Virus record (IMG/VR): IMGVR_UViG_3300042691_053605
Location: 1-64,000 of that record
From: a virus
Direction: 5' to 3' (one strand)
Length of the DNA: 64,000 nt
Shown here: positions 1 to 64,000 of the stretch, piece after piece
Numbering within the stretch: position 1 is the stretch's first letter
How the letters are laid out: each line of letters begins with the position of its first letter
Program-made: the position numbers and the translations under genes
The notes under the pieces: model-generated
Told to the model about the DNA's origin: nothing
The model's input: the letters and a program-made list of their open reading frames with translations, nothing else
The model's database searches: none

Positions 1-218
1 TTAACCAGGCTGTCTTCCAAATCCAATCCAGCTTCGCGTGTTACCACTTCCTTCATTACGGATCTGCCAACAAAGCTTTCCTCCAGTGTGCCTCTTTCTT
101 CAAGAACGGTTACGAGTTCATACAAAATGTCAATGGTCGACGGATAGCCATCGACCATTTTGTAAACTTCCAGCGCGTATTTCGCTGGAAGTTTGTTTCT
201 ATTAATCTTCAGATTCAT
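1..218 (-). CDS. Partial hypothetical protein, C-terminus outside window
   Basis: An open frame of 72 residues runs off the left edge of the window. It starts at an ATG at 216-218, inside the last codons of uvsX (17 nt overlap), in a different frame. The start reads MNLKINRNKLPAKYALEVYK and is followed by an acidic helical stretch. Overlap with uvsX in the same direction suggests translational coupling within the recombination operon. In T4 the genes after uvsX are 40 and 41 (helicase), but I do not recognise either here. Function unknown. Confidence 0.6.
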   Translation of the reverse strand, partial: MNLKINRNKLPAKYALEVYKMVDGYPSTIDILYELVTVLEERGTLEESFVGRSVMKEVVTREAGLDLEDSLV

Positions 219-1437
219 CACCAATCATTTCGGTTATTTCATCGTTTTCAATTTCGCCAAGGGAAGCAACATTCGGAAGCTTAAACATACTTTGAATGTA
301 TTTCTCATCAAGTTCTCTTAGCATTTCCGTAGTAAATACCTTGGATGTAAAGAGTTCCTGCGGCTTAATCATTTCGCCAAGATGTCGAACCGCAATTGTA
401 CGAGCCGTTTCCTTTGCTTCAAAATACAGCTTTTCAATTTCACCGGTTGACTCATTAACTCGAGTAAATTCCGTAGCCTTTATTTTTGCAAATAACGGAT
501 TGTCCTCTTTGTAAAACTTTAAGAAGTCTTTCTCACTTAGTAATTTACCGCGCTGTACGCCACATGTTTCCCATGTAAGAAATTGTTCCAATCCAACATA
601 CGGATTCATACCTTTGTAGAAACTAATGTGGAACTTAATAGGAAGTGGACGAGCAAAACGATTTTTAGCCGGTTTGGATGTTACAATAATACCGGTTTTG
701 TTTGCGCCGTCTTCTTTTAGGCCTGCCTTGGAAAGCTGTAGGATAACTGATGCGTTATAGATTGCACCGCCACCACCGGATATTGTTTGGCCAGGTACAT
801 ATGAACCAATGGTTGCATAGGTATGGTTAGTGAATACAAATGGAATTTTAAGTTCTGCCAAATCCGCGGTAATAACACGGAACAAGGAACGCAATTCCTG
901 TTGCTTGGTCATATCGCGTTTATCAGATCCACTGATAGCGTCAGCGCGTTCTTTGGTAGTTGCCAGGTTACCTAATGAATCCAACACCAACATAATTTTT
1001 GGAAGAGCCTTTCCGCCGTCCTTTGCCTTTTTCAATTGATCACAGAGGTGAGCAACAAATTGACGTACTTCCAATGGAGTACTTACCGGTTGGTAACGAA
1101 ACTTGTTAGGATCAACACCAAAGTTTTGAATTACATCCTGGTCTACTGCTGCTTCAGAATCGCAATAGATTATGTTGTACCCCATATCTTGCGCTTCTCG
1201 ACAGATGTTCAAAGCCAAGAAAGTTTTACCGGTACCGGATTCGCCAGCCAAACATATAGATCTGCTATTTGGTATTCCGCCAAACATAGATCCACTTAAC
1301 TGTGCATTTAAGAGGTAATTCCCAGTGCTAATCCATTCATCAATTTTTGAATAGGAGTTGTTTGAAATTACCGAACCTTTAGGACTAATCTTGGTTAGTT
1401 GTTCATCAAGGTCATTAAAAGAGAATTCTTTTGCCAT
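202..1437 (-). CDS. uvsX: UvsX-like RecA family recombinase
   Basis: This 411-residue protein has a RecA-type ATPase core. The Walker A motif GESGTGKT is at residues 65-72 and the Walker B strand IMLVLDS is at about 148-154. The length is close to T4 UvsX (about 390 residues). UvsX polymerises on single-stranded DNA coated with gp32 and drives strand exchange, which feeds recombination-dependent replication. The acidic C-terminal tail (EIENDEITEMIGDESED) is typical of phage and bacterial recombinases. The gene follows the polymerase C-terminal fragment with a 14-nt gap, so the two are probably co-transcribed. Partner genes uvsW, a uvsY-like gene and gene 32 lie at 31-36 kb. Confidence 0.93.
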   Translation of the reverse strand: MAKEFSFNDLDEQLTKISPKGSVISNNSYSKIDEWISTGNYLLNAQLSGSMFGGIPNSRSICLAGESGTGKTFLALNICREAQDMGYNIIYCDSEAAVDQDVIQNFGVDPNKFRYQPVSTPLEVRQFVAHLCDQLKKAKDGGKALPKIMLVLDSLGNLATTKERADAISGSDKRDMTKQQELRSLFRVITADLAELKIPFVFTNHTYATIGSYVPGQTISGGGGAIYNASVILQLSKAGLKEDGANKTGIIVTSKPAKNRFARPLPIKFHISFYKGMNPYVGLEQFLTWETCGVQRGKLLSEKDFLKFYKEDNPLFAKIKATEFTRVNESTGEIEKLYFEAKETARTIAVRHLGEMIKPQELFTSKVFTTEMLRELDEKYIQSMFKLPNVASLGEIENDEITEMIGDESED

Positions 1438-1451
1438 ATACTTTACTTATT

Positions 1452-2639
1452 TTAGAATAGTTGAGTTCTTACAATAATCTCAGGAGAGATTGGTGGAAGA
1501 CCGATTGCTGAAATGAAACGATTTAGCGGTTCAATTAAGCCTTTTGAAAATTGTGTATCATAATCTACAGGAGGAGCAAGTTCTACCGGGAAATTACCTG
1601 GAAGAAACGCAAATACGTTTTCCTCACCGCGTTCCGCTTTTGCATAGTAATACCGAACCTTATCGCCACTTTTGATTAGCTGATACTTGTTTTTCCATTT
1701 GGAATTATTCAGCATAAAATTGTGATAACCTGCTGCTCTTACGTGAATAGGACAATGGGAATTGATTTCAAACTTTTTACGGTCGTCAGCAATACCTTTT
1801 TCATAATCGCTGATGGAAGATGAAAATGCAACGTTTTCAATGTTTTCCACTGTAAATGCTTGCTTTTCTTTTTTCAGAATTTCAGCAAATTCACGAAGAT
1901 TCAATTTGTTCTTTTCTCGGAAAATGTATTCCAATAAGGTTTTCATTCGAGCCCGTACAAAAGATGGGGTAGAACCCTGGGCAATTTCAACGCCTTTAGC
2001 CTTAATTTTCTTTTGTGGTTCATAGAAAACTCCAGGATCTTTCCATCGCAAATCCAATACATATTTTTTCTTACGAAGGAAAATAGCAGAATATGAGATG
2101 GTTTCCATTTCCAAGTCCTGGATATTTTGTGTACCCCAAGAATCGCCGTACTTATCAAAAGCCTTTTTCAAATAGTCTTTCAAACGATGGTTGTAAACTC
2201 CAAGTACAAATTCAGTGGGATCCTCGCCAGACCAATCAGAACCAAATAGTGGTTCCTGGAAAGTTACATACGCAGAGTCGGTATCGCCATAGATAGTAAC
2301 ATCATTTTTTACCTTTTCGACTTTAGTGATACCGAGCTTTGTATGTAGCTCGGTATCACGGTGCCAAAATTCGTAAAAGTAACGGTTAACTGTTTTTGAA
2401 ACAAATTTGATGATGTCCTGGCCTTGTAAAGTTATCGCCTCCGCCACTCGTACATTGTAACCTACAAAGTAAGGAGAGGCTGTAGCTCCATAAATGGAGT
2501 TAATGAAGATTTTGATTGCCTGTTCCTCGTTCCCCTTTTCATTCATCAAATGATTAAGCCTATTGATTTCGGCTATAATCTCATCACGAGATGCTGTAGT
2601 TGGATCTATTGAACAGTGTTTTAACCCTGTCAATTCCAT
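1452..2639 (-). CDS. 43B: Family B DNA polymerase, C-terminal fragment (motifs B and C, thumb)
   Basis: This 395-residue protein is the C-terminal half of a gp43-type family B replicative polymerase. Motif B (KIFINSIYGA) is at residues 43-52 and motif C (YGDTDS) at 117-122. A KKKY...KAKG block that contacts primer-template DNA follows, then a thumb-like region. Motif A and the exonuclease domain are missing; they are encoded by a separate gene at 14187-15563. The first 40 residues form one helix that would be the second helix of the fingers, so the break sits at the fingers tip. The C-terminus (VRTQLF) may bind the sliding clamp encoded directly upstream (2641-3387). No intein residues are visible. 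Confidence 0.9.
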   Translation of the reverse strand: MELTGLKHCSIDPTTASRDEIIAEINRLNHLMNEKGNEEQAIKIFINSIYGATASPYFVGYNVRVAEAITLQGQDIIKFVSKTVNRYFYEFWHRDTELHTKLGITKVEKVKNDVTIYGDTDSAYVTFQEPLFGSDWSGEDPTEFVLGVYNHRLKDYLKKAFDKYGDSWGTQNIQDLEMETISYSAIFLRKKKYVLDLRWKDPGVFYEPQKKIKAKGVEIAQGSTPSFVRARMKTLLEYIFREKNKLNLREFAEILKKEKQAFTVENIENVAFSSSISDYEKGIADDRKKFEINSHCPIHVRAAGYHNFMLNNSKWKNKYQLIKSGDKVRYYYAKAERGEENVFAFLPGNFPVELAPPVDYDTQFSKGLIEPLNRFISAIGLPPISPEIIVRTQLF

Positions 2640-2640
2640 C

Positions 2641-3387
2641 TTATTCAGCTTTTCCTATGATTGTTTTTGTTTCAGTTTCAATTGATGAGAATACAATACG
2701 GTCTCCAGAAAGATACGCTACTGCATCCTCACGATCCAAGAATCCAAATTGATTTTTGTAAATTGAAATGGTAACATCCTCGTTAGTTCCGTCCAACGCC
2801 AATAATGACATATCATAACTACGGCCTGTTACATTTACATTTCCATCTTTTACATTCATCGTTAACAACTTATGGTCGCTATCAATTGTAGAAATTGAGG
2901 AAATGCGTTTTTGATGTTCCTTAGTAAGAACAAAATTTACTTGTGAAGCCTCAGTATTACTGATACGATCCATCATTTCATCAGTGATATGAGTGAACAA
3001 ACGTAAACTTGCACATTGGAAGTTGATTTTCAAGCTTGAACTTGACAAAGTAACCTCAGTACCAATCATACCGTCAGCGGTATTTTCATAGCTAATACTG
3101 AATTTAACTTCTGAATCTGTGAAGTGCTTAAACGCTTCAGTCAATTTATCCACGCTAAAGATACCGAAAAGAATGTTTTGACCTGTAGTCATTACTCCTT
3201 CCATATCAAAAATTAGACTCATGTCAATTTTTGAGGATTTTACAACGCTACGTTCGGGCGTGTGTGTTTTGGCTTTCAAATAGCCGTTTTCAATTTCCAA
3301 CAAAAGAGTACTTTCAATTGAGGAAAAACGCTTCAAGAAGTTAGTAAACTCCGAAGCTGACTTTACTGATAATGTAATTTGTTCCAT
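2641..3387 (-). CDS. 45: gp45-like DNA polymerase sliding clamp
   Basis: A 248-residue protein of about the length of T4 gp45 (228 residues). Its organisation is clamp-like: repeated beta-alpha-beta segments, no catalytic motifs, an N-terminal helix (SASEFTNFLKRFSS) and a central SSLKIN-type strand region. In T4 the trimeric clamp tethers gp43 to DNA and also activates late transcription. The gene directly precedes the polymerase C-terminal fragment (1 nt gap), so clamp and half-polymerase are co-transcribed. A class A promoter-like site lies 18 nt upstream of the start. The assignment rests on length, context and weak sequence resemblance, since clamps have few invariant residues. Confidence 0.75.
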   Translation of the reverse strand: MEQITLSVKSASEFTNFLKRFSSIESTLLLEIENGYLKAKTHTPERSVVKSSKIDMSLIFDMEGVMTTGQNILFGIFSVDKLTEAFKHFTDSEVKFSISYENTADGMIGTEVTLSSSSLKINFQCASLRLFTHITDEMMDRISNTEASQVNFVLTKEHQKRISSISTIDSDHKLLTMNVKDGNVNVTGRSYDMSLLALDGTNEDVTISIYKNQFGFLDREDAVAYLSGDRIVFSSIETETKTIIGKAE

Positions 3388-3405
3388 TTTAAGAATTTTG
3401 ATTTG

Positions 3406-3435
3406 ATTTTATATTCACTTTTTGATTAAAGTTTC
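3406..3435 (-). promoter_or_regulatory. Class A promoter-like site before the clamp gene
   Basis: On the minus strand the site reads GAAACTTT, 14 nt, then TATAAAAT, ending 18 nt before the clamp ATG. The same layout, including the shared GTGAATATAAAATCAAAT stretch, recurs at 36337-36366. Related sites occur at 5830, 8724, 16135, 63113 and 63143. Promoter function is inferred from repetition and position. Confidence 0.6.
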
Positions 3436-3437
3436 CG

Positions 3438-4070
3438 TTAGATAATATCATCCACAAGACCGTATTTAGTTTTGCAAATTTTTGAGTTCCACCATCTGTC
3501 ATGCTTTAAGATTTCTTCAAGTTCGGCTGGCTTAATTTTAGTACGTTCAGAATACCATTCTTTCATGGTCTTCATAATATCTTTATTACTATTGACATGA
3601 TCCATCATATCTGAGTGTCTGCCCCAAGCAGCGTCACTTAATTCATGGATAAGCATATACGCGCTTTTTCTCATAAGCCTACGGGTTCCTGCTGTAGAAA
3701 TAATGGTAGCGGCTGAAGCAGCGCATCCTTCAATAATGGTTACCACAGGTACTACAGTTTTAATACGTTCAATCGTATCAGCGATTGCAAACGCGGAAAA
3801 AACCTCGCCACCATAGGAATTAATATGCAACCAAATTGGTGGTGGAGAATTGACTTCATACATACTATTAAAAATGCCTCCCAAGTTATACATTGATGCC
3901 TGGTGCAATTTTTGATTAAGTATCAATGCAGATTCAGGATTGACATCGGCATAAAAATAAATGTGATCACCTTGCGATGTTACCAGTGTATCTGGAAACG
4001 CATCGTTATTATTGCGTTTATCATCAGTTGGATCACTGTAATTGTTCATTCTCTTCGTTTGTGGTTTCAT
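3438..4070 (-). CDS. ClpP-like serine protease
   Basis: This 210-residue protein has the ClpP/crotonase fold signatures. The SYGGEV segment is at residues 85-90. The nucleophile Ser119 lies in GCAASA (116-120), His142 in LIHE, and an Asp in KHDRWWN (Asp190) completes the triad. Length matches bacterial ClpP (about 200 residues). ClpP needs an AAA+ partner; none is visible here, so it could use a host Clp ATPase or act alone on small substrates. It sits among replication genes, not capsid genes, which argues weakly against a prohead protease role. An internal Met8 (3438-4049) is an alternative start; the listed start overlaps the upstream gene by 38 nt. Confidence 0.87.
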   Translation of the reverse strand: MKPQTKRMNNYSDPTDDKRNNNDAFPDTLVTSQGDHIYFYADVNPESALILNQKLHQASMYNLGGIFNSMYEVNSPPPIWLHINSYGGEVFSAFAIADTIERIKTVVPVVTIIEGCAASAATIISTAGTRRLMRKSAYMLIHELSDAAWGRHSDMMDHVNSNKDIMKTMKEWYSERTKIKPAELEEILKHDRWWNSKICKTKYGLVDDII

Positions 4071-4410
4071 ATCTTTCTTTATAGAATTTGTCTACCGCGG
4101 TTTCTAAATCGAGGTATTGAGGGTACGTTTCAATAGGCTTCCATACTGTTGGTTTTCCTTTAGGGTCAGAAGCCATAAAACTAACAAACTCGCCTCGTGC
4201 AAAATACTGGGTTACCAAAAAATGGTCCTCATTCATTTTGACAATCCAGGCAACATTTCGAGTAGTTGATTTTGGTATTCTAACCAGCTGCCATGGTTTT
4301 TCCTTTCGATTAAATGTAGGAGCAATATTAATAGCTCTAACTGCTTTAATGTGGCCGTCTTTTAATATCCCTCCTGGGACATCTTTGCATGTGATGTATT
4401 GTTTTTCCAT
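4033..4410 (-). CDS. Hypothetical protein between topoisomerase subunit and ClpP
   Basis: A 125-residue protein, starting at MEKQYITCKDVPGG immediately after the gp52 stop codon. An upstream in-frame ATG at 4491 would overlap gp52 by 80 nt and adds a very basic leader, so I prefer the shorter form. It contains a GHIKAVRAI strand, a segment EDHFLVTQYFARGEFVSF suggesting a small beta barrel, and an acidic C-terminus. I do not recognise the family. Tight spacing with both neighbours indicates an operon. Confidence 0.7.
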   Translation of the reverse strand: MEKQYITCKDVPGGILKDGHIKAVRAINIAPTFNRKEKPWQLVRIPKSTTRNVAWIVKMNEDHFLVTQYFARGEFVSFMASDPKGKPTVWKPIETYPQYLDLETAVDKFYKERYETTNEENEQLQ

Positions 4411-4411
4411 A

Positions 4412-5812
4412 TTAGTTTGTTTCCTCTTCAATTTCGTCTTCTTCTTTGTCTTTACCGTCCCATACCTCGATACCATCATATTCGTCTTCATCTAAGAAAA
4501 GATTGGAGGCCGATGATGTTTTACTGCTGGTTCCGCGGTTTGTTGCGGTATCAACCATAAGTGCAAGTTCTGCCTGCGAGTTATGAAGTTCCTTTGTTTG
4601 CTCAGATTGTACGCCTTCCAGCCTTGCAATTTCTTTACGAGTTCTTTCCAACTCTTGAGCATTTAATGACTTGAGATAAATTGATTCCAAACGACGGCGT
4701 ACTCGTGAATTTGCAGTTACCGTATCAAGGAACTTTTCAACCTCAGTTTCTTTACGTTGTTTTTCCAACATGTACATCAGATACTTTTCTTTACAGCGTG
4801 CAAATTCCAATTCGTCATTGGCCTCTTGCAAAAAGTATTCCGCGCGCTTTACTCTGAGTTCTGCTTTACGATAACGGAAGTCATCAATATAATCTTCAAT
4901 ACGATCGTATTCCAATACAAGTCCATCCTTTACAAACACCGGAGTTTCGGTAACCAACATTTTGGTAGATTTCAAAACCGCTTCAGAAAAAGCAGCCCAT
5001 CCATCCGCGTCGCCACTGTATCGCAAATGTACATCTACATTAGTGGAAGAGTTATTGGTAATTTTTACATTCGGATGATAGTTCAGAATAGAATCCAGCT
5101 TCTTCAAAAAGCTACCGTACTTCATTAACGGAGGCAATTCCGTAACCCGCATCCATCTTTCAGAATCGCTGGTTTCAATTACGCCTTCAATTAACCAAGA
5201 CTTATCCAGGCCTCGATAACGTGTAACCTTACCTTTGAAGTCCTTGAAAACTGGCTTTACCTCTTTGATCTTTCCGTCCAAGTACTTTTGAATATCCGAA
5301 AGACTTCTTGGTAAAATTGTAGTTTTGTAACCAACTGCAATACCTACAATAGTTGTAGATAAACCAATTGGCAAATCAATCCAAAGCGGATCCCAGCCAG
5401 TTTCATCATTACGAGTATTAAGGAAAGAGTTTTTGCGAATCATTTCCGAAATGCTTGGAGCAATTTTAACCGAGGTATAACGAGCCGCCGACGGTTCTTG
5501 CTGAACCGGAGTTCCAAAGAAACCATCACCAAGAAGTAACTGTTCGGAACATCCAAAAGGACGGGCCAACTTATTGACCGCGCCAGTTAAAGACTTATCT
5601 CCATGATGATAACCATCAGAAATACAAGACCCTACTACGGATATTGTTTTGTTATAGTTATTAGGAGAATTTACTAAAATGAATCTCTGTACATTTGTAA
5701 GACCATCATAAAAAGATGGAATCCCGCGGTTTTCTAATACATACAAAGCATAATTGCGGAAGTTGGTATTGATTTGCTTTGAGATTGGTAGGTTATAGAT
5801 TTTCTTAGCCAT
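4412..5812 (-). CDS. 52: Type II DNA topoisomerase medium subunit, gp52-like (GyrA/ParC type)
   Basis: A 466-residue breakage-reunion subunit, close to T4 gp52 (about 440 residues). The start FRNYALYVLENRGIPSFYDGL corresponds to the GyrA N-terminal winged-helix entry. The catalytic tyrosine is Tyr112 in SAARYTSVK. A GDGFFG block (95-100) precedes it, as in gyrase A. A long coiled coil at about 320-440 (RKAELRVKRAEYF onward) forms the C-gate arm. The C-terminus is very acidic. It would pair with the ATPase subunit at 6872-8686 to relax DNA during replication. A class A promoter-like site lies just upstream. Confidence 0.93.
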   Translation of the reverse strand: MAKKIYNLPISKQINTNFRNYALYVLENRGIPSFYDGLTNVQRFILVNSPNNYNKTISVVGSCISDGYHHGDKSLTGAVNKLARPFGCSEQLLLGDGFFGTPVQQEPSAARYTSVKIAPSISEMIRKNSFLNTRNDETGWDPLWIDLPIGLSTTIVGIAVGYKTTILPRSLSDIQKYLDGKIKEVKPVFKDFKGKVTRYRGLDKSWLIEGVIETSDSERWMRVTELPPLMKYGSFLKKLDSILNYHPNVKITNNSSTNVDVHLRYSGDADGWAAFSEAVLKSTKMLVTETPVFVKDGLVLEYDRIEDYIDDFRYRKAELRVKRAEYFLQEANDELEFARCKEKYLMYMLEKQRKETEVEKFLDTVTANSRVRRRLESIYLKSLNAQELERTRKEIARLEGVQSEQTKELHNSQAELALMVDTATNRGTSSKTSSASNLFLDEDEYDGIEVWDGKDKEEDEIEEETN

Positions 5813-5829
5813 TCAGTATATTTATAGCA

Positions 5830-5853
5830 TTTATAGTTATATTCATAAAAGTT
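5830..5853 (-). promoter_or_regulatory. Class A promoter-like site before gp52
   Basis: The minus strand reads AACTTT, 12 nt, TATAAA, ending 17 nt before the gp52 ATG. A second element, TATAAATA, lies between it and the start and matches the T4 late-promoter consensus exactly. Inference from recurring layout. Confidence 0.5.
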
Positions 5854-5871
5854 AAATTAGTTTCAAAAAGA

Positions 5872-5892
5872 AAGGAGACCAGAGGTCTCCTT
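5872..5892 (-). terminator. Intrinsic terminator
   Basis: Perfect 9-bp stem AAGGAGACC/GGTCTCCTT with a 3-nt loop. On the minus strand it is followed by TCTTTTTG. It sits 26 nt past the stop of the 83-residue gene (5918-6169) and before the gp52 promoter site, so it separates two minus-strand units. Confidence 0.75.
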
Positions 5893-5917
5893 GTTAACAA
5901 TAAGTATGTAGAGGGTT

Positions 5918-6169
5918 TTAGTCTTCTAAAAGTTCAGCGTGCTTTTTAATTTTATCTTCAATCTTTGACTTATTGGGTTCATCCAAGGCTACATTAATAA
6001 CTACTTCATCTTTGGTTTTACCTTGTGAGTTGTCCAAAATCTCAGCACCTACTTCTTTAAGATCTGATAACAAATCAAAAATGTTGAATTTCTTATCGAC
6101 CTTTAATCTATAAGTATGATGACTTTTGCCTTCATACATATAGTCGAAATAGTTAGAGACATGTTTCAT
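5918..6169 (-). CDS. Small CTS-tagged hypothetical protein
   Basis: An 83-residue protein. It begins MKHVSNYFDYMYE followed by Gly, fitting the cleavable tag seen on many proteins at 16.7-30.9 kb. The remainder is a small charged alpha/beta unit with two strands (HTYRLKV and DEVVINVAL) around a helix. Function unknown. It is the last gene before a terminator, and its start overlaps the stop of the upstream gene by 1 nt. Confidence 0.75.
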   Translation of the reverse strand: MKHVSNYFDYMYEGKSHHTYRLKVDKKFNIFDLLSDLKEVGAEILDNSQGKTKDEVVINVALDEPNKSKIEDKIKKHAELLED

Positions 6170-6528
6170 TACTTTAGAGTCAATAAGTATTTAAGTTTGT
6201 CAAGCTCACCGGTGATTTCTTGGCAAATGTTATCCAGCTCTTTATCGGTGTCAGCCATAAATACGCTCTCAAAAAATTGGTGTAGGCCGTCAATAAAAGC
6301 ATCAACTTTAACATTTTCATAATCGGCAACCGCAAGTTGCTTCATTCCACCAAATTTAGGACGTCCGTATTTTCCGCTATATGCTTCAATCAATTTATCA
6401 AACAAATCATCAAGAGAATCATACGCTCCGCCGAATGCGTTGTGTTCAGCAAAACTTTCAGTTTGCCAGTGTAATACTCTTAGCTGCGCTTGAATTTGTA
6501 GCACATTGCTTATTAGTTCTTTTTCCAT
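6169..6528 (-). CDS. Dps/ferritin-like helical hypothetical protein
   Basis: A 119-residue, almost entirely helical protein. The stretch LRVLHWQTESFAEHNAFGGAYDSLDDLFDKL resembles the first helices of Dps/ferritin-like proteins, where a conserved LHW-T--FxxH pattern supplies metal ligands. I infer a four-helix bundle, but whether it binds metal is not shown. It has no capsid tag. It is co-directional with both neighbours and overlaps the next gene by 1 nt. Confidence 0.7.
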   Translation of the reverse strand: MEKELISNVLQIQAQLRVLHWQTESFAEHNAFGGAYDSLDDLFDKLIEAYSGKYGRPKFGGMKQLAVADYENVKVDAFIDGLHQFFESVFMADTDKELDNICQEITGELDKLKYLLTLK

Positions 6529-6558
6529 CTATATCTTTTTTGTTTTTTGCGAAAGATC

Positions 6559-6837
6559 TTACTTCTCATCTAGGCTTACAATATCGTCCTGCAAGAAAAT
6601 GCCATAATCATTAACGAATGCCTGGATATCTTCTTGCGAACCTACAACATCAAATCCATCGCCATCTCTATCACGAACCTCTAGATCATAATCTTTTTTA
6701 ATTTCCTCATCAGAGCCACCGGGTTCTCTGGAATCATCAATATGAGCAATGAATAGTTCTTTTTTTGATTCATTTGCAGATTCGTTTACAAAGCTTTCAA
6801 ATGTTTTTACGTGTTTCATTTCTTGCATGTGTTTCAT
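6559..6837 (-). CDS. CTS-tagged small acidic protein
   Basis: A 92-residue acidic protein. It begins MKHMQEMKHVKTFESFVNE then SANES. The tag is duplicated: either Met1 or Met7 (start 6819) gives the MKHVKTFESFVNE form, and Met7 gives the canonical length. A DRDGDGFD segment looks like a lone calcium-binding loop. A class C promoter-like site is 18 nt upstream. Function unknown; capsid loading is inferred from the tag. Confidence 0.72.
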   Translation of the reverse strand: MKHMQEMKHVKTFESFVNESANESKKELFIAHIDDSREPGGSDEEIKKDYDLEVRDRDGDGFDVVGSQEDIQAFVNDYGIFLQDDIVSLDEK

Positions 6838-6855
6838 TTTTTATGTTATTTTACC

Positions 6856-6866
6856 TTCTATATATC
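6856..6866 (-). promoter_or_regulatory. Class C (possible late) promoter-like site
   Basis: Minus-strand GATATATAGAA, 18 nt before the start of a CTS-tagged gene and just after the topoisomerase large-subunit stop. It is one of six such sites, five of the others preceding structural, tagged or cluster genes. Confidence 0.4.
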
Positions 6867-6871
6867 ATGGC

Positions 6872-8686
6872 TTACAACTGTCCTTCAAGCCATTTTTTAC
6901 GCTTTCCAGAATTCATACCAAAAGCAATATCTATGTACTTGCCAGATGAGCGGTCATTCTTTATTTTGAACATTGCTCGTTCGGACATTACCACTTCCCA
7001 GTCCTGAATACTTAATGATCCTAAACCTTTAAGGTATCGAACATTGCTCATTTTGTTTCCGCCTTTTTCATAATTACCAAAGTCTTCCAACGAATAGAAG
7101 TATTGACGTTTGCCACTAACATCAATGGAGGCAAGTGGTGTAATGAGAATATTGAGTTTTCCTGAGTCAATAACTTGTGGAAACCATTTGTAGAATAGGT
7201 TGATTACCAGAGATGCAATGTGACCGATACCATCAGGGTCCCAGTCAGTTGCGATAGCCACATTTGCAAAGGTGCAGCCTTTACCGTTTCCCGGCTCCAA
7301 GTCCAGGATGTTCATTAGATCAATGATTTCTGCATTGGTACTTAAGTCCCGAACGGTTCGCGCATTTTTGATTTTTCCTTTTAGCGAATAGACACCGTCA
7401 GTTCGCGGATCCCTCTTCTGTAAGATTGAACCCATAGCGGAAGAACCCTCTACAATAAACAGGGTGCCTTTGGCTTGTGATGGCGGAAAATACTTATCGC
7501 TAATCTTTTTGGAAGCTGCCTTCTTCTTAGACTTAAGAGTATTTAAGTCTTGCTTTAGGTTTCGCTCCTCAATTTTCTTTTTGATGATCTGGTAGATTTC
7601 TGAACCTAACAATTGTCGTTTTAGCTTTCCGTAAAACTTCTTTTCCAAGAGCGGCTGAATTTCCCATCGGCCGCCAGCGTATTTGGTTTTATTTTGATCA
7701 CCAAATTTTACTAACTTGGGAGGCAGATTCAGAACAAACATAGTTCCGTAAAACATATGTGCCTCATTATAGCCAAACATTTCATTTACCCAGTCGTACA
7801 TAATACGCTGATGTATACCGGTACAGTTGGCTCCATTAATAAACGATATTGAGGTACCGTTTGCGTATCCTTCCCATAAGAAGAAAGTTCCCAGATCCGT
7901 ATGAATTTCCAAATAGGTTTCAGGTAGGAACGGAAGATCTAAATTTAGTTCCTGCCCATCAAACACAAATTCCAGTTTCATATTCTGTAGCATGGGATCG
8001 CGCTTCAACAAAAATTGACGGAACGCAAACATGGTATGCAAATACTCCTTATCCCAAGTACAGCCTTTGAAGGTATCTTTTCTTGGAGTATATGTAATAG
8101 TAGTGCCTTTTGTAGATTTGCCAACTGGAGAACAGGTTTCTGTGTCCTTTACAAATCGCTTCCAACTAATTTTATAGTCCACTTCAGAATTAACTGTGTG
8201 AACTTCAAATTCGTCGGATAACATATTTACCAAGGCAGCACCTACTCCATTGGTTCCAATAAGACTATCAGTAGAGCTTTCGTTATAGAAGTTTGATCCT
8301 GCTCTCAGCATTGAAAGCGCGGTTTCTACGTTACTCATACCAGTTTTACTGTTAGCCTTTTCCGCATTTAGGAATCCGCCACCAGTATCGGTTACCTTTA
8401 CCTGATTGGTTTTTGAATTGATTTCTACCCGAATTTTTGGCATTGCTCCTTTTAGACGTTTTGCTTCGTCAAAGGAGTTATCCACAATTTCATTCAGCAT
8501 TTTATAGAAGCCTACTGATAGTACCTTTGTCTTTGCTACGATTCTTCCAGTCTTGCCGCCTTCATCAACTTCAATAATTTGAACTTTCTCGTCAGATCTT
8601 TCAACAGATCCAATGTACATTGTAGGACGGTGTAAAACGTGTTCAAAATCGCTTAACGCTACAATTTCTTTGTTACTTTTAGCCAT
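6872..8686 (-). CDS. 39: Type II DNA topoisomerase large (ATPase) subunit, gp39/60-like
   Basis: A 604-residue GyrB-like subunit. GHKL ATPase motifs are EIVDN (66-70), DTGGGF (100-105) and GTNGVG (144-149); the transducer lysine loop is QNKTKY (331-336). The TOPRIM domain shows EGSSA (413-417) and DWDPD (481-485), the metal-binding acidic triplet. In T4 this protein is split into gp39 and gp60; here it is one intact gene. It pairs with gp52 (4412-5812). Three small genes lie between the two subunits, two of them tagged. A class A promoter-like site precedes it. Confidence 0.95.
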   Translation of the reverse strand: MAKSNKEIVALSDFEHVLHRPTMYIGSVERSDEKVQIIEVDEGGKTGRIVAKTKVLSVGFYKMLNEIVDNSFDEAKRLKGAMPKIRVEINSKTNQVKVTDTGGGFLNAEKANSKTGMSNVETALSMLRAGSNFYNESSTDSLIGTNGVGAALVNMLSDEFEVHTVNSEVDYKISWKRFVKDTETCSPVGKSTKGTTITYTPRKDTFKGCTWDKEYLHTMFAFRQFLLKRDPMLQNMKLEFVFDGQELNLDLPFLPETYLEIHTDLGTFFLWEGYANGTSISFINGANCTGIHQRIMYDWVNEMFGYNEAHMFYGTMFVLNLPPKLVKFGDQNKTKYAGGRWEIQPLLEKKFYGKLKRQLLGSEIYQIIKKKIEERNLKQDLNTLKSKKKAASKKISDKYFPPSQAKGTLFIVEGSSAMGSILQKRDPRTDGVYSLKGKIKNARTVRDLSTNAEIIDLMNILDLEPGNGKGCTFANVAIATDWDPDGIGHIASLVINLFYKWFPQVIDSGKLNILITPLASIDVSGKRQYFYSLEDFGNYEKGGNKMSNVRYLKGLGSLSIQDWEVVMSERAMFKIKNDRSSGKYIDIAFGMNSGKRKKWLEGQL

Positions 8687-8723
8687 TAGTGTTTATTAGG
8701 TTACTTTAGATTATTTGACAATA

Positions 8724-8751
8724 TTTATATTAACTACATTCATAAAGTTTT
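8724..8751 (-). promoter_or_regulatory. Class A promoter-like site before topoisomerase large subunit
   Basis: Minus-strand AAAACTTT, 14 nt, TATAAATATTG, placed 37 nt before the ATG. The spacer begins ATGAAT, as at the gp52 site. The surrounding gap 8687-8778 contains nothing else recognised. Confidence 0.55.
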
Positions 8752-8778
8752 ACAGTGGTCACTAGATGATACCATGTA

Positions 8779-10608
8779 TTACCCAAGTAATGCATTATAG
8801 GATAAAATTTTAATACCTCTTTTTCGGGCTTCTGCCATTTTACTGCTGGTAGAAGATTCGTCATCGGTAAAGAGAACCTTTGCATCCTTTAACCCGGTAT
8901 GATGATAGCCTTTTAATTTTGCGGCATCAATAAATTCCTGCTTGGTTTTGAAACCTGCCGCTTTAGGAGACCCGGTCATTTCAAAAGAAATGCTTTCTGC
9001 CGATACAACCTCGGGAAGAACCACCTTTATGTACTGACTGATTTCTGCCACCGCGTTTTCGTACGCAATACGTTTTGGTTCTCCAGGACCGAATCCTGAA
9101 ACCACGGATTTTTCCAAACCATGAAAAGAATACTCCACACCAGAAATGTAATTACCAATTTGTTTGGCAGTGGTTCCTCCCATATTACGGAAAGCCATAA
9201 TCATTAAGATTTCCTTTGGAGTAATTTCCGTAATCCGTGAAACCTGTTGCAACATATTGGCAAGTATCTTTCCGTCCTTAAAGCCTTTTTGCAGTAGGGC
9301 TTCCTTATTGAATTTTGTAGGATTAAGAATTTCCAAACCGCTACGGAAACCTACCGCAAATAATTGCTTAATCATTGCGCCACCTACGCCATCCAAATCC
9401 AACCAGGAAATTCCTTGGTGGAATTTATGCCATTCCGCTAGATAGCAGGATTCGCTTTCGCACATTAAATGAACTCCAGATTTTACCAATTCTGAACCGC
9501 ATTTACAGTGTGTTGGATGTTCAAAGGCAGATTCATTACCAGGAGTAATAACCTTTAAGATTTGTGGAATGATATCGCCAGATTTCGCAATTGCTACCTG
9601 AGCACCAGGATACGCACCCATATTCTTTAGATACGTATAATTAAACAGTGCAGCTCGTGATACCGTAGAACCATCGAGATCCACCGGCTCCATTACTGCT
9701 ACTGGAGTTACCGCGCCAGATTTACCGTACTGCCAAGAGATTGATTTGATAGTAGTAATGGCTTCCTTTGGAGGAAACTTAATTGCTACTGCCCAGTTTG
9801 GATCATGGCTGTTTTCTCCCCAGATTGGTCGTAAACCTTCGGGAGCCTTGATAACAAAACCATCCAACTGATACTCGGATGTTTTGCGGTATTCCACCAT
9901 ATCATGGTAAGCCGCCTCAAAAGATTCTGGACCGCCGTAAAAGATGTGAGCGGTATGTTTGAATCCAGGAACTCTTGGAGCAATATAAAGGATTTTACCA
10001 TCAGTATGATGTCTTACCTCAAGCGGAACAAAGTCCAAGTCAGCAATTACTTCGGTAGGATTTTCATCCCGGTTAAGTACGCCTGCCACATAATTACGAG
10101 GATTCTTAAAGGAGGCGTACTTCCGATTAAATTTTGAAATTTCAATTACCACCTCGCCACGTACTTCTACGGTACCGTTTATACTAATTGTTTCAGGCAG
10201 ATTATGCTTGACCTTATCAGTAATATCACGGCCTTTTGATCCGTTACCACGAGTAAGTACTTGAGAAAGCTTTCCGTTTACGTAAATTGCATTAGCAGCG
10301 TTACCATCGTATTTGGGTGTAATTTCAAATGAAGTTGCTCCAAATTTTTTCATCCAATTTACCGCAGATTCTGTTGGCGGATTACCATTAATAGTTGCCT
10401 GGTATTTTGCCAGGGATAACATTTTAGATGGGTGTGAGTATTTAGCCTTACGGTCATCGGAACCTACAATATACGGTACGTCAGAACCAAGGGAAAGCAA
10501 ATCAGCTTCCAGTCTATCAAATTCATCATCCGTAAGAATAGGGCTTCCAGCGTAATAGGCTTCCTTTGCCGCGATATAGTGTTGTTCTAATGTAAAACGG
10601 TTACTCAT
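8779..10608 (-). CDS. ligA: NAD-dependent DNA ligase LigA
   Basis: A 609-residue bacterial-type ligase (E. coli LigA is 671). The order is: the Ia NMN-binding domain (YAGSPILTDDEFDRLEADL, about 19-37); the adenylylation motif KYDG with Lys99 and downstream TRGNGSKGRDIT; an OB fold; a four-cysteine zinc finger (CKCG...CESESC); helix-hairpin-helix repeats; and a C-terminal BRCT-like domain. It seals nicks using NAD+ and releases NMN and AMP. T4 itself uses an ATP-dependent ligase (gp30), so this is a replacement. A class B promoter-like site overlaps the upstream terminator. Confidence 0.96.
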   Translation of the reverse strand: MSNRFTLEQHYIAAKEAYYAGSPILTDDEFDRLEADLLSLGSDVPYIVGSDDRKAKYSHPSKMLSLAKYQATINGNPPTESAVNWMKKFGATSFEITPKYDGNAANAIYVNGKLSQVLTRGNGSKGRDITDKVKHNLPETISINGTVEVRGEVVIEISKFNRKYASFKNPRNYVAGVLNRDENPTEVIADLDFVPLEVRHHTDGKILYIAPRVPGFKHTAHIFYGGPESFEAAYHDMVEYRKTSEYQLDGFVIKAPEGLRPIWGENSHDPNWAVAIKFPPKEAITTIKSISWQYGKSGAVTPVAVMEPVDLDGSTVSRAALFNYTYLKNMGAYPGAQVAIAKSGDIIPQILKVITPGNESAFEHPTHCKCGSELVKSGVHLMCESESCYLAEWHKFHQGISWLDLDGVGGAMIKQLFAVGFRSGLEILNPTKFNKEALLQKGFKDGKILANMLQQVSRITEITPKEILMIMAFRNMGGTTAKQIGNYISGVEYSFHGLEKSVVSGFGPGEPKRIAYENAVAEISQYIKVVLPEVVSAESISFEMTGSPKAAGFKTKQEFIDAAKLKGYHHTGLKDAKVLFTDDESSTSSKMAEARKRGIKILSYNALLG

Positions 10609-10622
10609 TTGGTTTTAATTTG

Positions 10623-10652
10623 ATAGTATAAAAATAAAACAAAAAACCCAAA
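10623..10652 (-). promoter_or_regulatory. Class B promoter-like site before ligA
   Basis: Minus-strand TTTG, 18 nt, TATACTAT, followed by CAAATTAAAA and the ligA ATG about 14 nt downstream. The identical TTTG-N18-TATACTAT layout recurs at 28028-28057. It resembles the Bacteroidetes -33 TTTG and -7 TA-rich promoter pattern. The TTTG box lies within the terminator hairpin. Confidence 0.55.
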
Positions 10653-10670
10653 GAAAAAAATCTTTGGGTT
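10645..10670 (-). terminator. Intrinsic terminator downstream of the 10687-11364 gene
   Basis: A 9-bp perfect stem AACCCAAAG/CTTTGGGTT with an 8-nt loop. On the minus strand it is followed by TTTTGTTTTATTTTTA. It ends the nrd unit before ligA. Confidence 0.8.
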
Positions 10671-10686
10671 AAAAGTTATTAACAAT

Positions 10687-11364
10687 TTATATGGCTTCTT
10701 CAAGCGACTTTATTACTGCGCATTTTTCATATTCCTCGGTTTCAATATAGATGTCAGTCATCATTTTCAGAACCTTTTTGAGTTTTGTTTGCTCAGCTCT
10801 GATAATTATTTCTGGGCCATCTAGCAATATGCCTTTTCTGAACTGCGCAGGAGATTTACTGATGTAGCCGTAAACCTGTTCCAGGAAGTCCCGTGTATTT
10901 TCATCGGTTTCTTCTGGCGGATCATAAGTGTATTCCTCCTTTGGACGTACATTAAACTTGGAGGAGAAGAATTCGGCGGGATCTACCACAAATCCGGAAT
11001 TAAAATCTTTCATTTTTTCTAAGAGTATTGAGTTTTGTAAAGAGAGTAAAAATGCATTATCAATCATATCAGCCGTATAGTTTTCATCGCCTTCTTCCAT
11101 TGCTCCCCAGTCGGCTGGCATTTGCTGAGGTGGAACCACGAGTACTTCACCATGTAAATTAACATCAAAAAAATGTGATGCCAAAAAGTTAAACGGCATT
11201 CCTTTTTTCTCGCCTTTTTCCGCGTACATTACCCAGATAGGTCCTATACGAAAAGGCTCAATCCAACCGCCAACTTCAGAATTCAGTTCATCAATAGTAA
11301 AAGTACTTCCGTTTTTTGGACGGAAGACCTTTACCATTTTATCAAGTGTTATCTTTAGTGCCAT
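10687..11364 (-). CDS. DUF3846-like protein with C-terminal UVR-like motif
   Basis: A 225-residue protein. The start MALKITLDKM lies just after the nrdA stop; an upstream ATG at 11424 would overlap nrdA and is disfavoured. The N-terminus (FRPKNGSTFTIDELNSEVGG with following PFNFLASHFF and GEVLVVPPQQ) resembles the DUF3846 family of phage and plasmid proteins. The last 30 residues (MMTDIYIETEEYEKCAVIKSLEEAI) fit the UvrB/UvrC-type UVR helical hairpin used for protein contacts. Role unknown; position suggests a link with nucleotide metabolism. A terminator follows. Confidence 0.72.
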   Translation of the reverse strand: MALKITLDKMVKVFRPKNGSTFTIDELNSEVGGWIEPFRIGPIWVMYAEKGEKKGMPFNFLASHFFDVNLHGEVLVVPPQQMPADWGAMEEGDENYTADMIDNAFLLSLQNSILLEKMKDFNSGFVVDPAEFFSSKFNVRPKEEYTYDPPEETDENTRDFLEQVYGYISKSPAQFRKGILLDGPEIIIRAEQTKLKKVLKMMTDIYIETEEYEKCAVIKSLEEAI

Positions 11365-11368
11365 AGTA

Positions 11369-13150
11369 TTATCCTTCGCATGAAACGCAATCGGGATCCA
11401 TTGCACGAGCAGCAATATCGCCACGAAGAACGCTTTCAGTTCGCATATAATAAATTGTCTTAACTCCTTGTTTCCAGGCTTCCATATGTACCTGGTTAAT
11501 CCATTTAGGCTCCGCGGTTGACGGGAAAGCTAGATTCAACGAGCAGGACTGGTCAATATACTGTTGACGAACACCGGCCTGTTTTACCAAATCCAATTGA
11601 TTGATTTCCTTAAATGACTTGAATACGTCCTTTACAGAAAACATACGGGAAACAGCAATTTCATCGGTAACCGTTGAGCGTTCTATTAATTTACCATCAA
11701 AATAAGCCCATTCATCAAGAAAATCAAGTCCTTGAACCGAACCGCCATCTTCTAAAATACGGTCCCATACCTCTTTATTATTCTTACCTATTTTACGAAG
11801 AGCCTTTTCCAACTCAGGATTCTTTCGAATAAAAGTTCCTTTTGAAGTTTGCTCAGTAAAAACGTTTGCTGCCCAGGGTTCAATACCTGAACTTACGTTT
11901 CCACTCAGTTTTGAATTGGAAACCGTGGGTGCAATTGCACGTAAATGCGTATTACGGAAGCCGGTATCACGGCACCATAGCGGTTCGCCAAATTCGCTTG
12001 CCAAATCACGGCTTGCTCTCTCGCTTTCAATTTTCATTTGCGAAAAGATCTTGCGGGTTTCAAACTGTGCAGGTAAACCTTCAAACGGAATTCCTTTTTG
12101 TTGCAAATACGTATGCCATCCAAGAACTCCTAAACCCAAGGCTCTTCCTTTTTCAGCAGAACGAATTGCGTTATCAAATCCTTTAAGACCTTTGGCTCTC
12201 TGAATAAACTCCTCGAGTACTCCGTCCAAAAACCAGGTAGCAGTGTAGATCAAATCCGTATCACGCCATTCGTCATATTTTGCAAGATTAAGAGAACTTA
12301 AACAACAAACAAAAGAATGTGATTCATCAGTATGCAAAACAATTTCAGAACAGATGTTAGTCATAAATACCTTTAAGCCGTTTTTGCTATAGGCATCTGG
12401 ATTTTGTTTGTTTACATTTCCTTTGAACATTACATACGGTTCACCGGTTGCTTTACGTTTTTGTAACAGCTTACCCCATTTACGACGTGCTTCAGGATCT
12501 CCATCTTGCAGCTTACGCATAAATTTATCGCCAACCACTGCGCACTGATGCAAATTAAGAGATTGGCGGTTAACGTCACCTTTAGGCTCGCGAATCTCTA
12601 GCCACTCCTCAAAATCTTTATGTTCAATATTGATATTAACAGAGGCCGCACCGCGTCTTACAGATCCTTGGCTTGTTGCCAGAATTGTAGAATCATAAAT
12701 TTTACAGAAAGGAACTACGCCATCGGATGTTCCGTTTTGCGAAATGCGTGAACCTGCAGGACGAATCATATTGATTCCAATACCAACGCCACCACCGTGT
12801 TTTGCAAGGAGCATTAACTCCAAATTCTTATTACCAATTTCATAGACGCTGTCGCCAACATCAATACCAAAACATGAAATAGGTAGTCCACGATCGGTAC
12901 CGGTATTTGATAACACAGGCGTGGCTAAACATAACCAGCCTTTCCAAATATAGTCAAAAAACTTGGAAGCCATTTGCGGCTTACCTAATCTTTGAGCTAT
13001 TTTTGTAGAAACTCTCCAGTACGCGTCCTTTGGTTTTTCGCCAGGAAGCAAATACCCTTTACTAATTGTTTTGACATACACCTCAGTGTTTGCCCATTCC
13101 GGGAAATCTACGCCGACTTCCCAACCTTGTTCTTCTCCAAAATTTTTCAT
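11369..13150 (-). CDS. nrdA: Class I ribonucleotide reductase large subunit
   Basis: A 593-residue catalytic subunit, shorter than E. coli NrdA (761), because the N-terminal ATP-cone is absent. The GGGVGIGINMIRP region, the first redox cysteine (LPISCFG), the active-site NICSE motif (Asn/Cys/Glu) and the partner cysteine (FVCCLSSLNL) are all visible. The C-terminal CVSC pair is the thioredoxin/glutaredoxin-accessible dithiol. It reduces ribonucleotides to deoxyribonucleotides together with NrdB encoded 9 nt upstream. Lack of the ATP cone suggests it escapes dATP inhibition. Confidence 0.96.
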   Translation of the reverse strand: MKNFGEEQGWEVGVDFPEWANTEVYVKTISKGYLLPGEKPKDAYWRVSTKIAQRLGKPQMASKFFDYIWKGWLCLATPVLSNTGTDRGLPISCFGIDVGDSVYEIGNKNLELMLLAKHGGGVGIGINMIRPAGSRISQNGTSDGVVPFCKIYDSTILATSQGSVRRGAASVNINIEHKDFEEWLEIREPKGDVNRQSLNLHQCAVVGDKFMRKLQDGDPEARRKWGKLLQKRKATGEPYVMFKGNVNKQNPDAYSKNGLKVFMTNICSEIVLHTDESHSFVCCLSSLNLAKYDEWRDTDLIYTATWFLDGVLEEFIQRAKGLKGFDNAIRSAEKGRALGLGVLGWHTYLQQKGIPFEGLPAQFETRKIFSQMKIESERASRDLASEFGEPLWCRDTGFRNTHLRAIAPTVSNSKLSGNVSSGIEPWAANVFTEQTSKGTFIRKNPELEKALRKIGKNNKEVWDRILEDGGSVQGLDFLDEWAYFDGKLIERSTVTDEIAVSRMFSVKDVFKSFKEINQLDLVKQAGVRQQYIDQSCSLNLAFPSTAEPKWINQVHMEAWKQGVKTIYYMRTESVLRGDIAARAMDPDCVSCEG

Positions 13151-13159
13151 GTTGCTCTA

Positions 13160-14155
13160 TTAAAAAATGTCTCCCCAGTCTTCACCTTCATTGGCTTTAC
13201 TGTAGTCGGTTGGACGGATTGCAAAGAAATCTGTGTGAGTTAAACCACCAGTAAGATGGTAGAACCATTCCAAATTTGCAGCCGATTCCTCGTCTACTTC
13301 CATGATAGGATCATAACCAAGTTCATTTAATTTTTCGTTTATTCTTTGATTAATAAATTGTTTTAAGTCAGTTGCTCTTAGGTTTTCCAAATCTCCCATT
13401 TCAAACATTTTATCAATGAATGAATGTTCCAGTTTTTGAATAAGTCGAGCGGCTTCAATAATGGTATCGTAAGCATCACCTCGAAGTTCGGGATATTCTT
13501 CGCACATGTGATTAAACAATCGGCAACCCATACGCGAATGCAGTGATTCGTCACGAACGCTCCATTTCATTTGTTGACCAATACCTTTTAGCAGGTTTCT
13601 CATTTGAAAGGAATATAGGACTGCAAAAGAGGAATACAAGGAAACCCCTTCAGCAAAGGCCGAGAAGATCGCCAAACTGCGTGCTACTTCCACCCGGGCT
13701 TGTGGGTTTTCCGCAAGATCATTATGTGTCCAATCATTTGAGGTTGCAGTAAGCAATTCAAATTTTTCTTTAATTGCAGGCTCCTGTAGGAAGGCATCAA
13801 AATTTTCCAGTCCTAGAGTTTCATTTAGATAAGAATATGCCGTGGCATGTATTGTTTCCTGAGAACCAAAAAGCATAGCCATTTGACGAATCTCATGTTT
13901 AGGAAACCACTTTGTCACCATTCCTGTCCAGTAATCGCTAACTGCACATTCGGTCTGTGCAAAACCTAGCAATATATTTCCTACTAAATTTTTCTCAGCT
14001 GAACTCAAATGCTCATTCCAATCCTTAACGTCGCCTTGCATTGGTATTTCAGTGTGTAGCCAAAAAGCTTGCGCTTGTTTTAGCCATCCTTCATTATAGT
14101 AGACAGGGTACTCAAAGGGTTTGAAAGGAACCCTCTCGGTGAAAAGTTTACTCAT
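13160..14155 (-). CDS. nrdB: Class I ribonucleotide reductase small subunit
   Basis: A 331-residue ferritin-like radical subunit. Metal-ligand motifs are QTECAVSDYW, SQETIHATAYSYL (Glu-x2-His and, seven residues after the Glu, the likely radical Tyr), FAEGVSLY and RDESLHSRMG. It would supply the radical to NrdA, encoded directly downstream (9 nt gap). The first ligand appears to be Glu rather than Asp, as in several phage and bacterial NrdB groups. It follows the N-terminal polymerase fragment by 31 nt. Confidence 0.95.
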   Translation of the reverse strand: MSKLFTERVPFKPFEYPVYYNEGWLKQAQAFWLHTEIPMQGDVKDWNEHLSSAEKNLVGNILLGFAQTECAVSDYWTGMVTKWFPKHEIRQMAMLFGSQETIHATAYSYLNETLGLENFDAFLQEPAIKEKFELLTATSNDWTHNDLAENPQARVEVARSLAIFSAFAEGVSLYSSFAVLYSFQMRNLLKGIGQQMKWSVRDESLHSRMGCRLFNHMCEEYPELRGDAYDTIIEAARLIQKLEHSFIDKMFEMGDLENLRATDLKQFINQRINEKLNELGYDPIMEVDEESAANLEWFYHLTGGLTHTDFFAIRPTDYSKANEGEDWGDIF

Positions 14156-14186
14156 AGTTGATTTATTATTTTTAGAAAGAAACGCA

Positions 14187-15563
14187 TCATATATATTTTT
14201 GCAATTCTGCTATTTCCCTCTCTACCTCTTGCGCAATTTTCTTTGCGGCTTTTCTTTTTCCATAGTATTCAACCAGGATACTCTTAAATACGGATTCCTC
14301 CTCACGAGAGAAGATTGCTCCGGATGCAGTTTTAATGTATTTTTCCAAATCCACTTCCTCACCAGGCGCGATATTCTTTACATAACTCTCGGGTGAGATA
14401 TTCCATTGACGCATTACCGTAGGATATAGAGATGCAAAGTCAAAGGAGGTTACCCATTCGTATAAACCGGTTCTTGGTTCATGCACAAATGCGCCTTCAT
14501 ATTCTTCGCGTTTCTTTTTGGATGTATCTGCCTTTGGAAATACACGGTTTCTTTTACAGTTTTCACGTGCCATAGCTGCTTCCGCCATCCATATCGGAGA
14601 ATACGCTCGAGTTGCTTCCACATGGGAAATGTTTCCAAGTTTTAAGAATGCCATCATGGTATTCAGTTTACGGTCAATCATTTGTACCAACTTGGAATCC
14701 ACCGCGTTATAGAAAACATATTGGTCATAATCCGATTCGTACAATTCCTGGAGAGTTCCAGGATATTTTACCTTTTGAATTCCTAAAGCAGCCTTGGCCA
14801 CAAAATCCAAAGTATTGTTTTCCTTGATATCAATTACGCGGTCCCACTTTTTATAGACATCCAAATAATCCACTACCATTCTGTGTTGTGGAAGTTCATC
14901 CTTTCCAACAAGTTTTCTGGACGGTGATGATACTGCGGGATCAATATTTAGACGTTTACAACGATTAATAAGATAAGTCCAGTCAAAACCGATAAAGTTC
15001 CAACCAGTGATTACCGGCATTTTTTGAACCGCCTTATGGAAAAAGGTATACAGCATATCATACTCCGATTTGAAGTACATATAACTAAAATCCACTTCCT
15101 CTTTTAAGTACTCATTAATACGAGTGCCAATACTCTTAATTTCCGTTTCATTTAACGGCTTAGTTCCCATAACAACTACACGGTTATCACGGCAAAAAGA
15201 TAAGGTTGTAACCGGAAACTTTGCGGTATCAGGTCTTGGCCATTCGTCTTTTACTTCCACCTCGATATCCACAAAAAACTTCTTGGGAAGATTGAATTCA
15301 TAGATATCTCGTGTTTCCTCTTCAGGAAGACTAAAGAGATACTCCTCAATTCTCCACTTACTTAAGAACTTGGATTTTCTTTTCTTTACGTGTTTTCCGT
15401 CCCAGCTCATAATTCCTGGTTCCGCGTGTCGATCCCGGGCATCGCAATATTCCCATTCAAACATTTGGTTGGCGGGTATCAAAAACTTTTTGATAGAGAT
15501 ATCGCCTTCCTTGTTAAAATAGGAAATTTGCAAAGTGGAATCCCTCTGCTCAATGTCAATCAT
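14187..15563 (-). CDS. 43A: Family B DNA polymerase, N-terminal fragment (exonuclease domain and motif A)
   Basis: A 458-residue protein carrying the first half of a gp43-type polymerase. Proofreading motifs are intact: Exo I DIE (99-101), Exo II GWNFIGFD (187-194) and Exo III YNAVD (285-289). Polymerase motif A (DFASLYPT) is at 375-382. The protein then ends in one long charged helix (KSILVEYYGKRKAAKKIA and onward), matching the first fingers helix. Motifs B and C are absent and lie in 1452-2639, about 11.5 kb downstream in transcription order. A working polymerase must assemble from the two proteins. Located in the nrd operon. Confidence 0.93.
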   Translation of the reverse strand: MIDIEQRDSTLQISYFNKEGDISIKKFLIPANQMFEWEYCDARDRHAEPGIMSWDGKHVKKRKSKFLSKWRIEEYLFSLPEEETRDIYEFNLPKKFFVDIEVEVKDEWPRPDTAKFPVTTLSFCRDNRVVVMGTKPLNETEIKSIGTRINEYLKEEVDFSYMYFKSEYDMLYTFFHKAVQKMPVITGWNFIGFDWTYLINRCKRLNIDPAVSSPSRKLVGKDELPQHRMVVDYLDVYKKWDRVIDIKENNTLDFVAKAALGIQKVKYPGTLQELYESDYDQYVFYNAVDSKLVQMIDRKLNTMMAFLKLGNISHVEATRAYSPIWMAEAAMARENCKRNRVFPKADTSKKKREEYEGAFVHEPRTGLYEWVTSFDFASLYPTVMRQWNISPESYVKNIAPGEEVDLEKYIKTASGAIFSREEESVFKSILVEYYGKRKAAKKIAQEVEREIAELQKYI

Positions 15564-15582
15564 TTATGTATGTTTAATTTGT

Positions 15583-16062
15583 TTAGTAACCTCTGCGCTG
15601 ACGGGCGCGGTTTTCTTCGTTTTTGCTCATGTACATATTGTACATTTCAGCTGGAGTCATTCCAATGGAAGCAGCGTAATTCATAAAGAAATGCAGCATA
15701 TCAATAATTTCAAACTTACATTCTATTTGATCATCCGCTGGAAGATCTGAAAATTTCATTTCCGCATATTTAGGATAGTCTTTTTTCCAACGCTTCCAAA
15801 TTGCAGAGCCACCAGAAGAAATTCCTCCAAGAGCATCAGTAGCCTCGTGAATTTCATCAATCATTGCATGGGTATTCATAGCCCAGAAATCCATGATTTG
15901 GCGAAGAGTCATATTCTCAAAGTCATATCCGTAAACATTCTTTTGAGTCTCTGCTTGCAGATTTAAGATATCACCTAAAGTATCGGTAGAATCCTGCTGT
16001 AACTTTTCTGTCCAGAGATCTTTAATTTCAAGTTTAGCGCAAGAATTATCAGTATTTGCCAT
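15583..16062 (-). CDS. Dimeric-type dUTPase / all-alpha NTP pyrophosphatase
   Basis: A 159-residue helical protein. EIHEATDALGG (a metal-binding ExxE-type helix) and KFEIIDMLHFFMNYAASIGM (ExxD helix), then a C-terminal YMSKNEENRARQRRGY block, match the dimeric dUTPase branch of the all-alpha NTP pyrophosphatases. It would hydrolyse dUTP to dUMP, limiting uracil in phage DNA and feeding thymidylate synthesis. It heads the nrdB/nrdA unit, which fits a dNTP role. T4 gp56 belongs to the same superfamily. Confidence 0.85.
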   Translation of the reverse strand: MANTDNSCAKLEIKDLWTEKLQQDSTDTLGDILNLQAETQKNVYGYDFENMTLRQIMDFWAMNTHAMIDEIHEATDALGGISSGGSAIWKRWKKDYPKYAEMKFSDLPADDQIECKFEIIDMLHFFMNYAASIGMTPAEMYNMYMSKNEENRARQRRGY

Positions 16063-16080
16063 ATTCTATTTGTTTATTTA

Positions 16081-16094
16081 GATCTTATATTCAA
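16081..16094 (-). promoter_or_regulatory. Possible promoter element before dUTPase
   Basis: Minus-strand TTGAATATAAGATC lies 18 nt before the dUTPase ATG. It shares GAATATAA with class A sites and ATATAAGATC with the site upstream of 23945. No clear AAACTTT box is at the right distance. Weak. Confidence 0.3.
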
Positions 16095-16134
16095 TATTGA
16101 TTAATAGGTTTCATAGGAGTTAACAATATATGCC

Positions 16135-16164
16135 AAAACTTTTTTCCGTAGGTGTATAAAATAG
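16135..16164 (+). promoter_or_regulatory. Class A promoter-like site for hsp20
   Basis: Plus-strand AAAACTTT, 12 nt, TATAAAATAG. The TTTCC start of the spacer, its terminal GTG and the TATAAAATAG-wTATCrGAA tail are shared with the only other plus-strand start, at 63143-63172. It lies 146 nt before the hsp20 ATG. Confidence 0.65.
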
Positions 16165-16310
16165 TTATCAGAACGGTTGGAGGAAAAGACTTATTAGCTA
16201 GCATCAATGTCATACTAGTTGTCAAATAGTCATCACGGCTTTGACAAAGAGTCTTCATTTGAGCACTGGCACGGTATTGATAGAATACCAAAAAACAAAT
16301 ATAAAAAACT
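16165..16310 (+). other. Structured leader of hsp20 with two inverted repeats
   Basis: If transcription starts at the class A site, the mRNA has an untranslated leader of roughly 135-140 nt. It contains TTGTCAAA (16219-16226) paired with TTTGACAA (16240-16247), and GGTATT (16273-16278) paired with AATACC (16284-16289). The second hairpin is followed by an A-rich stretch up to the ATG. Regulatory function, for example temperature sensing, is a guess. No other gene is credible in 16063-16310. Confidence 0.35.
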
Positions 16311-16679
16311 ATGTTACACTACACAACAACACCAACAGACGGCATCCTAAAAACAATGGAAGCCTTTTTTGAAAACACTAACAGCACCAATCGCTCAAGA
16401 GCGGAAATTAAGAACACTGACACTGGATACCAGGTTTGTATCCTACTTCCAGGTTTTACAAAAGAGGAAGTGGAAGTAAAGTCCGAAGGCTCTAATCTTA
16501 TTATCTTTGCTGAAACTGAAAGGGAACTACCACATTTTGCAAGTAGCCGCGTAAAGAAAACCTACGAGGTAAAAGATCTGGATCCGGATTCAATAACCGC
16601 AAAACTGGAAGCAGGGATCCTTACAGTTGAATTTTCAAATTCCGCTAAAAAGAATTCCAAAAAAATAGAAATTCTTTAA
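16311..16679 (+). CDS. hsp20: Small heat shock protein Hsp20 (alpha-crystallin domain)
   Basis: A 122-residue protein with an alpha-crystallin domain. The middle segment (CILLPGFTKEEVEVKSEGSN) and the signature near the end, AKLEAGILTVEF (G-x-L-T/V), are diagnostic. It would act as an ATP-independent holdase; Hsp20 genes are known in T4-like cyanophages. It is the only plus-strand gene in the first 63 kb, lying in its own unit between a class A site and a bidirectional terminator. Confidence 0.93.
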   Translation: MLHYTTTPTDGILKTMEAFFENTNSTNRSRAEIKNTDTGYQVCILLPGFTKEEVEVKSEGSNLIIFAETERELPHFASSRVKKTYEVKDLDPDSITAKLEAGILTVEFSNSAKKNSKKIEIL

Positions 16680-16682
16680 GAA

Positions 16683-16708
16683 AAAAGGCAGCTTAATTGC
16701 TGCCTTTT
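16683..16708. terminator. Bidirectional intrinsic terminator between hsp20 and the tagged cluster
   Basis: Perfect 10-bp stem AAAAGGCAGC/GCTGCCTTTT with a 6-nt loop, flanked by A-tract and T-tract (TTTTATTTTT), so it can act in both directions. It starts 4 nt after the hsp20 stop and touches the stop of the minus-strand gene ending at 16707. Confidence 0.88.
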
Positions 16709-17105
16709 ATTTTTCTCCGTAAAGCTCGTGATAGCTTTTAGTATGTTTAGAAGTTTTTAAGAGCTTCTTTCCTTTTTTATCTCCAGGCAATTCTTTATAT
16801 GCTTCAGGATCATCATCATCCGCTGCAGCCTGGTCAGCCATTTGAGCTTTTTTCTTGTCCTCGGTACTCTTACTAATTCCTTTGTAATACGGATGCTCGC
16901 CTTCTTCTACAATAAATGTAAGCTGTGCGGCATCGTATGTTTTTAAGGAGCCATCGGCAAATTTGATGTTAAATTTTTTGCCATAAGAACTCATAACAAT
17001 TCCAGTGCGGTTTTCGGCTTTTACATTAGCAGAATCGCCAACCTGAACATCTTGCCATCTGACATCTTCATTTAAGAAGTTTTCAAATGTGTGTATGTGT
17101 TTCAT
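16707..17105 (-). CDS. CTS-tagged protein with KOW-like segment
   Basis: A 132-residue protein starting at the tag MKHIHTFENFLNE. A longer frame reaches 17192 but overlaps the upstream gene, so the tag ATG at 17103-17105 is chosen. Residues after the tag (VGDSANVKAENRTGIVMSS, then FNIKFADGS) look like a KOW/SH3-type small barrel. The C-terminal half is lysine- and aspartate-rich and probably disordered. Capsid loading is inferred. It is the last gene of the cluster, before a terminator. Confidence 0.75.
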   Translation of the reverse strand: MKHIHTFENFLNEDVRWQDVQVGDSANVKAENRTGIVMSSYGKKFNIKFADGSLKTYDAAQLTFIVEEGEHPYYKGISKSTEDKKKAQMADQAAADDDDPEAYKELPGDKKGKKLLKTSKHTKSYHELYGEK

Positions 17106-17112
17106 ATTCATA

Positions 17113-17457
17113 TTACTTTTTTGGTTTGAATCCGGCATCTCTAGCTTCTTTTGCAAGATCTGAATCCGCCTTACCCCAAGTTCCCTTTCCACCAGTCAAA
17201 AATGAGTTTACGCGAGCGTAACCCCATTGTTCTTGGCCAGCTCCTGGGCGATGTCCACTTTTCCATGCAGCCATTCCACGACGCATAACAGCACGAATAA
17301 TTCCAATCGGGCAACCAGATTCTTTAGCCTTATTTTTTAGGCCAGTCTCGAGTTCTTCACTATCAAGTGGAGAACGGTCAGTTGACTGCTTATCCTCATC
17401 TTCGGCTTCCCAAATTTGGTCCCAAAGGAATTCTTCATACAGTTTTACGTGGCTCAT
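17113..17457 (-). CDS. Conserved phage protein (DUF5824-like), degenerate tag
   Basis: A 114-residue protein. The start MSHVKLYEEFLWDQIWEAED resembles the tag with a displaced Glu. The core CPIGIIRAVMRRGMAAWKSG followed by HRPGAGQEQWGYARVNSF and a GKGTWGKADSDLA stretch resembles a short protein conserved in many T4-like phages. I recall it as DUF5824, but I could not verify this. The GxGTWGKAD segment is the most distinctive part. Function unknown. It overlaps the upstream gene by 4 nt. Confidence 0.72.
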   Translation of the reverse strand: MSHVKLYEEFLWDQIWEAEDEDKQSTDRSPLDSEELETGLKNKAKESGCPIGIIRAVMRRGMAAWKSGHRPGAGQEQWGYARVNSFLTGGKGTWGKADSDLAKEARDAGFKPKK

Positions 17458-17666
17458 ATAAATAGAGGTGTTTCATTATCATCGGCAAAATCTATAACCC
17501 GAATCCCTTCATGTAATTCCGTTAGCGGATGGTTAACAGTTTGGCCTTTGTAATTTTTTATTTTTGCATACACTGTGTTGTTTTCGGACAGCCAAAAACC
17601 TACAATTTTTCCGCGGGAGCCTTTAGCTTCCACGCTTAAGTTTTTAATTTCTTTTGCGCCTCTCAT
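17454..17666 (-). CDS. Small hypothetical protein, possible SH3-like barrel
   Basis: A 70-residue protein without the tag. GSRGKIVGFWLSENNTVYAK and the following short strands suggest a KOW/SH3-like beta barrel. Start and stop overlap neighbours by 4 nt each, as expected for translational coupling. Function unknown. Confidence 0.65.
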   Translation of the reverse strand: MRGAKEIKNLSVEAKGSRGKIVGFWLSENNTVYAKIKNYKGQTVNHPLTELHEGIRVIDFADDNETPLFI

Positions 17667-18265
17667 GCTAAATAACCTGAAATGAATTTTGAATCTTCGA
17701 CCAGTGGAACAAACTTATTTCGTATATGCTCATCCACATCGGAAATGTTATATCCTACAATAAAGCCAATTAAGGCTCCTTTTATGCAGAAAATAGGAAC
17801 AGTAACAAATTGCTGTATTCCCATACTCTCTAATTCATGTCGATCCTTTGGATCCATTTCATCGGTCAAACTTGCAAAACATTTTTTCTTCATCATAGTA
17901 CTTATCCACTTGGGATATTCTGATGTAAGTATATTTTGCTGAGACCGCTTTATTTTTTCATAGCCAGGCGCCACTGCTTCATAGGTCATAGAAAACTTTT
18001 TCATGCTTTTTCCTTGAAAAAACTTTCCTCCGTTATGAAATTGAAATATTGATACTCGGTCAAACCCGTGACGATCTCTGAAGTCTTCCAGCCACTCTTG
18101 GACTAGCACCATTTCTTCTAGATCGCTTTCCTTTATTACCTCTTCTCTCTCTTTGGCAACTATTGCCTTTCGGCTATCCAAATGGCTTTTTACCACTACG
18201 GTAATAATGGCCACCACAATTGACCCAAGAGTTGTAATGATTGATTGAAGTACTACTGGTTCCAT
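17663..18265 (-). CDS. Membrane-anchored GAF-like domain protein
   Basis: A 200-residue protein. Residues about 5-25 (VLQSIITTLGSIVVAIITVV) form one membrane helix, followed by a charged helix and a domain of about 130 residues. The domain has a GAF-like order: VSIFQFHNGGKFFQG, then QFVTVPIFCIKGALIGFIVGY, the typical GAF beta hairpin. The FHNGG motif recurs in phage proteins of this type, to my knowledge uncharacterised. With the soluble domain cytoplasmic it could sense a ligand or remodel the membrane during infection; this is inference. Confidence 0.65.
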   Translation of the reverse strand: MEPVVLQSIITTLGSIVVAIITVVVKSHLDSRKAIVAKEREEVIKESDLEEMVLVQEWLEDFRDRHGFDRVSIFQFHNGGKFFQGKSMKKFSMTYEAVAPGYEKIKRSQQNILTSEYPKWISTMMKKKCFASLTDEMDPKDRHELESMGIQQFVTVPIFCIKGALIGFIVGYNISDVDEHIRNKFVPLVEDSKFISGYLA

Positions 18266-18403
18266 TTATCTTCCCTGTCCTGCGTAAGGCTTTTTATAGT
18301 TTTTAGAGCTCTTATTTTTAGAAGTGCTCTTGGAGTGTCTTCCTATTTTTCTTTTTGGCTTTTTAACGTAAGTACGTGCTGAGTCTGATTTTTGTTTGGC
18401 CAT
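18266..18403 (-). CDS. Small very basic protein (45 residues)
   Basis: A 45-residue frame with ATG at 18401-18403 and TAA at 18266-18268, abutting the next gene (start 18265). It reads MAKQKSDSARTYVKK and ends KPYAGQGR; about 40 percent of residues are Lys, Arg or Ser. Such peptides can bind nucleic acid or fill capsids. The spacing, exactly between two genes with no overlap, supports it as real. Function unknown. Confidence 0.65.
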   Translation of the reverse strand: MAKQKSDSARTYVKKPKRKIGRHSKSTSKNKSSKNYKKPYAGQGR

Positions 18404-18424
18404 CTCATAGGACAGTTATTTTAG

Positions 18425-19102
18425 TTACAAGAGTTCTAATTCTTGCATTATTTCCATTATGTCTTCGTAGCTTAAATCTAAAATGTCTTTTTCTAATCGG
18501 GATCTATCCGTATGCGGCCTGCCGGAAATAACATCGGTAATTTGTTCTTTTCTCTTCTTATCGCCGCTATCAAATTCCGCTAAAATTTTTTGAGAGTTGA
18601 CATCGGCAAGCGCCATTTCCTCAATGTACTCCTCAAAAACTTTTACTTTCTTTTTCTTCTTTTTCTTTTTTCCGGATCCGGAAAAAATGTCTCCGCTGCC
18701 AGTACTGCCAACGTTAGCAGGTACCACATTACCCATACCAGGGGTGTTAGTAACTGAAGCCGCGGGTGCAGAAAAATCTTCATCAACTTTAACCTTTTTA
18801 TTCTTTTTGCCGTCAATAAAGTCCATAAAACTTTGAATTAGCGGATCAGTTTGATCTTTACGAACCGCGGCGCCTTGAGCTGCCATCATCTGTGCTTGCG
18901 TGTCCCACCAGTAAAAATACTCTTTAACGTGATCGGGTAAACCTTTATGAGGCGTTTCTGCAAAATCTTTTAACTGCTGAAGAGTCATAGAATCTGCAAG
19001 ATCTTTTACCTCTTGTGATGCATCCGCGGGATCCATATCACCTTTCTTTAAGGCGTATGCCATTCCCATTAACTTTTGCTGCGCTTTAGATACTGATGGC
19101 AT
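18425..19102 (-). CDS. DUF3008-like protein with internal CTS-like motif
   Basis: A 225-residue protein. The N-terminus (MPSVSKAQQKLMGMAYALKK, then DLADSMTLQQLKDFAET) matches the DUF3008 pattern seen in phage and prophage proteins. A Gly/Ser/Pro linker leads to a run of eight lysines (145-152), then VKVFEEYIEE (153-162), which resembles the tag found at the N-termini of neighbours. The last 60 residues are helical and acidic. It could be a fusion of two ancestral genes, with the second tag retained inside. Start overlaps the upstream gene by 1 nt. Confidence 0.72.
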   Translation of the reverse strand: MPSVSKAQQKLMGMAYALKKGDMDPADASQEVKDLADSMTLQQLKDFAETPHKGLPDHVKEYFYWWDTQAQMMAAQGAAVRKDQTDPLIQSFMDFIDGKKNKKVKVDEDFSAPAASVTNTPGMGNVVPANVGSTGSGDIFSGSGKKKKKKKKVKVFEEYIEEMALADVNSQKILAEFDSGDKKRKEQITDVISGRPHTDRSRLEKDILDLSYEDIMEIMQELELL

Positions 19103-19284
19103 TATTTACCTTCTAATTTAATGATCTCTTGACGTGCATTTTCAATAACATCAAGCGTTTTAATCATATCTAATTTATCGGCAATTTCCGATGCCTTATC
19201 AAAATGTGAAAGCAGCTCCTTTAATTCGGGAACCAGCCTTTCATGTATGACAGCAATTTCACGGTATTCTCCAAAAGTCTTCAT
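19102..19284 (-). CDS. Small helical hypothetical protein
   Basis: A 60-residue protein predicted to be helical throughout. The start MKTFGEYREIAVIHE is a distant form of the tag: MKTF-x-E-[FY] as in T4 MKTYQEF, but without a clear small residue after the Glu. 1-nt overlaps on both sides show translational coupling. Function unknown. Confidence 0.65.
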   Translation of the reverse strand: MKTFGEYREIAVIHERLVPELKELLSHFDKASEIADKLDMIKTLDVIENARQEIIKLEGK

Positions 19285-19616
19285 TATGCTCCAGTTATTT
19301 TGTGATGAACGCGGTGTCCTTCTTTTGAAAGCGAATAGGTTTTAGAACCATTGCTCTCTTTTACCTTAAACAAATGAGGATTGGCTTTTACCCAGCCTAT
19401 ATTTGTTTTTCTACCAGTTTCCTCATTCATTAGTTTGAAGAACTCGGAAAGCTCTTCTTCGCTGACCGAACCCTTTTCTTTTACAAAAGATAACACTTTT
19501 TCTCTTACGGGTGCGTAATCAGAAATGCGTTTTTCCGGATGAGCCTCTGTGTATTTACGTTTTAGCGTAACTAAGGCTTCATTTAAGAATTGATCGTATG
19601 AAAGTACTCTGTTCAT
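19284..19616 (-). CDS. CTS-tagged hypothetical protein, possible winged helix
   Basis: A 110-residue protein. Tag MNRVLSYDQFLNE, then Ala. The rest (KVLSFVKEKGSVSEEELSEF, a strand pair near SKTYSLSKEGHRVHH) reads like a winged helix-turn-helix, so a DNA-binding role is possible but unproven. A class C promoter-like site overlaps the region just upstream of the start. Confidence 0.7.
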   Translation of the reverse strand: MNRVLSYDQFLNEALVTLKRKYTEAHPEKRISDYAPVREKVLSFVKEKGSVSEEELSEFFKLMNEETGRKTNIGWVKANPHLFKVKESNGSKTYSLSKEGHRVHHKITGA

Positions 19617-19622
19617 TATGTA

Positions 19623-19631
19623 CTATATATT
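19623..19631 (-). promoter_or_regulatory. Class C promoter-like site
   Basis: Minus-strand AATATATAG only 6 nt before the ATG at 19616, at the very end of the preceding gene's 3' side. If real, the transcript would start almost at the ATG, so a leaderless mRNA would be needed. Confidence 0.3.
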
Positions 19632-19632
19632 T

Positions 19633-21324
19633 TTACAAATATGCTTTAGAATTCCAATTTGTCATCATATTTGGCCAATAATTAACACAAATTTCTGGAA
19701 AAATCTTTTTGAATTTTGGGAGATCCGCCTTTTCCATGCATTCCTCAATATCACGTGACTCTCCAGTTTTGAACGGGGCAATTGTTACGCCAGCATCTCT
19801 TCCAAGTGATTTAAGAGTTTCCTTTTCTAGAACCAGACGGTTTCCACCACGAGCTACATAAATGTTTTTTACCTCTCGGGGTTTAGCTGCTTTAACTATT
19901 TTACCTACACTGCTGTGAATCATAGACTCACTACATTCAAAGATATGTGGATATTCTTCAACTAGTCGATTTGCAAGTGCTCGGCCTTCTGCCTTTTCAA
20001 GTCCCCATTTACAGTGTGAGCCTGCGGACTCATCATGCACCAACATCATACCGCGTCCGTTTAATTTCATTAAACGCTCGCATTCGTTAATTACTTTTTT
20101 AGTAACCTCTCCAGCATTAATAAGCAGCACATCGCAAGTATGAACCGGTTCTTTGTCATCGCCGTCTTCTTCATTCGTATTTGCAAACGGCAGAGCAAAG
20201 TAAGATTGTAACATACCAACAGCTTTCATATGCTGGTCTGATGAAAAGCCGTCTTCCGCGCCAATATTAGCCTGCTTATAGTCGCTATCTAAACTGGGTT
20301 CCTCCTTTTCTAATATAGAAGTAAATTCTGGAAAACCTGCCTCTTCAGGATTTCTAACACAGTCATCAATATCCGCAATTTTTTGGTTATACTGTGATAC
20401 AAAACTCTCAGACAGCAGACCAATTGCTTTTTTCGGCTTTCTTAAATTTGCAATAAAAATACTGAGCAAATACTCATAACTGCGGTTCTCAATAAGTTCT
20501 CGCGTTTTTGGATTGCGTATCCATTTGTTATTGAATTTCCCGGATTTTTGCAAGAAATGCGGTTTTTCAATTCCCATCTCTAAAAACTCAGGTCCTCTCT
20601 CATTTACAAAAGAGTTAAAACATTCGCAAACAATTTCCAAATACCGCTCATCAGGACGAGGGGATTTGAATACAAATTTATCAAAATTCAGCGTTTGTAA
20701 ATGCTCAAACATCTGCATTAATAACAGATCAAATGTATGACTTTTTTGTGACTTTTCTTTAATTTGGGTATCACCTATTTTTATGACGCCATCGCCATTT
20801 TTTAAGATATAGGTTTTTTGCGGATCCCAAATTTCATATAGAGGCTGACCGCCTTTTAGAGAACTGATAGTCTGCTCGACAATACGGCCATCAATAGTTC
20901 CAGGCTTTTCAGATTTTACATGCAATAGTCCTGCCCATTTTTCAATTAGTGCAGGCTCTTGAATTTCTTTAATAACCTTGCCTTTACTCCGAATAGTAAT
21001 ATCCGTAAGAGTTAGACCTTCGGAAATACTCCAACTAAAACCGAAACGGTGGTTTTTAGGAAGATTAATTGTTATTGCCTCGGGAAGTTTTTCAATTTTT
21101 GAAATTGCGTTTTCGTACAAATCACTAACCGTACGATCAATACGATTTAGCGGTTCTTCAGAATTCTTTCCAAAAAATCTGAGTCTTCCAGTTCGTGAAA
21201 GCTCAAATGAAAAACGATAGGCATCAGATTTTTCTGTTACCGTTACGTCTTTTGTAAAAAAGTCTCTTACCCAAGACTCTCCGCGTTTTGCAAACGCTTC
21301 TTGTATTGTATTAATTCCTGCCAT
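19633..21324 (-). CDS. Large hypothetical protein, weak nucleotidyltransferase-like N-terminus
   Basis: A 563-residue protein with no clear tag. The N-terminus has VTEKSDAYRFSFE followed by GRLRFFGKNSEEPLNRIDRT. This echoes ligase motif I (K-x-D-G) and the nearby F-x-K/R-N element, but with Ala in place of Gly. The C-terminal third (CDVLLINAGEVTKKVINECE, then RGMMLVHDESAGSHCKWGLE, then ARGGNRLVLEKETLKSLGRD) looks like a second alpha/beta domain. I cannot name the family. It is by far the largest gene of the accessory block. Confidence 0.6.
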   Translation of the reverse strand: MAGINTIQEAFAKRGESWVRDFFTKDVTVTEKSDAYRFSFELSRTGRLRFFGKNSEEPLNRIDRTVSDLYENAISKIEKLPEAITINLPKNHRFGFSWSISEGLTLTDITIRSKGKVIKEIQEPALIEKWAGLLHVKSEKPGTIDGRIVEQTISSLKGGQPLYEIWDPQKTYILKNGDGVIKIGDTQIKEKSQKSHTFDLLLMQMFEHLQTLNFDKFVFKSPRPDERYLEIVCECFNSFVNERGPEFLEMGIEKPHFLQKSGKFNNKWIRNPKTRELIENRSYEYLLSIFIANLRKPKKAIGLLSESFVSQYNQKIADIDDCVRNPEEAGFPEFTSILEKEEPSLDSDYKQANIGAEDGFSSDQHMKAVGMLQSYFALPFANTNEEDGDDKEPVHTCDVLLINAGEVTKKVINECERLMKLNGRGMMLVHDESAGSHCKWGLEKAEGRALANRLVEEYPHIFECSESMIHSSVGKIVKAAKPREVKNIYVARGGNRLVLEKETLKSLGRDAGVTIAPFKTGESRDIEECMEKADLPKFKKIFPEICVNYWPNMMTNWNSKAYL

Positions 21325-21385
21325 TGTTTTTTCGGCTTTAAAGGTTTTTGTTTTTTAACCTATTGTTTGTTTTGTGGTTATTCCG

Positions 21386-22270
21386 TTACGCTAAATTTGA
21401 TGGAAGCGGAAGTTTGGCTTCCTCCAATTTTTTCTTAAAATCATTTAGGATTTCTCCTACTTTATCGTGAAACTTAAAATCGCCTCCAGTAATTAGGTTG
21501 TACAGACTTTCGTATGTCATAATGTCTGATACCTTATGGCCTCCATTAAACAGCAAGTTTACAATATCTGACGGTACTTTTGTAATGAGTTTATCAAATT
21601 CTTTTAGAAGGGTTGCATTTTTAAGCAAGCCTTTTTTACCTTCAAAACTCTTTCGTACCTGAACAATTCCTTGGTTTAACCTAACTACATATGCTTGGTA
21701 TTCTGCAGTTTCTCCTTTATCGGTTTCTTTCGTAATTTCAAAGAAAGACTTTCCGATTGCGGCCATGAGTAGCAGGTTACGATATGCACCTTTATACTCA
21801 GATTCGGCTTTAGTAAAGTCAGGCGAATGATACATAAAACGACTCCAGTCCAAATCATTGGTTAACATAAAGTCGAGCTGTCCTACTCCTTTTTTGTCAT
21901 CTCCTGCAATAGGAACTCCGATACTTACCTGATTAAACCCGACTGCAAGTTTGGTAGAATAACCAAGGCTCTTAAGTTTTTTGTCTAATTCAAATAGAGC
22001 ATTTTGTAATGACGTTCCTAAATGGCCTGCAATTTTATCCGCAGATACTGCTACATCAATATCTCCACTAGTGGCGCCTTGAACTTTTTTACCAGCGCTT
22101 CCTATAACCGCGGCATCATCATCAATACCAACCAGACCAATTTGCGGAAAGATATTCTTTACTACCCAGTCAATAGTTGGCTTTACTTCGTCTTGCTGAA
22201 ACGGAACTGCGTTATCAATGGAGTTTCCGCTCTCTAGCAAGAATTGTTCAAAAAGCTTAACGTACTTCAT
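21386..22270 (-). CDS. CTS-tagged Pol-beta-type nucleotidyltransferase
   Basis: A 294-residue protein. Tag MKYVKLFEQFLLE, then Ser. The nucleotidyltransferase fold shows GS (57-58), SGDIDV (Asp70 and Asp72) and a third carboxylate in GQLDFML (Asp133): the G-S-x(n)-D-x-D...D signature of the Pol-beta/MNT superfamily. Members transfer nucleotides to proteins, RNA or small molecules, and many belong to toxin-antitoxin or defence systems. The helical C-terminus could be a substrate or lid domain. Capsid delivery is inferred from the tag; the substrate is unknown. Confidence 0.75.
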   Translation of the reverse strand: MKYVKLFEQFLLESGNSIDNAVPFQQDEVKPTIDWVVKNIFPQIGLVGIDDDAAVIGSAGKKVQGATSGDIDVAVSADKIAGHLGTSLQNALFELDKKLKSLGYSTKLAVGFNQVSIGVPIAGDDKKGVGQLDFMLTNDLDWSRFMYHSPDFTKAESEYKGAYRNLLLMAAIGKSFFEITKETDKGETAEYQAYVVRLNQGIVQVRKSFEGKKGLLKNATLLKEFDKLITKVPSDIVNLLFNGGHKVSDIMTYESLYNLITGGDFKFHDKVGEILNDFKKKLEEAKLPLPSNLA

Positions 22271-22271
22271 C

Positions 22272-22799
22272 TTATTTCCAATCAGAACGTTTTGCAGCTT
22301 CGGAAGAGGTTAGCCATTTTCCAGCAATTACGTCATAGTAAATGTCATCGCGTTGCTCACCTGAAAAGATCAAAGAACAACCATTAGATCCACCGTTTGT
22401 ATGCTTATATGAGTAGTTCAAAGTTGCCCAAATATACGGAGCAAATTCAAATTTTTCGCTTGCTGCTTTATTAATTTCAGGAAAGCTTCCGCCACTAAAA
22501 ATACCAATGTAGACTTCAGCAAAACCGTATTGCATAAACCCTAATTCTTTTCCAGTAAACGGCTTACTGTCAAAATCAATTCTTCTTCCTTTATCTTTTG
22601 CAGTTAGCGGATTGTATTTAATTCCTTGACGGCTTAGCAAATCATTAAGAGCAGGACCGGCATTTTTAAGAATATCAGCTTTCAAAGAAGCCTCATCCTT
22701 GAATTTATCGTCACTTACAAATTGCATGACACCCTCATTTAGAGCTGGCTCAGAAAAGCCTTCTTTCAAATAGTTTTCGTAATTGTTTACATGTTTCAT
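22272..22799 (-). CDS. CTS-tagged hypothetical protein
   Basis: A 175-residue protein with tag MKHVNNYENYLKE, then Gly. After it comes an acidic linker and a domain rich in aromatic residues and strands (GFMQYGFAEVYIGIFSGGSF, then WATLNYSYKHTNGGSNGCSL). I do not recognise it. Its start overlaps the stop of the upstream gene by 4 nt, and its stop is 1 nt before the nucleotidyltransferase start. Confidence 0.7.
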   Translation of the reverse strand: MKHVNNYENYLKEGFSEPALNEGVMQFVSDDKFKDEASLKADILKNAGPALNDLLSRQGIKYNPLTAKDKGRRIDFDSKPFTGKELGFMQYGFAEVYIGIFSGGSFPEINKAASEKFEFAPYIWATLNYSYKHTNGGSNGCSLIFSGEQRDDIYYDVIAGKWLTSSEAAKRSDWK

Positions 22800-23080
22800 T
22801 TTATTTGACTTATATTAGTTATTTTGTTTCCCTTCTCAATAGGATTGCTTTTATCAGCGGAGTACAATAAGCCATCTTTAATTAAACGGTTAAGTACTTC
22901 GTCCTTTACAGGGTCAATTGGACCAAAATCTGCTACATCATCCCATGCCTCTTCCACATTTTCAGGATCAATCCATCCCGCGCCTTGCTTAATTGATTTG
23001 ACCAATTGCTTATAGTCGTACTCAAATTGCTTAACTGCGCCTTCATTTACATAGCTTTCAAAAGTGTGCAAGTGTTTCAT
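22796..23080 (-). CDS. CTS-tagged small hypothetical protein
   Basis: A 94-residue protein with tag MKHLHTFESYVNE, then Gly. The remainder is acidic and helical, ending in short strands. No recognisable domain. It is the first of a run of coupled genes toward lower coordinates. Confidence 0.7.
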   Translation of the reverse strand: MKHLHTFESYVNEGAVKQFEYDYKQLVKSIKQGAGWIDPENVEEAWDDVADFGPIDPVKDEVLNRLIKDGLLYSADKSNPIEKGNKITNISQIK

Positions 23081-23100
23081 ATTACAAGTATTTTTACAGT

Positions 23101-23685
23101 CTATTTATTCACCACCGAATACTCGGTATATGACTTTTTGGTAGGCTTGGTGTTTGGAAAGTAGTACTTCTCAGTTTTCTTGCCTGCTATAATAGTCTTG
23201 GTAAATCCATCAGGAACCGTAGCGCCACTTGCTAATTTAATTGACTTAGCAGAAAAATGCAAATCAATTATGACTTTTACTTCACCAGTTTTTGCAAGTT
23301 CTCTCTCGTGTACTTCTAAAAATCTCCATACTCCGCGATTCAAATTCTCTTGTTGCAGAGCACAGTTCAAATATGAAAATGTCATTTTAAGATACTCCTG
23401 ATTACACGCAAAATCTGCGGCAGGTGCCATGTGTCCTTTATCCCATTCATTTCCTGCATAATCATTATGATCCGATGTTTTAATTCCACTCACTGGAAAG
23501 AAATCCAGTCCCGCTCTTGAAAAAACAGTTTCGGTACATGCAATGGTGTATTTCACCTGTAGCGGCTGTTCTAATTCTTCGGAATACTTTACCCAGAAAA
23601 CAGCGTTTCTAGTTTCCACAATACGATTCTGCGCAACAGAGATTAACGTAAAGAGTAAGAAGACAATTGTAAGTAGTCTTTTCAT
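23101..23685 (-). CDS. Secreted DNA/RNA non-specific endonuclease (NUC family)
   Basis: A 194-residue protein. The first 20 residues (MKRLLTIVFLLFTLISVAQN) are a signal peptide with positive n-region, hydrophobic h-region and likely cleavage near VAQ-N. The beta-beta-alpha metal nuclease motif is DKGHMAPAAD with catalytic His85, and SYLNCALQQENLNRG supplies the metal-binding Asn. This is the Serratia nuclease/EndoG-like family. Export means it would act on extracellular or periplasmic nucleic acid rather than in the cytoplasm. It has no capsid tag and sits inside the tagged cluster, overlapping the cupin gene upstream by 4 nt. Confidence 0.85.
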   Translation of the reverse strand: MKRLLTIVFLLFTLISVAQNRIVETRNAVFWVKYSEELEQPLQVKYTIACTETVFSRAGLDFFPVSGIKTSDHNDYAGNEWDKGHMAPAADFACNQEYLKMTFSYLNCALQQENLNRGVWRFLEVHERELAKTGEVKVIIDLHFSAKSIKLASGATVPDGFTKTIIAGKKTEKYYFPNTKPTKKSYTEYSVVNK

Positions 23686-23945
23686 TTTTTCTTTTCTATT
23701 TTTACAATAAGATCCGTGGATCCTTTAATAACCCGATGAATGACTCCAGCAGGTATGAATAACTCTTTATTTATCCGTTGTGGTAATTCATTATCAAATT
23801 GAAACTGCCAGTCATTTTCTGATAGCGGAGTCACAATACGGTCCTCTTCATCCCAATGCCACTGTAGTTCTTCCTCGGGTATATCAGAAAAAAAAGTCCG
23901 TATGAAAACGGACTCCTCTATTTTTTGCTCGGTATACGGCTTCAT
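23682..23945 (-). CDS. Small cupin-like protein with an intrinsic terminator in its reading frame
   Basis: An 87-residue protein. LQWHWDEEDRIVTPLSENDW, a QFQFDNELPQRI strand and IPAGVIHRVIKG fit the small cupin (RmlC-like) fold; IPAGxxHR-V is a typical second cupin motif. In T4-like phages similar short cupin proteins occur with unknown function. A perfect hairpin plus eight T lies within codons 11-20 (see terminator entry). The start is 20 nt after the upstream stop, and its stop overlaps the nuclease start. Confidence 0.7.
   Translation of the reverse strand: MKPYTEQKIEESVFIRTFFSDIPEEELQWHWDEEDRIVTPLSENDWQFQFDNELPQRINKELFIPAGVIHRVIKGSTDLIVKIEKKK
23888..23914 (-). terminator. Intrinsic terminator-like element inside the cupin gene
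   Basis: Minus-strand AGTCCGT, loop TTTCAT, ACGGACT, then an unbroken run of eight T. It lies 31-58 nt downstream of the cupin ATG and inside the reading frame, encoding part of ESVFIRTFFSDI. It has all parts of a textbook terminator or attenuator. Confidence 0.6.
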
Positions 23946-23964
23946 TGATCTTATATACTTGGAA

Positions 23965-24492
23965 TTACCAAGGTTCTGTAGAACTTAAACCTAATTGTTT
24001 TCCAAATAGGCTTGGCGCGTAACATGCCCAAAAACCTGGCGTGCTTGGATCCATTTTCTTTTTAAGATCACACTGTTGGCGGGACCAAAAAGATGCCGCT
24101 GCTGCCGGATCATCATTTTTAATACTCAAGCCAGAGGTATCACCCCATGTAATTTCATTTGCAATGATATTCCCATCATCATCTTTTTTTCCACTGTTAT
24201 GGTAAACCACAAATTTCTTATCGCCGCCTCTTTTAGGAGTGTCAAGTTCTACTTTGCGGCCATCTTTATTAACCGCGGCTTTTCCAACTTCCAGGTTAGC
24301 AGCCATCCAGGCAGCTTTATCTTTTAGGATGATGTTTCCTTCATCCCAATACTTTTTTGTCTCTTCAAAGAGTTGTTTGTAAGCATCGCTGCCAATGCGG
24401 TAGACGCTATTGGTAATATCCAACCCATTTTCCATGTGGTAACGAAATCCTTCGGAAACCTCAAATTGTTCAAATGTCTTTACGTATTTCAT
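23965..24492 (-). CDS. CTS-tagged protein with conserved phage C-terminal motif
   Basis: A 175-residue protein with tag MKYVKTFEQFEVSE, then Gly (one residue longer than the norm). The C-terminal domain KKFVVYHNSG, then ITWGDTSGLSIKNDDPAAAASF, then SRQQCDLKKKMDPSTPGFWA and a final Cys matches a small Cys-rich unit (R-x-x-C-D...TPG-[FY]-W-x-C) that recurs in T4-like phage proteins. Two cysteines and the WG/GFW aromatics suggest a compact metal-binding or structural fold. Function unknown. Its neighbour 24489-25196 carries the same 14-residue tag form. Confidence 0.72.
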   Translation of the reverse strand: MKYVKTFEQFEVSEGFRYHMENGLDITNSVYRIGSDAYKQLFEETKKYWDEGNIILKDKAAWMAANLEVGKAAVNKDGRKVELDTPKRGGDKKFVVYHNSGKKDDDGNIIANEITWGDTSGLSIKNDDPAAAASFWSRQQCDLKKKMDPSTPGFWACYAPSLFGKQLGLSSTEPW

Positions 24493-25196
24493 ATCTTTAT
24501 GCCAAAATGTTCTTTAACCGCTTCTTCGATGCCTAACGCATAAGACCAAATGTCTTCGGATATCTTTTTTTCATCAGCTCTAACAAACGTAATGAGTGGC
24601 CAGTAAATGATGTTTTTAGTTATGGTTTCACTGGGAAAAGTCATTTCATAATACTTACCATTCTTTTCACCAAATGCATGAACTATTAGGCTTTCTGCAT
24701 AGTACTTGCCAATGTCATCTTTTTTCATACAGATTCCACCAATTGCTTTACCGCCTGTTTCTTCAAACCACTTTGATGCGTTACCAAAACATTGGTTTCT
24801 TGCGCCGCCACCCCCAATCCATTCTGCTTCAACGCTTTTTGTTATTTCATCCAAAACAGCAGCAATTACTGCTGTCTTACTAATAAAATTAACAGCTTCT
24901 AGCTTACCTTCTTTATCAACTGTGTAATCTTTGAACCATCCAGGTCTTTTTTCAGCAGGATCTTTATCGTTCCAGCGTTTTGCAATCTCATCTGCTTGCT
25001 CTAATGCAAATTTTCCAGCTGGTGTATTTTTCCACTTGCCAGACTTAAGTATTGAAAGCGTTTTTGACTTTGCCGATGAAGATCCGCCAGAAGCATACTT
25101 TAAGTTTCCACCTAAGCCTGTGCTGTAGACAGTTTCATTTAGTTGCTGAAATCCTTCAGAGACCTGGAAGTCTTCAAATGTCTTTACGTACTTCAT
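24489..25196 (-). CDS. CTS-tagged protein, possible papain/transglutaminase-like fold
   Basis: A 235-residue protein with tag MKYVKTFEDFQVSE, then Gly. After a Gly/Ser linker, a domain shows NQCFGNASKWFEETGG (Cys136, followed by x-x-Asn-Ala), then IVHAFGEKNGKYYEMTFP (His173 and a polar residue about ten positions on). The Cys...His...Asn/Asp order with C-[FY]-x-N-A and [EV]HA[FW] is the layout of papain- or transglutaminase-like enzymes. A peptidase or amidase is therefore possible. Start overlaps the upstream gene by 4 nt. Confidence 0.68.
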   Translation of the reverse strand: MKYVKTFEDFQVSEGFQQLNETVYSTGLGGNLKYASGGSSSAKSKTLSILKSGKWKNTPAGKFALEQADEIAKRWNDKDPAEKRPGWFKDYTVDKEGKLEAVNFISKTAVIAAVLDEITKSVEAEWIGGGGARNQCFGNASKWFEETGGKAIGGICMKKDDIGKYYAESLIVHAFGEKNGKYYEMTFPSETITKNIIYWPLITFVRADEKKISEDIWSYALGIEEAVKEHFGIKI

Positions 25197-25723
25197 ATTA
25201 CTTTAGTGTCTTTTACGTGTCTTTTGACAAAGTCAACTATGTCTTTTTGGATAATTTCATCAGACGGTTTGTCAATGATCTTGCTTGCTTCTAATGTAAA
25301 GTCTTCATCAAAAGGAAGCGGATCCAATTCAAGTTCAAACAGTTCAATCTTTTGGATGTAATTGGTGATTCCTGTAATGTAACCTTGCACTTCTTCTTCC
25401 ATCTGGTCCTCGATTTCTCCACCTTTAGTAGCTGCCTTTCCGCTAAAATGGGAGGCGTTCCATTGATACGGTTGAACTTTATAGCGGTTAGAGAGTTTAT
25501 CACCGTCAATCATAATTCTGCACTCGGCAGGTATAATACGGGTTCTTTTTTGAAAGTTTTTATCTCGAGTTAATGATACTCTTGCGTACTTACCTAAAGA
25601 CTTGTCACCTAATACATCATCATCAAGAATCTTAAGAAGCGCCAGTATCGTAGTGTAGTGATAAACAGTACCTACTTGCTTGGCTTCATACAAAAAACTC
25701 TCAAATGTCTTTACGTATTTCAC
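25193..25723 (-). CDS. CTS-tagged ADP-ribosyltransferase-like protein
   Basis: A 176-residue protein with tag MKYVKTFESFLYE, then Ala. The domain starts directly after the tag with VYHYTTILALLKIL (His22-Tyr23), continues RVSLTRDKNF (Ser50-Leu-Thr) and ends with an acidic stretch EDQMEEEVQGY (Glu109-111). This is the His-Tyr...Ser-Thr...Glu order of NAD+-using ADP-ribosyltransferases of the DarT/DUF4433-like (H-Y-E) type. T4 packages the ADP-ribosyltransferase Alt with a related N-terminal tag and injects it. The family is inferred from motifs only; target unknown. Confidence 0.68.
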   Translation of the reverse strand: MKYVKTFESFLYEAKQVGTVYHYTTILALLKILDDDVLGDKSLGKYARVSLTRDKNFQKRTRIIPAECRIMIDGDKLSNRYKVQPYQWNASHFSGKAATKGGEIEDQMEEEVQGYITGITNYIQKIELFELELDPLPFDEDFTLEASKIIDKPSDEIIQKDIVDFVKRHVKDTKVI

Positions 25724-26391
25724 AGAGGTATGTAGTTTTGCGGATGCGTTGAAGATGATACTTTACCATTATGTAAAACATATGCATCTTTCCGAATTTC
25801 CGCAGTCCAAGTGCCTTTTAATTTGCCACCTTGTTTCTTAATGTATTCCAAATAGAGCCGGCCTCTTTTTGTTTGCGGAATTGGAGTAAGCTCCTCACCC
25901 AGTTCAGTCTTTGGCATAATCCAAATCTCATCAACTTTAATCCATTGGATCTGCTGAAGTTCTTTCATTAATTCTTGCATAATATCGGAAACTGTTGATA
26001 TTACGCGAAACTGTTCACCGAAATTAGTAATGGCTTCACTGTTTGGATTATTTCCTTTTTCTACACCAAATGACACTGCAAAAGAAACATTGTAATCTTG
26101 CGGTTTAGTTGCAGAAGCTTTTATTTGTCCAAAATTGATGTAATGATGTTCATTAAACCAGCCCAGTATCTTAACTGTGTAGGTTGCATTATCACTCTTA
26201 AACTCATAAGACAAATCTGGAAGACGATTGTTCTGTGAAGAACTTCCTCTCTCCCACTTTGACATATCAGCCATCCAGGTACCAACTTTATTACTGCCGG
26301 TACGTTTCCAAGAAAACGGAGAAACGCCTTCTCCTATTTCATTTAGAGTCTGTTCATTTAGAAAGCTGTCAAACGTATGAATATGTTTCAC
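25720..26391 (-). CDS. CTS-tagged hypothetical protein with GTG start
   Basis: A 223-residue protein. An ATG exists at 26421, but the tag V/MKHIHTFDSFLNE begins at a GTG (26389-26391) one nucleotide past the stop codon of the upstream gene. The GTG is therefore the likely start. The tag ends before Gln rather than a small residue. The rest (KVGTWMADMSKWERG, then HHYINFGQIKAS, then TKRGRLYLEYIKKQGG) is a mixed alpha/beta domain I do not recognise. Its stop overlaps the downstream start by 4 nt. Confidence 0.7.
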   Translation of the reverse strand: MKHIHTFDSFLNEQTLNEIGEGVSPFSWKRTGSNKVGTWMADMSKWERGSSSQNNRLPDLSYEFKSDNATYTVKILGWFNEHHYINFGQIKASATKPQDYNVSFAVSFGVEKGNNPNSEAITNFGEQFRVISTVSDIMQELMKELQQIQWIKVDEIWIMPKTELGEELTPIPQTKRGRLYLEYIKKQGGKLKGTWTAEIRKDAYVLHNGKVSSSTHPQNYIPL

Positions 26392-26392
26392 C

Positions 26393-26890
26393 CTATTTGA
26401 TATTTTTAAGAGCAAATTCAATTAGCTCTAGTGCAGGTTTTTCAACATCCTTTTCAACCTTAAAGATTGCACGGTTACCGTAAGGCTGAAAATTTGTATC
26501 AAAGGCTTTCTTATTAGAAATAAACATATCGGCAACTTTCTTTGCCATTCCTTTTGGATCGGCTTTAAGCTCTTCTAGATTTGTAACTATATTATTGCCA
26601 GGTGAACCAATGTATCTCTTATCTCCTCTGTCGTCTTCAGATCCGTACCCGGATCTGATAAACAGATTTCCATTATGTGGTTCAATGGCAATAAGAACAA
26701 TATTTGGTCTGTCCAAAAAGTTTACAGTTTTGTCATTACCAAATACTTCTCCAGAATAGAAGACGTAAATATCTCTATTTGAATCTTTTTTTACTTCAGG
26801 CTTTTGGCCGTTCCAAAGACTTGCACTGATAGTTGCCTTTTCAGCAGCAGCCTCATTTAAGAAACTTTCAAATGTACTTATGTGTTTCAT
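26393..26890 (-). CDS. CTS-tagged hypothetical protein
   Basis: A 165-residue protein with the canonical tag MKHISTFESFLNE, then Ala-Ala-Ala. The domain has a beta-rich centre (DIYVFYSGEVFGNDKTVNF, then IVLIAIEPHNGNLFIRSGYG) and a helical C-terminus. No known family recognised. Spacing with neighbours is a 4-nt overlap upstream and 1 nt downstream. Confidence 0.7.
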   Translation of the reverse strand: MKHISTFESFLNEAAAEKATISASLWNGQKPEVKKDSNRDIYVFYSGEVFGNDKTVNFLDRPNIVLIAIEPHNGNLFIRSGYGSEDDRGDKRYIGSPGNNIVTNLEELKADPKGMAKKVADMFISNKKAFDTNFQPYGNRAIFKVEKDVEKPALELIEFALKNIK

Positions 26891-27411
26891 AGGTCACCGA
26901 CTCTTTTAATTTTTACTTCTTTCTTATTGTTGGATCCAACCGCTTTTACCGCGGTTCCTTTTTGTAACTTAAACATATCAGAATTCTTTACAATGATTGA
27001 TCCTAAAGTATCACGAAGAGGATCACCGTCCATAAAGTACAGCGAATCGCTGTCGTCGTTTTGTCTTTCAAACCCAGCAATTTTTGTATTAACTACACCA
27101 GAATCAGTGGTAATTTCATACTGACCTGCAATTTTTACGTTATATGGAATTGGCTTATACGCTTCCACCAATTCGCTTTCTTTTACTATTATTGCGCGAG
27201 TTCCAAAACGTTCTTTTACCAAACGAATAGCCGTACGAGCTTTACCACTATTTTCTACTTCAAATACGGTAGGCTTAACTTTTGTGTACTTAACACCGTT
27301 AGCTTTTAAGTCTCTTTCCATTGAATCTGCTGCAGACTTTGTAAGAGTAACCGTTATCGTGTCAGAAGTATTTTCGCTTAAAAAGCTTTCAAATGTATGT
27401 ACGTGTTTCAT
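26887..27411 (-). CDS. CTS-tagged hypothetical protein
   Basis: A 174-residue protein with tag MKHVHTFESFLSE, then Asn. It appears to have two parts. One is an alpha/beta unit (TITVTLTKSAADSMERDLKA, then ARTAIRLVKERFGTRAIIV) resembling a ferredoxin-like fold. The other is a C-terminal beta segment ending in a basic KKEVKIKRVGDL. Function unknown. It overlaps both neighbours by 1-4 nt. Confidence 0.7.
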   Translation of the reverse strand: MKHVHTFESFLSENTSDTITVTLTKSAADSMERDLKANGVKYTKVKPTVFEVENSGKARTAIRLVKERFGTRAIIVKESELVEAYKPIPYNVKIAGQYEITTDSGVVNTKIAGFERQNDDSDSLYFMDGDPLRDTLGSIIVKNSDMFKLQKGTAVKAVGSNNKKEVKIKRVGDL

Positions 27412-27791
27412 TAGTATGACAATTTTATTTCAATTTCTTGACGTTTCTTAATTAACGATTCAATTTCACTATCAACTATATTAAGCCGACTTCCATAACG
27501 ATTTGCATCATCATCGGTCCAAGAAGTGCCTTTTTGTCCGGCTTCAGCTTCCATATCGTCATAAATGTTTCTACGCTCAGCATACGCATCTTTTAGATCT
27601 TGCGCAATGTCCCAAAGCTGATTTTCTAAAGCTTCTCTCTTTTTACCGTAAACTCTTTTTTTCATTCTTTCAGCTTGGTCGGCGGCTTTCTTTTCTCGGT
27701 CCATTCTAGAAGCTCGGATTGCCACTAATACCGGGTCATTTTGATCTAGACCTTCATTTAGGAATCCTCCAAATGTGTGTAAATGTTTCAT
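27411..27791 (-). CDS. CTS-tagged helical protein
   Basis: A 126-residue protein starting at the tag MKHLHTFGGFLNE, then Gly. An in-frame ATG four codons upstream (27803) is possible but would disrupt the tag's N-terminal position. The rest is a long amphipathic coiled coil with heavily charged heptads (DREKKAADQAERMKK, ENQLWDIAQDLKDAY). It may be structural. Function unknown. Confidence 0.68.
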   Translation of the reverse strand: MKHLHTFGGFLNEGLDQNDPVLVAIRASRMDREKKAADQAERMKKRVYGKKREALENQLWDIAQDLKDAYAERRNIYDDMEAEAGQKGTSWTDDDANRYGSRLNIVDSEIESLIKKRQEIEIKLSY

Positions 27792-27793
27792 TC

Positions 27794-28015
27794 TTATCTC
27801 CATTTTTTATCAAGCGTATCTATTACCTGATTGATAAGTGTACTTAACTCATCAGGATTGATATCATTCTTCTTCATATAGGCATCAAACAGATTTTGAC
27901 GTGAACCTAATTTCAAAACATCCGAAATAAAGTTACCCGCGTCAAACTGATCTACTTTTCGAAGTTCTTTTTCATTGACTTTATTGAAGTCGTTAAACGA
28001 TTGAATGTTTTTCAT
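27794..28015 (-). CDS. Small tagged protein, first gene behind a class B promoter
   Basis: A 73-residue helical acidic protein. Its start MKNIQSFNDFNKVNE is a looser, 15-residue tag, then Lys. It is the first gene after a class B promoter-like site at 28028-28057, so the run of tagged genes toward lower coordinates can be transcribed from there. Function unknown. Confidence 0.65.
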   Translation of the reverse strand: MKNIQSFNDFNKVNEKELRKVDQFDAGNFISDVLKLGSRQNLFDAYMKKNDINPDELSTLINQVIDTLDKKWR

Positions 28016-28027
28016 ACTTTTAATTTA

Positions 28028-28057
28028 ATAGTATAAAGGTAATACAATTTTTTCAAA
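28028..28057 (-). promoter_or_regulatory. Class B promoter-like site
   Basis: Minus-strand TTTG, 18 nt, TATACTAT, then TAAATTAAAA and the start of the 73-residue gene 12 nt further. Same spacing and sequence as the ligA site. It would drive the accessory cluster. Confidence 0.55.
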
Positions 28058-28092
28058 TAAAAAAATGTTTTGACCTAAACTTATTAACAAAT

Positions 28093-28674
28093 TTATTTTA
28101 TGTATTTACGCATTTCTTCGTAATACTTCCAGAGCTCTTTTGGCATCAGACTTTCAAAAGCCTTTTTATCATCATCACGTAGCGCTTGACGAACTTTTGT
28201 GCCGCTCGGTCCATCGCCTTCGCGAGTATCTACAAGTTTCAATGAAAAAGCTGGATCTACCGGTGTATCGGTTTTAGGACCTTTAATGTATTCCACTTGA
28301 CGCTCGTAATCTTTCATACGATCTGCACCGGCGCCAAGTCCCATAGGCTCGTACGCGTTATCTCTTAAAAAACGTACAAACCAAGGAATAACGGTCTTTC
28401 CGTAATTTTGTGGATAAATGAAATAGTCTGCAATAAAGGAATGACCTTTAACTATGTCATTTCCCATTTTCTGCAAAAGAGAATCTGGGAACGGCGATTC
28501 CTCATTTTTTGAAAGAATTTGTAACGGAATTACTGGCAATCCAAACAACTCAGAGGTTTTCTTCATTGCGGCCAAATGCCCGTTATGAAAAGGCTGAAAT
28601 CTTCCTGGGAAGAAAACTACCTTTCTGCTGCCAGCTTCAAAAACAAAGCTTTCAAATGTTTTGACGTATTTCAT
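28093..28674 (-). CDS. CTS-tagged NMN-adenylyltransferase-like nucleotidyltransferase
   Basis: A 193-residue protein starting at the tag MKYVKTFESFVFE, then Ala. The start ATG (28672-28674) directly follows the upstream stop; a start at 28692 would overlap. The catalytic domain begins four residues after the tag: VVFFPGRFQPFHNGHL with the HxGH motif (His30, His33), and near the end GPSGTKVRQAL, the SxTxxR signature. These mark a cytidylyl/NMN-adenylyltransferase (NadM-like) enzyme. If it makes NAD+ from NMN and ATP it would support NAD-requiring enzymes of the phage. Cleavage at the tag would leave the enzyme intact. Confidence 0.8.
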   Translation of the reverse strand: MKYVKTFESFVFEAGSRKVVFFPGRFQPFHNGHLAAMKKTSELFGLPVIPLQILSKNEESPFPDSLLQKMGNDIVKGHSFIADYFIYPQNYGKTVIPWFVRFLRDNAYEPMGLGAGADRMKDYERQVEYIKGPKTDTPVDPAFSLKLVDTREGDGPSGTKVRQALRDDDKKAFESLMPKELWKYYEEMRKYIK

Positions 28675-28675
28675 A

Positions 28676-29998
28676 TTACTTTTTGTAAGCAAGAATGCTT
28701 CTTATTTGATGTAACGGAGCAAAGATTCCGGTGTACTTGTACAGGTTTCCTTTGAATACAAAGGTTATACCTTCGGTTGGCACAATAGATTCTAAACCAC
28801 CAGCCGCGGCAACCCGTGTTAATTCATGCTCTAATTTTTCCACATCCTTTTCATCACCGTTTGTACGAACTTTTGCAATGGTATCATCAATTTCCTTTCG
28901 CATAGCTTGTGTAGCTTGAGTTGGATTTGCTGATAGGAAGGCGCTGATGTTTTTCATCATTTCAGTACCTATCTCTAAAAACAGACTTTCAAGTGGAGCA
29001 TAGATTTTTCTTTTTAGAGCCTTTCCTTTGTCCTTTTCTAATGTGATAAACCAATCAGCGGCAGGGCCTAAATCTTTCTTAAGTGTAGCAACGGTATATG
29101 ACTTATCAATATCAGCCAATCGACGGGCTAAACCATCAACCGCAATTTCTGGAATTTCCACTTTAGCCGCCTTTGCCTCTTCAAGAAGAATACGCTTTCC
29201 CATACCCAATGCATAATCACCAACAGTACTGCTGGGATTACATCCGCTTTCTGACATTACATCAGAAAGCTTCTTTTCATAATAGGCAGCGCGAGCTTTT
29301 GTATTTGGAAATGGAGTAGAAGCAATATCTTGCGGACCGCGAACATAAAATTTCTTTTGGGCGGCAGCATTTGCATCTGCAATTAATTTTCCTAAATCTC
29401 GGCCGGCTTGCTTATCTTCGCCAATTGCGTTTCCAGCGTCATCGTGTTCAACCACTCCGTGAAGAACTAACATGTCCTTTCCGTACGGAACTGTATTTTG
29501 AGTAATCGGGGTAATCACTTCTACGGAAGCAAACTTTTTACCTTCATCAAAATACTTCTTCTTATCGGCATCTGATAGTTTTCCGATTGCTCCTTCTAAA
29601 TCCGCCATTGCAGCATTATACGCAGTTTCAATATCTCCACGACCAGCAAATAAGCTGGCAATCCCACTTCTGTCCAACGCAGCTTCTCCCGCATTTTTTA
29701 GATGGGACTTGTTTCGAGCGGCAATTAGCTTCCCGCCTTTCCAAGAGATCATGATATTTTGGCCATCCGTCTTCTCTTGCACAAAGTTTTCTGGACCAAA
29801 TGCTCCATTTACGGTAGAGCTGATCATATCTTTTAGGTCTTGCATAGTTAGACCAACATCCTCAAAAGGATGACTGATATGACCGTATGCTCCACCTTCA
29901 AAAAGCTGTTCTTCATAGAGACCAGCCGATTCATCCATTTTCATCAGCTCAATAAGAGCAGATTCTCGGAGAAACTGGGTATAACTTTTAAGACTCAT
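28676..29998 (-). CDS. Tagged ligase-type nucleotidyltransferase (KTDG motif)
   Basis: A 440-residue protein beginning MSLKSYTQFLRE, then Ser, a short form of the tag. Motif I of covalent nucleotidyltransferases is QEKTDGQN with nucleophile Lys76, followed by SWKGGKLIAARNK (the [FY]-x-x-R-N-type element). A strand with EVITPITQN and LVLHGVVEHDD corresponds to motifs IIIa/IV. This places it with RNA/DNA ligases or capping enzymes. Ala/Lys-rich helices follow. The substrate is unknown. The 30021-30040 hairpin lies just upstream. Confidence 0.72.
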   Translation of the reverse strand: MSLKSYTQFLRESALIELMKMDESAGLYEEQLFEGGAYGHISHPFEDVGLTMQDLKDMISSTVNGAFGPENFVQEKTDGQNIMISWKGGKLIAARNKSHLKNAGEAALDRSGIASLFAGRGDIETAYNAAMADLEGAIGKLSDADKKKYFDEGKKFASVEVITPITQNTVPYGKDMLVLHGVVEHDDAGNAIGEDKQAGRDLGKLIADANAAAQKKFYVRGPQDIASTPFPNTKARAAYYEKKLSDVMSESGCNPSSTVGDYALGMGKRILLEEAKAAKVEIPEIAVDGLARRLADIDKSYTVATLKKDLGPAADWFITLEKDKGKALKRKIYAPLESLFLEIGTEMMKNISAFLSANPTQATQAMRKEIDDTIAKVRTNGDEKDVEKLEHELTRVAAAGGLESIVPTEGITFVFKGNLYKYTGIFAPLHQIRSILAYKK

Positions 29999-30020
29999 AT
30001 TACTGTGCTTATGTGATCCT

Positions 30021-30040
30021 GAAGTTTTTATTGAAACTTC
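30021..30040. other. Inverted repeat between tagged genes
   Basis: GAAGTTT (30021-30027) and AAACTTC (30034-30040) with a 6-nt loop. On the minus strand no T-tract follows, so it is unlikely to be a terminator for the upstream gene; it may be a leader hairpin of the 28676 gene. Confidence 0.3.
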
Positions 30041-30047
30041 TTTTCAC

Positions 30048-30467
30048 TTACTTTTTTTCTGTGTCGATCTCGCCTTCTGCATTAACCTCAGTACCTTGTT
30101 CTTCCTCTTTCTTTGGCTCAGCAGCTTTTACCTCTCCACCTTTTGGAGTTTCTTCAGCAGCAGGAACTTCTTCGGTTTCTTCAGTAGGTTTTGCAGCAGG
30201 GATTTCACCTTCTTTAACACCAGCTTCTTCTTTCTCTTTTTCTACCTTTTCTTTTGCAGAATCTTTTACCCCTTTTCCGGCTTCCCAGTCAGCAGCAATT
30301 TCATTAAAGAATTCTTTTTTCTTCTCTTCATCAAGATCTGCAGGTGAATCTACTCCGTACTTTGAAAGTTTTGCTTGGAAGTAATCTTGGTAAGATTTTT
30401 GTAAGTCAGATTTTTTTGCTTCTTCAGCTTCGCGGATTGAACCGATCCATTCACTAAATTTTTTCAT
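30048..30467 (-). CDS. Highly charged, disordered tagged protein
   Basis: A 139-residue protein starting MKKFSEWIGSIRE, then Ala, a tag-like form. Residues 60 onward are almost only Glu, Lys, Ala, Pro and Gly, so the chain is probably disordered. The segment KKKEFFNEIAADWEAGKG is the only ordered-looking part. Acidic, low-complexity internal head proteins are typical for capsid core or scaffold components in T4-like phages. Role inferred. Confidence 0.65.
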   Translation of the reverse strand: MKKFSEWIGSIREAEEAKKSDLQKSYQDYFQAKLSKYGVDSPADLDEEKKKEFFNEIAADWEAGKGVKDSAKEKVEKEKEEAGVKEGEIPAAKPTEETEEVPAAEETPKGGEVKAAEPKKEEEQGTEVNAEGEIDTEKK

Positions 30468-30484
30468 TGTTATGATTTTTATTT

Positions 30485-30871
30485 TTATGACATTCCTATC
30501 ATGTTTTGGAATTTTGAGTAGTATTTATCCGTTTCCTCGCTAAGAATTTTTGTGACCTCTCCTTGATCCATCCCTACAAGTTCTGCTAACATAATGATAA
30601 TATCCTCATCAATTCTTAACTTTCGGTCTAACGCATGGACGTACGTGGTAATACACTGATTAATTTTTGTCTCTTTTGCCTTATCACCTTTTGCCTTTGG
30701 CCAAAAAATATCAAGCAGCACAGAACGCATTCCATCCAGCGTGGGATCGGAATGATTTTTACCCATAGAAACCGGGTTATTGGTAGTTCTTAATGAATGT
30801 GAGCTGGAATCTTTCATATTTCCAGCGCCTGCCGCGTAACCTTCAGAAAGAAACTCTAAAAAAGACTGCAT
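30485..30871 (-). CDS. Tagged hypothetical protein behind a class C site
   Basis: A 128-residue protein with the short tag MQSFLEFLSE, then Gly, close to T4's MKTYQEFIAE. The rest has a Ser/Asn-rich linker, then a helical C-terminal domain (DIIIMLAELVGMDQGEVTKIL). It is preceded by a class C promoter-like site, after the uvsW stop. Function unknown. Confidence 0.7.
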   Translation of the reverse strand: MQSFLEFLSEGYAAGAGNMKDSSSHSLRTTNNPVSMGKNHSDPTLDGMRSVLLDIFWPKAKGDKAKETKINQCITTYVHALDRKLRIDEDIIIMLAELVGMDQGEVTKILSEETDKYYSKFQNMIGMS

Positions 30872-30884
30872 TCTTTGACATTTT

Positions 30885-30896
30885 TTCTATATATCT
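30885..30896 (-). promoter_or_regulatory. Class C promoter-like site
   Basis: Minus-strand AGATATATAGAA immediately after the uvsW stop and 13 nt before the start of a tagged gene. Matches the sites at 6856, 37331, 47261 and 61505. Confidence 0.4.
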
Positions 30897-32426
30897 CTAG
30901 AATTGTACTTTATATAGCTTATAGGGGAATCCCTGTTCCTTATAGATCTTCATGCGGTCTTCACCGTGTTTCATTAAATAGTTTTTGTTTCTTGGAGAAA
31001 GCGAAAAGTCATCAACAAAATCAATGATATTTACCTTCTCTTTGCCTTCATATAAACGCATGCCTCGACCAATTGACTGGCGTACAATCTTTTCGCTCTT
31101 ATAGGATTCTACAAAGAAAACATTATGTATATTATTGATAGAAATACCGGTGGAAAAAGTTCCAAAAGAGGCAATCATAACTTTGTTGGTTCCTTCCTCC
31201 ATTCTCTTAATATAATCCTCGCGCAAATCCGGCGGGGTGCTGCCGTCCACATAAAATACCTCTTTGTCAACTGTATTTTCTCGAATGTAGTCATAAATTC
31301 TACGCCCGTATGCGTCTTTTACATTTTGAAAGAGCACCAGTGAATTTTTGGTAGTTTTACAAATAAAGTTACAAACATAGAGAAAACGCGGACGGTTTTC
31401 TACCACCATTCTCTTTTCAATTTCAAGGAGTTTAGCCCCATCAATATCGCCACTATTTTTCTGGTCGCGTAAGGCTTCCAGTTTTTCCCGTACGTCATGC
31501 GACATATAGTCCATCTGTACAATCTTTACCTGTATAGGTGTGGCGTATTTGTTTTCTGTTAAGAAAGATGCACTGATGTTATTTACCTGTGGACCCAGAT
31601 ATGCCTGAATGGTTAGAGCCTCTGTACTGCCATTTTGTAACATGGTTCCAGACAGACCTACCGCATAGGTAGCGTCCATACAGTTTACCAGGATTTTCTT
31701 AATGGAACTTGCATTTGTATGATGAGCCTCATCTACAAGTACTGCATCAATTCCTTCAAAGAAGTGGAGTTCTCTTTTTACCAAGGACTGATAAGTACCA
31801 ATAATTAGTTCTACCTCTTTCTTGGTTTTATCTGTACCACCGTGTATTAATTGGGTGATAAAGTCCATTTTCTTGTTATTGTAGAGCTCAAAGTCCTCAT
31901 TTGTTTGTAATATCAAATTGGTATTTGGAACTACAATCATCAAACGGTTTGCCTTTTTTCGGTCAATCATATAGGCAAACAGCATAAACATAATCAGAGT
32001 TTTACCTGCTGATGTTGCAATTTCACTGATGTTTCGGCGGTACTTTAAGATTGGTATGCACGCATCAATTTGATAATCGCGAGGCTTAATTTTTGGATGA
32101 TCACTAAAGAAATCAGAGACCCATCCGCGAAAGTCGGCTTCATCAAATTCATGATCTATAACTTCATTGAATCCAGCAACTTCTAATTTGAAATGATATT
32201 TATCACAGACCTGGTTGAGTTCATTCCATAGTCCTACGGGTATACGATTGTATCGGTCAATAAAAGATATGTAACCATCCCATACGCGTTTTTTCACTAG
32301 CGGATGGAACCTCCAGTTACTGATGCGTTTTTTGAATGAATGACGGATTTGATCCATCTCCAACTCATTAGCATCAGTGATCTGAATAAACCTCTTATCC
32401 GGCGTTATTTCAGCTTTCACTTGCAT
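30897..32426 (-). CDS. uvsW: UvsW-like DNA/RNA helicase
   Basis: A 509-residue SF2 helicase, nearly the same length as T4 UvsW (503). Walker A ATSAGKT is at 137-143, and the DEAH box (DEAH 232-235) follows VLV. Later motifs include GLSGTM and the C-terminal QSIGRGMR, typical motif VI. The first 90 residues form the UvsW-type double-stranded nucleic-acid-binding domain. UvsW unwinds branched DNA and R-loops, ending origin-dependent replication in T4. It overlaps the nuclease gene upstream by 17 nt. Confidence 0.93.
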   Translation of the reverse strand: MQVKAEITPDKRFIQITDANELEMDQIRHSFKKRISNWRFHPLVKKRVWDGYISFIDRYNRIPVGLWNELNQVCDKYHFKLEVAGFNEVIDHEFDEADFRGWVSDFFSDHPKIKPRDYQIDACIPILKYRRNISEIATSAGKTLIMFMLFAYMIDRKKANRLMIVVPNTNLILQTNEDFELYNNKKMDFITQLIHGGTDKTKKEVELIIGTYQSLVKRELHFFEGIDAVLVDEAHHTNASSIKKILVNCMDATYAVGLSGTMLQNGSTEALTIQAYLGPQVNNISASFLTENKYATPIQVKIVQMDYMSHDVREKLEALRDQKNSGDIDGAKLLEIEKRMVVENRPRFLYVCNFICKTTKNSLVLFQNVKDAYGRRIYDYIRENTVDKEVFYVDGSTPPDLREDYIKRMEEGTNKVMIASFGTFSTGISINNIHNVFFVESYKSEKIVRQSIGRGMRLYEGKEKVNIIDFVDDFSLSPRNKNYLMKHGEDRMKIYKEQGFPYKLYKVQF

Positions 32427-33204
32427 TAGAGTTATTTTTAAGAGTTTTAAGGTACTCGATTATTGGTTTTTTATTCCAATTTTTATGATAGTTTTCGCAA
32501 AGTTCCGAAAATTGTTTCTTTGCTATTTCTAAGTCTTCATCTTCTAAAATAATTGCCTGAATTCCACCTGGGTGAGCAATCCAGACCTCGGCGCGCTTTA
32601 CGTGTCTACCAGTTCTCTCCTCGTAGGCAATAGAATACGCGCCTAATTGTTTTTTGTACTTGGAAATTTGATCCTCTCCGCGAGGTGAACTTGCGCTCTT
32701 AAAATCTCCAAGAATATCTCCAGTTGGAGTTTCCTCTGCATCAATATAACCAAAATCCGCAGTTCCTGCAAACCCAAACTGGTGAGACCATAAGAACTTT
32801 TCAGAAAAGATTGGTTTTTTCATCTGTTCAAACAAGGAGGATTCCAACATATTGTAAAAGAGATCTCGCCCTTTTGCAATAGTTGCATCATCAAATTTTC
32901 CTGCCAAATCTTTTGCAGTTTTTTTCTGTGCATAAAGCAAACACTCGTCAGACTTTCCTCGATAGCCTATACACACCAAATAGTTTTCCAAAAAAGTGTG
33001 CATAACAGTACCGCGGTCCGCGGCTTTTCTTGATATTTTTGCCAGTTCCTCTTCACCAATATCTGAGGCTAATTTTTCTAACCAAGGCGCGGGCTCGAAA
33101 GAGAGCACGGTTGTTACTGATGGATAGATGTTAATCTCATCTCCGGACTTTACCATGTAAACTCGACCGTGTGGAGTATCTACTCTTTTTATTTGTTGGT
33201 TCAT
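32410..33204 (-). CDS. RecB/Cas4-type PD-(D/E)XK nuclease
   Basis: A 264-residue nuclease. The RecB-family motif order is complete: RGTVMHTFLE with His69, AGTADFGYID (Asp150), LGDFKSAS (Asp167-x-Lys169), and KQLGAY (QxxxY, 186-190). Such proteins resect DNA ends or process recombination intermediates. The genes on both sides (uvsW and a uvsY-like gene), each overlapping it, support a role in phage recombination. No iron-sulfur cysteines are seen, unlike Cas4. Confidence 0.85.
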   Translation of the reverse strand: MNQQIKRVDTPHGRVYMVKSGDEINIYPSVTTVLSFEPAPWLEKLASDIGEEELAKISRKAADRGTVMHTFLENYLVCIGYRGKSDECLLYAQKKTAKDLAGKFDDATIAKGRDLFYNMLESSLFEQMKKPIFSEKFLWSHQFGFAGTADFGYIDAEETPTGDILGDFKSASSPRGEDQISKYKKQLGAYSIAYEERTGRHVKRAEVWIAHPGGIQAIILEDEDLEIAKKQFSELCENYHKNWNKKPIIEYLKTLKNNSNASES

Positions 33205-33668
33205 CCTCTTCTGTATTCTTCCAGGGCTATTCGGTGTTTAACACCATAGGATATAGTATCAATGCTTCTAAGAGTTTCTCTCATAAATTCAAGGTGGTTC
33301 TGCAAGATTTCTCTTCGTTCCACTAAATCTGCAAGATCCACATCAATAAACAGCATTTTAGGATCCTTATCTAGCCGTAGATCGTAATTTTGAGTGTAGT
33401 GTAAAAATCGCTCGCGTTTCCGTTCCCGGTAAATTCGATTGACTTTTGAAGAATGAGCTACAAGTTCATGTACATATTCACCAGCGATTTGTCTCTGTGA
33501 ATAGAGGTCAGTTAGCATTTCTGCTACATCATATATGTTTCTCAGTCTTTCTGATAGAGACTGTACAACTTCTGACCACTTTTCTCGCTCTTTTGAAAAA
33601 CGTACGTATAACGCATCATTTTTAGAAGAGGTTTCCATTTCCTGTGTCCTTTCTTCTGACATACACAT
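33201..33668 (-). CDS. uvsY: UvsY-like recombination mediator (probable)
   Basis: A 155-residue helical protein of the right length (T4 UvsY is 137). The central part (LFIDVDLADLVERREILQNHLEFMRETLRSIDTI) and the C-terminus (SYGVKHRIALEEYRRG) resemble UvsY's closing G-[FY]-x-IKH...G pattern. UvsY loads UvsX on gp32-coated DNA. It is next to uvsW, gp32 and primase, which supports the assignment, but the sequence evidence is thin. Met3 is an alternative start. Confidence 0.5.
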   Translation of the reverse strand: MCMSEERTQEMETSSKNDALYVRFSKEREKWSEVVQSLSERLRNIYDVAEMLTDLYSQRQIAGEYVHELVAHSSKVNRIYRERKRERFLHYTQNYDLRLDKDPKMLFIDVDLADLVERREILQNHLEFMRETLRSIDTISYGVKHRIALEEYRRG

Positions 33669-33876
33669 TTATTTTAGTGTCTGACTTCTTCTTCGGGGCT
33701 GTCGCCTCAAATTGAGTCAGAGTATTTATTTCAGGCAAATCTGTGTTGAAACTAGCTATGCCTTTGAGTTTTTCTGGTACTTCTAACCATAAATCATCAG
33801 ATCCAATATGCGTCGTATCCGTTGGTTGAGAAGTAATCTCCGAATCTTGGTAGTTCAATTCCTTTTCTTTTTGCAT
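33622..33876 (-). CDS. Small hypothetical protein overlapping primase and the UvsY-like gene
   Basis: An 84-residue frame that overlaps the primase end by 80 nt and the next start by 47 nt. It is acidic with a basic C-terminus (KKKSDTKINVYVRRKD). It fills the only gap between two genes in the operon, so it is probably real, but its start could be later. Function unknown. Confidence 0.5.
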   Translation of the reverse strand: MQKEKELNYQDSEITSQPTDTTHIGSDDLWLEVPEKLKGIASFNTDLPEINTLTQFEATAPKKKSDTKINVYVRRKDTGNGNLF

Positions 33877-34882
33877 ATATTAATAGGTCAGATAGGTCCA
33901 ATTTCTTATTAGGAGACTGTTCAATACCCGCGGCTTGCAGGTACTTTTTCCATAAGAAAACAGGATATCCTTCCTCAATTTTTTTCATAGCGGCCTCGCG
34001 ACCAGCAATATCATAATCATACATATACCGAAGCTTACCCATTTCCAGTGGAAAGTCATTTTTAGAGGAACATGTTGCAACCGCGTTCTTAAATAGGAAA
34101 CTATCAAGAGGTCCTTCGAACACCGTTATGGGCATCTTAAAGTCCAGATTAAGTATACCAAATGAAATTGATATCTTGTCAATCTCGATCACCTCTGCGG
34201 TTGGTTGTACACCTAAATCTTCATAGATACGGGAAAGTTTCCAGGTCATATATTTTGGCTTTGACTTGAAATTTCTAATTTGAAAGCCAAGAACCTTTTC
34301 TGTACCAGGAATGATATGATATATGTAGAGTTTTTCAGATTCTGCATCCCAAGAAAACTTGGTAAATTCCGGTTGTAGCCTTTTCTTTAGGTAACTGAAA
34401 ATACGGCTGTGATCAATTGGAGATGCGCCATAAAATTCATCCAGTTTTTGACGATCAAACGATACCCGTTCCAGGACACCGCGATCTAAAAAAACAAAAG
34501 GATCAATCTTTTTGGTAGTAAAAGAAGTTTCGGTTTGCTGACTGTTTACATATACAATTTCATCGGTATCAAGTCTTTTTGAAAAGTCTTTTAATATACC
34601 GTTAATTGTACGATGTTTTCCACAGTTATAGCAGTGATAACCGTAATTTTGTAAGTAGAGATTTCCGCGCTTTTTGTGAAGGTCACTATAAGAATCTCCG
34701 CAATACGGGCAGGCAAAATTAAACCTACCTATTTTTTCCGATATTCTCCTCTTCTCCTGCTCAGGAAAGCGCGAGTCCAGTATTTCTTGTAGAAGATTCT
34801 TAATCTTTTCATTCAGTTCCGCTGGAACGACTTCCTTTGATTCAAAAGAAAAGGAGAATGAGTCAAACCCATTCTCCTTCAT
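33797..34882 (-). CDS. 61: gp61-like DNA primase
   Basis: A 361-residue DnaG-family primase, close to T4 gp61 (342). The N-terminal zinc ribbon uses Cys58, Cys61, Cys84 and Cys87 (CPYC...CYNC). The TOPRIM catalytic region shows TVFEGPLDSFLF (Glu) and YMYDYDIAGREAAM (Asp-x-Asp). It synthesises RNA primers on the lagging strand with the gp41 helicase, which is not in the window. It lies 12 nt downstream of gene 32. Confidence 0.9.
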   Translation of the reverse strand: MKENGFDSFSFSFESKEVVPAELNEKIKNLLQEILDSRFPEQEKRRISEKIGRFNFACPYCGDSYSDLHKKRGNLYLQNYGYHCYNCGKHRTINGILKDFSKRLDTDEIVYVNSQQTETSFTTKKIDPFVFLDRGVLERVSFDRQKLDEFYGASPIDHSRIFSYLKKRLQPEFTKFSWDAESEKLYIYHIIPGTEKVLGFQIRNFKSKPKYMTWKLSRIYEDLGVQPTAEVIEIDKISISFGILNLDFKMPITVFEGPLDSFLFKNAVATCSSKNDFPLEMGKLRYMYDYDIAGREAAMKKIEEGYPVFLWKKYLQAAGIEQSPNKKLDLSDLLIYAKRKGIELPRFGDYFSTNGYDAYWI

Positions 34883-34894
34883 ATGTAGAAACGA

Positions 34895-35836
34895 TTAGAT
34901 TGAATCGAACAATTCGTCATCGAATGATTTAGAATCAAATTCATCAAGATTCAAATCATCCAATCCACCGCCAGATACTGTAGGTAGAGGATCATGCGAT
35001 ACCGCGGGTTTAGAAGCGGCTGGCGCAGGTGTAGAAGCAGGAGCAGCAGAAACCTGCTCGCGATTAGACTTTTCAGCAGAAGCCACCATTCTTCCACCAG
35101 GTACTGTGTTACGAATTACTTCGTTTACAAAATCCTCGGTGTTGTTATCCCACTCTTGGTAATCATACATTCCCAAATCAGGAGATTCTTCCAAGAAGGC
35201 CTTGATTTTACCCATGTCTTCTTGAGACTTTTGCATTTCAGTACCATTAATAGAGATTGGAACTCTTTCATCCAAGAAACGACAGTTGTCATAGTTATTG
35301 TAACCAGCAACTTTTGTAATGTGTACAAGGAATGGTTTTCCTTCAAACAAATCGAATGGAATGTGTGGTTTTCCAAACTCGGGCTTCATTTCAGCCTGCA
35401 ATTTGTTGAAGATTTTAATACCGTAAGGCCATACCATAATTTTGCCTACGTTCTCAGGAGCGTTATCATCCTTGATGATTTGTACAAGTGATGCGAAACG
35501 CTGACGGCGAGAGAAGTTTTCCGCCATTTTTTGTTCTGCCACTGAGTCGGATTTTTTGAACTTCCAGAACATGTCCTGAAGAACCGATTTTTTTCCAACA
35601 GTGGAAGGACAGTCGACCATTTTGGCCTCATCATTAGCAGGATTAACTAACCAGCAAGACCATTTTTTCATAATGGATTTCTTGGGATCTTTGTGATACG
35701 GTAAAAAGCGTACTACTGCTTTGTAAACACCGTCTCTACCGGAATTTGCATCAGGCTTAAAGATTGAGGTTGGTTTCCTTTCTTCTGCTTTGAAGTCGTC
35801 GACTGAAAGATTGAAGATGTCATTTAGATTTTCCAT
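34895..35836 (-). CDS. 32: gp32-like single-stranded DNA-binding protein
   Basis: A 313-residue protein, close to T4 gp32 (301). It has an OB-type core (VYKAVVRFLPYHKDPKKS, then WSCWLVNP, then LVQIIKDDNAPENVGKIMVW and KPFLVHITKVAGYNNYDNC). An Ala/Pro-rich linker follows, and the C-terminal tail GLDDLNLDEFDSKSFDDEL is strongly acidic, as needed to recruit partners. The His-Cys3 zinc cluster of T4 gp32 is not conserved. The leader contains CCTAAAAA-type repeats, suggesting autogenous control. Confidence 0.88.
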   Translation of the reverse strand: MENLNDIFNLSVDDFKAEERKPTSIFKPDANSGRDGVYKAVVRFLPYHKDPKKSIMKKWSCWLVNPANDEAKMVDCPSTVGKKSVLQDMFWKFKKSDSVAEQKMAENFSRRQRFASLVQIIKDDNAPENVGKIMVWPYGIKIFNKLQAEMKPEFGKPHIPFDLFEGKPFLVHITKVAGYNNYDNCRFLDERVPISINGTEMQKSQEDMGKIKAFLEESPDLGMYDYQEWDNNTEDFVNEVIRNTVPGGRMVASAEKSNREQVSAAPASTPAPAASKPAVSHDPLPTVSGGGLDDLNLDEFDSKSFDDELFDSI

Positions 35837-35840
35837 AAAC

Positions 35841-35881
35841 TTTTAGATTTTTTAGGTTGTTTTTAGGGTTTATTTTTAGGG
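35841..35881 (-). promoter_or_regulatory. Tandem CTAAAAA repeats in the gene 32 leader
   Basis: On the minus strand, just upstream of the gene 32 ATG, four CTAAAA(A) units follow each other: CCCTAAAAAT, ACCCTAAAAA, ACCTAAAAAA and TCTAAAAG. The region is A-rich and unlikely to fold. In T4, gp32 binds an unstructured A/U-rich leader of its own mRNA to repress translation. This may be the equivalent operator. Confidence 0.5.
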
Positions 35882-35892
35882 ACTTAATTACA

Positions 35893-35904
35893 GCTTATAT
35901 ACTC
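35893..35904 (-). promoter_or_regulatory. Possible promoter element for gene 32
   Basis: Minus-strand GAGTATATAAGC lies shortly after the upstream stop, about 57 nt before the gene 32 ATG. It shares AGTATATAAG with a site at 23947-23960. Weak. Confidence 0.3.
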
Positions 35905-35906
35905 TT

Positions 35907-36182
35907 TTAGGAAATAGTTTTCTGAGATGTTACATCAGATGCATAGGACGTGGCGGCTCTTTTTAGATCAATAATGGATTCGCCGGTTTCCTCCGCTAGT
36001 TTTTCAAAAAATTGATTCTCTTTTTCACGAAGGCTGGTTAGCATTTCACTAAACATGCCTTGTCTTTTTAACATAGACTGAATTTCATTTTCTAGTTTTG
36101 AAACTTCAGCATACGCAAAATCGTACTTCTCCATGAAGTCACGAATTTTTTCTTTATCGATTGCTCTTAATTGGTAGCTCAT
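35907..36182 (-). CDS. Small coiled-coil protein upstream of gene 32
   Basis: A 91-residue protein starting MSYQLRAIDKEKIRDF. A longer frame begins at 36281 but would run through the upstream 59-residue gene, so the ATG at 36180-36182 is preferred. The sequence is a continuous coiled coil (YAEVSKLENEIQSMLKRQGM, then LREKENQFFEKLAEE). Function unknown. Confidence 0.65.
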   Translation of the reverse strand: MSYQLRAIDKEKIRDFMEKYDFAYAEVSKLENEIQSMLKRQGMFSEMLTSLREKENQFFEKLAEETGESIIDLKRAATSYASDVTSQKTIS

Positions 36183-36333
36183 TGATTTCGTATATTTCGT
36201 TAAATTGTTCTGGTTCCAGATTTTTTTGCGTAATAAACAGCTTAAAAGCTTCATCATAGGAATGAGCTTTAAGTTTTCCAATAGGCTCCTTGATAGGATC
36301 TGACTTTGAATAAAAAAAGTAGGTTTTTTCCAT
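36154..36333 (-). CDS. Small hypothetical protein (59 residues)
   Basis: A 59-residue frame, ATG at 36331-36333 and stop at 36154-36156, overlapping the next gene's start by 29 nt. It reads MEKTYFFYSKSDPIKEP and contains SYDEAFKLFIT. Its ATG is 3 nt after a class A TATAAAAT element, which would make the mRNA almost leaderless. Its own start codon, the overlap, and a codon-like composition support it. Function unknown. Confidence 0.55.
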   Translation of the reverse strand: MEKTYFFYSKSDPIKEPIGKLKAHSYDEAFKLFITQKNLEPEQFNEIYEINELPIKSNR

Positions 36334-36336
36334 TTG

Positions 36337-36366
36337 ATTTTATATTCACGGTTTTATTAAAGTTTT
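36337..36366 (-). promoter_or_regulatory. Class A promoter-like site downstream of ruvC-like gene
   Basis: Minus-strand AAAACTTT, 14 nt, TATAAAAT, with 18 nt (GTGAATATAAAATCAAAT) identical to the clamp site. It overlaps the last codons of the RuvC-like gene (stop TGA inside GTGAATAT) and abuts the start of the 59-residue gene. Confidence 0.55.
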
Positions 36367-36987
36367 CTCTAGAGTTTTTGCAATCCAATAAGAATCCACA
36401 ATATCGTCAACGGGTTTTAGCCAGGCTCCGCGTTTTGTTTGAAATTCTGCTGGATGGTTTCTTAAAGAAGTTGCAAATTCAGAGTCACAGTCAGAATCAA
36501 TAAACGCCTGAATCATTTGTTCCTTTTTGAAATTTCCTTTTCCCGCAGTTGCTTTAATAGTCATAGGCGAGAAGAACCATAATTGTTCTACACCTATTTC
36601 GCAGTCTTCTAATAAAAAAGATCTCAGCAACCATTGGTAGCCACTAATCTGTGCTAATCGGTTTCCACTAGATCCAAATGAAAAGCCTTCGATTGCAATA
36701 CGATCCTCTTCAGAAAAAGAGTATTCACTTAACATTTTTGAAACGCTACGTGTTTGCATTAAGGCATCGGTAATTGATGATCTCTCACGTTCGGTAAGCA
36801 GCGCTGTTTTTTTCAACGCGGGCTCATCGGGCAAGGCAATCACATTTACACCGTTATCTTTTAGTGTAAGAAAAAAGTCTTCTTTTGCAACGCTATTTCT
36901 GGCAAATGTATAAAAGCGCCATTCACCGGAATTGGTAAGTAGAGTAACCGCAGGAGACTTTATGCTAAAGTCAATTCCTACCGTCAT
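36346..36987 (-). CDS. RuvC-like Holliday junction resolvase
   Basis: A 213-residue RNase H-fold nuclease. The start VGIDFSIKSPAV carries catalytic Asp6; IAIEGFSFG has Glu100; and PVDDIVDSYWIAK supplies Asp195/Asp198 (the DxxDAxxxA element of RuvC). This is the RuvC type rather than T4's endonuclease VII (gp49). It would resolve four-way junctions before DNA packaging. Its start overlaps the upstream gene by 4 nt. Confidence 0.78.
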   Translation of the reverse strand: MTVGIDFSIKSPAVTLLTNSGEWRFYTFARNSVAKEDFFLTLKDNGVNVIALPDEPALKKTALLTERERSSITDALMQTRSVSKMLSEYSFSEEDRIAIEGFSFGSSGNRLAQISGYQWLLRSFLLEDCEIGVEQLWFFSPMTIKATAGKGNFKKEQMIQAFIDSDCDSEFATSLRNHPAEFQTKRGAWLKPVDDIVDSYWIAKTLEKTLIKP

Positions 36988-37310
36988 TTTGTTATACTTT
37001 TAGCGACAGCGGCGCCTAATGCAGTAGATACAAGACGTGATGTAAACATATCATATAATATGCCTTTTTCCACACCCAGTGCATTGGCGATAATTTTTCC
37101 AATAGTAGGGCCGATAATAAAACCAGCAGCTCCACCAATAATAGAGGCAAGAATGCCTTCGTTAATTCCTTCAATACCGTGAATTTCCACAGCCTCTTTT
37201 AGTTCTCTGTAAATTCTTTCGGCTTCACTTTTTTCTGACTCGGTTAGGAATGTAAGATCTACGCTTTCTTCTAGTAGTTGTACGTTTTTTGCTTCGTTGA
37301 AAGTTTTCAT
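36984..37310 (-). CDS. Tagged protein with glycine-zipper membrane helix
   Basis: A 108-residue protein. The start MKTFNEAKNVQLLEE, then Ser, is tag-like. After an acidic helix there is a glycine-rich hydrophobic stretch (GILASIIGGAAGFIIGPTIG, about residues 52-71), a membrane-inserting glycine zipper. A second hydrophobic helix follows (STALGAAVAKSI). It may be an internal virion protein that enters the host membrane on injection, or a holin-like protein. A class C site precedes it. Confidence 0.62.
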   Translation of the reverse strand: MKTFNEAKNVQLLEESVDLTFLTESEKSEAERIYRELKEAVEIHGIEGINEGILASIIGGAAGFIIGPTIGKIIANALGVEKGILYDMFTSRLVSTALGAAVAKSITK

Positions 37311-37330
37311 AGTTTCAATTTGTTTTCTAA

Positions 37331-37341
37331 TCTATATATCT
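37331..37341 (-). promoter_or_regulatory. Class C promoter-like site
   Basis: Minus-strand AGATATATAGA directly after the stop of the 181-residue structural gene and 20 nt before the start of the glycine-zipper gene. Confidence 0.4.
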
Positions 37342-37887
37342 TTATTGTAATCTCTTCATTATACGGATGTAGTTGTACTTTAGATTAACTGAGAAATTTC
37401 TGAACTCAGCAGTATTTGAAGCGTAATTTAATTCCAATTCGGAAATTCCGGTCATGGTAATTTGTTGGAAATTAATAGCCACAAATTCAAACCCAGTTTG
37501 ATCTAAAAAAGAAACTGTAAGTTCTGGCAAATACTTCTCTTTGTTATCCAAGTCCCAATACGCAAACATCTGATCAAAGAAAATCCAGTAGTTAATCCAG
37601 CCTTCATATGATTTTAGACTAAGCGTAATTGAACGATCTAAATACCTCTCAATTCTTTTACCGCCTTTTGCAGTTACGGGTTCTTCATATAGTACCTGTT
37701 CTACCGTTTCTGCGTTTAGCGATGGAAAGGTTACCGCTTGAATACTTGCACTCATATAATCCGCTACACTTTCATAAGGCTGTGGCAAACGCTTCAAATA
37801 CGTGGTATACTTATCTACAATTGATGGATAAAAAAAGTTTTGCGGAAAGCGTATAACAAAATTGTTATTTTTACTATTGAGTATCAT
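37342..37887 (-). CDS. Tail-tube-like or baseplate structural protein
   Basis: A 181-residue protein at the end of the structural block. It is beta-rich: NFVIRFPQNFFYPSIV, ITLSLKSYEGWINYWIFFDQM, LPELTVSFLDQTGFEF, and a closing FRNFSVNLKYNYIRI strand. This pattern resembles the gp19/gp54 tail-tube fold of T4-like phages, which closes with an amphipathic strand pair. I cannot decide between a tube initiator and a baseplate part. It is 3 nt from its upstream neighbour. Confidence 0.5.
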   Translation of the reverse strand: MILNSKNNNFVIRFPQNFFYPSIVDKYTTYLKRLPQPYESVADYMSASIQAVTFPSLNAETVEQVLYEEPVTAKGGKRIERYLDRSITLSLKSYEGWINYWIFFDQMFAYWDLDNKEKYLPELTVSFLDQTGFEFVAINFQQITMTGISELELNYASNTAEFRNFSVNLKYNYIRIMKRLQ

Positions 37888-37890
37888 GTA

Positions 37891-40134
37891 TTAAAGCATT
37901 TTTGTAAATCCTTGATTTGCTGGATTCTTATTTGAGGAATCCAGAGTAGAAGACGGGTTAACCACCGAGTTAGGCAATAAATTAGCCAAAAAGTTGCTTG
38001 GCATACTAAAGTTTGCAACTCCTGGAATTTCTACAATATTTACTACGGGTGTACCACCAGCCTGACCGGCTTGAGCCTGCGCTGCTTGCTGTATTGCTGC
38101 CTGTTGTGCAGCTTGGGCTTGCGTTAACACAGATTGTTGTGCCTGTATTTGTTCAGCCTGAGCCTGCAGTGAAGCCAACAGAGCCGCGTTTGCTGATGAC
38201 TGGTTGCTGATAGCCGCTACCGCTTGCGAGGCGGTTTGTTGAGCCTGCGAAATCTGTGCAGCTGCTATAGCGGAAGCATCAGCAGCGGCGGCTTTTGCCT
38301 GCTCTAATTGAGCATTTGCCTCATTAATTTTTTGGTTGATGCCGGCTAAAATTTCGTTTTTCCCGGTAATTTGTGAATCTATAGAACTAATAATTGAACT
38401 GCCTTCAGCAACAGTACCGGTACCTTTATTTTCAATACTGTCAAACTTTCCAACATAGAGAACAGTCTCAGGATCTGTTTTGTTTACCAGGTAATAGTTT
38501 TTATCAGCAGACGCAAGAATTTTGGTAGCAGTGTCTGGGTCAATTCGATATACAACTTCTCCCATTGATGGATCCGCTAAATTAATGTCAATATAGGGGT
38601 TTACATAGAGACGATTATTATCCGTGGTATTAAATGCAAGTGCAACATTTCCAATAAAGGAAGACATATCAAAAGAAACATTAGTTGTTTTGTCTGTTGA
38701 TAGCGTAAACACCTTAAATTTAATCATATTGTCAAACTTACCCAGATAAATTATGTTAAATCCTTGTGGCCATATAGTAGATCCAAGAGGCGTATTAATA
38801 TCTGCGGTACTAGAGAGACTAATCATATTGGTATCATAAAAAGTAGGTACTACCACTTTTTGTGTGATTACTTCTCTGGGAGTATTTAGACCAAGAACAC
38901 TTTCAGTATCGGAAGGCTCCATTTGAGTAATTTTATTAAACACTTTTACCGGTGTAAATCCTTGAAGCAGATTAATTTTCTCTAATTGCTTTCCGTATTT
39001 TTTTGCATCTGTTGAAGTGTATGAAGATTTTCTAACAACCTCGGTATTATCTACACGGTTAAAGAATCTCATGGTATAATCAACGGTATATGAATACGCT
39101 ATAGAGGCATTTAGAATTACCGGTCTAAAAATTGCAGGTTGATCAAAGTTATTGTCCTGTAACATTGTCATATTGGAAGTTCTCAGAGAAGAGGTTCCAA
39201 CCTGCTCGTACACATCAATTTGATTAATTACTACCCAGTCTCCACCAATTGAATTTAGATCGTTAATGTAGTTTTCAATAAACGCTCCGTTCCATGTAGG
39301 ATAAAATTCAATGTAATCATTTACCGCATTTTCTTGAATAACTACCGCTAGCTGTGAATAGTTATCCGCGGTATTAAATGCTGCGGTGTAGTCATTACCA
39401 GTATTAAGGTAGAGATTTCCATTTAGAACTTCCGACGAATCAATTTCATGTAGTACCGCATATATTTGCGAATTTTGCAAGAACCCTACATTGTTAAACG
39501 TGTAGTTATACCCGATAGTATTTGTAGCAGTCGGGCTGTTCCAAAAGTCTTGATTCACATCATATAGTGATGGAACTTTTACCTCAATATATCGGTCATA
39601 CATACGATCTCCTAAAAATAGAGGAGTCGAATTAAAATTGATCTGATCCTGGCCGCGCAAATATACATGATTGCATGCATCAAACCACTGAACCGAGGTA
39701 GATCCGGTTTGCTGCCATTGTTTCCAACGAAGCTGCAATATCAAACCGTCCAATCCAGGGAAATCAAACCCAGACAATATGTGTAAGCGAACCGTATCAT
39801 ATTTTCCTGCAATAGAAACCAGATTTGCTGTTTGATTTGTTACCTCAAAATTGGAATCAATATCGTAAATAGGCATTGGCGAATCAATATCAAAATACGC
39901 CCATCGGTTACTAATGGTTCCTGTTAATCCCGCACTTCTGTCTAAAACATTGCCTGTTAAATTTACAGATTGATTGGTATTCAAAAACTGATAAGACCCA
40001 ATATATTTGTTATAGAGGCGAAGAGCCCCGGCCGCTCCTGAAATAGAGGAGGACAGAGGAATACTTTCGCTGTTATATTGGTACTCAATTAATGCGTACC
40101 GGCTAATCTGAATATAGGCTGATGTTCCTGGCAT
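37891..40134 (-). CDS. Structural protein with Ala/Gln-rich coiled coil
   Basis: A 747-residue protein. Residues 1-580 are beta-rich with many Asn, Tyr and Thr, as in fibre or baseplate proteins. A long Ala/Gln coiled coil follows (KINEANAQLEQAKAAAADAS; QAAQQAAIQQAAQAQAGQAG), then a short C-terminal domain with a PVVNIVEIPGVANFSMP strand. Coiled coils of this type trimerise fibres. No family recognised. It lies 2 nt after its upstream neighbour, so they are coupled. Confidence 0.6.
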   Translation of the reverse strand: MPGTSAYIQISRYALIEYQYNSESIPLSSSISGAAGALRLYNKYIGSYQFLNTNQSVNLTGNVLDRSAGLTGTISNRWAYFDIDSPMPIYDIDSNFEVTNQTANLVSIAGKYDTVRLHILSGFDFPGLDGLILQLRWKQWQQTGSTSVQWFDACNHVYLRGQDQINFNSTPLFLGDRMYDRYIEVKVPSLYDVNQDFWNSPTATNTIGYNYTFNNVGFLQNSQIYAVLHEIDSSEVLNGNLYLNTGNDYTAAFNTADNYSQLAVVIQENAVNDYIEFYPTWNGAFIENYINDLNSIGGDWVVINQIDVYEQVGTSSLRTSNMTMLQDNNFDQPAIFRPVILNASIAYSYTVDYTMRFFNRVDNTEVVRKSSYTSTDAKKYGKQLEKINLLQGFTPVKVFNKITQMEPSDTESVLGLNTPREVITQKVVVPTFYDTNMISLSSTADINTPLGSTIWPQGFNIIYLGKFDNMIKFKVFTLSTDKTTNVSFDMSSFIGNVALAFNTTDNNRLYVNPYIDINLADPSMGEVVYRIDPDTATKILASADKNYYLVNKTDPETVLYVGKFDSIENKGTGTVAEGSSIISSIDSQITGKNEILAGINQKINEANAQLEQAKAAAADASAIAAAQISQAQQTASQAVAAISNQSSANAALLASLQAQAEQIQAQQSVLTQAQAAQQAAIQQAAQAQAGQAGGTPVVNIVEIPGVANFSMPSNFLANLLPNSVVNPSSTLDSSNKNPANQGFTKML

Positions 40135-40136
40135 TC

Positions 40137-40937
40137 TTAGAACTTAATAATGTTATATGTAAGACCAAAAGTTACACCAAGTCCTACATAAATAGCAGGA
40201 CCCTGTAAGCCACGGCCAACACTGATATTAGGGCCAACGCTAAAACCCACGCCCCATTTTTGTGGTTTTCCTTGAAACAGTGGATTATTCTTTCCGGGAA
40301 TAACTGCACCTTGAATGTCGGTAACCGTAAACCCAGGATAATCGCTTTTTACAAAAATCTTATAGTCATCTCCTTCTTTTGTTAAGCCGGTTATGAGTTT
40401 GATTCCCATTGCGTCCTTTGTAATATCCGTAAGTCCTGGATAGAAAGTACTGTCATTTGTAAATCTTAAACGGGTAAACCCAGAAAGTTTGCGGTAATTT
40501 CCATCGCTAAACGTAGTATCATAATTCCATGAAAGCTTAAAGTTTTTAGGATAAGATCCTGCGGCTAAATCGCCTGCCGCCTCGATATCGCCTTCATCCT
40601 CAGATAATGCAGTTTCTAAACCAGCAATTTGCGAACTTAGTTCTGCATTAGCAGATGAAAGCATCATTACCTTACCTTTTTGTTTTTGAACCTCATCATA
40701 CAGATCTTTATTAAGCTCTTTTAATTGTTTTTCTGAAGCAATTAGTGTACTCTTTTGAAACTGTAGTTCTCCTGCTCGATTTTTTACCGCGGTAACCGTA
40801 TCAAGTAGCGCGCGCTGATTTTGGCCAGCCAGCGCAATTTCCTGTTTTAGCTCCGCAGTACTACTGCACTGTTTTAAGAAGAGCAACAGAAAAATTACCG
40901 TTGCCAAGAGTAGACCTATTATTAGTTTGTTTTTCAT
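40137..40937 (-). CDS. Membrane-anchored coiled-coil protein with C-terminal beta domain
   Basis: A 266-residue protein. The start (KNKLIIGLLLATVIFLLLFL) is a single membrane anchor without a clear cleavage site; a Cys-Ser-Ser follows. A coiled coil (about 28-115) and a beta domain come next. The domain ends with GPAIYVGLGVTFGLTYNIIKF, an amphipathic strand closing on Phe, as outer membrane proteins do. An anchor-coil-beta layout is like a spanin, but that is inference. Its place amid tail genes is unusual for lysis proteins. Confidence 0.55.
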   Translation of the reverse strand: MKNKLIIGLLLATVIFLLLFLKQCSSTAELKQEIALAGQNQRALLDTVTAVKNRAGELQFQKSTLIASEKQLKELNKDLYDEVQKQKGKVMMLSSANAELSSQIAGLETALSEDEGDIEAAGDLAAGSYPKNFKLSWNYDTTFSDGNYRKLSGFTRLRFTNDSTFYPGLTDITKDAMGIKLITGLTKEGDDYKIFVKSDYPGFTVTDIQGAVIPGKNNPLFQGKPQKWGVGFSVGPNISVGRGLQGPAIYVGLGVTFGLTYNIIKF

Positions 40938-40947
40938 ACTGTATTTA

Positions 40948-43900
40948 TTAAGTTCTTGGAGTTCCGTATACTTTTTGGTATTTTAGCATGGCTTGTCCAC
41001 GAAGTGTAATGTTACCAAACGGCTTAAATGTGGCGGGTCCAAATTCGCCTTTAACAGAATTTCCTGTATAAAAATTATTTTGCCCAGAAGAATGATCTGC
41101 AACTTCAGTAGGGGAGAGTGGTAAAATTTCACCGCCTGGTAAAGCTGGTTCAATTGAAAAATCATATATTGGTGTGCCCGGAGTTGTGTCATACGACGGT
41201 CGGTAATACAGATTTTGTATACTTACTGGCTCATAAAAGCCAGTTGTTGAAACATTTCTATGAGCCACTCTTCTTGCTCCTGAAACATAAATTGGTTGGT
41301 CAAACATAATTTCAATTACAAAAGAATTTATCAAGCCTTGCGGTTCTGCTACGGTATCACCTCCGTAATAATACGGGGTTGCTCTCCACTGAAAAGACGC
41401 GTTTCGATTCCATGCGTTTTCTCCAAATGTTCTCCACACTGCTGCATCATAGTAATCAGGTACTTCAATTTTTGTATAGATAAAATCTCCTCCGCTTATC
41501 CCTGCGGCACCTGCGCCATCTGGCGACCAAAGAGCCTGATACCACCCTTTTTGAAGATTTTTATATCCAATAGCATTGATATTTGATTTTCTAAATAAGC
41601 CTCGATCTATGGAAGCTTCCATCACATCTGGATCTGTAAAAATCCATGGATGGTTTCTTACATCAGCGGTAGTCAAACTTCCTAAAAGGCTATCATTTGT
41701 ATACGGTAAAAAATTACTTACGGTATTTGTATGTGTACTCCAGTACCAATCCTTAAAAGCTCCGTTCCAGCTTTTATTAAGGAATGAATTAGTAGAAGGA
41801 TCTGACGTGGCGGACGGTGTTGAAAATTTGGTGGATCCATCGATTGGAAACCTTGTGTATGGGGATCCATCTGTAGAAGCAATCCATCCTGGTGTATACG
41901 TAGTATCTATAAAGTTAGTCATATCATCTGTGGAATCGCCTACAACAGCAGTTCCAGGATACCAGGCTCTATAATCGTTCCAGTTGCCAAAGTTTGCTCC
42001 GCCTCCATATTGATATTCATAATAGTTTTCATCATTATCTTCATCGCCGGCAAATAAAACATCCTCTCCAATATCATATATAAATCTTACGTATTGAATC
42101 CATCGCCCGTCAATACCAAGCCAGGTATTTCCGCAAATGGAGCCTTTATTTATTAGTGAGTTCGCGTAAATTCCGGCAGAATACGGATTATGAACATAGT
42201 AATCAAGATCCTCATTTCCAGCTTCTCCCCAGTTTTCACCAAAATAACGGTCGCCCGGTGAATTCCATGGGCTTCCATCATTCATTTGCATATAATCAAG
42301 AGCCTCCAAATCAATATTAAAATCAAACAGTAGATAATTGCTGTTTAGCCTTCTGTATCTTACATCTGTTCTAGAATAGGTAATTGGATCTCCATTTTCA
42401 TCGTTCCATCGGCTACTGTATGTGCCAGTATTTAGTTCCCAATAAGCAGAAAGTTTTCTTCTCATTTCTACTGATGCTTGAGACCCTGTTGCTTCTGATG
42501 AAGTATTTGGATAATACAAAGATTCTACACCGTTGCCTGGATATTTAGGATCTGCTGGAGACAACCCATCATAATAATGAATTCCTACTAATTCATAGCC
42601 AAAACTTGCGGTGGTTATAGGAGTAAACGTTCCGCCACCAGCAGCACCCGGTGCTGTTCTTTGAACTTCGTATGCAATAATTCGGTCAACTTTTATTCGA
42701 CTTTTTGCAGTATTCTGGGGTACCGATGCCAACCCGGGATTATCCTGTTCACGATCACCCATGTGGTCAGTTACTACCAAGAATGTACCACCAGTATTAT
42801 CTGCCTTTGGAATAGTATAGGTTCTTAAAGAAGAATCCGTTTGCGCTGAATCAATAGCAGTAGTTACCTTCATTAACGGGGCTTTTCCCGTTGCTACGAG
42901 AGAGTTAATCTGTGTACTGCTAAGAAACATTGAATTCTCCATATTAAAATAATCCGGAGCTCCAAATGTTAACAATAATTTAGGTGAAGTTACTCGCGCA
43001 TCATAAATTGCTTTAGTTGCGGTTTCCGTTACATCTGTAATGTTTTGCCAAGCCAGTACATCATTTGTACTACGAATAAATTCATATCCATCGCCAAGAA
43101 CAAAGTTATTAAGACGAACATTTGCAGGAACCAAGTCTTCGGTAGCAAAAGTAGCGGTAGCGGTTGCTCCAATGTAGCCAGAAGGGATAGCAATTAGACT
43201 TCCTAATTTACCCGCAGCAGATCCGAGAGGCACAAGCACTTGTCCGCCCGTCCAAGAAGTTCCATTAAATGTTCTGGAAATAGTTAGATCCGCTATCCAT
43301 GGATGCGTAGTTGATGTTGCTCCTGGAGCAAATGGCCCACCTTCCCCAAATTCTGATGGATGCGGAAGGATTGCTTCAGGATAACTCTCTAACAAGTCTC
43401 CTGTCATTGTACCTAAACCGGTTATGACGTAGGAAACAAGTCTTCCAAGATTATCAAAAGTAAATGTATGAGTTGCAGTATTCCATCCGGAGGTTCCTGT
43501 AGGAACTCCAATATATCGATTAGCAAATTTTGCGTTGCTATCTGTAATTACTACAGTTGCACCCGATCCAGTAGGAAGACCCGTGGAGGCTACTGCCCAT
43601 CCAGGATATCCAAAACCTCGTGCCTCTATATGATGTCCTACTCTTGACTGCGCCTTTTCTCCTGCAACTTCTAAACGAATGTATTCTGGAGATGTAGCCC
43701 ATTTATTTACATCTTGTGGCGCCAATGCACTACCGTATGTATATGAATTTGGAAGAAATAACCCGTAATAATCTGATGTGCCTGGCGACCATGGGCCTGC
43801 TTTTACCTGGCCAGGCCCGGAAGAATATGAAGCTGGCGGATTTTCTGATGGATTTGGATTAGATCCTGCCGCATTTGGCAAATAATTAATTTCGCCAGTT

Positions 43901-46900
43901 GCAGAATTCCATTTTTGTGAAGCATACGCATTTTGATCGTATCCTGCCGCATTTCCAATACCAACGTTACCAGTTTCATCAAATACCACTTTAATGTTGT
44001 TAGTAACATCGCGAGTACCAAGACCGGTTTGTTCCCATTGTCCGTAATACGCTCCGCCATCTCTCCATTTTGGAATCATTGCAAAACCAATTCGACCATC
44101 AGTATCTGTTAAGATTGCAGATCCTCCGTTAGCGGCTTGTAATTCGTTAGCAGAATTGCTGTTATCGCGAGCCACGCTTTCAGTACCTAATCTCCATGCA
44201 GAAGCATCCACTGATTGCGAATACCCGGTCGTATCATTAATATAATCCCCATCATCAGATCCTCTATTATCTCCTATTCCTAAAAGATCGCGGAAAAGAT
44301 TAAAACCAACGTATCGAGAAGAAGTCCAAATTCCGTTGTTATATCCACCGTGCCATGAAGATTTTCCAAATTGGCCGGTTGTGCCTCTTTCAGAATTAAG
44401 TGATCCAACATTAAGTGTAGAATTTGATGTGTACAAAGTGTCGCCTACAATTAATGTAGTGGCATTGCTTCTGGCTGCTTCTTTATACGGATAGTTTACA
44501 CTATTAGGTGTAACTTTTGTAGTCCATGTAATAGAGGCAGAAGCTGGAGTAGTAAGTAAATCATATGAGTAATCAAAGATTGCCGCATTGTATGTATATG
44601 TGCTAAGTATTTGATCAATTACAATTTGGCCATCGCTAGGTAGAGCAGGCCAAGTACCGCGTGTAACATTTCCGATTGTATCTATTTCAACAGTACCAGG
44701 TGTACGTGCCTCATCAAATCTAAATTCCTGGTAAGAATTTTTACCGTACATATGAAAACGCGCTCTCGGATAGAGGTTATGAATACCAATACCAGAAACA
44801 GCAGAAATTCCTGCGTCAGCATCACGAGCACCTATATTAGCATATGGGCCAAACGATAACGGCACTAAATTAAATTGATAATCTACGTTTTGTAATGCAG
44901 CGTTGTCACCAATTGTATATGTGTCGCCTGAAGTTGCACTAGATCCGCCGCCATAAATTGGAGAAGCACCCAGCCTCAAGGCTCCTTTAAAGCCCCAGCC
45001 GCCGGATCTGTTATCCATAGAATACGGCCTACTTGGAGTTTGCGTATAATTAAATGATTCGTAACGAATACCGGTTGAAGGGGCAATCCTACTTAATTGA
45101 AATTGATCATCCGCGTTTTCTTTGTAATCAACATCAACCGCACCAAATAAAACGTCATTAAATACTCCACGATCATACCAATCAACCCACGCAGCATCAG
45201 GTGATCCAAATGGCGATTGATTCCAGGGGGCAAACCCACTGGTTGTGCCATAAATAAGTTCGGGAGAACTTCTTTCAATAGTAAACGCCGCAGTCTTCAT
45301 TCGGCGTTTTGGAATGTAATCTGTGTATGTTAACCAAGACTTGTCAATACCTGTATAAAAATTAATTCCAGTGGTTATCTCTTCTGTAAATGTTGTATTT
45401 GTATCCCATGTTTCAATTGCAGGTCTCCAGTCATTGTGGACTTGTAATTTTGCAAGAGGCTGGAATATACCAACTTTATCCATTGTAACTGTGCCAATAC
45501 CAAAGTTTCTTGATCCGTACACCGCAGAAACCGGAAGACTCCGCAAACCATTTGCGGCAGGATCATTTCCACTAGCATAATTAGTAGCGCCTCTCTGATT
45601 TGCGGAGTAAAATAAGACGTTATCTACCGAAATTGTTAATCCAGCAGTACCAGTTGAGGTACCACGAACCATCATACCCGCAGAACGTACAAGTTCTTTT
45701 GTGCCACCGCTATTTGCAAGAACAACTTCTTCTTCATATATAGAAGTACCATACCAAGATTGCCTTTTATCGTAAATCCAATCGGAAATACTTGTAATAT
45801 CTACCTGTGATCCTGAAGCAGATTGGTCAATAATTTTTTGACCGGTAAATAGTGAATGATAACCTTGAAATGCTAAATACTGATTGCTTGAACCTAATTC
45901 ATCATATACGTTTCCAGGATTTGTTGTATTAAATGGTGATGTATTGCCGCCTGGCGTAAGAGTTTGCAAAGAAGTAAACGCAGGCGTATCCTGCGGTAAC
46001 ATATTCAAATACTGATTAGAAGTAATAAATCTTCTAACATCAAACAGCATTTCTCCATAGTTTTCGGATGAAGTTACGCCGCCTTCAGAGGTAAAGAAAT
46101 CATCTATACCTTCTCGAGTTGAAAAGTTGTGTATTTTAATACTGTTATTTCCACTTGACCATTGGTAATAACCTAAAGAACCTGTAGTACCGCCTTCAGA
46201 TTCTAAGTCCCGATTTGATAAAAAGAGAAGAGGCGAATACGCATCAATTGAAATATCATATATTGGGCGTGCAAAATAATCGGAATTGCCTCCAACCGTT
46301 CCGGGAAAAGTGGAATAAGGTAGGCCTGTTGGTACATCAGTAGTACCTCCGTTTACCGTGTAAGGTGGGCCAACAATATCACCAGTATCAGTATTTCTCC
46401 AGCCTCTTGCTTTTAACCCATTGTAATAGGTGACGCCATCGATGCTCATCTTAAACAAAGATCTGTCAATACCTGAGTTAAGGCGTGTATTATTTACGTA
46501 ATCCCAGTAGTGAATTAAGCTGGTATCATTTGAAGATGTGTCTCCACCTGGGCCAGGCTGTCCTGTTGCTTTATCACCAGACGTTATCCATACATTACCA
46601 AATTTAGAACTCATACGTGCATTTGGTATACCGTATGGCGCGTAACTTGTTAAATTAGGGCTTGCTGACGGAGAGCCGTATGCTGCACCAATTAATCCCA
46701 AGTAATTGGTAGGATCAGAAGCCCATGTTGATTGTAAAGAACCTATAATACTTGAAAAATTCATGGGATAAAAATACCAGCCTGGACCAGTATATCCTCC
46801 TGATGAATACGGACCAGTTTCTAAAAAGTTTCCAACATTAGGATCACTAGTCGATGGGTCCGCTTGCATTAAATACTTCCACCACCCAAGCTGATTATTG

Positions 46901-47238
46901 TCAAACCATATTTGACCATCAAGTGGGTTATCAGGAGCCCAGCTGCTAGCGGTAGTTAGAAAATCGTATGAATCTTGTGGCTGGTCAATTCCGCCAACAG
47001 ATGATACCGATTGTATTAAATTGCTAAAAGGGATTAAACCCGGTCCAGGGCCAGTTTCTCCTATTGGACCAGATGGACCAGAAGGTCCCTGCTTCCCCGG
47101 AAGACCTGGAATACCTTGTTCACCGCGAATACCTTGTGGCCCGCCATTTGCTAATGCTATAGCCTGAAAATTCGCGTTCATCTTTGCAACTACCGTGGCA
47201 ATGCTGTCTGATTCTAAAATGTTTTGAAGTGTCAACAT
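40948..47238 (-). CDS. Giant collagen-containing tail fibre/structural protein (2096 residues)
   Basis: The N-terminus has DSIATVVAKMNANFQAIALA (11-30), a fibre-attachment-like motif also found in 60655-61476. A collagen-like run of G-x-y triplets follows at about 32-67 (GGPQGIRGEQGIPGLPGKQG). The rest is Asn/Tyr/Trp-rich beta structure with repeated receptor-binding-like blocks, many ending YW or YYP. This architecture suits a long tail fibre or adhesin that recognises a host surface. A class C site lies just upstream. No enzymatic motif was seen. Confidence 0.7.
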   Translation of the reverse strand: MLTLQNILESDSIATVVAKMNANFQAIALANGGPQGIRGEQGIPGLPGKQGPSGPSGPIGETGPGPGLIPFSNLIQSVSSVGGIDQPQDSYDFLTTASSWAPDNPLDGQIWFDNNQLGWWKYLMQADPSTSDPNVGNFLETGPYSSGGYTGPGWYFYPMNFSSIIGSLQSTWASDPTNYLGLIGAAYGSPSASPNLTSYAPYGIPNARMSSKFGNVWITSGDKATGQPGPGGDTSSNDTSLIHYWDYVNNTRLNSGIDRSLFKMSIDGVTYYNGLKARGWRNTDTGDIVGPPYTVNGGTTDVPTGLPYSTFPGTVGGNSDYFARPIYDISIDAYSPLLFLSNRDLESEGGTTGSLGYYQWSSGNNSIKIHNFSTREGIDDFFTSEGGVTSSENYGEMLFDVRRFITSNQYLNMLPQDTPAFTSLQTLTPGGNTSPFNTTNPGNVYDELGSSNQYLAFQGYHSLFTGQKIIDQSASGSQVDITSISDWIYDKRQSWYGTSIYEEEVVLANSGGTKELVRSAGMMVRGTSTGTAGLTISVDNVLFYSANQRGATNYASGNDPAANGLRSLPVSAVYGSRNFGIGTVTMDKVGIFQPLAKLQVHNDWRPAIETWDTNTTFTEEITTGINFYTGIDKSWLTYTDYIPKRRMKTAAFTIERSSPELIYGTTSGFAPWNQSPFGSPDAAWVDWYDRGVFNDVLFGAVDVDYKENADDQFQLSRIAPSTGIRYESFNYTQTPSRPYSMDNRSGGWGFKGALRLGASPIYGGGSSATSGDTYTIGDNAALQNVDYQFNLVPLSFGPYANIGARDADAGISAVSGIGIHNLYPRARFHMYGKNSYQEFRFDEARTPGTVEIDTIGNVTRGTWPALPSDGQIVIDQILSTYTYNAAIFDYSYDLLTTPASASITWTTKVTPNSVNYPYKEAARSNATTLIVGDTLYTSNSTLNVGSLNSERGTTGQFGKSSWHGGYNNGIWTSSRYVGFNLFRDLLGIGDNRGSDDGDYINDTTGYSQSVDASAWRLGTESVARDNSNSANELQAANGGSAILTDTDGRIGFAMIPKWRDGGAYYGQWEQTGLGTRDVTNNIKVVFDETGNVGIGNAAGYDQNAYASQKWNSATGEINYLPNAAGSNPNPSENPPASYSSGPGQVKAGPWSPGTSDYYGLFLPNSYTYGSALAPQDVNKWATSPEYIRLEVAGEKAQSRVGHHIEARGFGYPGWAVASTGLPTGSGATVVITDSNAKFANRYIGVPTGTSGWNTATHTFTFDNLGRLVSYVITGLGTMTGDLLESYPEAILPHPSEFGEGGPFAPGATSTTHPWIADLTISRTFNGTSWTGGQVLVPLGSAAGKLGSLIAIPSGYIGATATATFATEDLVPANVRLNNFVLGDGYEFIRSTNDVLAWQNITDVTETATKAIYDARVTSPKLLLTFGAPDYFNMENSMFLSSTQINSLVATGKAPLMKVTTAIDSAQTDSSLRTYTIPKADNTGGTFLVVTDHMGDREQDNPGLASVPQNTAKSRIKVDRIIAYEVQRTAPGAAGGGTFTPITTASFGYELVGIHYYDGLSPADPKYPGNGVESLYYPNTSSEATGSQASVEMRRKLSAYWELNTGTYSSRWNDENGDPITYSRTDVRYRRLNSNYLLFDFNIDLEALDYMQMNDGSPWNSPGDRYFGENWGEAGNEDLDYYVHNPYSAGIYANSLINKGSICGNTWLGIDGRWIQYVRFIYDIGEDVLFAGDEDNDENYYEYQYGGGANFGNWNDYRAWYPGTAVVGDSTDDMTNFIDTTYTPGWIASTDGSPYTRFPIDGSTKFSTPSATSDPSTNSFLNKSWNGAFKDWYWSTHTNTVSNFLPYTNDSLLGSLTTADVRNHPWIFTDPDVMEASIDRGLFRKSNINAIGYKNLQKGWYQALWSPDGAGAAGISGGDFIYTKIEVPDYYDAAVWRTFGENAWNRNASFQWRATPYYYGGDTVAEPQGLINSFVIEIMFDQPIYVSGARRVAHRNVSTTGFYEPVSIQNLYYRPSYDTTPGTPIYDFSIEPALPGGEILPLSPTEVADHSSGQNNFYTGNSVKGEFGPATFKPFGNITLRGQAMLKYQKVYGTPRT

Positions 47239-47260
47239 CTATTATTAGTTCTTTACTTTT

Positions 47261-47272
47261 TTCTATATATTT
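47261..47272 (-). promoter_or_regulatory. Class C promoter-like site before the giant fibre gene
   Basis: Minus-strand AAATATATAGAA overlapping the stop of the 2556-residue gene by 2 nt and lying 22 nt before the fibre ATG. Confidence 0.45.
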
Positions 47273-50200
47273 AGATCCGTTTTAGAACTGCGCTTATGGA
47301 ATAAGAATTTGGCGCCTTTGTATCTAACACTTTTTCCAAAACATAGGTATAATCATTAATGGATGTATTTTTTACACCTTTATCTTCACGGTAACCTGCA
47401 GAAAGTTTTTCTGCTTCATCTAATACAATATCTAAAACAGGAAGCCCTTCATTATTATTTGCGTATAGCGTAATTGCTGAAACCTCGTATAACGGAATGA
47501 TATTTTTTTCCAAGTATTCAATTTTTAGAACTTCCAGCTCAGAAGGAGTATACGTAATAGCAGGGATCCCTAAAGAATTAAACCATGCAAAATCATCAAA
47601 ACTAGTAGATTCTAAAATTCCTTCAAGCAAGCCTCTTTTTAGACGTGTTTTAAGATCTAATGTAATTTTTAGAATAGGTTTGCTCTCAAGAGACGAATTT
47701 TCAACTGTTTTAACCTCATCTAAACTTGAAACCCCAATTGATTTTTTAGGCTCAATTATTTCATAAGAGACTTCCGTTTCTAGGAAAGTTTGAAAGTCAA
47801 ATGTGTTAGGAACAATCATAGCCTTTCCTGCTAAAAATACCTTGGTTTCTTGCATTTCTTCAGTTCCTGGAACCGCAAAATAATTTGTGGTAGAGGTGTA
47901 CTTTCTGTAAAAATCTGCATCCCATGTGCTATCAAGCGCATGTACATTCTTTTTGTCAATTGCAATTTCTCCAATTAAAGGATATAGACTTTTGTATGCG
48001 GAGGTCCTCGATATTTCTAAGACTTCTTGATCTGAAACTTTATTGTAAAAATAATTTCGCAATAAACCTGCAACCGCTGAGTTGCCATTAATATGAGTAT
48101 TGCGTAAAACATAATCCTTTTCAAAATGTCGTGTAAAACTTTCGTCCTCCCGAGCCCAAAAACTTACGATTTCTAGAGTTTTAGGCTCATAAAAACCACG
48201 ATGCCTAAATTCATATTCTTGTTCATTGGTAGTTACTAAATCATATCCAATAAATTCGGTATTTTCATACTCAAGAGGTTTATCCGTGTCATCTTTGTAG
48301 TAGTATTTGCTTAGCTTTTTAATTTTATCAAATGGCACAAATTCTAGTTCAAAATCAGGTGTTTCTTGTATAACAATTCCGGTTTGCGTAATTTTTTTGT
48401 GCAAAATGTATGCAGATTTTTCATTAAACATTTTGAAAATGCTGGCATAAGAAATAAAGTTTTTACGACTTTGATAAAATTGAGTTCCGCCTCGCAGATT
48501 AAATGTTTGCGTAACATCATAACTAGAAAATGGCATCATATTTTTTTGCGAACTCACATAATAGTATGGAGGATATGGAGAAAGAGTTCCTAGTACATCA
48601 AATGATGTATATTTATTTGCAATTGCACGAGATTTTTGATTTGTGGACGGATTTTGATAGCGAATGTAGGAAGAAACGCTACCAAAAGTTAGATAATCTA
48701 ATTTAATGTCCTCCAGTATATTACGGGAGTCGTACACAAAATATGTATACGGCAATGTTTGATTCAATCTTGAAGAGCTGCTTAATTCAGATAAAACTCC
48801 ATCCACTGTTAAAGTATTCTTTGGTAACGGTACGCCAGGAACAGAAGGCGCAGACGTAAATTTCGGAATACCGGTTAAATTTGATCCAATACGGCCTCCC
48901 ATGTAATAATCAATAAAGCCTTTATACAAATCAATAGTAGGAAAAACTTCCTTGTAAATTGGGAAATAATCAATGCTATTATTTGTATTAGGATATGCAA
49001 GAGTTGAGTCTGCCAAATTTTCTAAAGGCTGAAACAAAATTTTAATCTCATCATTAACAAAATTTGTATTTCCTACTAGCCAGGTCTTTCCTCCTAATTT
49101 AGTATCATCTAATTCAACCCGAGTAGACCCTAAAAATAATTGACGATACCTTGAAATTTTCAAGGCTTGCGGAATGTCTGCTGCATATTTACTATATGGC
49201 GCGGAGGACGCATTAAAATAATCCGCGGTTGTTAGGAAATTTTCATACGAACTAATTGAAGCCGTATAAGGCATTTCCATAGGATATTTTACGTCAGGCG
49301 TATTAAAACCATAGCCATTTGGTTTAGTCGTAAAAAACTTTGAATATGCGCCGTATCCGCCTGGCCATTGTGTTGACATGCTGGCTCTTAATTGATCAAT
49401 GGCGTAATAGAAAAATGAATAATCACCAAGACCCGCAGACAATCGATAATCCTGCACATATATTGTAATTATCATCAATATTGTTTTGAACTTTTCGTTA
49501 TCAATAAGTTCAATTTGTATAGGCTTTTCTTCTGCAAAATTATTATGAGTTACAAATCTAGCGATTGCAGCAAATCGGTATTGGTTAAATCTTTCAGATT
49601 CATTAATAGGAACTCGAGGTGTTACCGTTGTATCGTAATCAATTACATTAATTTTGGCGCCTCTAAATAGAGTTTGCGATTTTCCAAGTCCTGCTATGTA
49701 ATTAAAAAATGTGTATCTTTCTTCTCTTGATTTTGGTACTAGAATATTTGATGGCGATATTTCATTAGGATATCCAACAACAAAGTATTTTCCAAACCAA
49801 TCAAACGTATTATCAGTTGAAAGTAATTCATACCAGCTTTTTCCATTATATGCAATGTCACTTAACTTTTGGAAAAAATATGATCTAGATCCTTCTAAAG
49901 ATTCTTCAGGATAATCTTTTGGAACATTATCAAGGTACGGAAATTCATGTGTTAACAATAGTGGCTCAGTAAAGTCTACCTCAGAATCTGGCGAAAAATT
50001 TGTAATACCAAATGCTGAAGAGTTATTAAGCCTATAATAGTTATCACGTGCATCCGTTCCTTCCTGCACCCATTTCATAATGCTGGGTACAACTTTTGAT
50101 ACGACCGCCAAATCCTTTTGGCCATTTTCTCGTAAACGGTCATACTCAGAAAGCAGCATTTGATATGTAAATTTATCAAATGACTGTTCCTGCGTATATT

Positions 50201-53200
50201 GCTGGATCTGCTGCATATCGTTTTCCGTTAAGAAATCAGTTAATGAAGAAAACCCAGCAAAACTTTTGATGTTTTGGTCGTTATAGTAGGTAGAGCTCTG
50301 CAGTCTAAATTTGAAATCAAAATCGTAAGTCGGCGGATTAGTTGTCAGAACACTGTCAAATAATGTAATTTCTGAAATTCTTGCTTTTGTAAATCGCGCT
50401 TCTGTGTCCGCCTTTGTGTATAATTTTTTTCTTACATAATTTCGTGTACCTACAGCAGTATACTGTGGTCCAAAATTGGATTGATCGGTTGTGCCGGATC
50501 CTGGCTGTGGGTTAACATAATTGTAAGGGCCGGGATCCAAAACGGATCCGCGATCTTCTTGGTAATCATTCGGTACTTCCATTGTATCGTAAAAGTACAG
50601 AGGATAAAACGTATTTAGAAGAATACTTTGCAAACCTTTATGCTGCTGTGGATTTTCGGTAGGAAACGCGCTTGCTGCATCTAAATATGTTTTGTATACT
50701 ATGGTGTCAGCAAGTTTCCACTCCTTAACATTATTATCGTAAAGTTCAATTTTTATTTGAACATCACAAGTTTCAGTAGAAGGTCCTGCATAATTTTCTG
50801 TAGAAAAAGTTAATTCATAGTTTTCTCCCATATTCAAAAGAACGGGTTCGGAAACTACATTTGAATTTGCAACGCTAATTCTGTGTTCACCCAAAACATC
50901 CTCTCGATTGTAATAACGCAAAAGCTCTACCGCTGGTGAATATGAATACTCGGAAAAATACGTGTCAACATCAAAGTTTTTAATTGGATATACGGAAAAT
51001 ACTCCTAGAGTTGGACGGTATACTTGGTACGCGATAATTTTTTTGTCAAATGTTAAAAAGAACTCGCTGCGTTCTCTATCAATTTGAACAACTGAATACG
51101 CATCGTAACCTTGTATATTTGACTCATCCATAAACGGAAGTGAGTAAACATATTTTCCTTGAACATTCCAACCTTTTAATCGTGAATAATTTCCTTTTTG
51201 CACCTGAAACCATTGTTGGTATATGACGCTTGAATTAAGAATTGAAATTTCACCAATGCCAATTGCCTCGCCAACAAAATCTCCAGTAACTGGTTTGTCT
51301 ATTGTAATTTCATTAAAGGCAGCATTAATTTGTGTTACTCGTGAATTCGCAGCAATAAATTTTCCAGTAATAGGAGCTCCTACATATACATTTGTAACAT
51401 TTGAAAGATTTGTTAGCGTATACGAACCATTTAGAGCATCTCCTGTTACCTCTATTTTTCGGTCGGAATAATACCTTTTACCGTCCTGTAAACTTATCTT
51501 AGCCCGTGCTCTGTTCCTCTGGACGCCTCCTATAAAATACTGTGAACTTGATATATTTCCATAGGTAAATTCATAAAGGCGGGATTGCTCGACTACTACA
51601 TTTGCCAAATCCATTTCAAAATTAGGAGTTTGCAAAACTGTCGTGTTTGGCCCTACACCGTAATAGTTAACAGTTCCACTTGTGGTAGGACTTAGAGGAT
51701 CCGGATTTTCTCTTACCTCAACAGTCCATATATTTGTTCCGCTGAGATTGGCCTTAATATAATAGAGATCAGTTCTATAGTACGGAGAATTATTGTACAC
51801 GGTAATCGGCATATCAATAGATGAACTGCCAGTTATTACAATAAAGGTGGAAGAGGTTTCGCCAATTTCTACATTTGATTTTTCATAATATCCTAAATTG
51901 TGAGGGACGCTATAATCTTCTACGTAGTGGCGTGAAAACTCAATTTTGTTACCGTCTTCCCACCGCTCTTTTGACTTAAGATATATCGAGCTGCCTTTTA
52001 CGTATGCAGTAACTATTGAATTTTTGAAAGAATTTATACATGTACCAATTGCATTAGCAACTTGTTCAGGAGTTCCAACATTGCAAAAAGTATTTAGATT
52101 ATCTCTTCCTTGTGGATCGTAAACCGGATAATCCCAGGATTCTCCTGGGGCAAGCCCTACAGGATTTGCTTCCATTTTCCAACGGTAGGAACTGTAATTA
52201 GGCTGTCCAAAGAAATTAAGTTCACCCGCAGTACTTGTTGTAGTTACGTCAGTAACATTTCCGTCAAACACAGTAACGTCCCAAACATTGCCAGCAAAAA
52301 ATGTATTTGGTAAAGAATATCTTTCAAAAGCCAAATATGAATCAACATACAGAGTTTGAGGATTTGACAAATCCATTTCAACCTGCGTATAAAAAAGTGA
52401 AGGCGTGGTAGAAACTGTATAATCAGGAACTGTAACCTCAAATGTTACAATTTGGCCTACAATCGAAATAATTTCTAATTTGTAATAGTAGTCTCTTCTT
52501 TCGGTATTTAATTTCTTAAGTGCAATTTCCAAAACTTCGCCTTCTGCAATAGGAATTCCTGAATTTAATATGTCAGAAACCTCTAAAACTAATTGAGCGT
52601 TACCGCCATCCAGCAGATCGGCGTTAGACTGCGAAGATATTTGTGTAATTCCTCCGTAATCACTGATATTTTCGGAAGTATCAAAAAGACCTATTTGCGT
52701 AACTCTTCTAAAAGCGTCAGTTCCAGGATTTCCGTAATTTACTTCGGATAATGAGTTTGCTCTCTTAAACACCTCATTTCTATCCTTTACATAAAAAATT
52801 CGAAGAGGATCATCTACCATTGCAGATAGAGGAAACTTACCATTAACTAACCCTTGATAACCTGGTGTTGAAGACGTATTAATGGTTCCATTAGGATTAT
52901 TATGATAGTAGTGAACGGGAAGTTTAACACCATTTGGATTTGTTTGTATAAAAGGCTGTAAGTTAAAAGGCTCCCCATCTACTCCGGATTTAGGAGTAGG
53001 TGTTTGGCCTGAAATTGCGCCTAAAATTGTTGGCTCAATTTCAAATTCCGCTAATTGATTTTCAGAAACATACAGACCAAAATACCTATTTATGGAATAC
53101 GGTGTTGCCTCGGTATCGTCAAACAAAAATTCTAAATTGATTAGATTTGCAGAAATAATTTTGTTTCTTTCAAATCCTTGAGTAACGAAATTTTCAAAAT

Positions 53201-54941
53201 CAAGTATACGGTTATCGGACTTCCAAAAATCGTACAAAAATTCCCCTCGGCCTGTAATAGTGCCACTTGTATAATCTATTCCGTTCCAGGTGGTTTGCAC
53301 GTCAGAATCAAAAGACACCTCAAGAGGTCTTTCTAAAAATCTGCCGTCATTTACAGTCTTTCTTAAATACGTTCCAAGAGGCGAAGATTCACGCATATCA
53401 AATGTTTTGATAATTTGTGCATCTCTAAAAAATTCCTGGAACTTTCCTAAATTACTAGTGCCTGTATATGTTTCCGGATTGATTGGATGAGCCAATCTAA
53501 AAATTACAAAAAAATCTGGCAGCGTTTTTCGCATCCATAATGGAGCGAAAAAACTTAAACTTTCATCATAAAAACGGCTTTTAAGCTGTTCTACACCGTA
53601 ATTGTAAAAGTTGTCATACTGTTCGGAAAACTCTCGTTTGGTATTAAGATACTGATCATCTTTTTGGTATAATTGATAAACAGTGCTTGCAGGAGTTTTT
53701 CCTTGATCAAAAAAGTAAAACAAATCTCTTTGATACGATGTATTAGCACTAACCGGATACTTTTTGTATTTTGCATCTGACAGTTCTTCCGATGCATCAA
53801 TACTGTTTAGCCATAGAGATCCGTTTGAATCAACGGTAAGCTTAACATTGCCTGTTAATTTTGGATTTGTTTTAAGAAGAGAATACGAAGTTTTATCATC
53901 AAAAATTTCGGTAACTGTAGGAAATTCATTTTGATAGGTTGTTCTTGTAGTTTTAATATCAGTCTCTGGATATCCAAATAAATGAACCTCTTGGTAATCA
54001 ATATATCCGGTGCCCGTAGTAAGCGGAAGTACTTGTCCATAAACTTTTTCCGTTTCATCCAAATATCCTACAATAGTAGAGTTATATTCCCAGTTTTCTG
54101 GAGAAGGCCCATTATTTTTAATTATCGCAATTAAGAAATTAATTTTGAGATGAGAGTTAGAGACCCCATCATAATCAATTCTCCAAGTTAATCTTGGGTT
54201 TGCTCCAGAAGCTCCTTGGTATTTTGACCAAGGATTTGTAATACCCGATGATATTCGAGTATAATAGTTGGAAGCAGTTGGCCAATCATCTGCTAAATCC
54301 ATTCCGTTAAATTGGTTTGCCGCCAAAGGTGTGTTATCGTAATAAATTGGTGGCGTAGATTTAAGAGATGCTGTTGCAACTTCAGAAGTGCTTGTTTGGT
54401 TAATATACCAGTTATTGTCAACTGACCATTTTCCAATTTGAATTAAAAATTCCTGGCCACTTATTTGTATTGAGCCAGGATTTGAAATTGTAATGTAATA
54501 AACAAGTTCTCTGCCTGCACCAATTTGAACCAGTTTTGTTCCTTTATCTATAACGGTTGATCCAAATCTAACATTATCAATAGGGCCTGCACTACTTGTT
54601 GAAGTAGATTCGCCTTCAAGGGTTCTTCTGAACATGGTAACAGCTTTTACGTCGTCGCCAAGCTGTATTGATTCCCAAGAAGCCAGCGAAAAATCCCCGT
54701 TTGATAATGCAAAATCGCTTTCTCTAAACCAAAATTCTCCGGCAGGAGGAACCGTTGAGGGTATATATGTCCAACCTTCAAATTTTGATTCAAATGTTTG
54801 TGGCTGAATATAAGGAGCAACCCAAAGAGTATCCGTTGCCGGTAAATTTTCAGTAGGTTCTATACTTAGAAAAAGAGTGGTTCTGCCTTGAACCACTATC
54901 TCTTTTTCAAAATTTACTCTGTAAAAATCTGTGTTTGCCAT
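47271..54941 (-). CDS. Very large structural protein (2556 residues)
   Basis: One of the longest genes in the window. The N-terminus MANTDFYRVNFEKEIVVQGR starts a beta sandwich. The remainder repeats jelly-roll-like blocks with LEFLFDD, YYKLEIIS and similar strands. The content is high in Asn, Tyr, Thr and Pro and very low in Cys. Its size and position next to fibre genes suggest a baseplate wedge or tail-surface scaffold, a role filled in T4 by gp7 (1032) and gp10. I cannot assign a homologue. Its start overlaps the upstream stop by 1 nt. Confidence 0.6.
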   Translation of the reverse strand: MANTDFYRVNFEKEIVVQGRTTLFLSIEPTENLPATDTLWVAPYIQPQTFESKFEGWTYIPSTVPPAGEFWFRESDFALSNGDFSLASWESIQLGDDVKAVTMFRRTLEGESTSTSSAGPIDNVRFGSTVIDKGTKLVQIGAGRELVYYITISNPGSIQISGQEFLIQIGKWSVDNNWYINQTSTSEVATASLKSTPPIYYDNTPLAANQFNGMDLADDWPTASNYYTRISSGITNPWSKYQGASGANPRLTWRIDYDGVSNSHLKINFLIAIIKNNGPSPENWEYNSTIVGYLDETEKVYGQVLPLTTGTGYIDYQEVHLFGYPETDIKTTRTTYQNEFPTVTEIFDDKTSYSLLKTNPKLTGNVKLTVDSNGSLWLNSIDASEELSDAKYKKYPVSANTSYQRDLFYFFDQGKTPASTVYQLYQKDDQYLNTKREFSEQYDNFYNYGVEQLKSRFYDESLSFFAPLWMRKTLPDFFVIFRLAHPINPETYTGTSNLGKFQEFFRDAQIIKTFDMRESSPLGTYLRKTVNDGRFLERPLEVSFDSDVQTTWNGIDYTSGTITGRGEFLYDFWKSDNRILDFENFVTQGFERNKIISANLINLEFLFDDTEATPYSINRYFGLYVSENQLAEFEIEPTILGAISGQTPTPKSGVDGEPFNLQPFIQTNPNGVKLPVHYYHNNPNGTINTSSTPGYQGLVNGKFPLSAMVDDPLRIFYVKDRNEVFKRANSLSEVNYGNPGTDAFRRVTQIGLFDTSENISDYGGITQISSQSNADLLDGGNAQLVLEVSDILNSGIPIAEGEVLEIALKKLNTERRDYYYKLEIISIVGQIVTFEVTVPDYTVSTTPSLFYTQVEMDLSNPQTLYVDSYLAFERYSLPNTFFAGNVWDVTVFDGNVTDVTTTSTAGELNFFGQPNYSSYRWKMEANPVGLAPGESWDYPVYDPQGRDNLNTFCNVGTPEQVANAIGTCINSFKNSIVTAYVKGSSIYLKSKERWEDGNKIEFSRHYVEDYSVPHNLGYYEKSNVEIGETSSTFIVITGSSSIDMPITVYNNSPYYRTDLYYIKANLSGTNIWTVEVRENPDPLSPTTSGTVNYYGVGPNTTVLQTPNFEMDLANVVVEQSRLYEFTYGNISSSQYFIGGVQRNRARAKISLQDGKRYYSDRKIEVTGDALNGSYTLTNLSNVTNVYVGAPITGKFIAANSRVTQINAAFNEITIDKPVTGDFVGEAIGIGEISILNSSVIYQQWFQVQKGNYSRLKGWNVQGKYVYSLPFMDESNIQGYDAYSVVQIDRERSEFFLTFDKKIIAYQVYRPTLGVFSVYPIKNFDVDTYFSEYSYSPAVELLRYYNREDVLGEHRISVANSNVVSEPVLLNMGENYELTFSTENYAGPSTETCDVQIKIELYDNNVKEWKLADTIVYKTYLDAASAFPTENPQQHKGLQSILLNTFYPLYFYDTMEVPNDYQEDRGSVLDPGPYNYVNPQPGSGTTDQSNFGPQYTAVGTRNYVRKKLYTKADTEARFTKARISEITLFDSVLTTNPPTYDFDFKFRLQSSTYYNDQNIKSFAGFSSLTDFLTENDMQQIQQYTQEQSFDKFTYQMLLSEYDRLRENGQKDLAVVSKVVPSIMKWVQEGTDARDNYYRLNNSSAFGITNFSPDSEVDFTEPLLLTHEFPYLDNVPKDYPEESLEGSRSYFFQKLSDIAYNGKSWYELLSTDNTFDWFGKYFVVGYPNEISPSNILVPKSREERYTFFNYIAGLGKSQTLFRGAKINVIDYDTTVTPRVPINESERFNQYRFAAIARFVTHNNFAEEKPIQIELIDNEKFKTILMIITIYVQDYRLSAGLGDYSFFYYAIDQLRASMSTQWPGGYGAYSKFFTTKPNGYGFNTPDVKYPMEMPYTASISSYENFLTTADYFNASSAPYSKYAADIPQALKISRYRQLFLGSTRVELDDTKLGGKTWLVGNTNFVNDEIKILFQPLENLADSTLAYPNTNNSIDYFPIYKEVFPTIDLYKGFIDYYMGGRIGSNLTGIPKFTSAPSVPGVPLPKNTLTVDGVLSELSSSSRLNQTLPYTYFVYDSRNILEDIKLDYLTFGSVSSYIRYQNPSTNQKSRAIANKYTSFDVLGTLSPYPPYYYVSSQKNMMPFSSYDVTQTFNLRGGTQFYQSRKNFISYASIFKMFNEKSAYILHKKITQTGIVIQETPDFELEFVPFDKIKKLSKYYYKDDTDKPLEYENTEFIGYDLVTTNEQEYEFRHRGFYEPKTLEIVSFWAREDESFTRHFEKDYVLRNTHINGNSAVAGLLRNYFYNKVSDQEVLEISRTSAYKSLYPLIGEIAIDKKNVHALDSTWDADFYRKYTSTTNYFAVPGTEEMQETKVFLAGKAMIVPNTFDFQTFLETEVSYEIIEPKKSIGVSSLDEVKTVENSSLESKPILKITLDLKTRLKRGLLEGILESTSFDDFAWFNSLGIPAITYTPSELEVLKIEYLEKNIIPLYEVSAITLYANNNEGLPVLDIVLDEAEKLSAGYREDKGVKNTSINDYTYVLEKVLDTKAPNSYSISAVLKRI

Positions 54942-57900
54942 TAGCTAGTTAGAGACTTTATTGTATTTTTGCTGTAGGTAATGTTTTCTCGGGTTTTAAC
55001 TAGAGATGTTTGTATTTCATCTACTCGTTGTGCCAAAGATTCGCGTTTGTAAGTTGCTTTTACTGCTACATCAAAAGAAAATACAGTGGTGTCTTTTACA
55101 TAGATATCTATCCCGATCTTTTTTGAGTAATTCAATTGTGAAGGCGGTGTCCAACCAGGAGTTGAATCGTATCCACCAACATATCCGGTACCAGTTCCTG
55201 TGTTATCACCGGCAAAATCGGTCATTCTGAATTGGTAAATGATAGGCACCTGAATAGCATTTGATTCACCGGTACCTACATCCTTAACGGCTCGATAATC
55301 GGTTCCATCAACCAATAATTGGTCAAACGTTGCAGGCGCTACAAAAAGATATGATCCACAAGTGTTTTTTCCTATCAAATACCTGTCATTATCGGTAAAT
55401 CCAAATTTATCTGGCATCTCATTAATAAGAGGAGTATACGGAGCAACCATTGGGAACGGCCCGTTTACTGACCAGTTATTTTGGTATCTTAATTGTTGAT
55501 AGCCTTTTTCTCCTGCGTTAAAATTGTAGGAATGCCTAAATGCACTAACAGATTCCGGCGCCTCAGGATAACCTTCTGCATTTACCGTTGTGATGGTAGG
55601 CTGCTGAAGAGATGCCAAGGTAGGTGAACCTGATGAAATTGCAGGATGAGCAACGTGAATACAAAAATTAGAAAGAGTACCATTTCCATTAGGAACCCCC
55701 GCAGTATATCCTCCGCTCCATACGTAATTGGTAGTTCCAGCAGAAGGAGTATTTGGAGTTAAATGACGTGTATTTCCTGATGGAGGATCCATATACAGAG
55801 GATTTGCTAAACCAATATCTGTATAGCGGCTGTATAAAAATTGCGATTTTAATTGTCCACTTTGATAAAAAGCGGATGCAATTTTATTTGCATTATTAGT
55901 ATCAGCGTTTGCAACCGAGGTGTTTACTATTGGAACAATATCGTATCTTCTGCTGGTTTGATAATCGGTATCAGTAGAAGATAAACTCACTGGCAAATTA
56001 TCGCCAAGTCCACCCGGGAATCTTGAAACAAGTTCCAGCGTTGCAACAATTGGGTTTTCAATAGAGAGAGTATAAATCTTATTAATAACTGCGCCTCTTT
56101 GAGCGGATGCAGGTAGCAGGGCTACATAATCCACATAATATCCAGCAAAAAGGTTAATGGTAGAACCGGTTTGTATCTCAGTTTTTGATGATGTATCATT
56201 ATCAATCAAATAAACTTTTAGTTCGCCTTTAGCACTTGCGATAGCATTCTGTATCTCTTGAATAGCAGAATCCATAGCTTTTAATTTGTCATATAGAGAT
56301 ATGATCTGCCCGGCCGCATCATAAAAAGACGATGAAATAACATCTGCGCTATGAGCGTAATATTGTTCGCCAGCATTAAATGAGGAACTTAAATGTATGT
56401 CTAATCCTTTTGCATTTAAGTCTTCTTCTAATTGAACTTTTGTAATTTCCTGAGAAGCCTGGTTTAGAGCAATTACTGCTTCATCCTCACCAGTTAGCTC
56501 TTGTGGAAAATCAATAGTTACGATATTAGAGGGTACTGACGTAAGCGGTGATACCGGCCAGCCTGCTTCGGAAACTGATATTACATAAAATTCAACCTTT
56601 TCGCCTTTGCTGATAGGAATATCTACCTGATTGATATTAATAACATCCGGGTTTTCAATGTCTTCAGCGTCCCAAATGTATTTTCCAGTAGAAACATCAT
56701 AACTCTTTCTGCGAATTTCTGATTTGACTTGTACTAGATTTGAAAAACTTGCTCTACGAGTTTCTCCCGTATTTGAAGTGAAATCATACTGTTTGGTATC
56801 AGAAGCGTTTCCAGCTGGATTCACATATCGGTAATACACATAAAATTGTACAACTTCCTGGAACCCGGTCTTTTCCGTAAATTTAGGTGTAGGTATGTTA
56901 AAGAATCCACGAACTCTATACTTAGGACTATCAAGGGCAGCAGGCTTATCAGTGGTTGCAGTATTTAATTCTTTTACAATACTTGCATACAGTGAAGACT
57001 GGCTGGCTTTTTCACGGATAAGAGATTGCAACTCGTTTTGTACACCGCGTCTTTCAGTTGTTGATGAAAAATTGGTAGTGTTTAGCTGCTCTTTTTTCTT
57101 ATCAATAGATTCGGTTAACTTATTTATAGTGGACTCAATTCTAACTTTATCAGAAGCCTTTTTTCGAATTGATTCAATCTCTGCTTGATCTAATTTATGT
57201 TGATTAATTTGTACTACCTTAAAATTTGCAGGATCCAAAACGGGAGCATCCGGAGTTAAACCATCAAGTGCAGAAATTACTCCATTTTTTGTTGACGATA
57301 TAAGCTGATTGCCAAAATCCATAACACGAGTTCTATAAAACTCGCCAAGATTTAGTGAGCCTTCTGCCAAATCAATGGTTAAATTGTTCGAATAAAAAGC
57401 AGTTCCAGGCGACCATTTTGTAGAAATAAGATTTGCTTCGTCATTTACATTCTTAAAGAAAACAATCTGTCTTTCGTCAAATCCGACACCTACATTTGCA
57501 AGTTTAGGTGAAAACACTTCGGAATACACTGATACGGTTTCACCTGCTACAAATGGTTCATAGCCTCTTAATCTTTTAACACCTACATATTTTGTAGTAG
57601 GATCAACCTCGGTTACTTCATAAATACTTTCGCCTTTAATTAGTTGATCTCCAATTTTAAGTGTCATGGTATTTGCCTGTACAGACAAATTGTCATTATA
57701 TTGAATAGTGTTAAACAGGTATCTTCTTTTTGTAACCTCGGTTCCGTCCTGAAGAGTTACTTTTTGATCACGGTAGGAAACTACAATAAAATCGCCACTG
57801 TATCTAACAACTGATAGAGGTAAATCCATTATCTCTTCATCTACAAAATACGCATAATTTTTTCTTTGTAGATCAACCAACAAATTAACGTAATCAATAT

Positions 57901-58426
57901 CATTACGGCCAGACAAAGAGGTATCAAAGTAATCAATTATTTCTTGGGTAGAAGCATTTAAGATTAAACGCTTAACTCCAATTTTTGATTCGTTTTGAGC
58001 AATATACTTTGTAACATCAAAACTTACCTTCATGGCAGGTGACATTAGGTTTTCAAAAAACCAATTGTTTTCGGCGGTAAATTTAGATGGCACCGTAACC
58101 GTTCCAATTCGTGGAGGGTCTACCGGTGTTTTAGTCTGAATGATTCTCTTAAAAGTTCCGTCAGGCATTCTGATGTACGCATCAGAATCAAAACCCATTA
58201 AGCTTGTAAGAGTATTATCAATTCTTTGAATTGAACTTTTAATTCCAGAAAAAGAAGGAATTGTATAAGTGCTAGTAGTACCATCGGTATTTTGCGTGGT
58301 GACGGTTATTACGTCAGCGTCCGTGGTTACTGCTTGAGATTGCTTTGCAATAATCTCAAGCGCATTGTTTTGTAGGCGAATAAACTCCGCTAAAACTGTA
58401 GAAAAACTGTTGCTGGTCCCTGCCAT
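54941..58426 (-). CDS. Large structural protein with FN3-like region (1161 residues)
   Basis: A helical N-terminus (NSFSTVLAEFIRLQNNALEI) leads into a beta region. A coiled-coil stalk follows at about 410-480 (KKASDKVRIESTINKLTESI). A fibronectin-III-like segment comes next (QEVVQFYVYYRYVNPAGNAS...EKVEFYVISVSEAGWPVSPL). A C-terminal helix pair ends the protein. This domain set is usual in tail fibres and baseplate spikes. Role inferred from position. Confidence 0.6.
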   Translation of the reverse strand: MAGTSNSFSTVLAEFIRLQNNALEIIAKQSQAVTTDADVITVTTQNTDGTTSTYTIPSFSGIKSSIQRIDNTLTSLMGFDSDAYIRMPDGTFKRIIQTKTPVDPPRIGTVTVPSKFTAENNWFFENLMSPAMKVSFDVTKYIAQNESKIGVKRLILNASTQEIIDYFDTSLSGRNDIDYVNLLVDLQRKNYAYFVDEEIMDLPLSVVRYSGDFIVVSYRDQKVTLQDGTEVTKRRYLFNTIQYNDNLSVQANTMTLKIGDQLIKGESIYEVTEVDPTTKYVGVKRLRGYEPFVAGETVSVYSEVFSPKLANVGVGFDERQIVFFKNVNDEANLISTKWSPGTAFYSNNLTIDLAEGSLNLGEFYRTRVMDFGNQLISSTKNGVISALDGLTPDAPVLDPANFKVVQINQHKLDQAEIESIRKKASDKVRIESTINKLTESIDKKKEQLNTTNFSSTTERRGVQNELQSLIREKASQSSLYASIVKELNTATTDKPAALDSPKYRVRGFFNIPTPKFTEKTGFQEVVQFYVYYRYVNPAGNASDTKQYDFTSNTGETRRASFSNLVQVKSEIRRKSYDVSTGKYIWDAEDIENPDVININQVDIPISKGEKVEFYVISVSEAGWPVSPLTSVPSNIVTIDFPQELTGEDEAVIALNQASQEITKVQLEEDLNAKGLDIHLSSSFNAGEQYYAHSADVISSSFYDAAGQIISLYDKLKAMDSAIQEIQNAIASAKGELKVYLIDNDTSSKTEIQTGSTINLFAGYYVDYVALLPASAQRGAVINKIYTLSIENPIVATLELVSRFPGGLGDNLPVSLSSTDTDYQTSRRYDIVPIVNTSVANADTNNANKIASAFYQSGQLKSQFLYSRYTDIGLANPLYMDPPSGNTRHLTPNTPSAGTTNYVWSGGYTAGVPNGNGTLSNFCIHVAHPAISSGSPTLASLQQPTITTVNAEGYPEAPESVSAFRHSYNFNAGEKGYQQLRYQNNWSVNGPFPMVAPYTPLINEMPDKFGFTDNDRYLIGKNTCGSYLFVAPATFDQLLVDGTDYRAVKDVGTGESNAIQVPIIYQFRMTDFAGDNTGTGTGYVGGYDSTPGWTPPSQLNYSKKIGIDIYVKDTTVFSFDVAVKATYKRESLAQRVDEIQTSLVKTRENITYSKNTIKSLTS

Positions 58427-58470
58427 TTTGACCTTTTTGTTTTATTTATCCAAGTCAATGCAGAAATACC

Positions 58471-60639
58471 TTAGAAGATATCTACTGCAAACTGATAAGT
58501 TGCGGGGTCTAGACAGATGAGCTCGATGATAGGGTTATCTCCTTTTGCCGCAAATTGTGTGTAAGTAATAAATCCAATTTCTGCGGAGTACGGGAATCCT
58601 GTGTTAAGCGAGTCAAGAGCATCTGAATATATGATGAAATTGAAATTGCCGTTTGTATTTGACATATCGATTCCATTTTCAAAGGCTATTCTGAAAACCT
58701 GACCCTTTTGCCACTTATTGACTGTGTCGTTAACGTATAATATGATATCTCTATCGGTTGAAGGAGGGGCAGATGCCGTTCCGCCTTCGATCTTCAAATA
58801 ATTATTGTAGTCCAATAAGTTTCTTAAGAAGCTGTAACTTGTAGGATTAACCACAAAACTTGAAGGGAATGTAATAAGAGAGGTATCAGTAGTAGATGAC
58901 AATGTACCAATATTGTACATTTGTCGTGTATTAATTACCTTTGCACTTCCAGGACTGGATTTGTCAATGTTTATTCCCGCGCCTGGTTGTAAAAGATCTA
59001 AATTGTAAGAAACCTGAATGCTAGTAGTACCAGCATATATGTTGTTAATTTCCTGGTAAACATTTTCAATCATGTTTACCAAGTTTTGGTTATTTACAAA
59101 TACTTGTTGTGACTGCTCAATTAAGAGTTGCAAAGAATCCAAGCGTTGATTAATTTCAGCCGCGGATTGCGAATTAATGATTTGGTTATTGAGATCGTTT
59201 ACCTGGTTTTGTAGTGCTACCAATTGATTTTGATTTGCCTCAAGCAAATCTGAAGAATTCATCAACTGATTAAGAGCCTCCATAAACTGCTGTAATGAAT
59301 ACGGATTGTAGTCATTAATGCTGGTTTCAATTGAGGTATCTTGGCTGTTTACATCAAATTTGATATTTACACGGAAAGCGTAAGAGTTTCCGTTATCGCC
59401 GGTTAAAGAATTTGGTTTGTACTTGGTATACTGTGGAATAAACCCACCGCCGCCTGCCTGTGGATCTACGTTATCTAAAAATAGTATTCCAAATAGGTTT
59501 GTAGTAAAATTGGTAGAATCATTTGGATCATACAAATCATAATACAACATTACTGTATTGAAACTAAATGACTGCGAAACCGCTAATTCATTGTATTTAC
59601 CAAATTCCGTAATAGCGTTATTGACCATACCTGCATATGCAGTTTGATCATAAACAAGACTAATTCCGTCTAATCGGTTTCGTACAAATTCCGTTGTATA
59701 GTTTACACTTTCTATTTTTAGACGATCATTTGAAACGTCGCCAAACGAGGCATCCGTAAGATATGAATCCTGGTATGCATTAGTAAACCACCAATCATTT
59801 GCTACCCAGTTGCCTGCTACAATATCGTATTTGTAAAAAGTTCCATTTGCGCCTGACGGATCATTTACATCCAGAGTATTTAGAACCGAATCATAATATG
59901 CTTCTAAACTTAGTCCTGCAGGAGAAACTGTGTTTACATCTCTTCCAAAAAGATACGGAGCGTTTAACGGATTTGCTGGCGCATTCTGATATACTGTATT
60001 AGCCGCGTAATTGGCATCCGAAATAGAATCAAATAAGACTACCGGAGTATTACCGTGACTAGTAGGAACATAAATATAAACCTCAGAAAAAGCATTAAAA
60101 TTGTTTCTTACTGAATTGATAATGCTTACGTCACCAATGTACTTTATTACGCGGTTATAGAAAGAACTTGAATCTTCTTCAACATAAGCTTTTCCAGTTT
60201 GCCAGTTTTGAACTACTGAGGCAACGGCTTCTCCGCCATCCGCTTCACGGAAACGAATCGCTCCCATTTCCTTAAGCCACTTAAAGAAAACACGTTCAGA
60301 AACTGTGCGATTTAGATTAGGATCATAGCTGCTTTGACCAGTTAGTAGCGCTTCAAGATTTAAGCAATAGTTTTGAAAAGATTCACCAAAGTAATCGTTC
60401 CAAGATTTGCTACCATCAATTTGTTCATAGCCTCCTGGGATATTTTTTAAGCCAGTGGTATTACTTAAATCTGGTGAAGAATTTTGTAACGGAGGCAAGT
60501 CCAGCAAAGCAAATCGCGAAAAACGAAACTTTTTCTGTGAATCATTAAAAGTTAAGCCTAAATCTTCTGATGCAGAAGAAAAGGTATAAAAAGTTCCGCC
60601 TTGTAAGCGTATTGGTCTAATTAGTGGAGCTACTGCCAT
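58471..60639 (-). CDS. Structural protein with central coiled coil, fibre-like (722 residues)
   Basis: A beta-rich N-terminal half is followed by a coiled coil at about 450-540 (NQNQLVALQNQVNDLNNQII; QSQQVFVNNQNLVNMIENVY). The C-terminal half is beta-rich again. Coiled coils between two beta parts fit a trimeric fibre or whisker protein. No family recognised. The gene is 15 nt from its upstream neighbour and 44 nt before the next gene. Confidence 0.6.
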   Translation of the reverse strand: MAVAPLIRPIRLQGGTFYTFSSASEDLGLTFNDSQKKFRFSRFALLDLPPLQNSSPDLSNTTGLKNIPGGYEQIDGSKSWNDYFGESFQNYCLNLEALLTGQSSYDPNLNRTVSERVFFKWLKEMGAIRFREADGGEAVASVVQNWQTGKAYVEEDSSSFYNRVIKYIGDVSIINSVRNNFNAFSEVYIYVPTSHGNTPVVLFDSISDANYAANTVYQNAPANPLNAPYLFGRDVNTVSPAGLSLEAYYDSVLNTLDVNDPSGANGTFYKYDIVAGNWVANDWWFTNAYQDSYLTDASFGDVSNDRLKIESVNYTTEFVRNRLDGISLVYDQTAYAGMVNNAITEFGKYNELAVSQSFSFNTVMLYYDLYDPNDSTNFTTNLFGILFLDNVDPQAGGGGFIPQYTKYKPNSLTGDNGNSYAFRVNIKFDVNSQDTSIETSINDYNPYSLQQFMEALNQLMNSSDLLEANQNQLVALQNQVNDLNNQIINSQSAAEINQRLDSLQLLIEQSQQVFVNNQNLVNMIENVYQEINNIYAGTTSIQVSYNLDLLQPGAGINIDKSSPGSAKVINTRQMYNIGTLSSTTDTSLITFPSSFVVNPTSYSFLRNLLDYNNYLKIEGGTASAPPSTDRDIILYVNDTVNKWQKGQVFRIAFENGIDMSNTNGNFNFIIYSDALDSLNTGFPYSAEIGFITYTQFAAKGDNPIIELICLDPATYQFAVDIF

Positions 60640-60654
60640 CCCAAGAATCTATTT

Positions 60655-61476
60655 TTAGAAGTAGGTTACGTCTCCGTGCGCTCCTATAACAATCCAGCCA
60701 TTTGAAGTTACCGCAAGATCAATCCAAATACCTCTAAATTTGGCGGTTGTACTGTTAATATTGTCGTTCAAAATAATGTTTGCTGCAAGAGTTGTATTGC
60801 TGAACGCAGGAGCAAATCCTGCACTGTTATTAATTTCAAATTGCAAGTTTGTAGGCGCTACGCTATCAAAAAGAAGAGTGATAATTTGCCCGTCATTTAA
60901 AGCGCTAGGCAGAGGTAAGACCAAGATATTATTAGGTGCAGTAACTGTACTTACATCCAAATGAACATATCTTGTATTTACATCAATATCATTTGATAAA
61001 ACACCCGTAAGAGTTTGTACATTTAGAAGCGGAGATTTTGTGGTAAATCCATAAAGTTGCTCATGCGCGTAAGAATCATTTTCAATATTTTGCAAATAAT
61101 TGGTAAGTACGTTTGTACCTGCGGTGCCTGCGGTATTATTAAAAGTTACATCGCCATCCGCATCCAAATTAGCAGTAATATCAGCATTACCTGTTACTGT
61201 CAGGGTTGAACTATTGGTAGCGGTACCTAGCGAAAGATTACCATCAATCTGTGCAGATCCCTGATTAAGGAATGTCACAACGCTGGCCGCTCTGGTATAT
61301 TTCAAAACCTGAACATCGCCAACATTCAGTGCCCCGCCAGGAACGTATGAAGTGTTTAGGCGAGTTTCTAAGGTATTAACCGCGTTTTGTAAAAGTGTGA
61401 AATTGTTATTGATCACAACTCGTGAAGCTGCAATATTGTCTCCACCAAGAATTTCTGTGATTGTTATTGTTGCCAT
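60655..61476 (-). CDS. Short tail fibre protein with conserved attachment motif
   Basis: A 273-residue protein. The start TEILGGDNIAASRVVINNNFTLLQNAVNTLETRLN shares the D-[NS]-I-A...N-x-NF pattern with the N-terminus of the giant fibre, so both may attach at the same site. Repetitive beta strands follow (QIDGNLSLGTATNSSTLTVT; NADITANLDADGDVTFN), typical of phage fibre shafts. A class C promoter-like site is 28 nt upstream of the start, so it probably starts the structural transcription unit. Confidence 0.65.
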   Translation of the reverse strand: MATITITEILGGDNIAASRVVINNNFTLLQNAVNTLETRLNTSYVPGGALNVGDVQVLKYTRAASVVTFLNQGSAQIDGNLSLGTATNSSTLTVTGNADITANLDADGDVTFNNTAGTAGTNVLTNYLQNIENDSYAHEQLYGFTTKSPLLNVQTLTGVLSNDIDVNTRYVHLDVSTVTAPNNILVLPLPSALNDGQIITLLFDSVAPTNLQFEINNSAGFAPAFSNTTLAANIILNDNINSTTAKFRGIWIDLAVTSNGWIVIGAHGDVTYF

Positions 61477-61504
61477 TTTCTAATGTTTTTTGAACTTTTC
61501 TAAA

Positions 61505-61514
61505 CTATATATCT
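61505..61514 (-). promoter_or_regulatory. Class C promoter-like site opening the structural block
   Basis: Minus-strand AGATATATAG, whose final TAG is also the stop of the Fpg/Nei gene, 28 nt before the first structural gene. The best-placed class C site, since everything from 61.5 down to 37.3 kb is structural. Confidence 0.5.
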
Positions 61515-62371
61515 TCGCCTTCTGTGTTAGGCTTTGATTCTCTATATGATTCTGGAACAAATTCTTCCCATTGTGGATCATACCAAAATCTTCTACCAGT
61601 TTTATCAATAACCGAATGGCCTTTTTGATATGTTTTCATCCAATCATTAAAACCATGTGCAGGAACGCCATTAGGGTTTATCCAATCTTTTAATTGGCCG
61701 CCCCCTAATGTATAGGCATCTCGTACACATAAGTGTGTGGTTTTAAGCAGCAGTTCCAATTGATCAACTGTTAGCTCGTTTGCTATAGTAAACGGCATAA
61801 TACCGGTTCTGTGCAATATTTCCGCGCGAAGGTAATTACCTACCCCGTTAAAGTAGCCTTGATTCATTAAGACTTCATTAATAGGAAATCTAAATGCTTT
61901 GGAAGTCTTAAAATTAGCACGGATATTTTGAGTAAATTCATTGTATTCCGTAAGAGGACAGGGACCACGATTATTTGCCCAGTTCCCCCATTTCCATTTT
62001 GCAAAACGACGGATATCATGTAAAACCAGCAAGTCTCCACGAGTAGTAATCAGCCGCAAATGAGAATGCTTAAGAACTCGGTCCCTTTCCGGACTGTCAT
62101 GCCGAACCATAGCCCAGGATCCACTCATACCTAAGGTCACCATTAAATTTCGAATGTCTTCTCCTGCAGGTCCACCTCCAATCAGCTCTAAAATAAGTTT
62201 TAACTCCTTTCCACGGCTTTCGGCTTTTACCGTAAAAACGGCTCCACCGAAAGGATCCAGCTCTGTCTTTACTTTTGACACTGTTGATTTTTCAATTTGT
62301 TCAAAAAACTGATTGGCGGCAACTGCATTAATAAAGTCGCCCATGATTTTAACCTCGGCTAATTCTGGCAT
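61505..62371 (-). CDS. Fpg/Nei-type DNA glycosylase
   Basis: A 288-residue protein beginning MPELAEVK with catalytic Pro2 and Glu3. Lys55 in ESRGKELKL is the DNA-contacting lysine. The helix-two-turn-helix is NQGYFNGVGNYLRAEIL. The C-terminus GHSVIDKTGRRFWYDPQ replaces the four-cysteine zinc finger by a zincless finger with Arg, as in NEIL1-like proteins. It excises oxidised bases and cleaves the abasic site. Its start overlaps the stop of the exonuclease gene by 1 nt. Confidence 0.9.
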   Translation of the reverse strand: MPELAEVKIMGDFINAVAANQFFEQIEKSTVSKVKTELDPFGGAVFTVKAESRGKELKLILELIGGGPAGEDIRNLMVTLGMSGSWAMVRHDSPERDRVLKHSHLRLITTRGDLLVLHDIRRFAKWKWGNWANNRGPCPLTEYNEFTQNIRANFKTSKAFRFPINEVLMNQGYFNGVGNYLRAEILHRTGIMPFTIANELTVDQLELLLKTTHLCVRDAYTLGGGQLKDWINPNGVPAHGFNDWMKTYQKGHSVIDKTGRRFWYDPQWEEFVPESYRESKPNTEGEDI

Positions 62372-63090
62372 TACAAAATGTTTTCTTGAATTGTTTGTGG
62401 ATGATAAATGTAAAAAATCTTTTCGGCAAGTTGTATCATGGCCTTAACGTCCTTTTCACAGTAGGCGACAACTCGATCAACTTGGCCGTCCCAATATACT
62501 CCATGTACCACGCTGCCATCAATATCATCTTTAGGAGTAGGAATTCCCATGCCAAAACAGGCTTCCTCAAATGTTACATCAAGAGAAGAACCGCTTTTCC
62601 ACATTTCTTTCATATCAAAAATGTTCATTTCCCACGGCTTCTTCTCATAAGAACTTAAGCAATTAGGAACCTGAATTCCGTTCATTAAGAGACGACGAAC
62701 AATCCATGGAACGTCAAAGTTTTTAATGTTCCAACCGGTTGGTATTAGGCCAGCAGAATCTGCTTTATGAAAAAGATTTGCAACTTTTTTCAAGAGCACC
62801 GTTTCATTTTCATCAGCAATGCTTTGGATTTGAAAGTCGCCATCTTTCCAGATTCCATAAGAAACGCAAGCAATTCTACCAAATTCTGGAAAAAGCGCTA
62901 CATTTTCTAAGAAGTCATGGTCAGGATCTCCTTTCCAGCTTTTTCCGTTTTGAAGTCGGTTACTCTTTTTTGCGAAGATTTCTCGTGCAATTTCTCCGCG
63001 GTCTTCAACCAGCTGCGACATATGCTTGCGTTGACCGCATGTTTCGATATCGAAGAACAAGAATTTCTTAAATTTTTCCCGTGAATACAT
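62371..63090 (-). CDS. Stand-alone 3'-5' exonuclease of the PolB exonuclease type
   Basis: A 239-residue RNase H-like exonuclease. FFDIETCG supplies Asp14 and Glu16; GWNIKNFDVPWI supplies Asp126; AYCEKDVKAM supplies Asp214. These are the three Exo motifs of the PolB_exo_2 type (predicted exonuclease related to PolB). It is separate from the exonuclease within the split polymerase, which looks active. It may give extra proofreading or end processing. A class A site drives it divergently from the plus-strand unit. Confidence 0.88.
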   Translation of the reverse strand: MYSREKFKKFLFFDIETCGQRKHMSQLVEDRGEIAREIFAKKSNRLQNGKSWKGDPDHDFLENVALFPEFGRIACVSYGIWKDGDFQIQSIADENETVLLKKVANLFHKADSAGLIPTGWNIKNFDVPWIVRRLLMNGIQVPNCLSSYEKKPWEMNIFDMKEMWKSGSSLDVTFEEACFGMGIPTPKDDIDGSVVHGVYWDGQVDRVVAYCEKDVKAMIQLAEKIFYIYHPQTIQENIL

Positions 63091-63112
63091 ATTATGAATT
63101 TATTATTTAGTT

Positions 63113-63140
63113 CTTTTATACTGGGATTGTATAAAGTTTT
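63113..63140 (-). promoter_or_regulatory. Class A promoter-like site for the exonuclease gene
   Basis: Minus-strand AAAACTTT, 12 nt, TATAAAAG, 22 nt before the exonuclease ATG. It stands back to back with the plus-strand site, its upstream box only 2 nt away. Confidence 0.6.
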
Positions 63141-63142
63141 CC

Positions 63143-63172
63143 AAAACCTTTTTCCAGATGTGTATAAAATAG
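63143..63172 (+). promoter_or_regulatory. Class A promoter-like site for the plus-strand unit
   Basis: Plus-strand AAAACCTT, 12 nt (ending in GTG), TATAAAATAG, 54 nt before the ATG at 63227. The TATAAAATAGwTATCrGAA tail is shared with the hsp20 site. Confidence 0.62.
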
Positions 63173-63226
63173 ATATCGGAAGAAGGTAGGAATGAACTAT
63201 ATTCTAAGCACTAACAACCAACTAAT

Positions 63227-63496
63227 ATGAACGATAAAGACTTAAGAGCTATGGCTCAAGCACAAAGCAGACTTGATTTGTCTGACGCCCCTTGGCACGC
63301 ATGTGAAAAAGGCAATCTATTATATGATTACTCTACTATGTTTAAGAGAGTATCTCCACTTATTTCGCCCACCGGTAATGAAGAATTTGCTGCCGCTGAA
63401 GTTATTCTTTGCAAAACTTGCGGAAAGATTCCTCCATTCTTTGCAGAAAAAATGGGTGAAGTTCCTGCCGAATTAAAGTCAGATTGCACAAAATAA
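63227..63496 (+). CDS. Small hypothetical protein with a CxxC motif
   Basis: An 89-residue protein, first gene of the plus-strand unit. A helical start (DLRAMAQAQSRLDLSDA) is followed by ILCKTCGKIPPFF, a CxxC pair that may bind zinc with Cys27 and Cys87. I do not recognise the family. It ends 4 nt before the next gene. Confidence 0.65.
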   Translation: MNDKDLRAMAQAQSRLDLSDAPWHACEKGNLLYDYSTMFKRVSPLISPTGNEEFAAAEVILCKTCGKIPPFFAEKMGEVPAELKSDCTK

Positions 63497-63500
63497 TTAA

Positions 63501-64000
63501 ATGGCGCAGACAAAAATTCTAGCCATATCTTTTGCCTTCAATGAAATTAATTTCATTAAGTTAAAAAAACAATGGTGCAAAAATGAAAATATTGATCTCT
63601 ATATTATAGACAATATTTCTAATGATGGCACATGGGAATGCTTATTGGAGCAAGGCATTTCATGCCATCAATTTGATACAAATGGCGAGTTTCACCTAAA
63701 TAAGCTCCAGGATGAACTCATTAAAACTGTTCATGCTATTAAGCCTGATTGGATAATTTATATGGGCGCTGATGAATTTCTTTTTTCTCCAAATGGAATT
63801 AGAAAAGATATAGAAGAAGCGGATCGGCAAGGCTATACTGTCATAAATAATAAAACTTTAAACTTTCACAATACCGGTGAAAACTCAGACTTACATATGT
63901 TTGAAAAGTTTTTTTATTATAGCGATTACGGAACTCAGGTCAGAATAAAAAAGTACTCACCTAACATATCTTTGTGGGCTGACTATTTTGTAGGCGATAC
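63501..64000 (+). CDS. Glycosyltransferase-like protein, truncated at window end
   Basis: An open frame of 166 complete codons from ATG at 63501, cut by the window edge. It reads MAQTKILAISFAFNEINFIK, then YIIDNISNDGTWECL (the D-N-x-S-x-D-G-T nucleotide-sugar-binding element), then WIIYMGADEFLF (a D-x-D-like metal site). This order fits family 2-like glycosyltransferases (Glyco_tranf_2_4). It might modify phage DNA, virion or host surface; the substrate is unknown. It looks more A+T-rich than the replication genes. Confidence 0.72.
   Translation, partial: MAQTKILAISFAFNEINFIKLKKQWCKNENIDLYIIDNISNDGTWECLLEQGISCHQFDTNGEFHLNKLQDELIKTVHAIKPDWIIYMGADEFLFSPNGIRKDIEEADRQGYTVINNKTLNFHNTGENSDLHMFEKFFYYSDYGTQVRIKKYSPNISLWADYFVGD

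Follow-up and report, generated by a model that had tools for sequence, protein, structure and literature searches.

A probable T4-type capsid-targeting tag on a much enlarged set of candidate cargo proteins in a T4-like phage

A 142.9-kb virus record (IMG/VR IMGVR_UViG_3300042691_053605) contains 21 ORFs that begin with a common short peptide, and 15 of them lie in the window (positions 1 to 64,000 of the record). The tag is very probably a T4-type capsid-targeting sequence borne by a much enlarged cargo set, which would be packaged, cut and injected.

The consensus at the ORF N-termini was M-K-x-[VIL]-x-x-[FY]-x-x-[FYW]-[LIV]-x-E or a near form, 10–13 residues long with an F/Y-rich core. All 162 ORFs were shuffled 200 times, and the core [FYWLIVMH]xx[FYW][LIVM]xE was sought within 9 residues of the start. 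The shuffled ORFs gave a mean of 1.07 matches (maximum 6). With an aromatic residue at the first core position, 21 matches were observed vs about 1 expected (Poisson P ~3e-20), in agreement with an initial annotation that had noted about twenty proteins with a common tag. Several more ORFs carried looser forms, and the tagged proteins (21 or more) made up about 13–18% of the ORFs. The residue three from the cut was V (once M) besides the L or I of the [LI]-x-E motif. The Glu was said to stand mostly before G, A or S, and it did so (G 6, S 5, A 5, K 2 and D, Q, N 1 each; n = 21). The features of the window were as follows, with the residue after the Glu given where the tag ends in one.

5918..6169, minus strand: tagged ORF, 83 aa, MKHVSNYFDYMYE then G; the orthologue in contig G006 retains the tag
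6559..6819, minus strand: tagged ORF, 86 aa from an internal ATG, MKHVKTFESFVNE then S
16707..17105, minus strand: tagged ORF, 132 aa, MKHIHTFENFLNE then D; related tagged ORFs in G006 and G007
17113..17457, minus strand: loosely tagged ORF with a DUF5824 domain, beginning MSHVKLYEEFLWDQ
19284..19616, minus strand: tagged ORF, 110 aa, MNRVLSYDQFLNE then A; three tagged orthologues
21386..22270, minus strand: tagged ORF, 294 aa, MKYVKLFEQFLLE then S; tagged orthologues in G001 and G006
22272..22799, minus strand: tagged ORF, 175 aa, MKHVNNYENYLKE then G
22796..23080, minus strand: tagged ORF, 94 aa, MKHLHTFESYVNE then G
23965..24492, minus strand: variant tag with the Glu one residue later, 175 aa, MKYVKTFEQFEVSE then G
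24489..25196, minus strand: variant tag with the Glu one residue later, 235 aa, MKYVKTFEDFQVSE then G
25193..25723, minus strand: tagged ORF with a GTG start, 176 aa, VKYVKTFESFLYE then A
25720..26391, minus strand: tagged ORF with a GTG start, 223 aa, VKHIHTFDSFLNE then Q
26393..26890, minus strand: tagged ORF, 165 aa, MKHISTFESFLNE then A
26887..27411, minus strand: tagged ORF, 174 aa, MKHVHTFESFLSE then N
27411..27791, minus strand: tagged ORF, 126 aa, MKHLHTFGGFLNE then G
27794..28015, minus strand: variant tag, 73 aa, MKNIQSFNDFNKVNE
28093..28674, minus strand: tagged nucleotidyltransferase (CTP_transf_like / phrog_3041 cytidyltransferase), MKYVKTFESFVFE then A; tagged orthologues in 4 contigs
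28676..29998, minus strand: tagged protein, 440 aa, MSLKSYTQFLRE then S
30048..30467, minus strand: acidic protein with a weak tag-like start, 139 aa, MKKFSEWIGSIRE
30485..30871, minus strand: short-form tagged ORF, 128 aa, MQSFLEFLSE then G; first gene of the tagged run, with MKSFKEFLNE then G in the G006 orthologue

Fifteen ORFs had been listed under the strict pattern M-[KN]-[HYR]-[VIL]-x-x-[FY]-x-x-[FY]-x-x-E. Thirteen matched it exactly with GTG starts allowed, whereas 23965 and 24489 had the Glu one residue later. Because of this shift, and because FILNE and similar endings occur in 28676 homologues, cleavage at some tags is uncertain. Among the forms listed as looser, 28676 (YTQFLRE) and 30485 (FLEFLSE) were in fact full core matches, 17113 and 27794 were plausible variants, and 30048 was weaker; 19102 (MKTFGEYREIAVIHE) and 36984 (MKTFNEAKNVQLLEES) kept the MKTF start but had no FLxE core, and they are best left out of the count. 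In 6559, 16707, 25720, 27411 and 28093 the tag began at an in-frame ATG or GTG downstream of the longest ORF start. The untagged neighbour at 23101-23685 had a signal-peptide-like start. Beyond the window, a count of the tag gave six core tags (77437, 92740, 93606, 93899, 100554 and 140552) and the variants 91600 and 101621. The regex matches 96298 and 119493 looked like chance.

The tag is under purifying selection: pN/pS was 0.40 across tag codons 2-13 vs 1.11 in the next 13 codons, which accords with the free synonymous variation between copies seen earlier. As with a T4-type capsid-targeting sequence, a short N-terminal peptide was common to otherwise unrelated proteins. Near-identical tags on neighbouring genes of one operon, and five tagged paralogues in G001 that are alike in body too, could be read as a functionless remnant of recent gene duplication or of recombination at gene starts. 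We regard this origin as extremely improbable, as the bodies within this genome had no mutual BLASTP similarity at E 1e-3, the synonymous sites of the tag were nearly saturated with the peptide kept, and orthologues in divergent phages retained the tag.

The proteins expected to handle such a tag were sought in the same genome, and the prohead protease was found outside the window.

137092-138987: S77 prohead protease-scaffold fusion (PF03420)

The protease belonged to Peptidase_S77, the gp21 family (45.7 bits, above the cut-off of 27; Pfam E 7e-12), and alignment with T4 gp21 revealed T4's GELxHP and SSR motifs. The major capsid protein was of the Gp23 family (PF07068, E 1.4e-37); its N-terminal propeptide ended in L-x-E (YHSLNE before G), which most relatives kept. 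The tag likewise ended in [LI]-x-E, the motif at which the phage's own protease of the gp21 family would cut. The scaffold portion of the fusion held repeats of the tag core [FY]xx[FYW][LIV]xE, the best internal tag match in the proteome. A tag-derived matrix at the 10th-percentile threshold found 2 internal sites proteome-wide vs 0.1 expected: one, YASYLAE, was in the protease-scaffold and the other, FESFLAE, in the tagged protein 101621-102211; the scaffold also led the search at lower thresholds. In T4, IPII and IPIII (MKTYQEFIAE) and the gp23 site (FGSFLTE before A) matched the tag pattern. The protease, the capsid protein, the scaffold repeats and these T4 matches all agree with the resemblance to the T4 capsid-targeting sequence proposed at first.

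A short conserved N-terminus shared by unrelated proteins is what sorting signals generally look like, so the tag might be an address for elsewhere, such as a phage-made compartment, a membrane or a host secretion path. This is highly improbable, since the tag ends in the prohead protease's motif and matches the scaffold. Nor does it have a hydrophobic stretch like that of a signal peptide; a start of that kind was found instead on untagged 23101-23685. Tags on proteins acting outside the virion were sought, and none of the 15 replication/metabolism proteins in the window carried one. Also against another address, tagged proteins of cyanophage S-CREM2 were found in virions. According to its published proteome, the four clearly tagged proteins (SAM lyase, kinase, cytidylyltransferase and gp13) were all detected by MS in purified virions; a weak regex match, 149124, was absent. 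The tag-virion association in this cyanophage, distantly related to the present phage and the one on which the virion-proteome test rests, had P = 0.003, or P = 0.012 with the weak match counted. The S-CREM2 text consulted leaves the virion location open (carried or carry-over), with carry-over of abundant proteins considered possible by its authors, and does not mention the tag; the paper was not among full-text matches for 'capsid targeting sequence'. No virion proteome of a Bacteroidota T4-like phage was found in the literature searched.

A promoter-like motif, GATATATAG, had 16 sites vs 2.3 expected from mononucleotide shuffles only. Fourteen were just upstream of starts, including those of the protease-scaffold gene and tagged ORFs, and the motif was common to some tagged genes and to head and tail genes.

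6858..6866, minus strand: promoter-like motif GATATATAG, before tagged ORF 6559
19623..19630, minus strand: promoter-like motif ATATATAG, before tagged ORF 19284
30887..30895, minus strand: promoter-like motif GATATATAG, 23 nt upstream of the gene that opens the tagged run

The T4 late promoter TATAAATA had 6 minus-strand sites, 0 of them near the tagged run.

Recognizable tagged bodies were enzyme-like (nucleotidyltransferase, LicD, PAP2 and glycosyltransferase). The 17113..17457 product aligned with the C-terminal part of the phrog_3041 cytidyltransferase, and its relative in G001 had the exact core YESWLLE. EKTDGQN and EGITFVxKGxLYKYTG were conserved in the body of 28676. Predicted structures were of poor quality (mean pLDDT 60 for 28676 and 35 for 25193), PADLOC gave marginal matches only, and PDB sequence searches with 25193, 21386 and 28676 returned no significant match. 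Likenesses of 25193 to an ADP-ribosyltransferase and of 28676 to a nucleotidyl-ligase protein were by eye only, and both assignments were dropped. The acidic 101621-102211 protein, with its second internal FESFLAE site, looks like a gp67-type core protein. It would fit a reading in which tagged proteins serve the head itself, as core, scaffold or internal structural proteins that the protease cleaves and that then stay in the particle or are degraded, with no injected arsenal; the effect of T4 IPIII on head morphogenesis points the same way. We consider this unlikely for the set, because the bodies are mostly unrelated, enzyme-like where recognizable and variable from phage to phage (104 families among 147 regex-positive proteins), unlike structural proteins, and because in T4 both the IPs and Alt pass into the host.

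The exact tag DNA pattern occurred in 37 stretches of viral contigs vs 0 in 84,980 prokaryote genomes. These stretches held 162 tags vs 1 in the reversed control. The tag recurred in about 30 other viral contigs, as many as 13 times within 15 kb. Besides these 162 tags, 122 tagged proteins were gathered from nine contigs; most had no Pfam match. Flavobacterium phage MaF61 (first 50 kb) and Lak-C1 (first 150 kb), which have related capsid proteins, had almost no tags, and an arsenal of this kind is thus not a general trait of the lineage. Phages related through their capsid protein have as hosts Prevotella, Tenacibaculum, Flavobacterium, Chryseobacterium and Sphingomonas, and we therefore guess at a Bacteroidota host.

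Under the capsid-targeting reading, the tagged proteins would be expressed late from the promoter type of head and tail genes. Their first 10–13 residues, which resemble a single YxxYLAE repeat of the scaffold, would carry them into the prohead core. We infer that in this phage the tag binds the scaffold, is cut after its Glu and brings its protein into the capsid; the gp21-family protease would cleave after [LIV]-x-E in capsid protein, scaffold and tags alike. Mature cargo would remain in the head while tags and scaffold pieces leave. By analogy, the cargo would be ejected with the DNA and probably take effect on the host as soon as infection begins. Injected phage proteins act ahead of any phage gene expression and are hard to find, being small, fast-evolving and unlike known proteins; a sequence-readable tag would make the search a look-up. 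More tentatively, at somewhat less than an even chance, in one T4-like lineage the tag may be a free-standing copy of the 14-residue unit repeated in the scaffold. Any gene gaining ~13 codons at its 5' end would then become capsid cargo in an open, fast-turnover delivery system, and tag reading could reveal many injected effectors in uncultivated phages and cyanophages (including a virion-borne Cas9 and a SAM lyase). The tag could likewise account for puzzling enzymes in cyanophage virions, and the cultured phages S-CREM2 and S-SCSM1 make the cargo idea testable.

Similar to the ejection proteins of giant phage SPN3US, many head proteins would lose an N-terminal propeptide to a prohead protease and be ejected into the host. 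The SPN3US propeptides differ in being mostly far longer (several >100 residues), in being cut at AXE and in having no short tag in common; propeptides of that type were not found among the short F/Y-rich tags here, and the SPN3US scaffold is unconfirmed. The T4-like cyanophages S-CREM2, S-SCSM1 and S-SZBM1 have a virion-associated counterpart of 28093, a cytidylyltransferase/NMNAT-like protein. It starts with an MKxFxxFLxE-type peptide in S-CREM2, P-SSM2 and S-SM1 and with a shorter MRFRQFIIE in S-SZBM1. In S-CREM2, the one cyanophage scanned, tagged proteins were few per genome, unlike in this phage.

Among the nearest known parallels are T4 IPI, IPII, IPIII and Alt, whose tags are also N-terminal, ~10-13 residues long, of hydrophobic spacing and with an [LI]-x-E cleavage motif. 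The tag of T4 IPIII by itself took a foreign protein into the head in a fusion experiment. In the T4 tag, residues 4 and 7 are needed for targeting and 8 and 10 for cutting; they line up with F7, F10, L11 and E13 of the present tag. Both phages join a constant tag to variable cargo, with a gp21-family protease and a Gp23 capsid in one genome. The differences are that the tag here is longer (MKHVxTFESFLNE) and close to the scaffold repeats, that the scaffold is fused to the protease whereas T4 gp21 and gp22 are separate genes, and that T4 has four such proteins and this phage 21 or more.

The genome was scanned for the general core [FYWLIVMH]xx[FYW][LIVM]xE, no more than 9 residues from the protein start. 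With an aromatic first position, the core was carried by 21 ORFs genome-wide, 15 of them inside the window; shuffling the proteins of the whole genome gave an expectation of 1.07. The initial annotation had claimed about twenty tagged proteins. Its strict pattern was matched exactly by 13 of the 15 ORFs listed, and the other two had the Glu one residue later; the two weakest ORFs of its looser list, 19102 and 36984 (named by left end), lacked the core. The bodies of the tagged proteins showed no mutual BLASTP similarity within this genome at E 1e-3. The pN/pS ratio was 0.40 over the tag codons versus 1.11 over the next 13 codons, indicating that the tag peptide is conserved while its DNA varies, as had been proposed. 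An untagged DNA/RNA non-specific endonuclease (23101-23685), whose start resembles a signal peptide, lies inside the tagged run.

The window, bases 1-64,000 of a 142,917-base virus record, is T4-like in its gene content, encoding UvsX, split DNA polymerase, SSB, primase, helicase, NAD-dependent ligase, topoisomerase subunits, and ribonucleotide reductase. The polymerase ORFs (14187-15563 and 1452-2639) are separated by about 11.5 kb that includes nucleotide-metabolism genes. The record outside the window was also read, and the head genes were located there:

135140-137062, Gp23-family capsid protein
137092-138987, minus strand, protease-scaffold protein of 631 residues with an N-terminal Peptidase_S77 domain (T4 gp21 family), adjoining the capsid gene

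The second is the prohead protease that the initial annotation had proposed looking for. A ClpP-like protease (3438-4070; phrog_94, head maturation protease) is encoded besides it.

In its C-terminal half, the protease protein resembles a scaffold, with about ten 14-residue repeats whose cores are YASYLAE, YSNYLAE, YAEHVAE, YAEHIAE, YAESISE, FTNYLAE, YAEYLAE, YAEHIAE, YSEYLAE, and YAEYIAE. A weight matrix was built solely from N-terminal tags, with a threshold that about 90% of them reached. In 46,562 residues, it found only two non-tag sites, versus 0.1 expected. One was one of these scaffold repeats; the other was FESFLAE within 101621-102211, whose protein has an acidic body behind a variant tag of its own. 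The scaffold was still the top-scoring protein when thresholds were lowered. The capsid protein contains YHSLNE/G at residue 45 (slash, presumed cut after Glu). Of the relatives whose N-terminus we examined, most retain this site (YHSLNE/A in viral contig G004), and a 429-kb phage has HELYE/N at the same position. The capsid site scored poorly in the tag matrix, the common part being L-x-E only. Most simply read, a single protease would have the scaffold, the capsid protein, and the tags as its substrates. A DUF3008 protein (18425-19102) contains NTPGMGNVVPA, a motif found after the major capsid protein cleavage site; it also occurs in G004 (123329) and in another viral contig, G003 (27524).

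The motif GATATATAG occurred 16 times versus 2.3 expected, 14 of them 8-60 bases upstream of a start codon. The shorter ATATATAG precedes the protease-scaffold gene, tail genes, the core-like 101621, and tagged ORFs 30485 (first of the window's tagged run), 19284, and 6559. Judged by position, we infer a putative late promoter, which would fit the tagged proteins being made together with the head.

The genome of cyanophage S-CREM2 was scanned with the same core and compared with its MS virion proteome, which is printed with coordinates (PMC10665884). All four clearly tagged proteins were detected by MS in CsCl-purified virions (PMC10665884):

Clearly tagged proteins of S-CREM2
gp6, S-adenosylmethionine lyase family, MKDFDSFLEE
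gp13, MKDLHSFLTE
gp14, kinase-like, VKRFDAFLTE
gp154, cytidylyltransferase, MKNFSSFLTE

The chance of four out of four was 0.003, or 0.012 with one weaker, undetected match counted. Cas9 (gp12), also virion-detected, has FASFMAE/A from residue 19, and gp136 starts MQTFSMFFSE. The authors of the proteome left undecided whether such proteins were carried or contaminants (PMC10665884); their paper was not among the searched full-text papers using the phrase "capsid targeting sequence". The core on Cas9 and the S-adenosylmethionine lyase suggests capsid-delivered anti-host or anti-defence enzymes.

In our phage, tagged 28093-28674 matches phrog_3041, a PHROG family named cytidyltransferase. Cyanophage gp154 relatives start MKSFSQFLTE (P-SSM2), MKKFSAFLNE (S-SM1), and MRFRQFIIE (S-SZBM1). 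The nucleotidyltransferase and an EGGAYGH protein are adjacent tagged genes here (28093-29998) and a single fused protein in other phage contigs (loci L213, L222, L231, and L233), pointing to a joint function.

Five large viral contigs were reached via the capsid protein or the nucleotidyltransferase.

Tag regex matches, observed versus expected
G001, 29 versus 3.0
G004, 14 versus 1.5
G005, 34 versus 6.5
G006, 20 versus 1.3
G007, 20 versus 0.9

Searched as a DNA pattern, the exact tag turned up in 37 viral contig stretches; 84,980 bacterial and archaeal genomes gave no match. These stretches held 162 tags (at most 13 per 15 kb), and the reversed control gave 1. Orthologues retain the tag, yet whole families appear and disappear between phages: 147 regex-positive proteins and a few variant ones formed 104 families, 79 of them single-member. 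Few cargo domains were recognisable (nucleotidyltransferase, LicD, PAP2, glycosyltransferase 25, leucine-rich repeats, DUF2201, ATP-grasp, and acetyltransferase). Two remoter phages with related capsid proteins had almost no tags in the stretches read (Flavobacterium phage MaF61, first 50 kb; Lak-C1, first 150 kb).

In the most economical account, tagged proteins would be made late, enter the prohead core through resemblance to the scaffold repeat, have their tags cut after Glu, be kept in the head as cargo, and be ejected along with the DNA. The first part is proposed from sequence evidence in this phage, packaging from the cyanophage data and T4, and ejection by analogy with T4 alone. Our literature search, which covered open-access journal papers, found no description of a cargo set several-fold above T4's under one sequence-readable tag, of tag likeness to a phage's own scaffold repeats, of a protease-scaffold fusion, or of the tag as a predictor of cyanophage virion enzymes.

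The principle of such a tag is already established in T4, and ejection of numerous proteins has precedent in giant phages. The ten-residue tag of T4 IPII and IPIII (MKTYQEFIAE) and the gp23 cleavage site (FGSFLTE/A) both fit the core, supporting the suggested likeness to the T4 capsid-targeting sequence. Late in annotated uvsW of T4 (uvsW.1 region, 114210-114440), an in-frame start gives MLLEFKQFLYE/A, which also fits; we know of no role for this ORF as a head protein. Mutants of the IPIII tag showed that residues 4 and 7 direct the protein into the head and that residues 8 and 10 permit cleavage after [LI]-x-E (PMC9026906). When the two tags are aligned at the Glu, these four residues correspond to F7, F10, L11, and E13 of our tag. 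The differences are that T4 has protease and scaffold as separate genes 21 and 22, whereas here they are one ORF, and that the cargo set here is several times larger than that of T4.

What the first reader, a model, noticed from the sequence alone, without database searches (positions are those of the whole stretch)
25193..25723. A tagged ADP-ribosyltransferase may be this phage's equivalent of T4 Alt
Seen: after the tag, His-Tyr (VYHYTT), Ser-x-Thr (SLTRD) and a Glu cluster (MEEEV) occur in that order. Known: T4 injects Alt, an ADP-ribosyltransferase with a related tag, which modifies host RNA polymerase. DarT-like enzymes (H-Y-E class) ADP-ribosylate DNA or protein using NAD+. Inference: convergent use of a different ART type by the same delivery route, hitting the host at the moment of injection.
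Basis: partly seen in the sequence, partly recalled or inferred. Interest (0 to 1): 0.78.

Follow-up and report, generated by a model that had tools for sequence, protein, structure and literature searches.

The report
Capsid-tagged ADP-ribosyltransferase family of phages
This phage gene encodes a small enzyme of the ADP-ribosyltransferase fold that carries a T4-style 'pack me into the head' tag, so it is probably injected with the DNA to modify something in the bacterium; related phages carry up to twelve such tagged copies.

Summary
The ORF, the tag and the three motifs are real. The tag (MKYVKTFESFLYE|A) closely matches the capsid targeting sequence of T4 IPII/IPIII (MKTYQEFIAE|A) and ends in the T4 gp21 cleavage motif L/I-x-E. 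The phage encodes a gp21-type protease and a gp23-type capsid protein. At least 16 genes in the genome carry the tag; 0.1 are expected by chance. A family absent from Pfam, PHROGs and NCBIfam was recovered (34 distinct sequences). His22, Ser50, Arg53, Pro85 and Glu110 are invariant in all 34; one further copy has Lys at 110. AlphaFold models of two members match ADP-ribosyltransferase folds (Tpt1 and DarT, Z 8-11). So the enzyme class is supported, but the triad reads H-S-E rather than H-Y-E, and the protein is homologous to neither T4 Alt nor (by sequence) DarT. Nearly every relative has the tag, or at least its L/I-x-E end, just before the domain. One relative's genome holds 12 copies, eight in one tandem array with conserved tags and diverged enzyme domains. 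In other relatives the domain sits in a larger protein between likely protease sites. Target, NAD+ use and virion presence are untested. Head-packaged phage ARTs are a published theme; this is a new variant.

The parts
25193..25723 (-). Tagged ART-fold protein, 176 aa, GTG start; single copy in this genome
   Evidence: fold
25685..25723 (-). Capsid-targeting-type tag MKYVKTFESFLYE (residues 1-13); predicted gp21-type cut after LYE, before Ala14
   Evidence: T4 IPII/IPIII MKTYQEFIAE|A; L/I-x-E motif of gp21 (PMC9026906)
25658..25660 (-). His22 in first strand (YHxT); invariant 34/34
25565..25576 (-). Second-strand motif S50-L-T-R53 (VS[FL]TR); Ser50 and Arg53 invariant 34/34
25469..25507 (-). 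Family signature DxxKLxxRYKxxP (D73-P85)
25394..25399 (-). Glu109-Glu110 at the start of the catalytic strand; Glu110 is the candidate catalytic Glu (34/34 in the alignment; Lys in one later-found copy)
24489..25196 (-). Tagged neighbour MKYVKTFEDFQVSEG, 235 aa, unknown; overlaps the ART gene by 4 nt
23965..24492 (-). Tagged neighbour MKYVKTFEQFEVSEG, 175 aa, unknown
25720..26421 (-). Tagged neighbour (MKHIHTFDSFLNE from an internal GTG), unknown
26393..26890 (-). Tagged neighbour MKHISTFESFLNEA, unknown
26887..27411 (-). Tagged neighbour MKHVHTFESFLSEN, unknown
27411..27803 (-). Tagged neighbour MKHLHTFGGFLNEG, unknown
28093..28692 (-). Tagged HIGH-type adenylyl/cytidylyltransferase (FFPGRFQPFHNGH), weakly closest to NMN adenylyltransferases
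21386..23080 (-). Three more consecutive tagged genes (21386-22270, 22272-22799, 22796-23080)

Best explanation
The gene encodes a mono-ADP-ribosyltransferase cargo protein. Its first 13 residues dock it into the prohead core; the phage's gp21-type protease cuts after Glu13; and the mature ~163-residue enzyme is packed with the DNA and ejected into the host. There it would bind NAD+ with His22, Ser50 and neighbouring residues and use Glu110 to transfer ADP-ribose to a host molecule at the start of infection. Shown: the sequence features, family conservation, fold prediction, and the presence of a T4-type protease and capsid gene. Inferred: packaging, cleavage, ejection, NAD+ chemistry. Unknown: the target; a host protein is my first guess, a nucleic acid my second.
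For: Tag closely matches T4 IPII/IPIII and ends in the gp21 motif L/I-x-E (PMC9026906). 16 tagged ORFs, all on the coding strand, 0.1 expected. Own gp21-type protease: PF03420 4e-14, PHROG head maturation protease 4e-38; gp23-type major head protein 8e-30. The protease's long C-terminal region holds nine YAEYLAE-like repeats, mostly 14 residues apart, resembling the tag. AlphaFold: pLDDT 79.8 / pTM 0.76 for this protein, 80.9 / 0.78 for relative L014. VIA Z 9.4 and 10.9 to Tpt1, 8.1 and 9.3 to DarT; the upper rows are nearly all ARTs. Profile's top PDB sequence hit is DarT, weak (E 0.21); 8 of 21 members weakly hit Tox-ART-HYD1. H, S, R, P, E invariant in 34 distinct sequences. In the two phages with strong gp21 genes and 12 and 7 family copies, the copies that were read carry the tag.
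Against: No virion proteomics or enzymology. Foldseek's best E-values are only 1.8e-3 and 1.4e-3. Best Tox-ART-HYD1 score is 24.0 bits, below the cut-off of 25. Profile comparison with DarT aligned only the N-terminal His motif, so the Ser and Glu assignments rest on conservation, predicted strands and pattern, not on superposed coordinates. One copy (L054) has Lys at the Glu110 position.
Confidence: 0.75

Rival explanations
1. It is a packaged DarT-like enzyme that ADP-ribosylates nucleic acid (host DNA or RNA, or DNA/RNA ends) rather than protein.
For: DarT is the full-length structural match (Z 8.1-9.3 over 132-143 residues) and the profile's top PDB sequence hit. One member reads QAE at the Glu, as DarT does.
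Against: No PF14487 match; no macrodomain antitoxin in the genome; DarT's conserved HIQxRR and DYVPFYF motifs are absent. An enzyme packed with the phage's own DNA would risk modifying it.
Confidence: 0.2
2. It is an RNA-repair 2'-phosphotransferase (Tpt1/KptA type), not an ADP-ribosyl transferase to macromolecules.
For: Tpt1 catalytic domains give the highest Z (9.4 and 10.9) at low rmsd.
Against: PF01885 does not match. Alignments to full Tpt1 chains begin at about Tpt1 residue 86-94, so the N-terminal part of Tpt1 is not matched. The strand-5 Glu is near-invariant, which fits transferases better than Tpt1. The tandem, fast-diverging copies do not look like a repair enzyme.
Confidence: 0.07
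3. It is a catalytically dead internal head protein that keeps the ART fold only as a binding or structural module.
For: Packaged proteins can act by binding, for example T4 IPI inhibiting a restriction enzyme (PMC9026906). One relative has lost the Glu110 position.
Against: His, Ser, Arg and Glu stay invariant across 34 sequences that are otherwise only about 25% identical.
Confidence: 0.1
4. The tag is not a capsid signal but some other N-terminal feature, and the enzyme is made and acts in the infected cell.
For: No virion data; some relatives' contigs are too short to show a gp21 gene.
Against: Match to T4 IPII/IPIII, cleavage motif, own gp21 and gp23 types, and the same motif at the borders of the domain in larger proteins.
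Confidence: 0.1

Closest known systems
T4 Alt (head-packaged ADP-ribosyltransferase)
   Same: An ART with an N-terminal propeptide ending in L/I-x-E, in a phage with gp21-type protease and gp23-type capsid; expected to be ejected with the DNA
   Different: No sequence similarity; 176 aa versus 682 aa; H-S-E rather than the R-S-E type given for the Alt/VIP2 family (PMC9503650); the tag is of the IPII/IPIII type, whereas Alt has MELITE; target unknown
T4 internal proteins IPI, IPII, IPIII
   Same: Near-identical capsid targeting sequence (MKTYQEFIAE|A against MKYVKTFESFLYE|A); small, diverse, tagged genes
   Different: The T4 IPs are three proteins in two places; here there are 16 or more tagged genes, several in one overlapping block, and this one is a predicted enzyme
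DarT (PF14487) and Tpt1/KptA (PF01885)
   Same: Closest solved folds; YHxT-type first strand
   Different: Neither family model matches; family signature DxxKLxxRYKxxP and S-x-T-R are its own
Tox-ART-HYD1 (PF15633)
   Same: Weak HMM match to the first ~60 residues of seven of nine members tested
   Different: Below the curated cut-off (24.0 against 25 bits); conserved Ser and Glu instead of the Tyr and Asp in the family's name
Head-packaged and polyvalent phage ARTs (Iyer et al. 2022, PMC9503650; PMC5512222)
   Same: Published theme: myovirus ARTs are often packaged and injected, sometimes inside multidomain proteins
   Different: Those papers infer packaging from fusions to MuF or polyvalent proteins and from gene neighbourhood; in the passages read I found no mention of an IP-type tag on ARTs or of tagged tandem arrays. 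Whether their survey includes this family could not be checked

Membership tests
ADP-ribosyltransferase superfamily (fold) | ART fold | tested here: met
   Two AlphaFold models; PDB rows dominated by ARTs, Z up to 9.4 and 10.9
ADP-ribosyltransferase superfamily (fold) | His on first strand and Glu at start of catalytic strand, conserved | tested here: met
   H22 34/34 on strand 18-23; E110 34/34 in the alignment (Lys in one later copy) on strand 108-112 (model numbering is one less than ORF numbering); not superposed on a solved active site
ADP-ribosyltransferase superfamily (fold) | NAD+ binding and ADP-ribose transfer | not testable with these tools
   Needs biochemistry
H-Y-E clade | Tyr at the second-strand position | tested here: not met
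   Ser50 is invariant there (V-S-[FL]-T-R), 34/34
T4 Alt family | Sequence homology to Alt | tested here: not met
   hhalign E 0.83, blastp E 0.59
DarT family | PF14487 match | tested here: not met
   No match in the genome at E<=1; profile comparison aligned 25 columns only
Tpt1/KptA family | PF01885 match | tested here: not met
   No match at E<=1
Tox-ART-HYD1 | PF15633 above cut-off | tested here: not met
   Best 24.0 bits of 25 in relative L026; the window protein does not match
T4-type capsid-targeted internal proteins | N-terminal targeting sequence ending in L/I-x-E | tested here: met
T4-type capsid-targeted internal proteins | gp21-type protease and gp23-type capsid protein in the same phage | tested here: met
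T4-type capsid-targeted internal proteins | Protein found in the virion, cleaved at the site | not testable with these tools
   Needs virion mass spectrometry

The most novel reading that the evidence does not exclude
Large phages carry a dedicated, rapidly diversifying arsenal of capsid-loaded ADP-ribosyltransferases: up to twelve tagged paralogues per genome, or a multi-enzyme precursor cut into single effectors by the head protease. The tag mimics the repeats of the protease/scaffold protein, and tag removal exposes a conserved new N-terminus (G/A-K/R...) beside the active-site strand, so that head maturation might also switch the enzymes on.
Probability: 0.3. Interest if true: 0.8.

Novelty: new variant of a known kind. 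Interest (0 to 1): 0.6.

Why it matters
If right, the tag gives a way to read a phage's injected effector set directly from its genome, and this ART family becomes a testable set of first-minute host-takeover enzymes outside the T4 lineage. The tandem arrays, with tags 70% and enzyme domains 33% identical, suggest selection for many different targets delivered by one route.

Tried and rejected
Pfam, PHROG and NCBIfam scans of the protein found nothing credible, as did phmmer against the PDB. tblastn found only Bacillus phage SP-15 among named phages and nothing in plasmids. A bacterial genome scan with a three-sequence alignment found no relatives; that method needs exact short matches, so absence from prokaryotes is not shown. 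hhalign against four DarT sequences aligned only the His motif. The tag regular expressions were written after seeing the tags; the plus-strand and shuffle controls guard against this only in part. Paper searches for IP-tagged ARTs other than Alt and for polyproteins cut by a prohead protease found no precedent in this library, which lacks most subscription journals. NAD+ supply by the tagged nucleotidyltransferase was considered but not adopted: it stays far below the NMN adenylyltransferase cut-offs.

Full report
Observation. The ORF runs from 25723 to 25193 on the minus strand, starts with GTG and encodes 176 aa. It overlaps both neighbours by 4 nt. The genome is a 142,917-bp virus record; this is its only member of the family.

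The tag. T4 IPII and IPIII begin MKTYQEFIAEA, read here from the T4 record. The window protein begins MKYVKTFESFLYEA. In T4, about ten such residues suffice for packaging, and gp21 cuts after L/I-x-E (PMC9026906; PMC5694885). A strict pattern finds 16 tagged ORFs, all on the coding strand, against 0.1 expected after shuffling; a looser one finds 23 (one of them inside the major head protein) against 1.1. Several form one block of consecutive, mostly overlapping genes (23965-28692). The same genome encodes a gp21-type protease (PF03420 4e-14; PHROG 4e-38) and a gp23-type head protein. The protease is unusually long (631 aa). Between residues 268 and 406 it holds nine YAEYLAE-like repeats, mostly 14 residues apart, resembling the tag's F-x-x-F-L-x-E. 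My inference is that the tag imitates a scaffold repeat.

The family. Library scans found nothing for the protein itself. tblastn found Bacillus phage SP-15 and a viral-contig scan one 96% identical relative. A DNA pattern for the shared signature DxxKLxxRYKxxP gave 28 loci, nearly all genuine. In an alignment of 34 distinct sequences, H22, S50, R53, P85 and E110 are invariant and E109 is 33/34. One further copy, in L054, reads EAEKF and has Lys at the 110 position. In 17 of 21 aligned members L/I-x-E lies within the ten residues before the YHxT motif.

The fold. AlphaFold with 21 sequences gave pLDDT 79.8 and pTM 0.76. Foldseek's best PDB rows were Tpt1 (1.8e-3) and DarT (3.9e-3); VIA-align gave Tpt1 Z 9.4 and DarT 8.1, with ART toxins below. 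A second, diverged member (L014) gave pLDDT 80.9 and Z 10.9 and 9.3. Independently, the sequence profile's best PDB hit was DarT (E 0.21), and several members weakly matched Tox-ART-HYD1 (best 24.0 bits, cut-off 25). I conclude that the ART fold is very likely. His22 lies on the first strand, Ser50 on the second and Glu109-110 at the start of the later strand, so the triad reads H-S-E; the adjacent Tyr residues are not the 'Y' of H-Y-E. This mapping uses conservation and predicted strands; coordinates were not superposed.

Not Alt, DarT or Tpt1 by membership. There is no similarity to T4 Alt, whose propeptide is MELITE (cut site from PMC5694885). PF14487 and PF01885 do not match. No macrodomain gene was found in the record.

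Arrays and larger proteins. Contig G001 (109 kb) has 12 copies, eight of them head to tail in 4.2 kb; G002 (147 kb) has 7. Both have strong gp21 genes. The copies outside the arrays that were read also start FKQ[FY]LxE or similar. In the eight-gene array, tags are 70% and domains 33% identical on average. In L017, L023, L026 and L029 the domain sits inside a longer protein, with L/I-x-E just before it and usually after it. In L017, L023 and L026 it follows a HIGH-type nucleotidyltransferase motif; in the window and in L002 a tagged HIGH-type enzyme is a separate gene close by. Whether these long proteins are cut into pieces is a hypothesis.

Relation to the literature. Iyer et al. 2022 (PMC9503650) report that phage ARTs are enriched in myoviruses, often inferred to be packaged, and numerous in some giant phages; polyvalent multidomain proteins are described in PMC5512222. 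The idea of injected ARTs is therefore not new. What I did not find described is this H-S-E family, its IP-type tag, and the tagged arrays.

Mechanism. Most likely: docking in the prohead core by the tag, cleavage by the protease, ejection with DNA, and ADP-ribosylation of a host molecule. The first steps rest on strong homology to T4; the last on fold and conservation; the target is open.

Noticed in passing
L008 332-4565 (+), contig IMGVR_UViG_3300038701_002504: Eight tagged ART genes head to tail; 12 family members in the 109-kb contig. Two of the longer matches cross stop codons, so some copies may be decaying or the matches run past the gene end.
   Followed up: partly
L017, L023, L026, L029: ART domain inside longer proteins with L/I-x-E at its borders; three also have an N-terminal HIGH-type nucleotidyltransferase motif, and L026 ends in a nucleotidase-like region (PF06941, below cut-off).
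   Followed up: partly
L039 13092-14987 (-), genome 137092-138987: The gp21-type protease is 631 aa with YAEYLAE-like repeats that resemble the cargo tag; probably protease and scaffold in one protein.
   Followed up: partly
window 28093-28692: Tagged HIGH-type adenylyl/cytidylyltransferase, a second predicted enzyme among the tagged genes; might be injected too.
   Followed up: partly
L037 8740-9609 and L039 16552-17289: Further genes with tag-like starts: PAP2-type phosphatase (MKNYKEFITEK) and LicD-type enzyme (MTMYNYEEWLAES).
   Followed up: no
window 23101-23685: Untagged protein with a signal-peptide-like start and a nuclease-like motif (DKGHMAPAADF), next to the tagged block; also present beside the block in L002.
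   Followed up: no
L002 2043-2609: Ferritin-like protein with a tag-like start among the tagged genes of the near relative.
   Followed up: no
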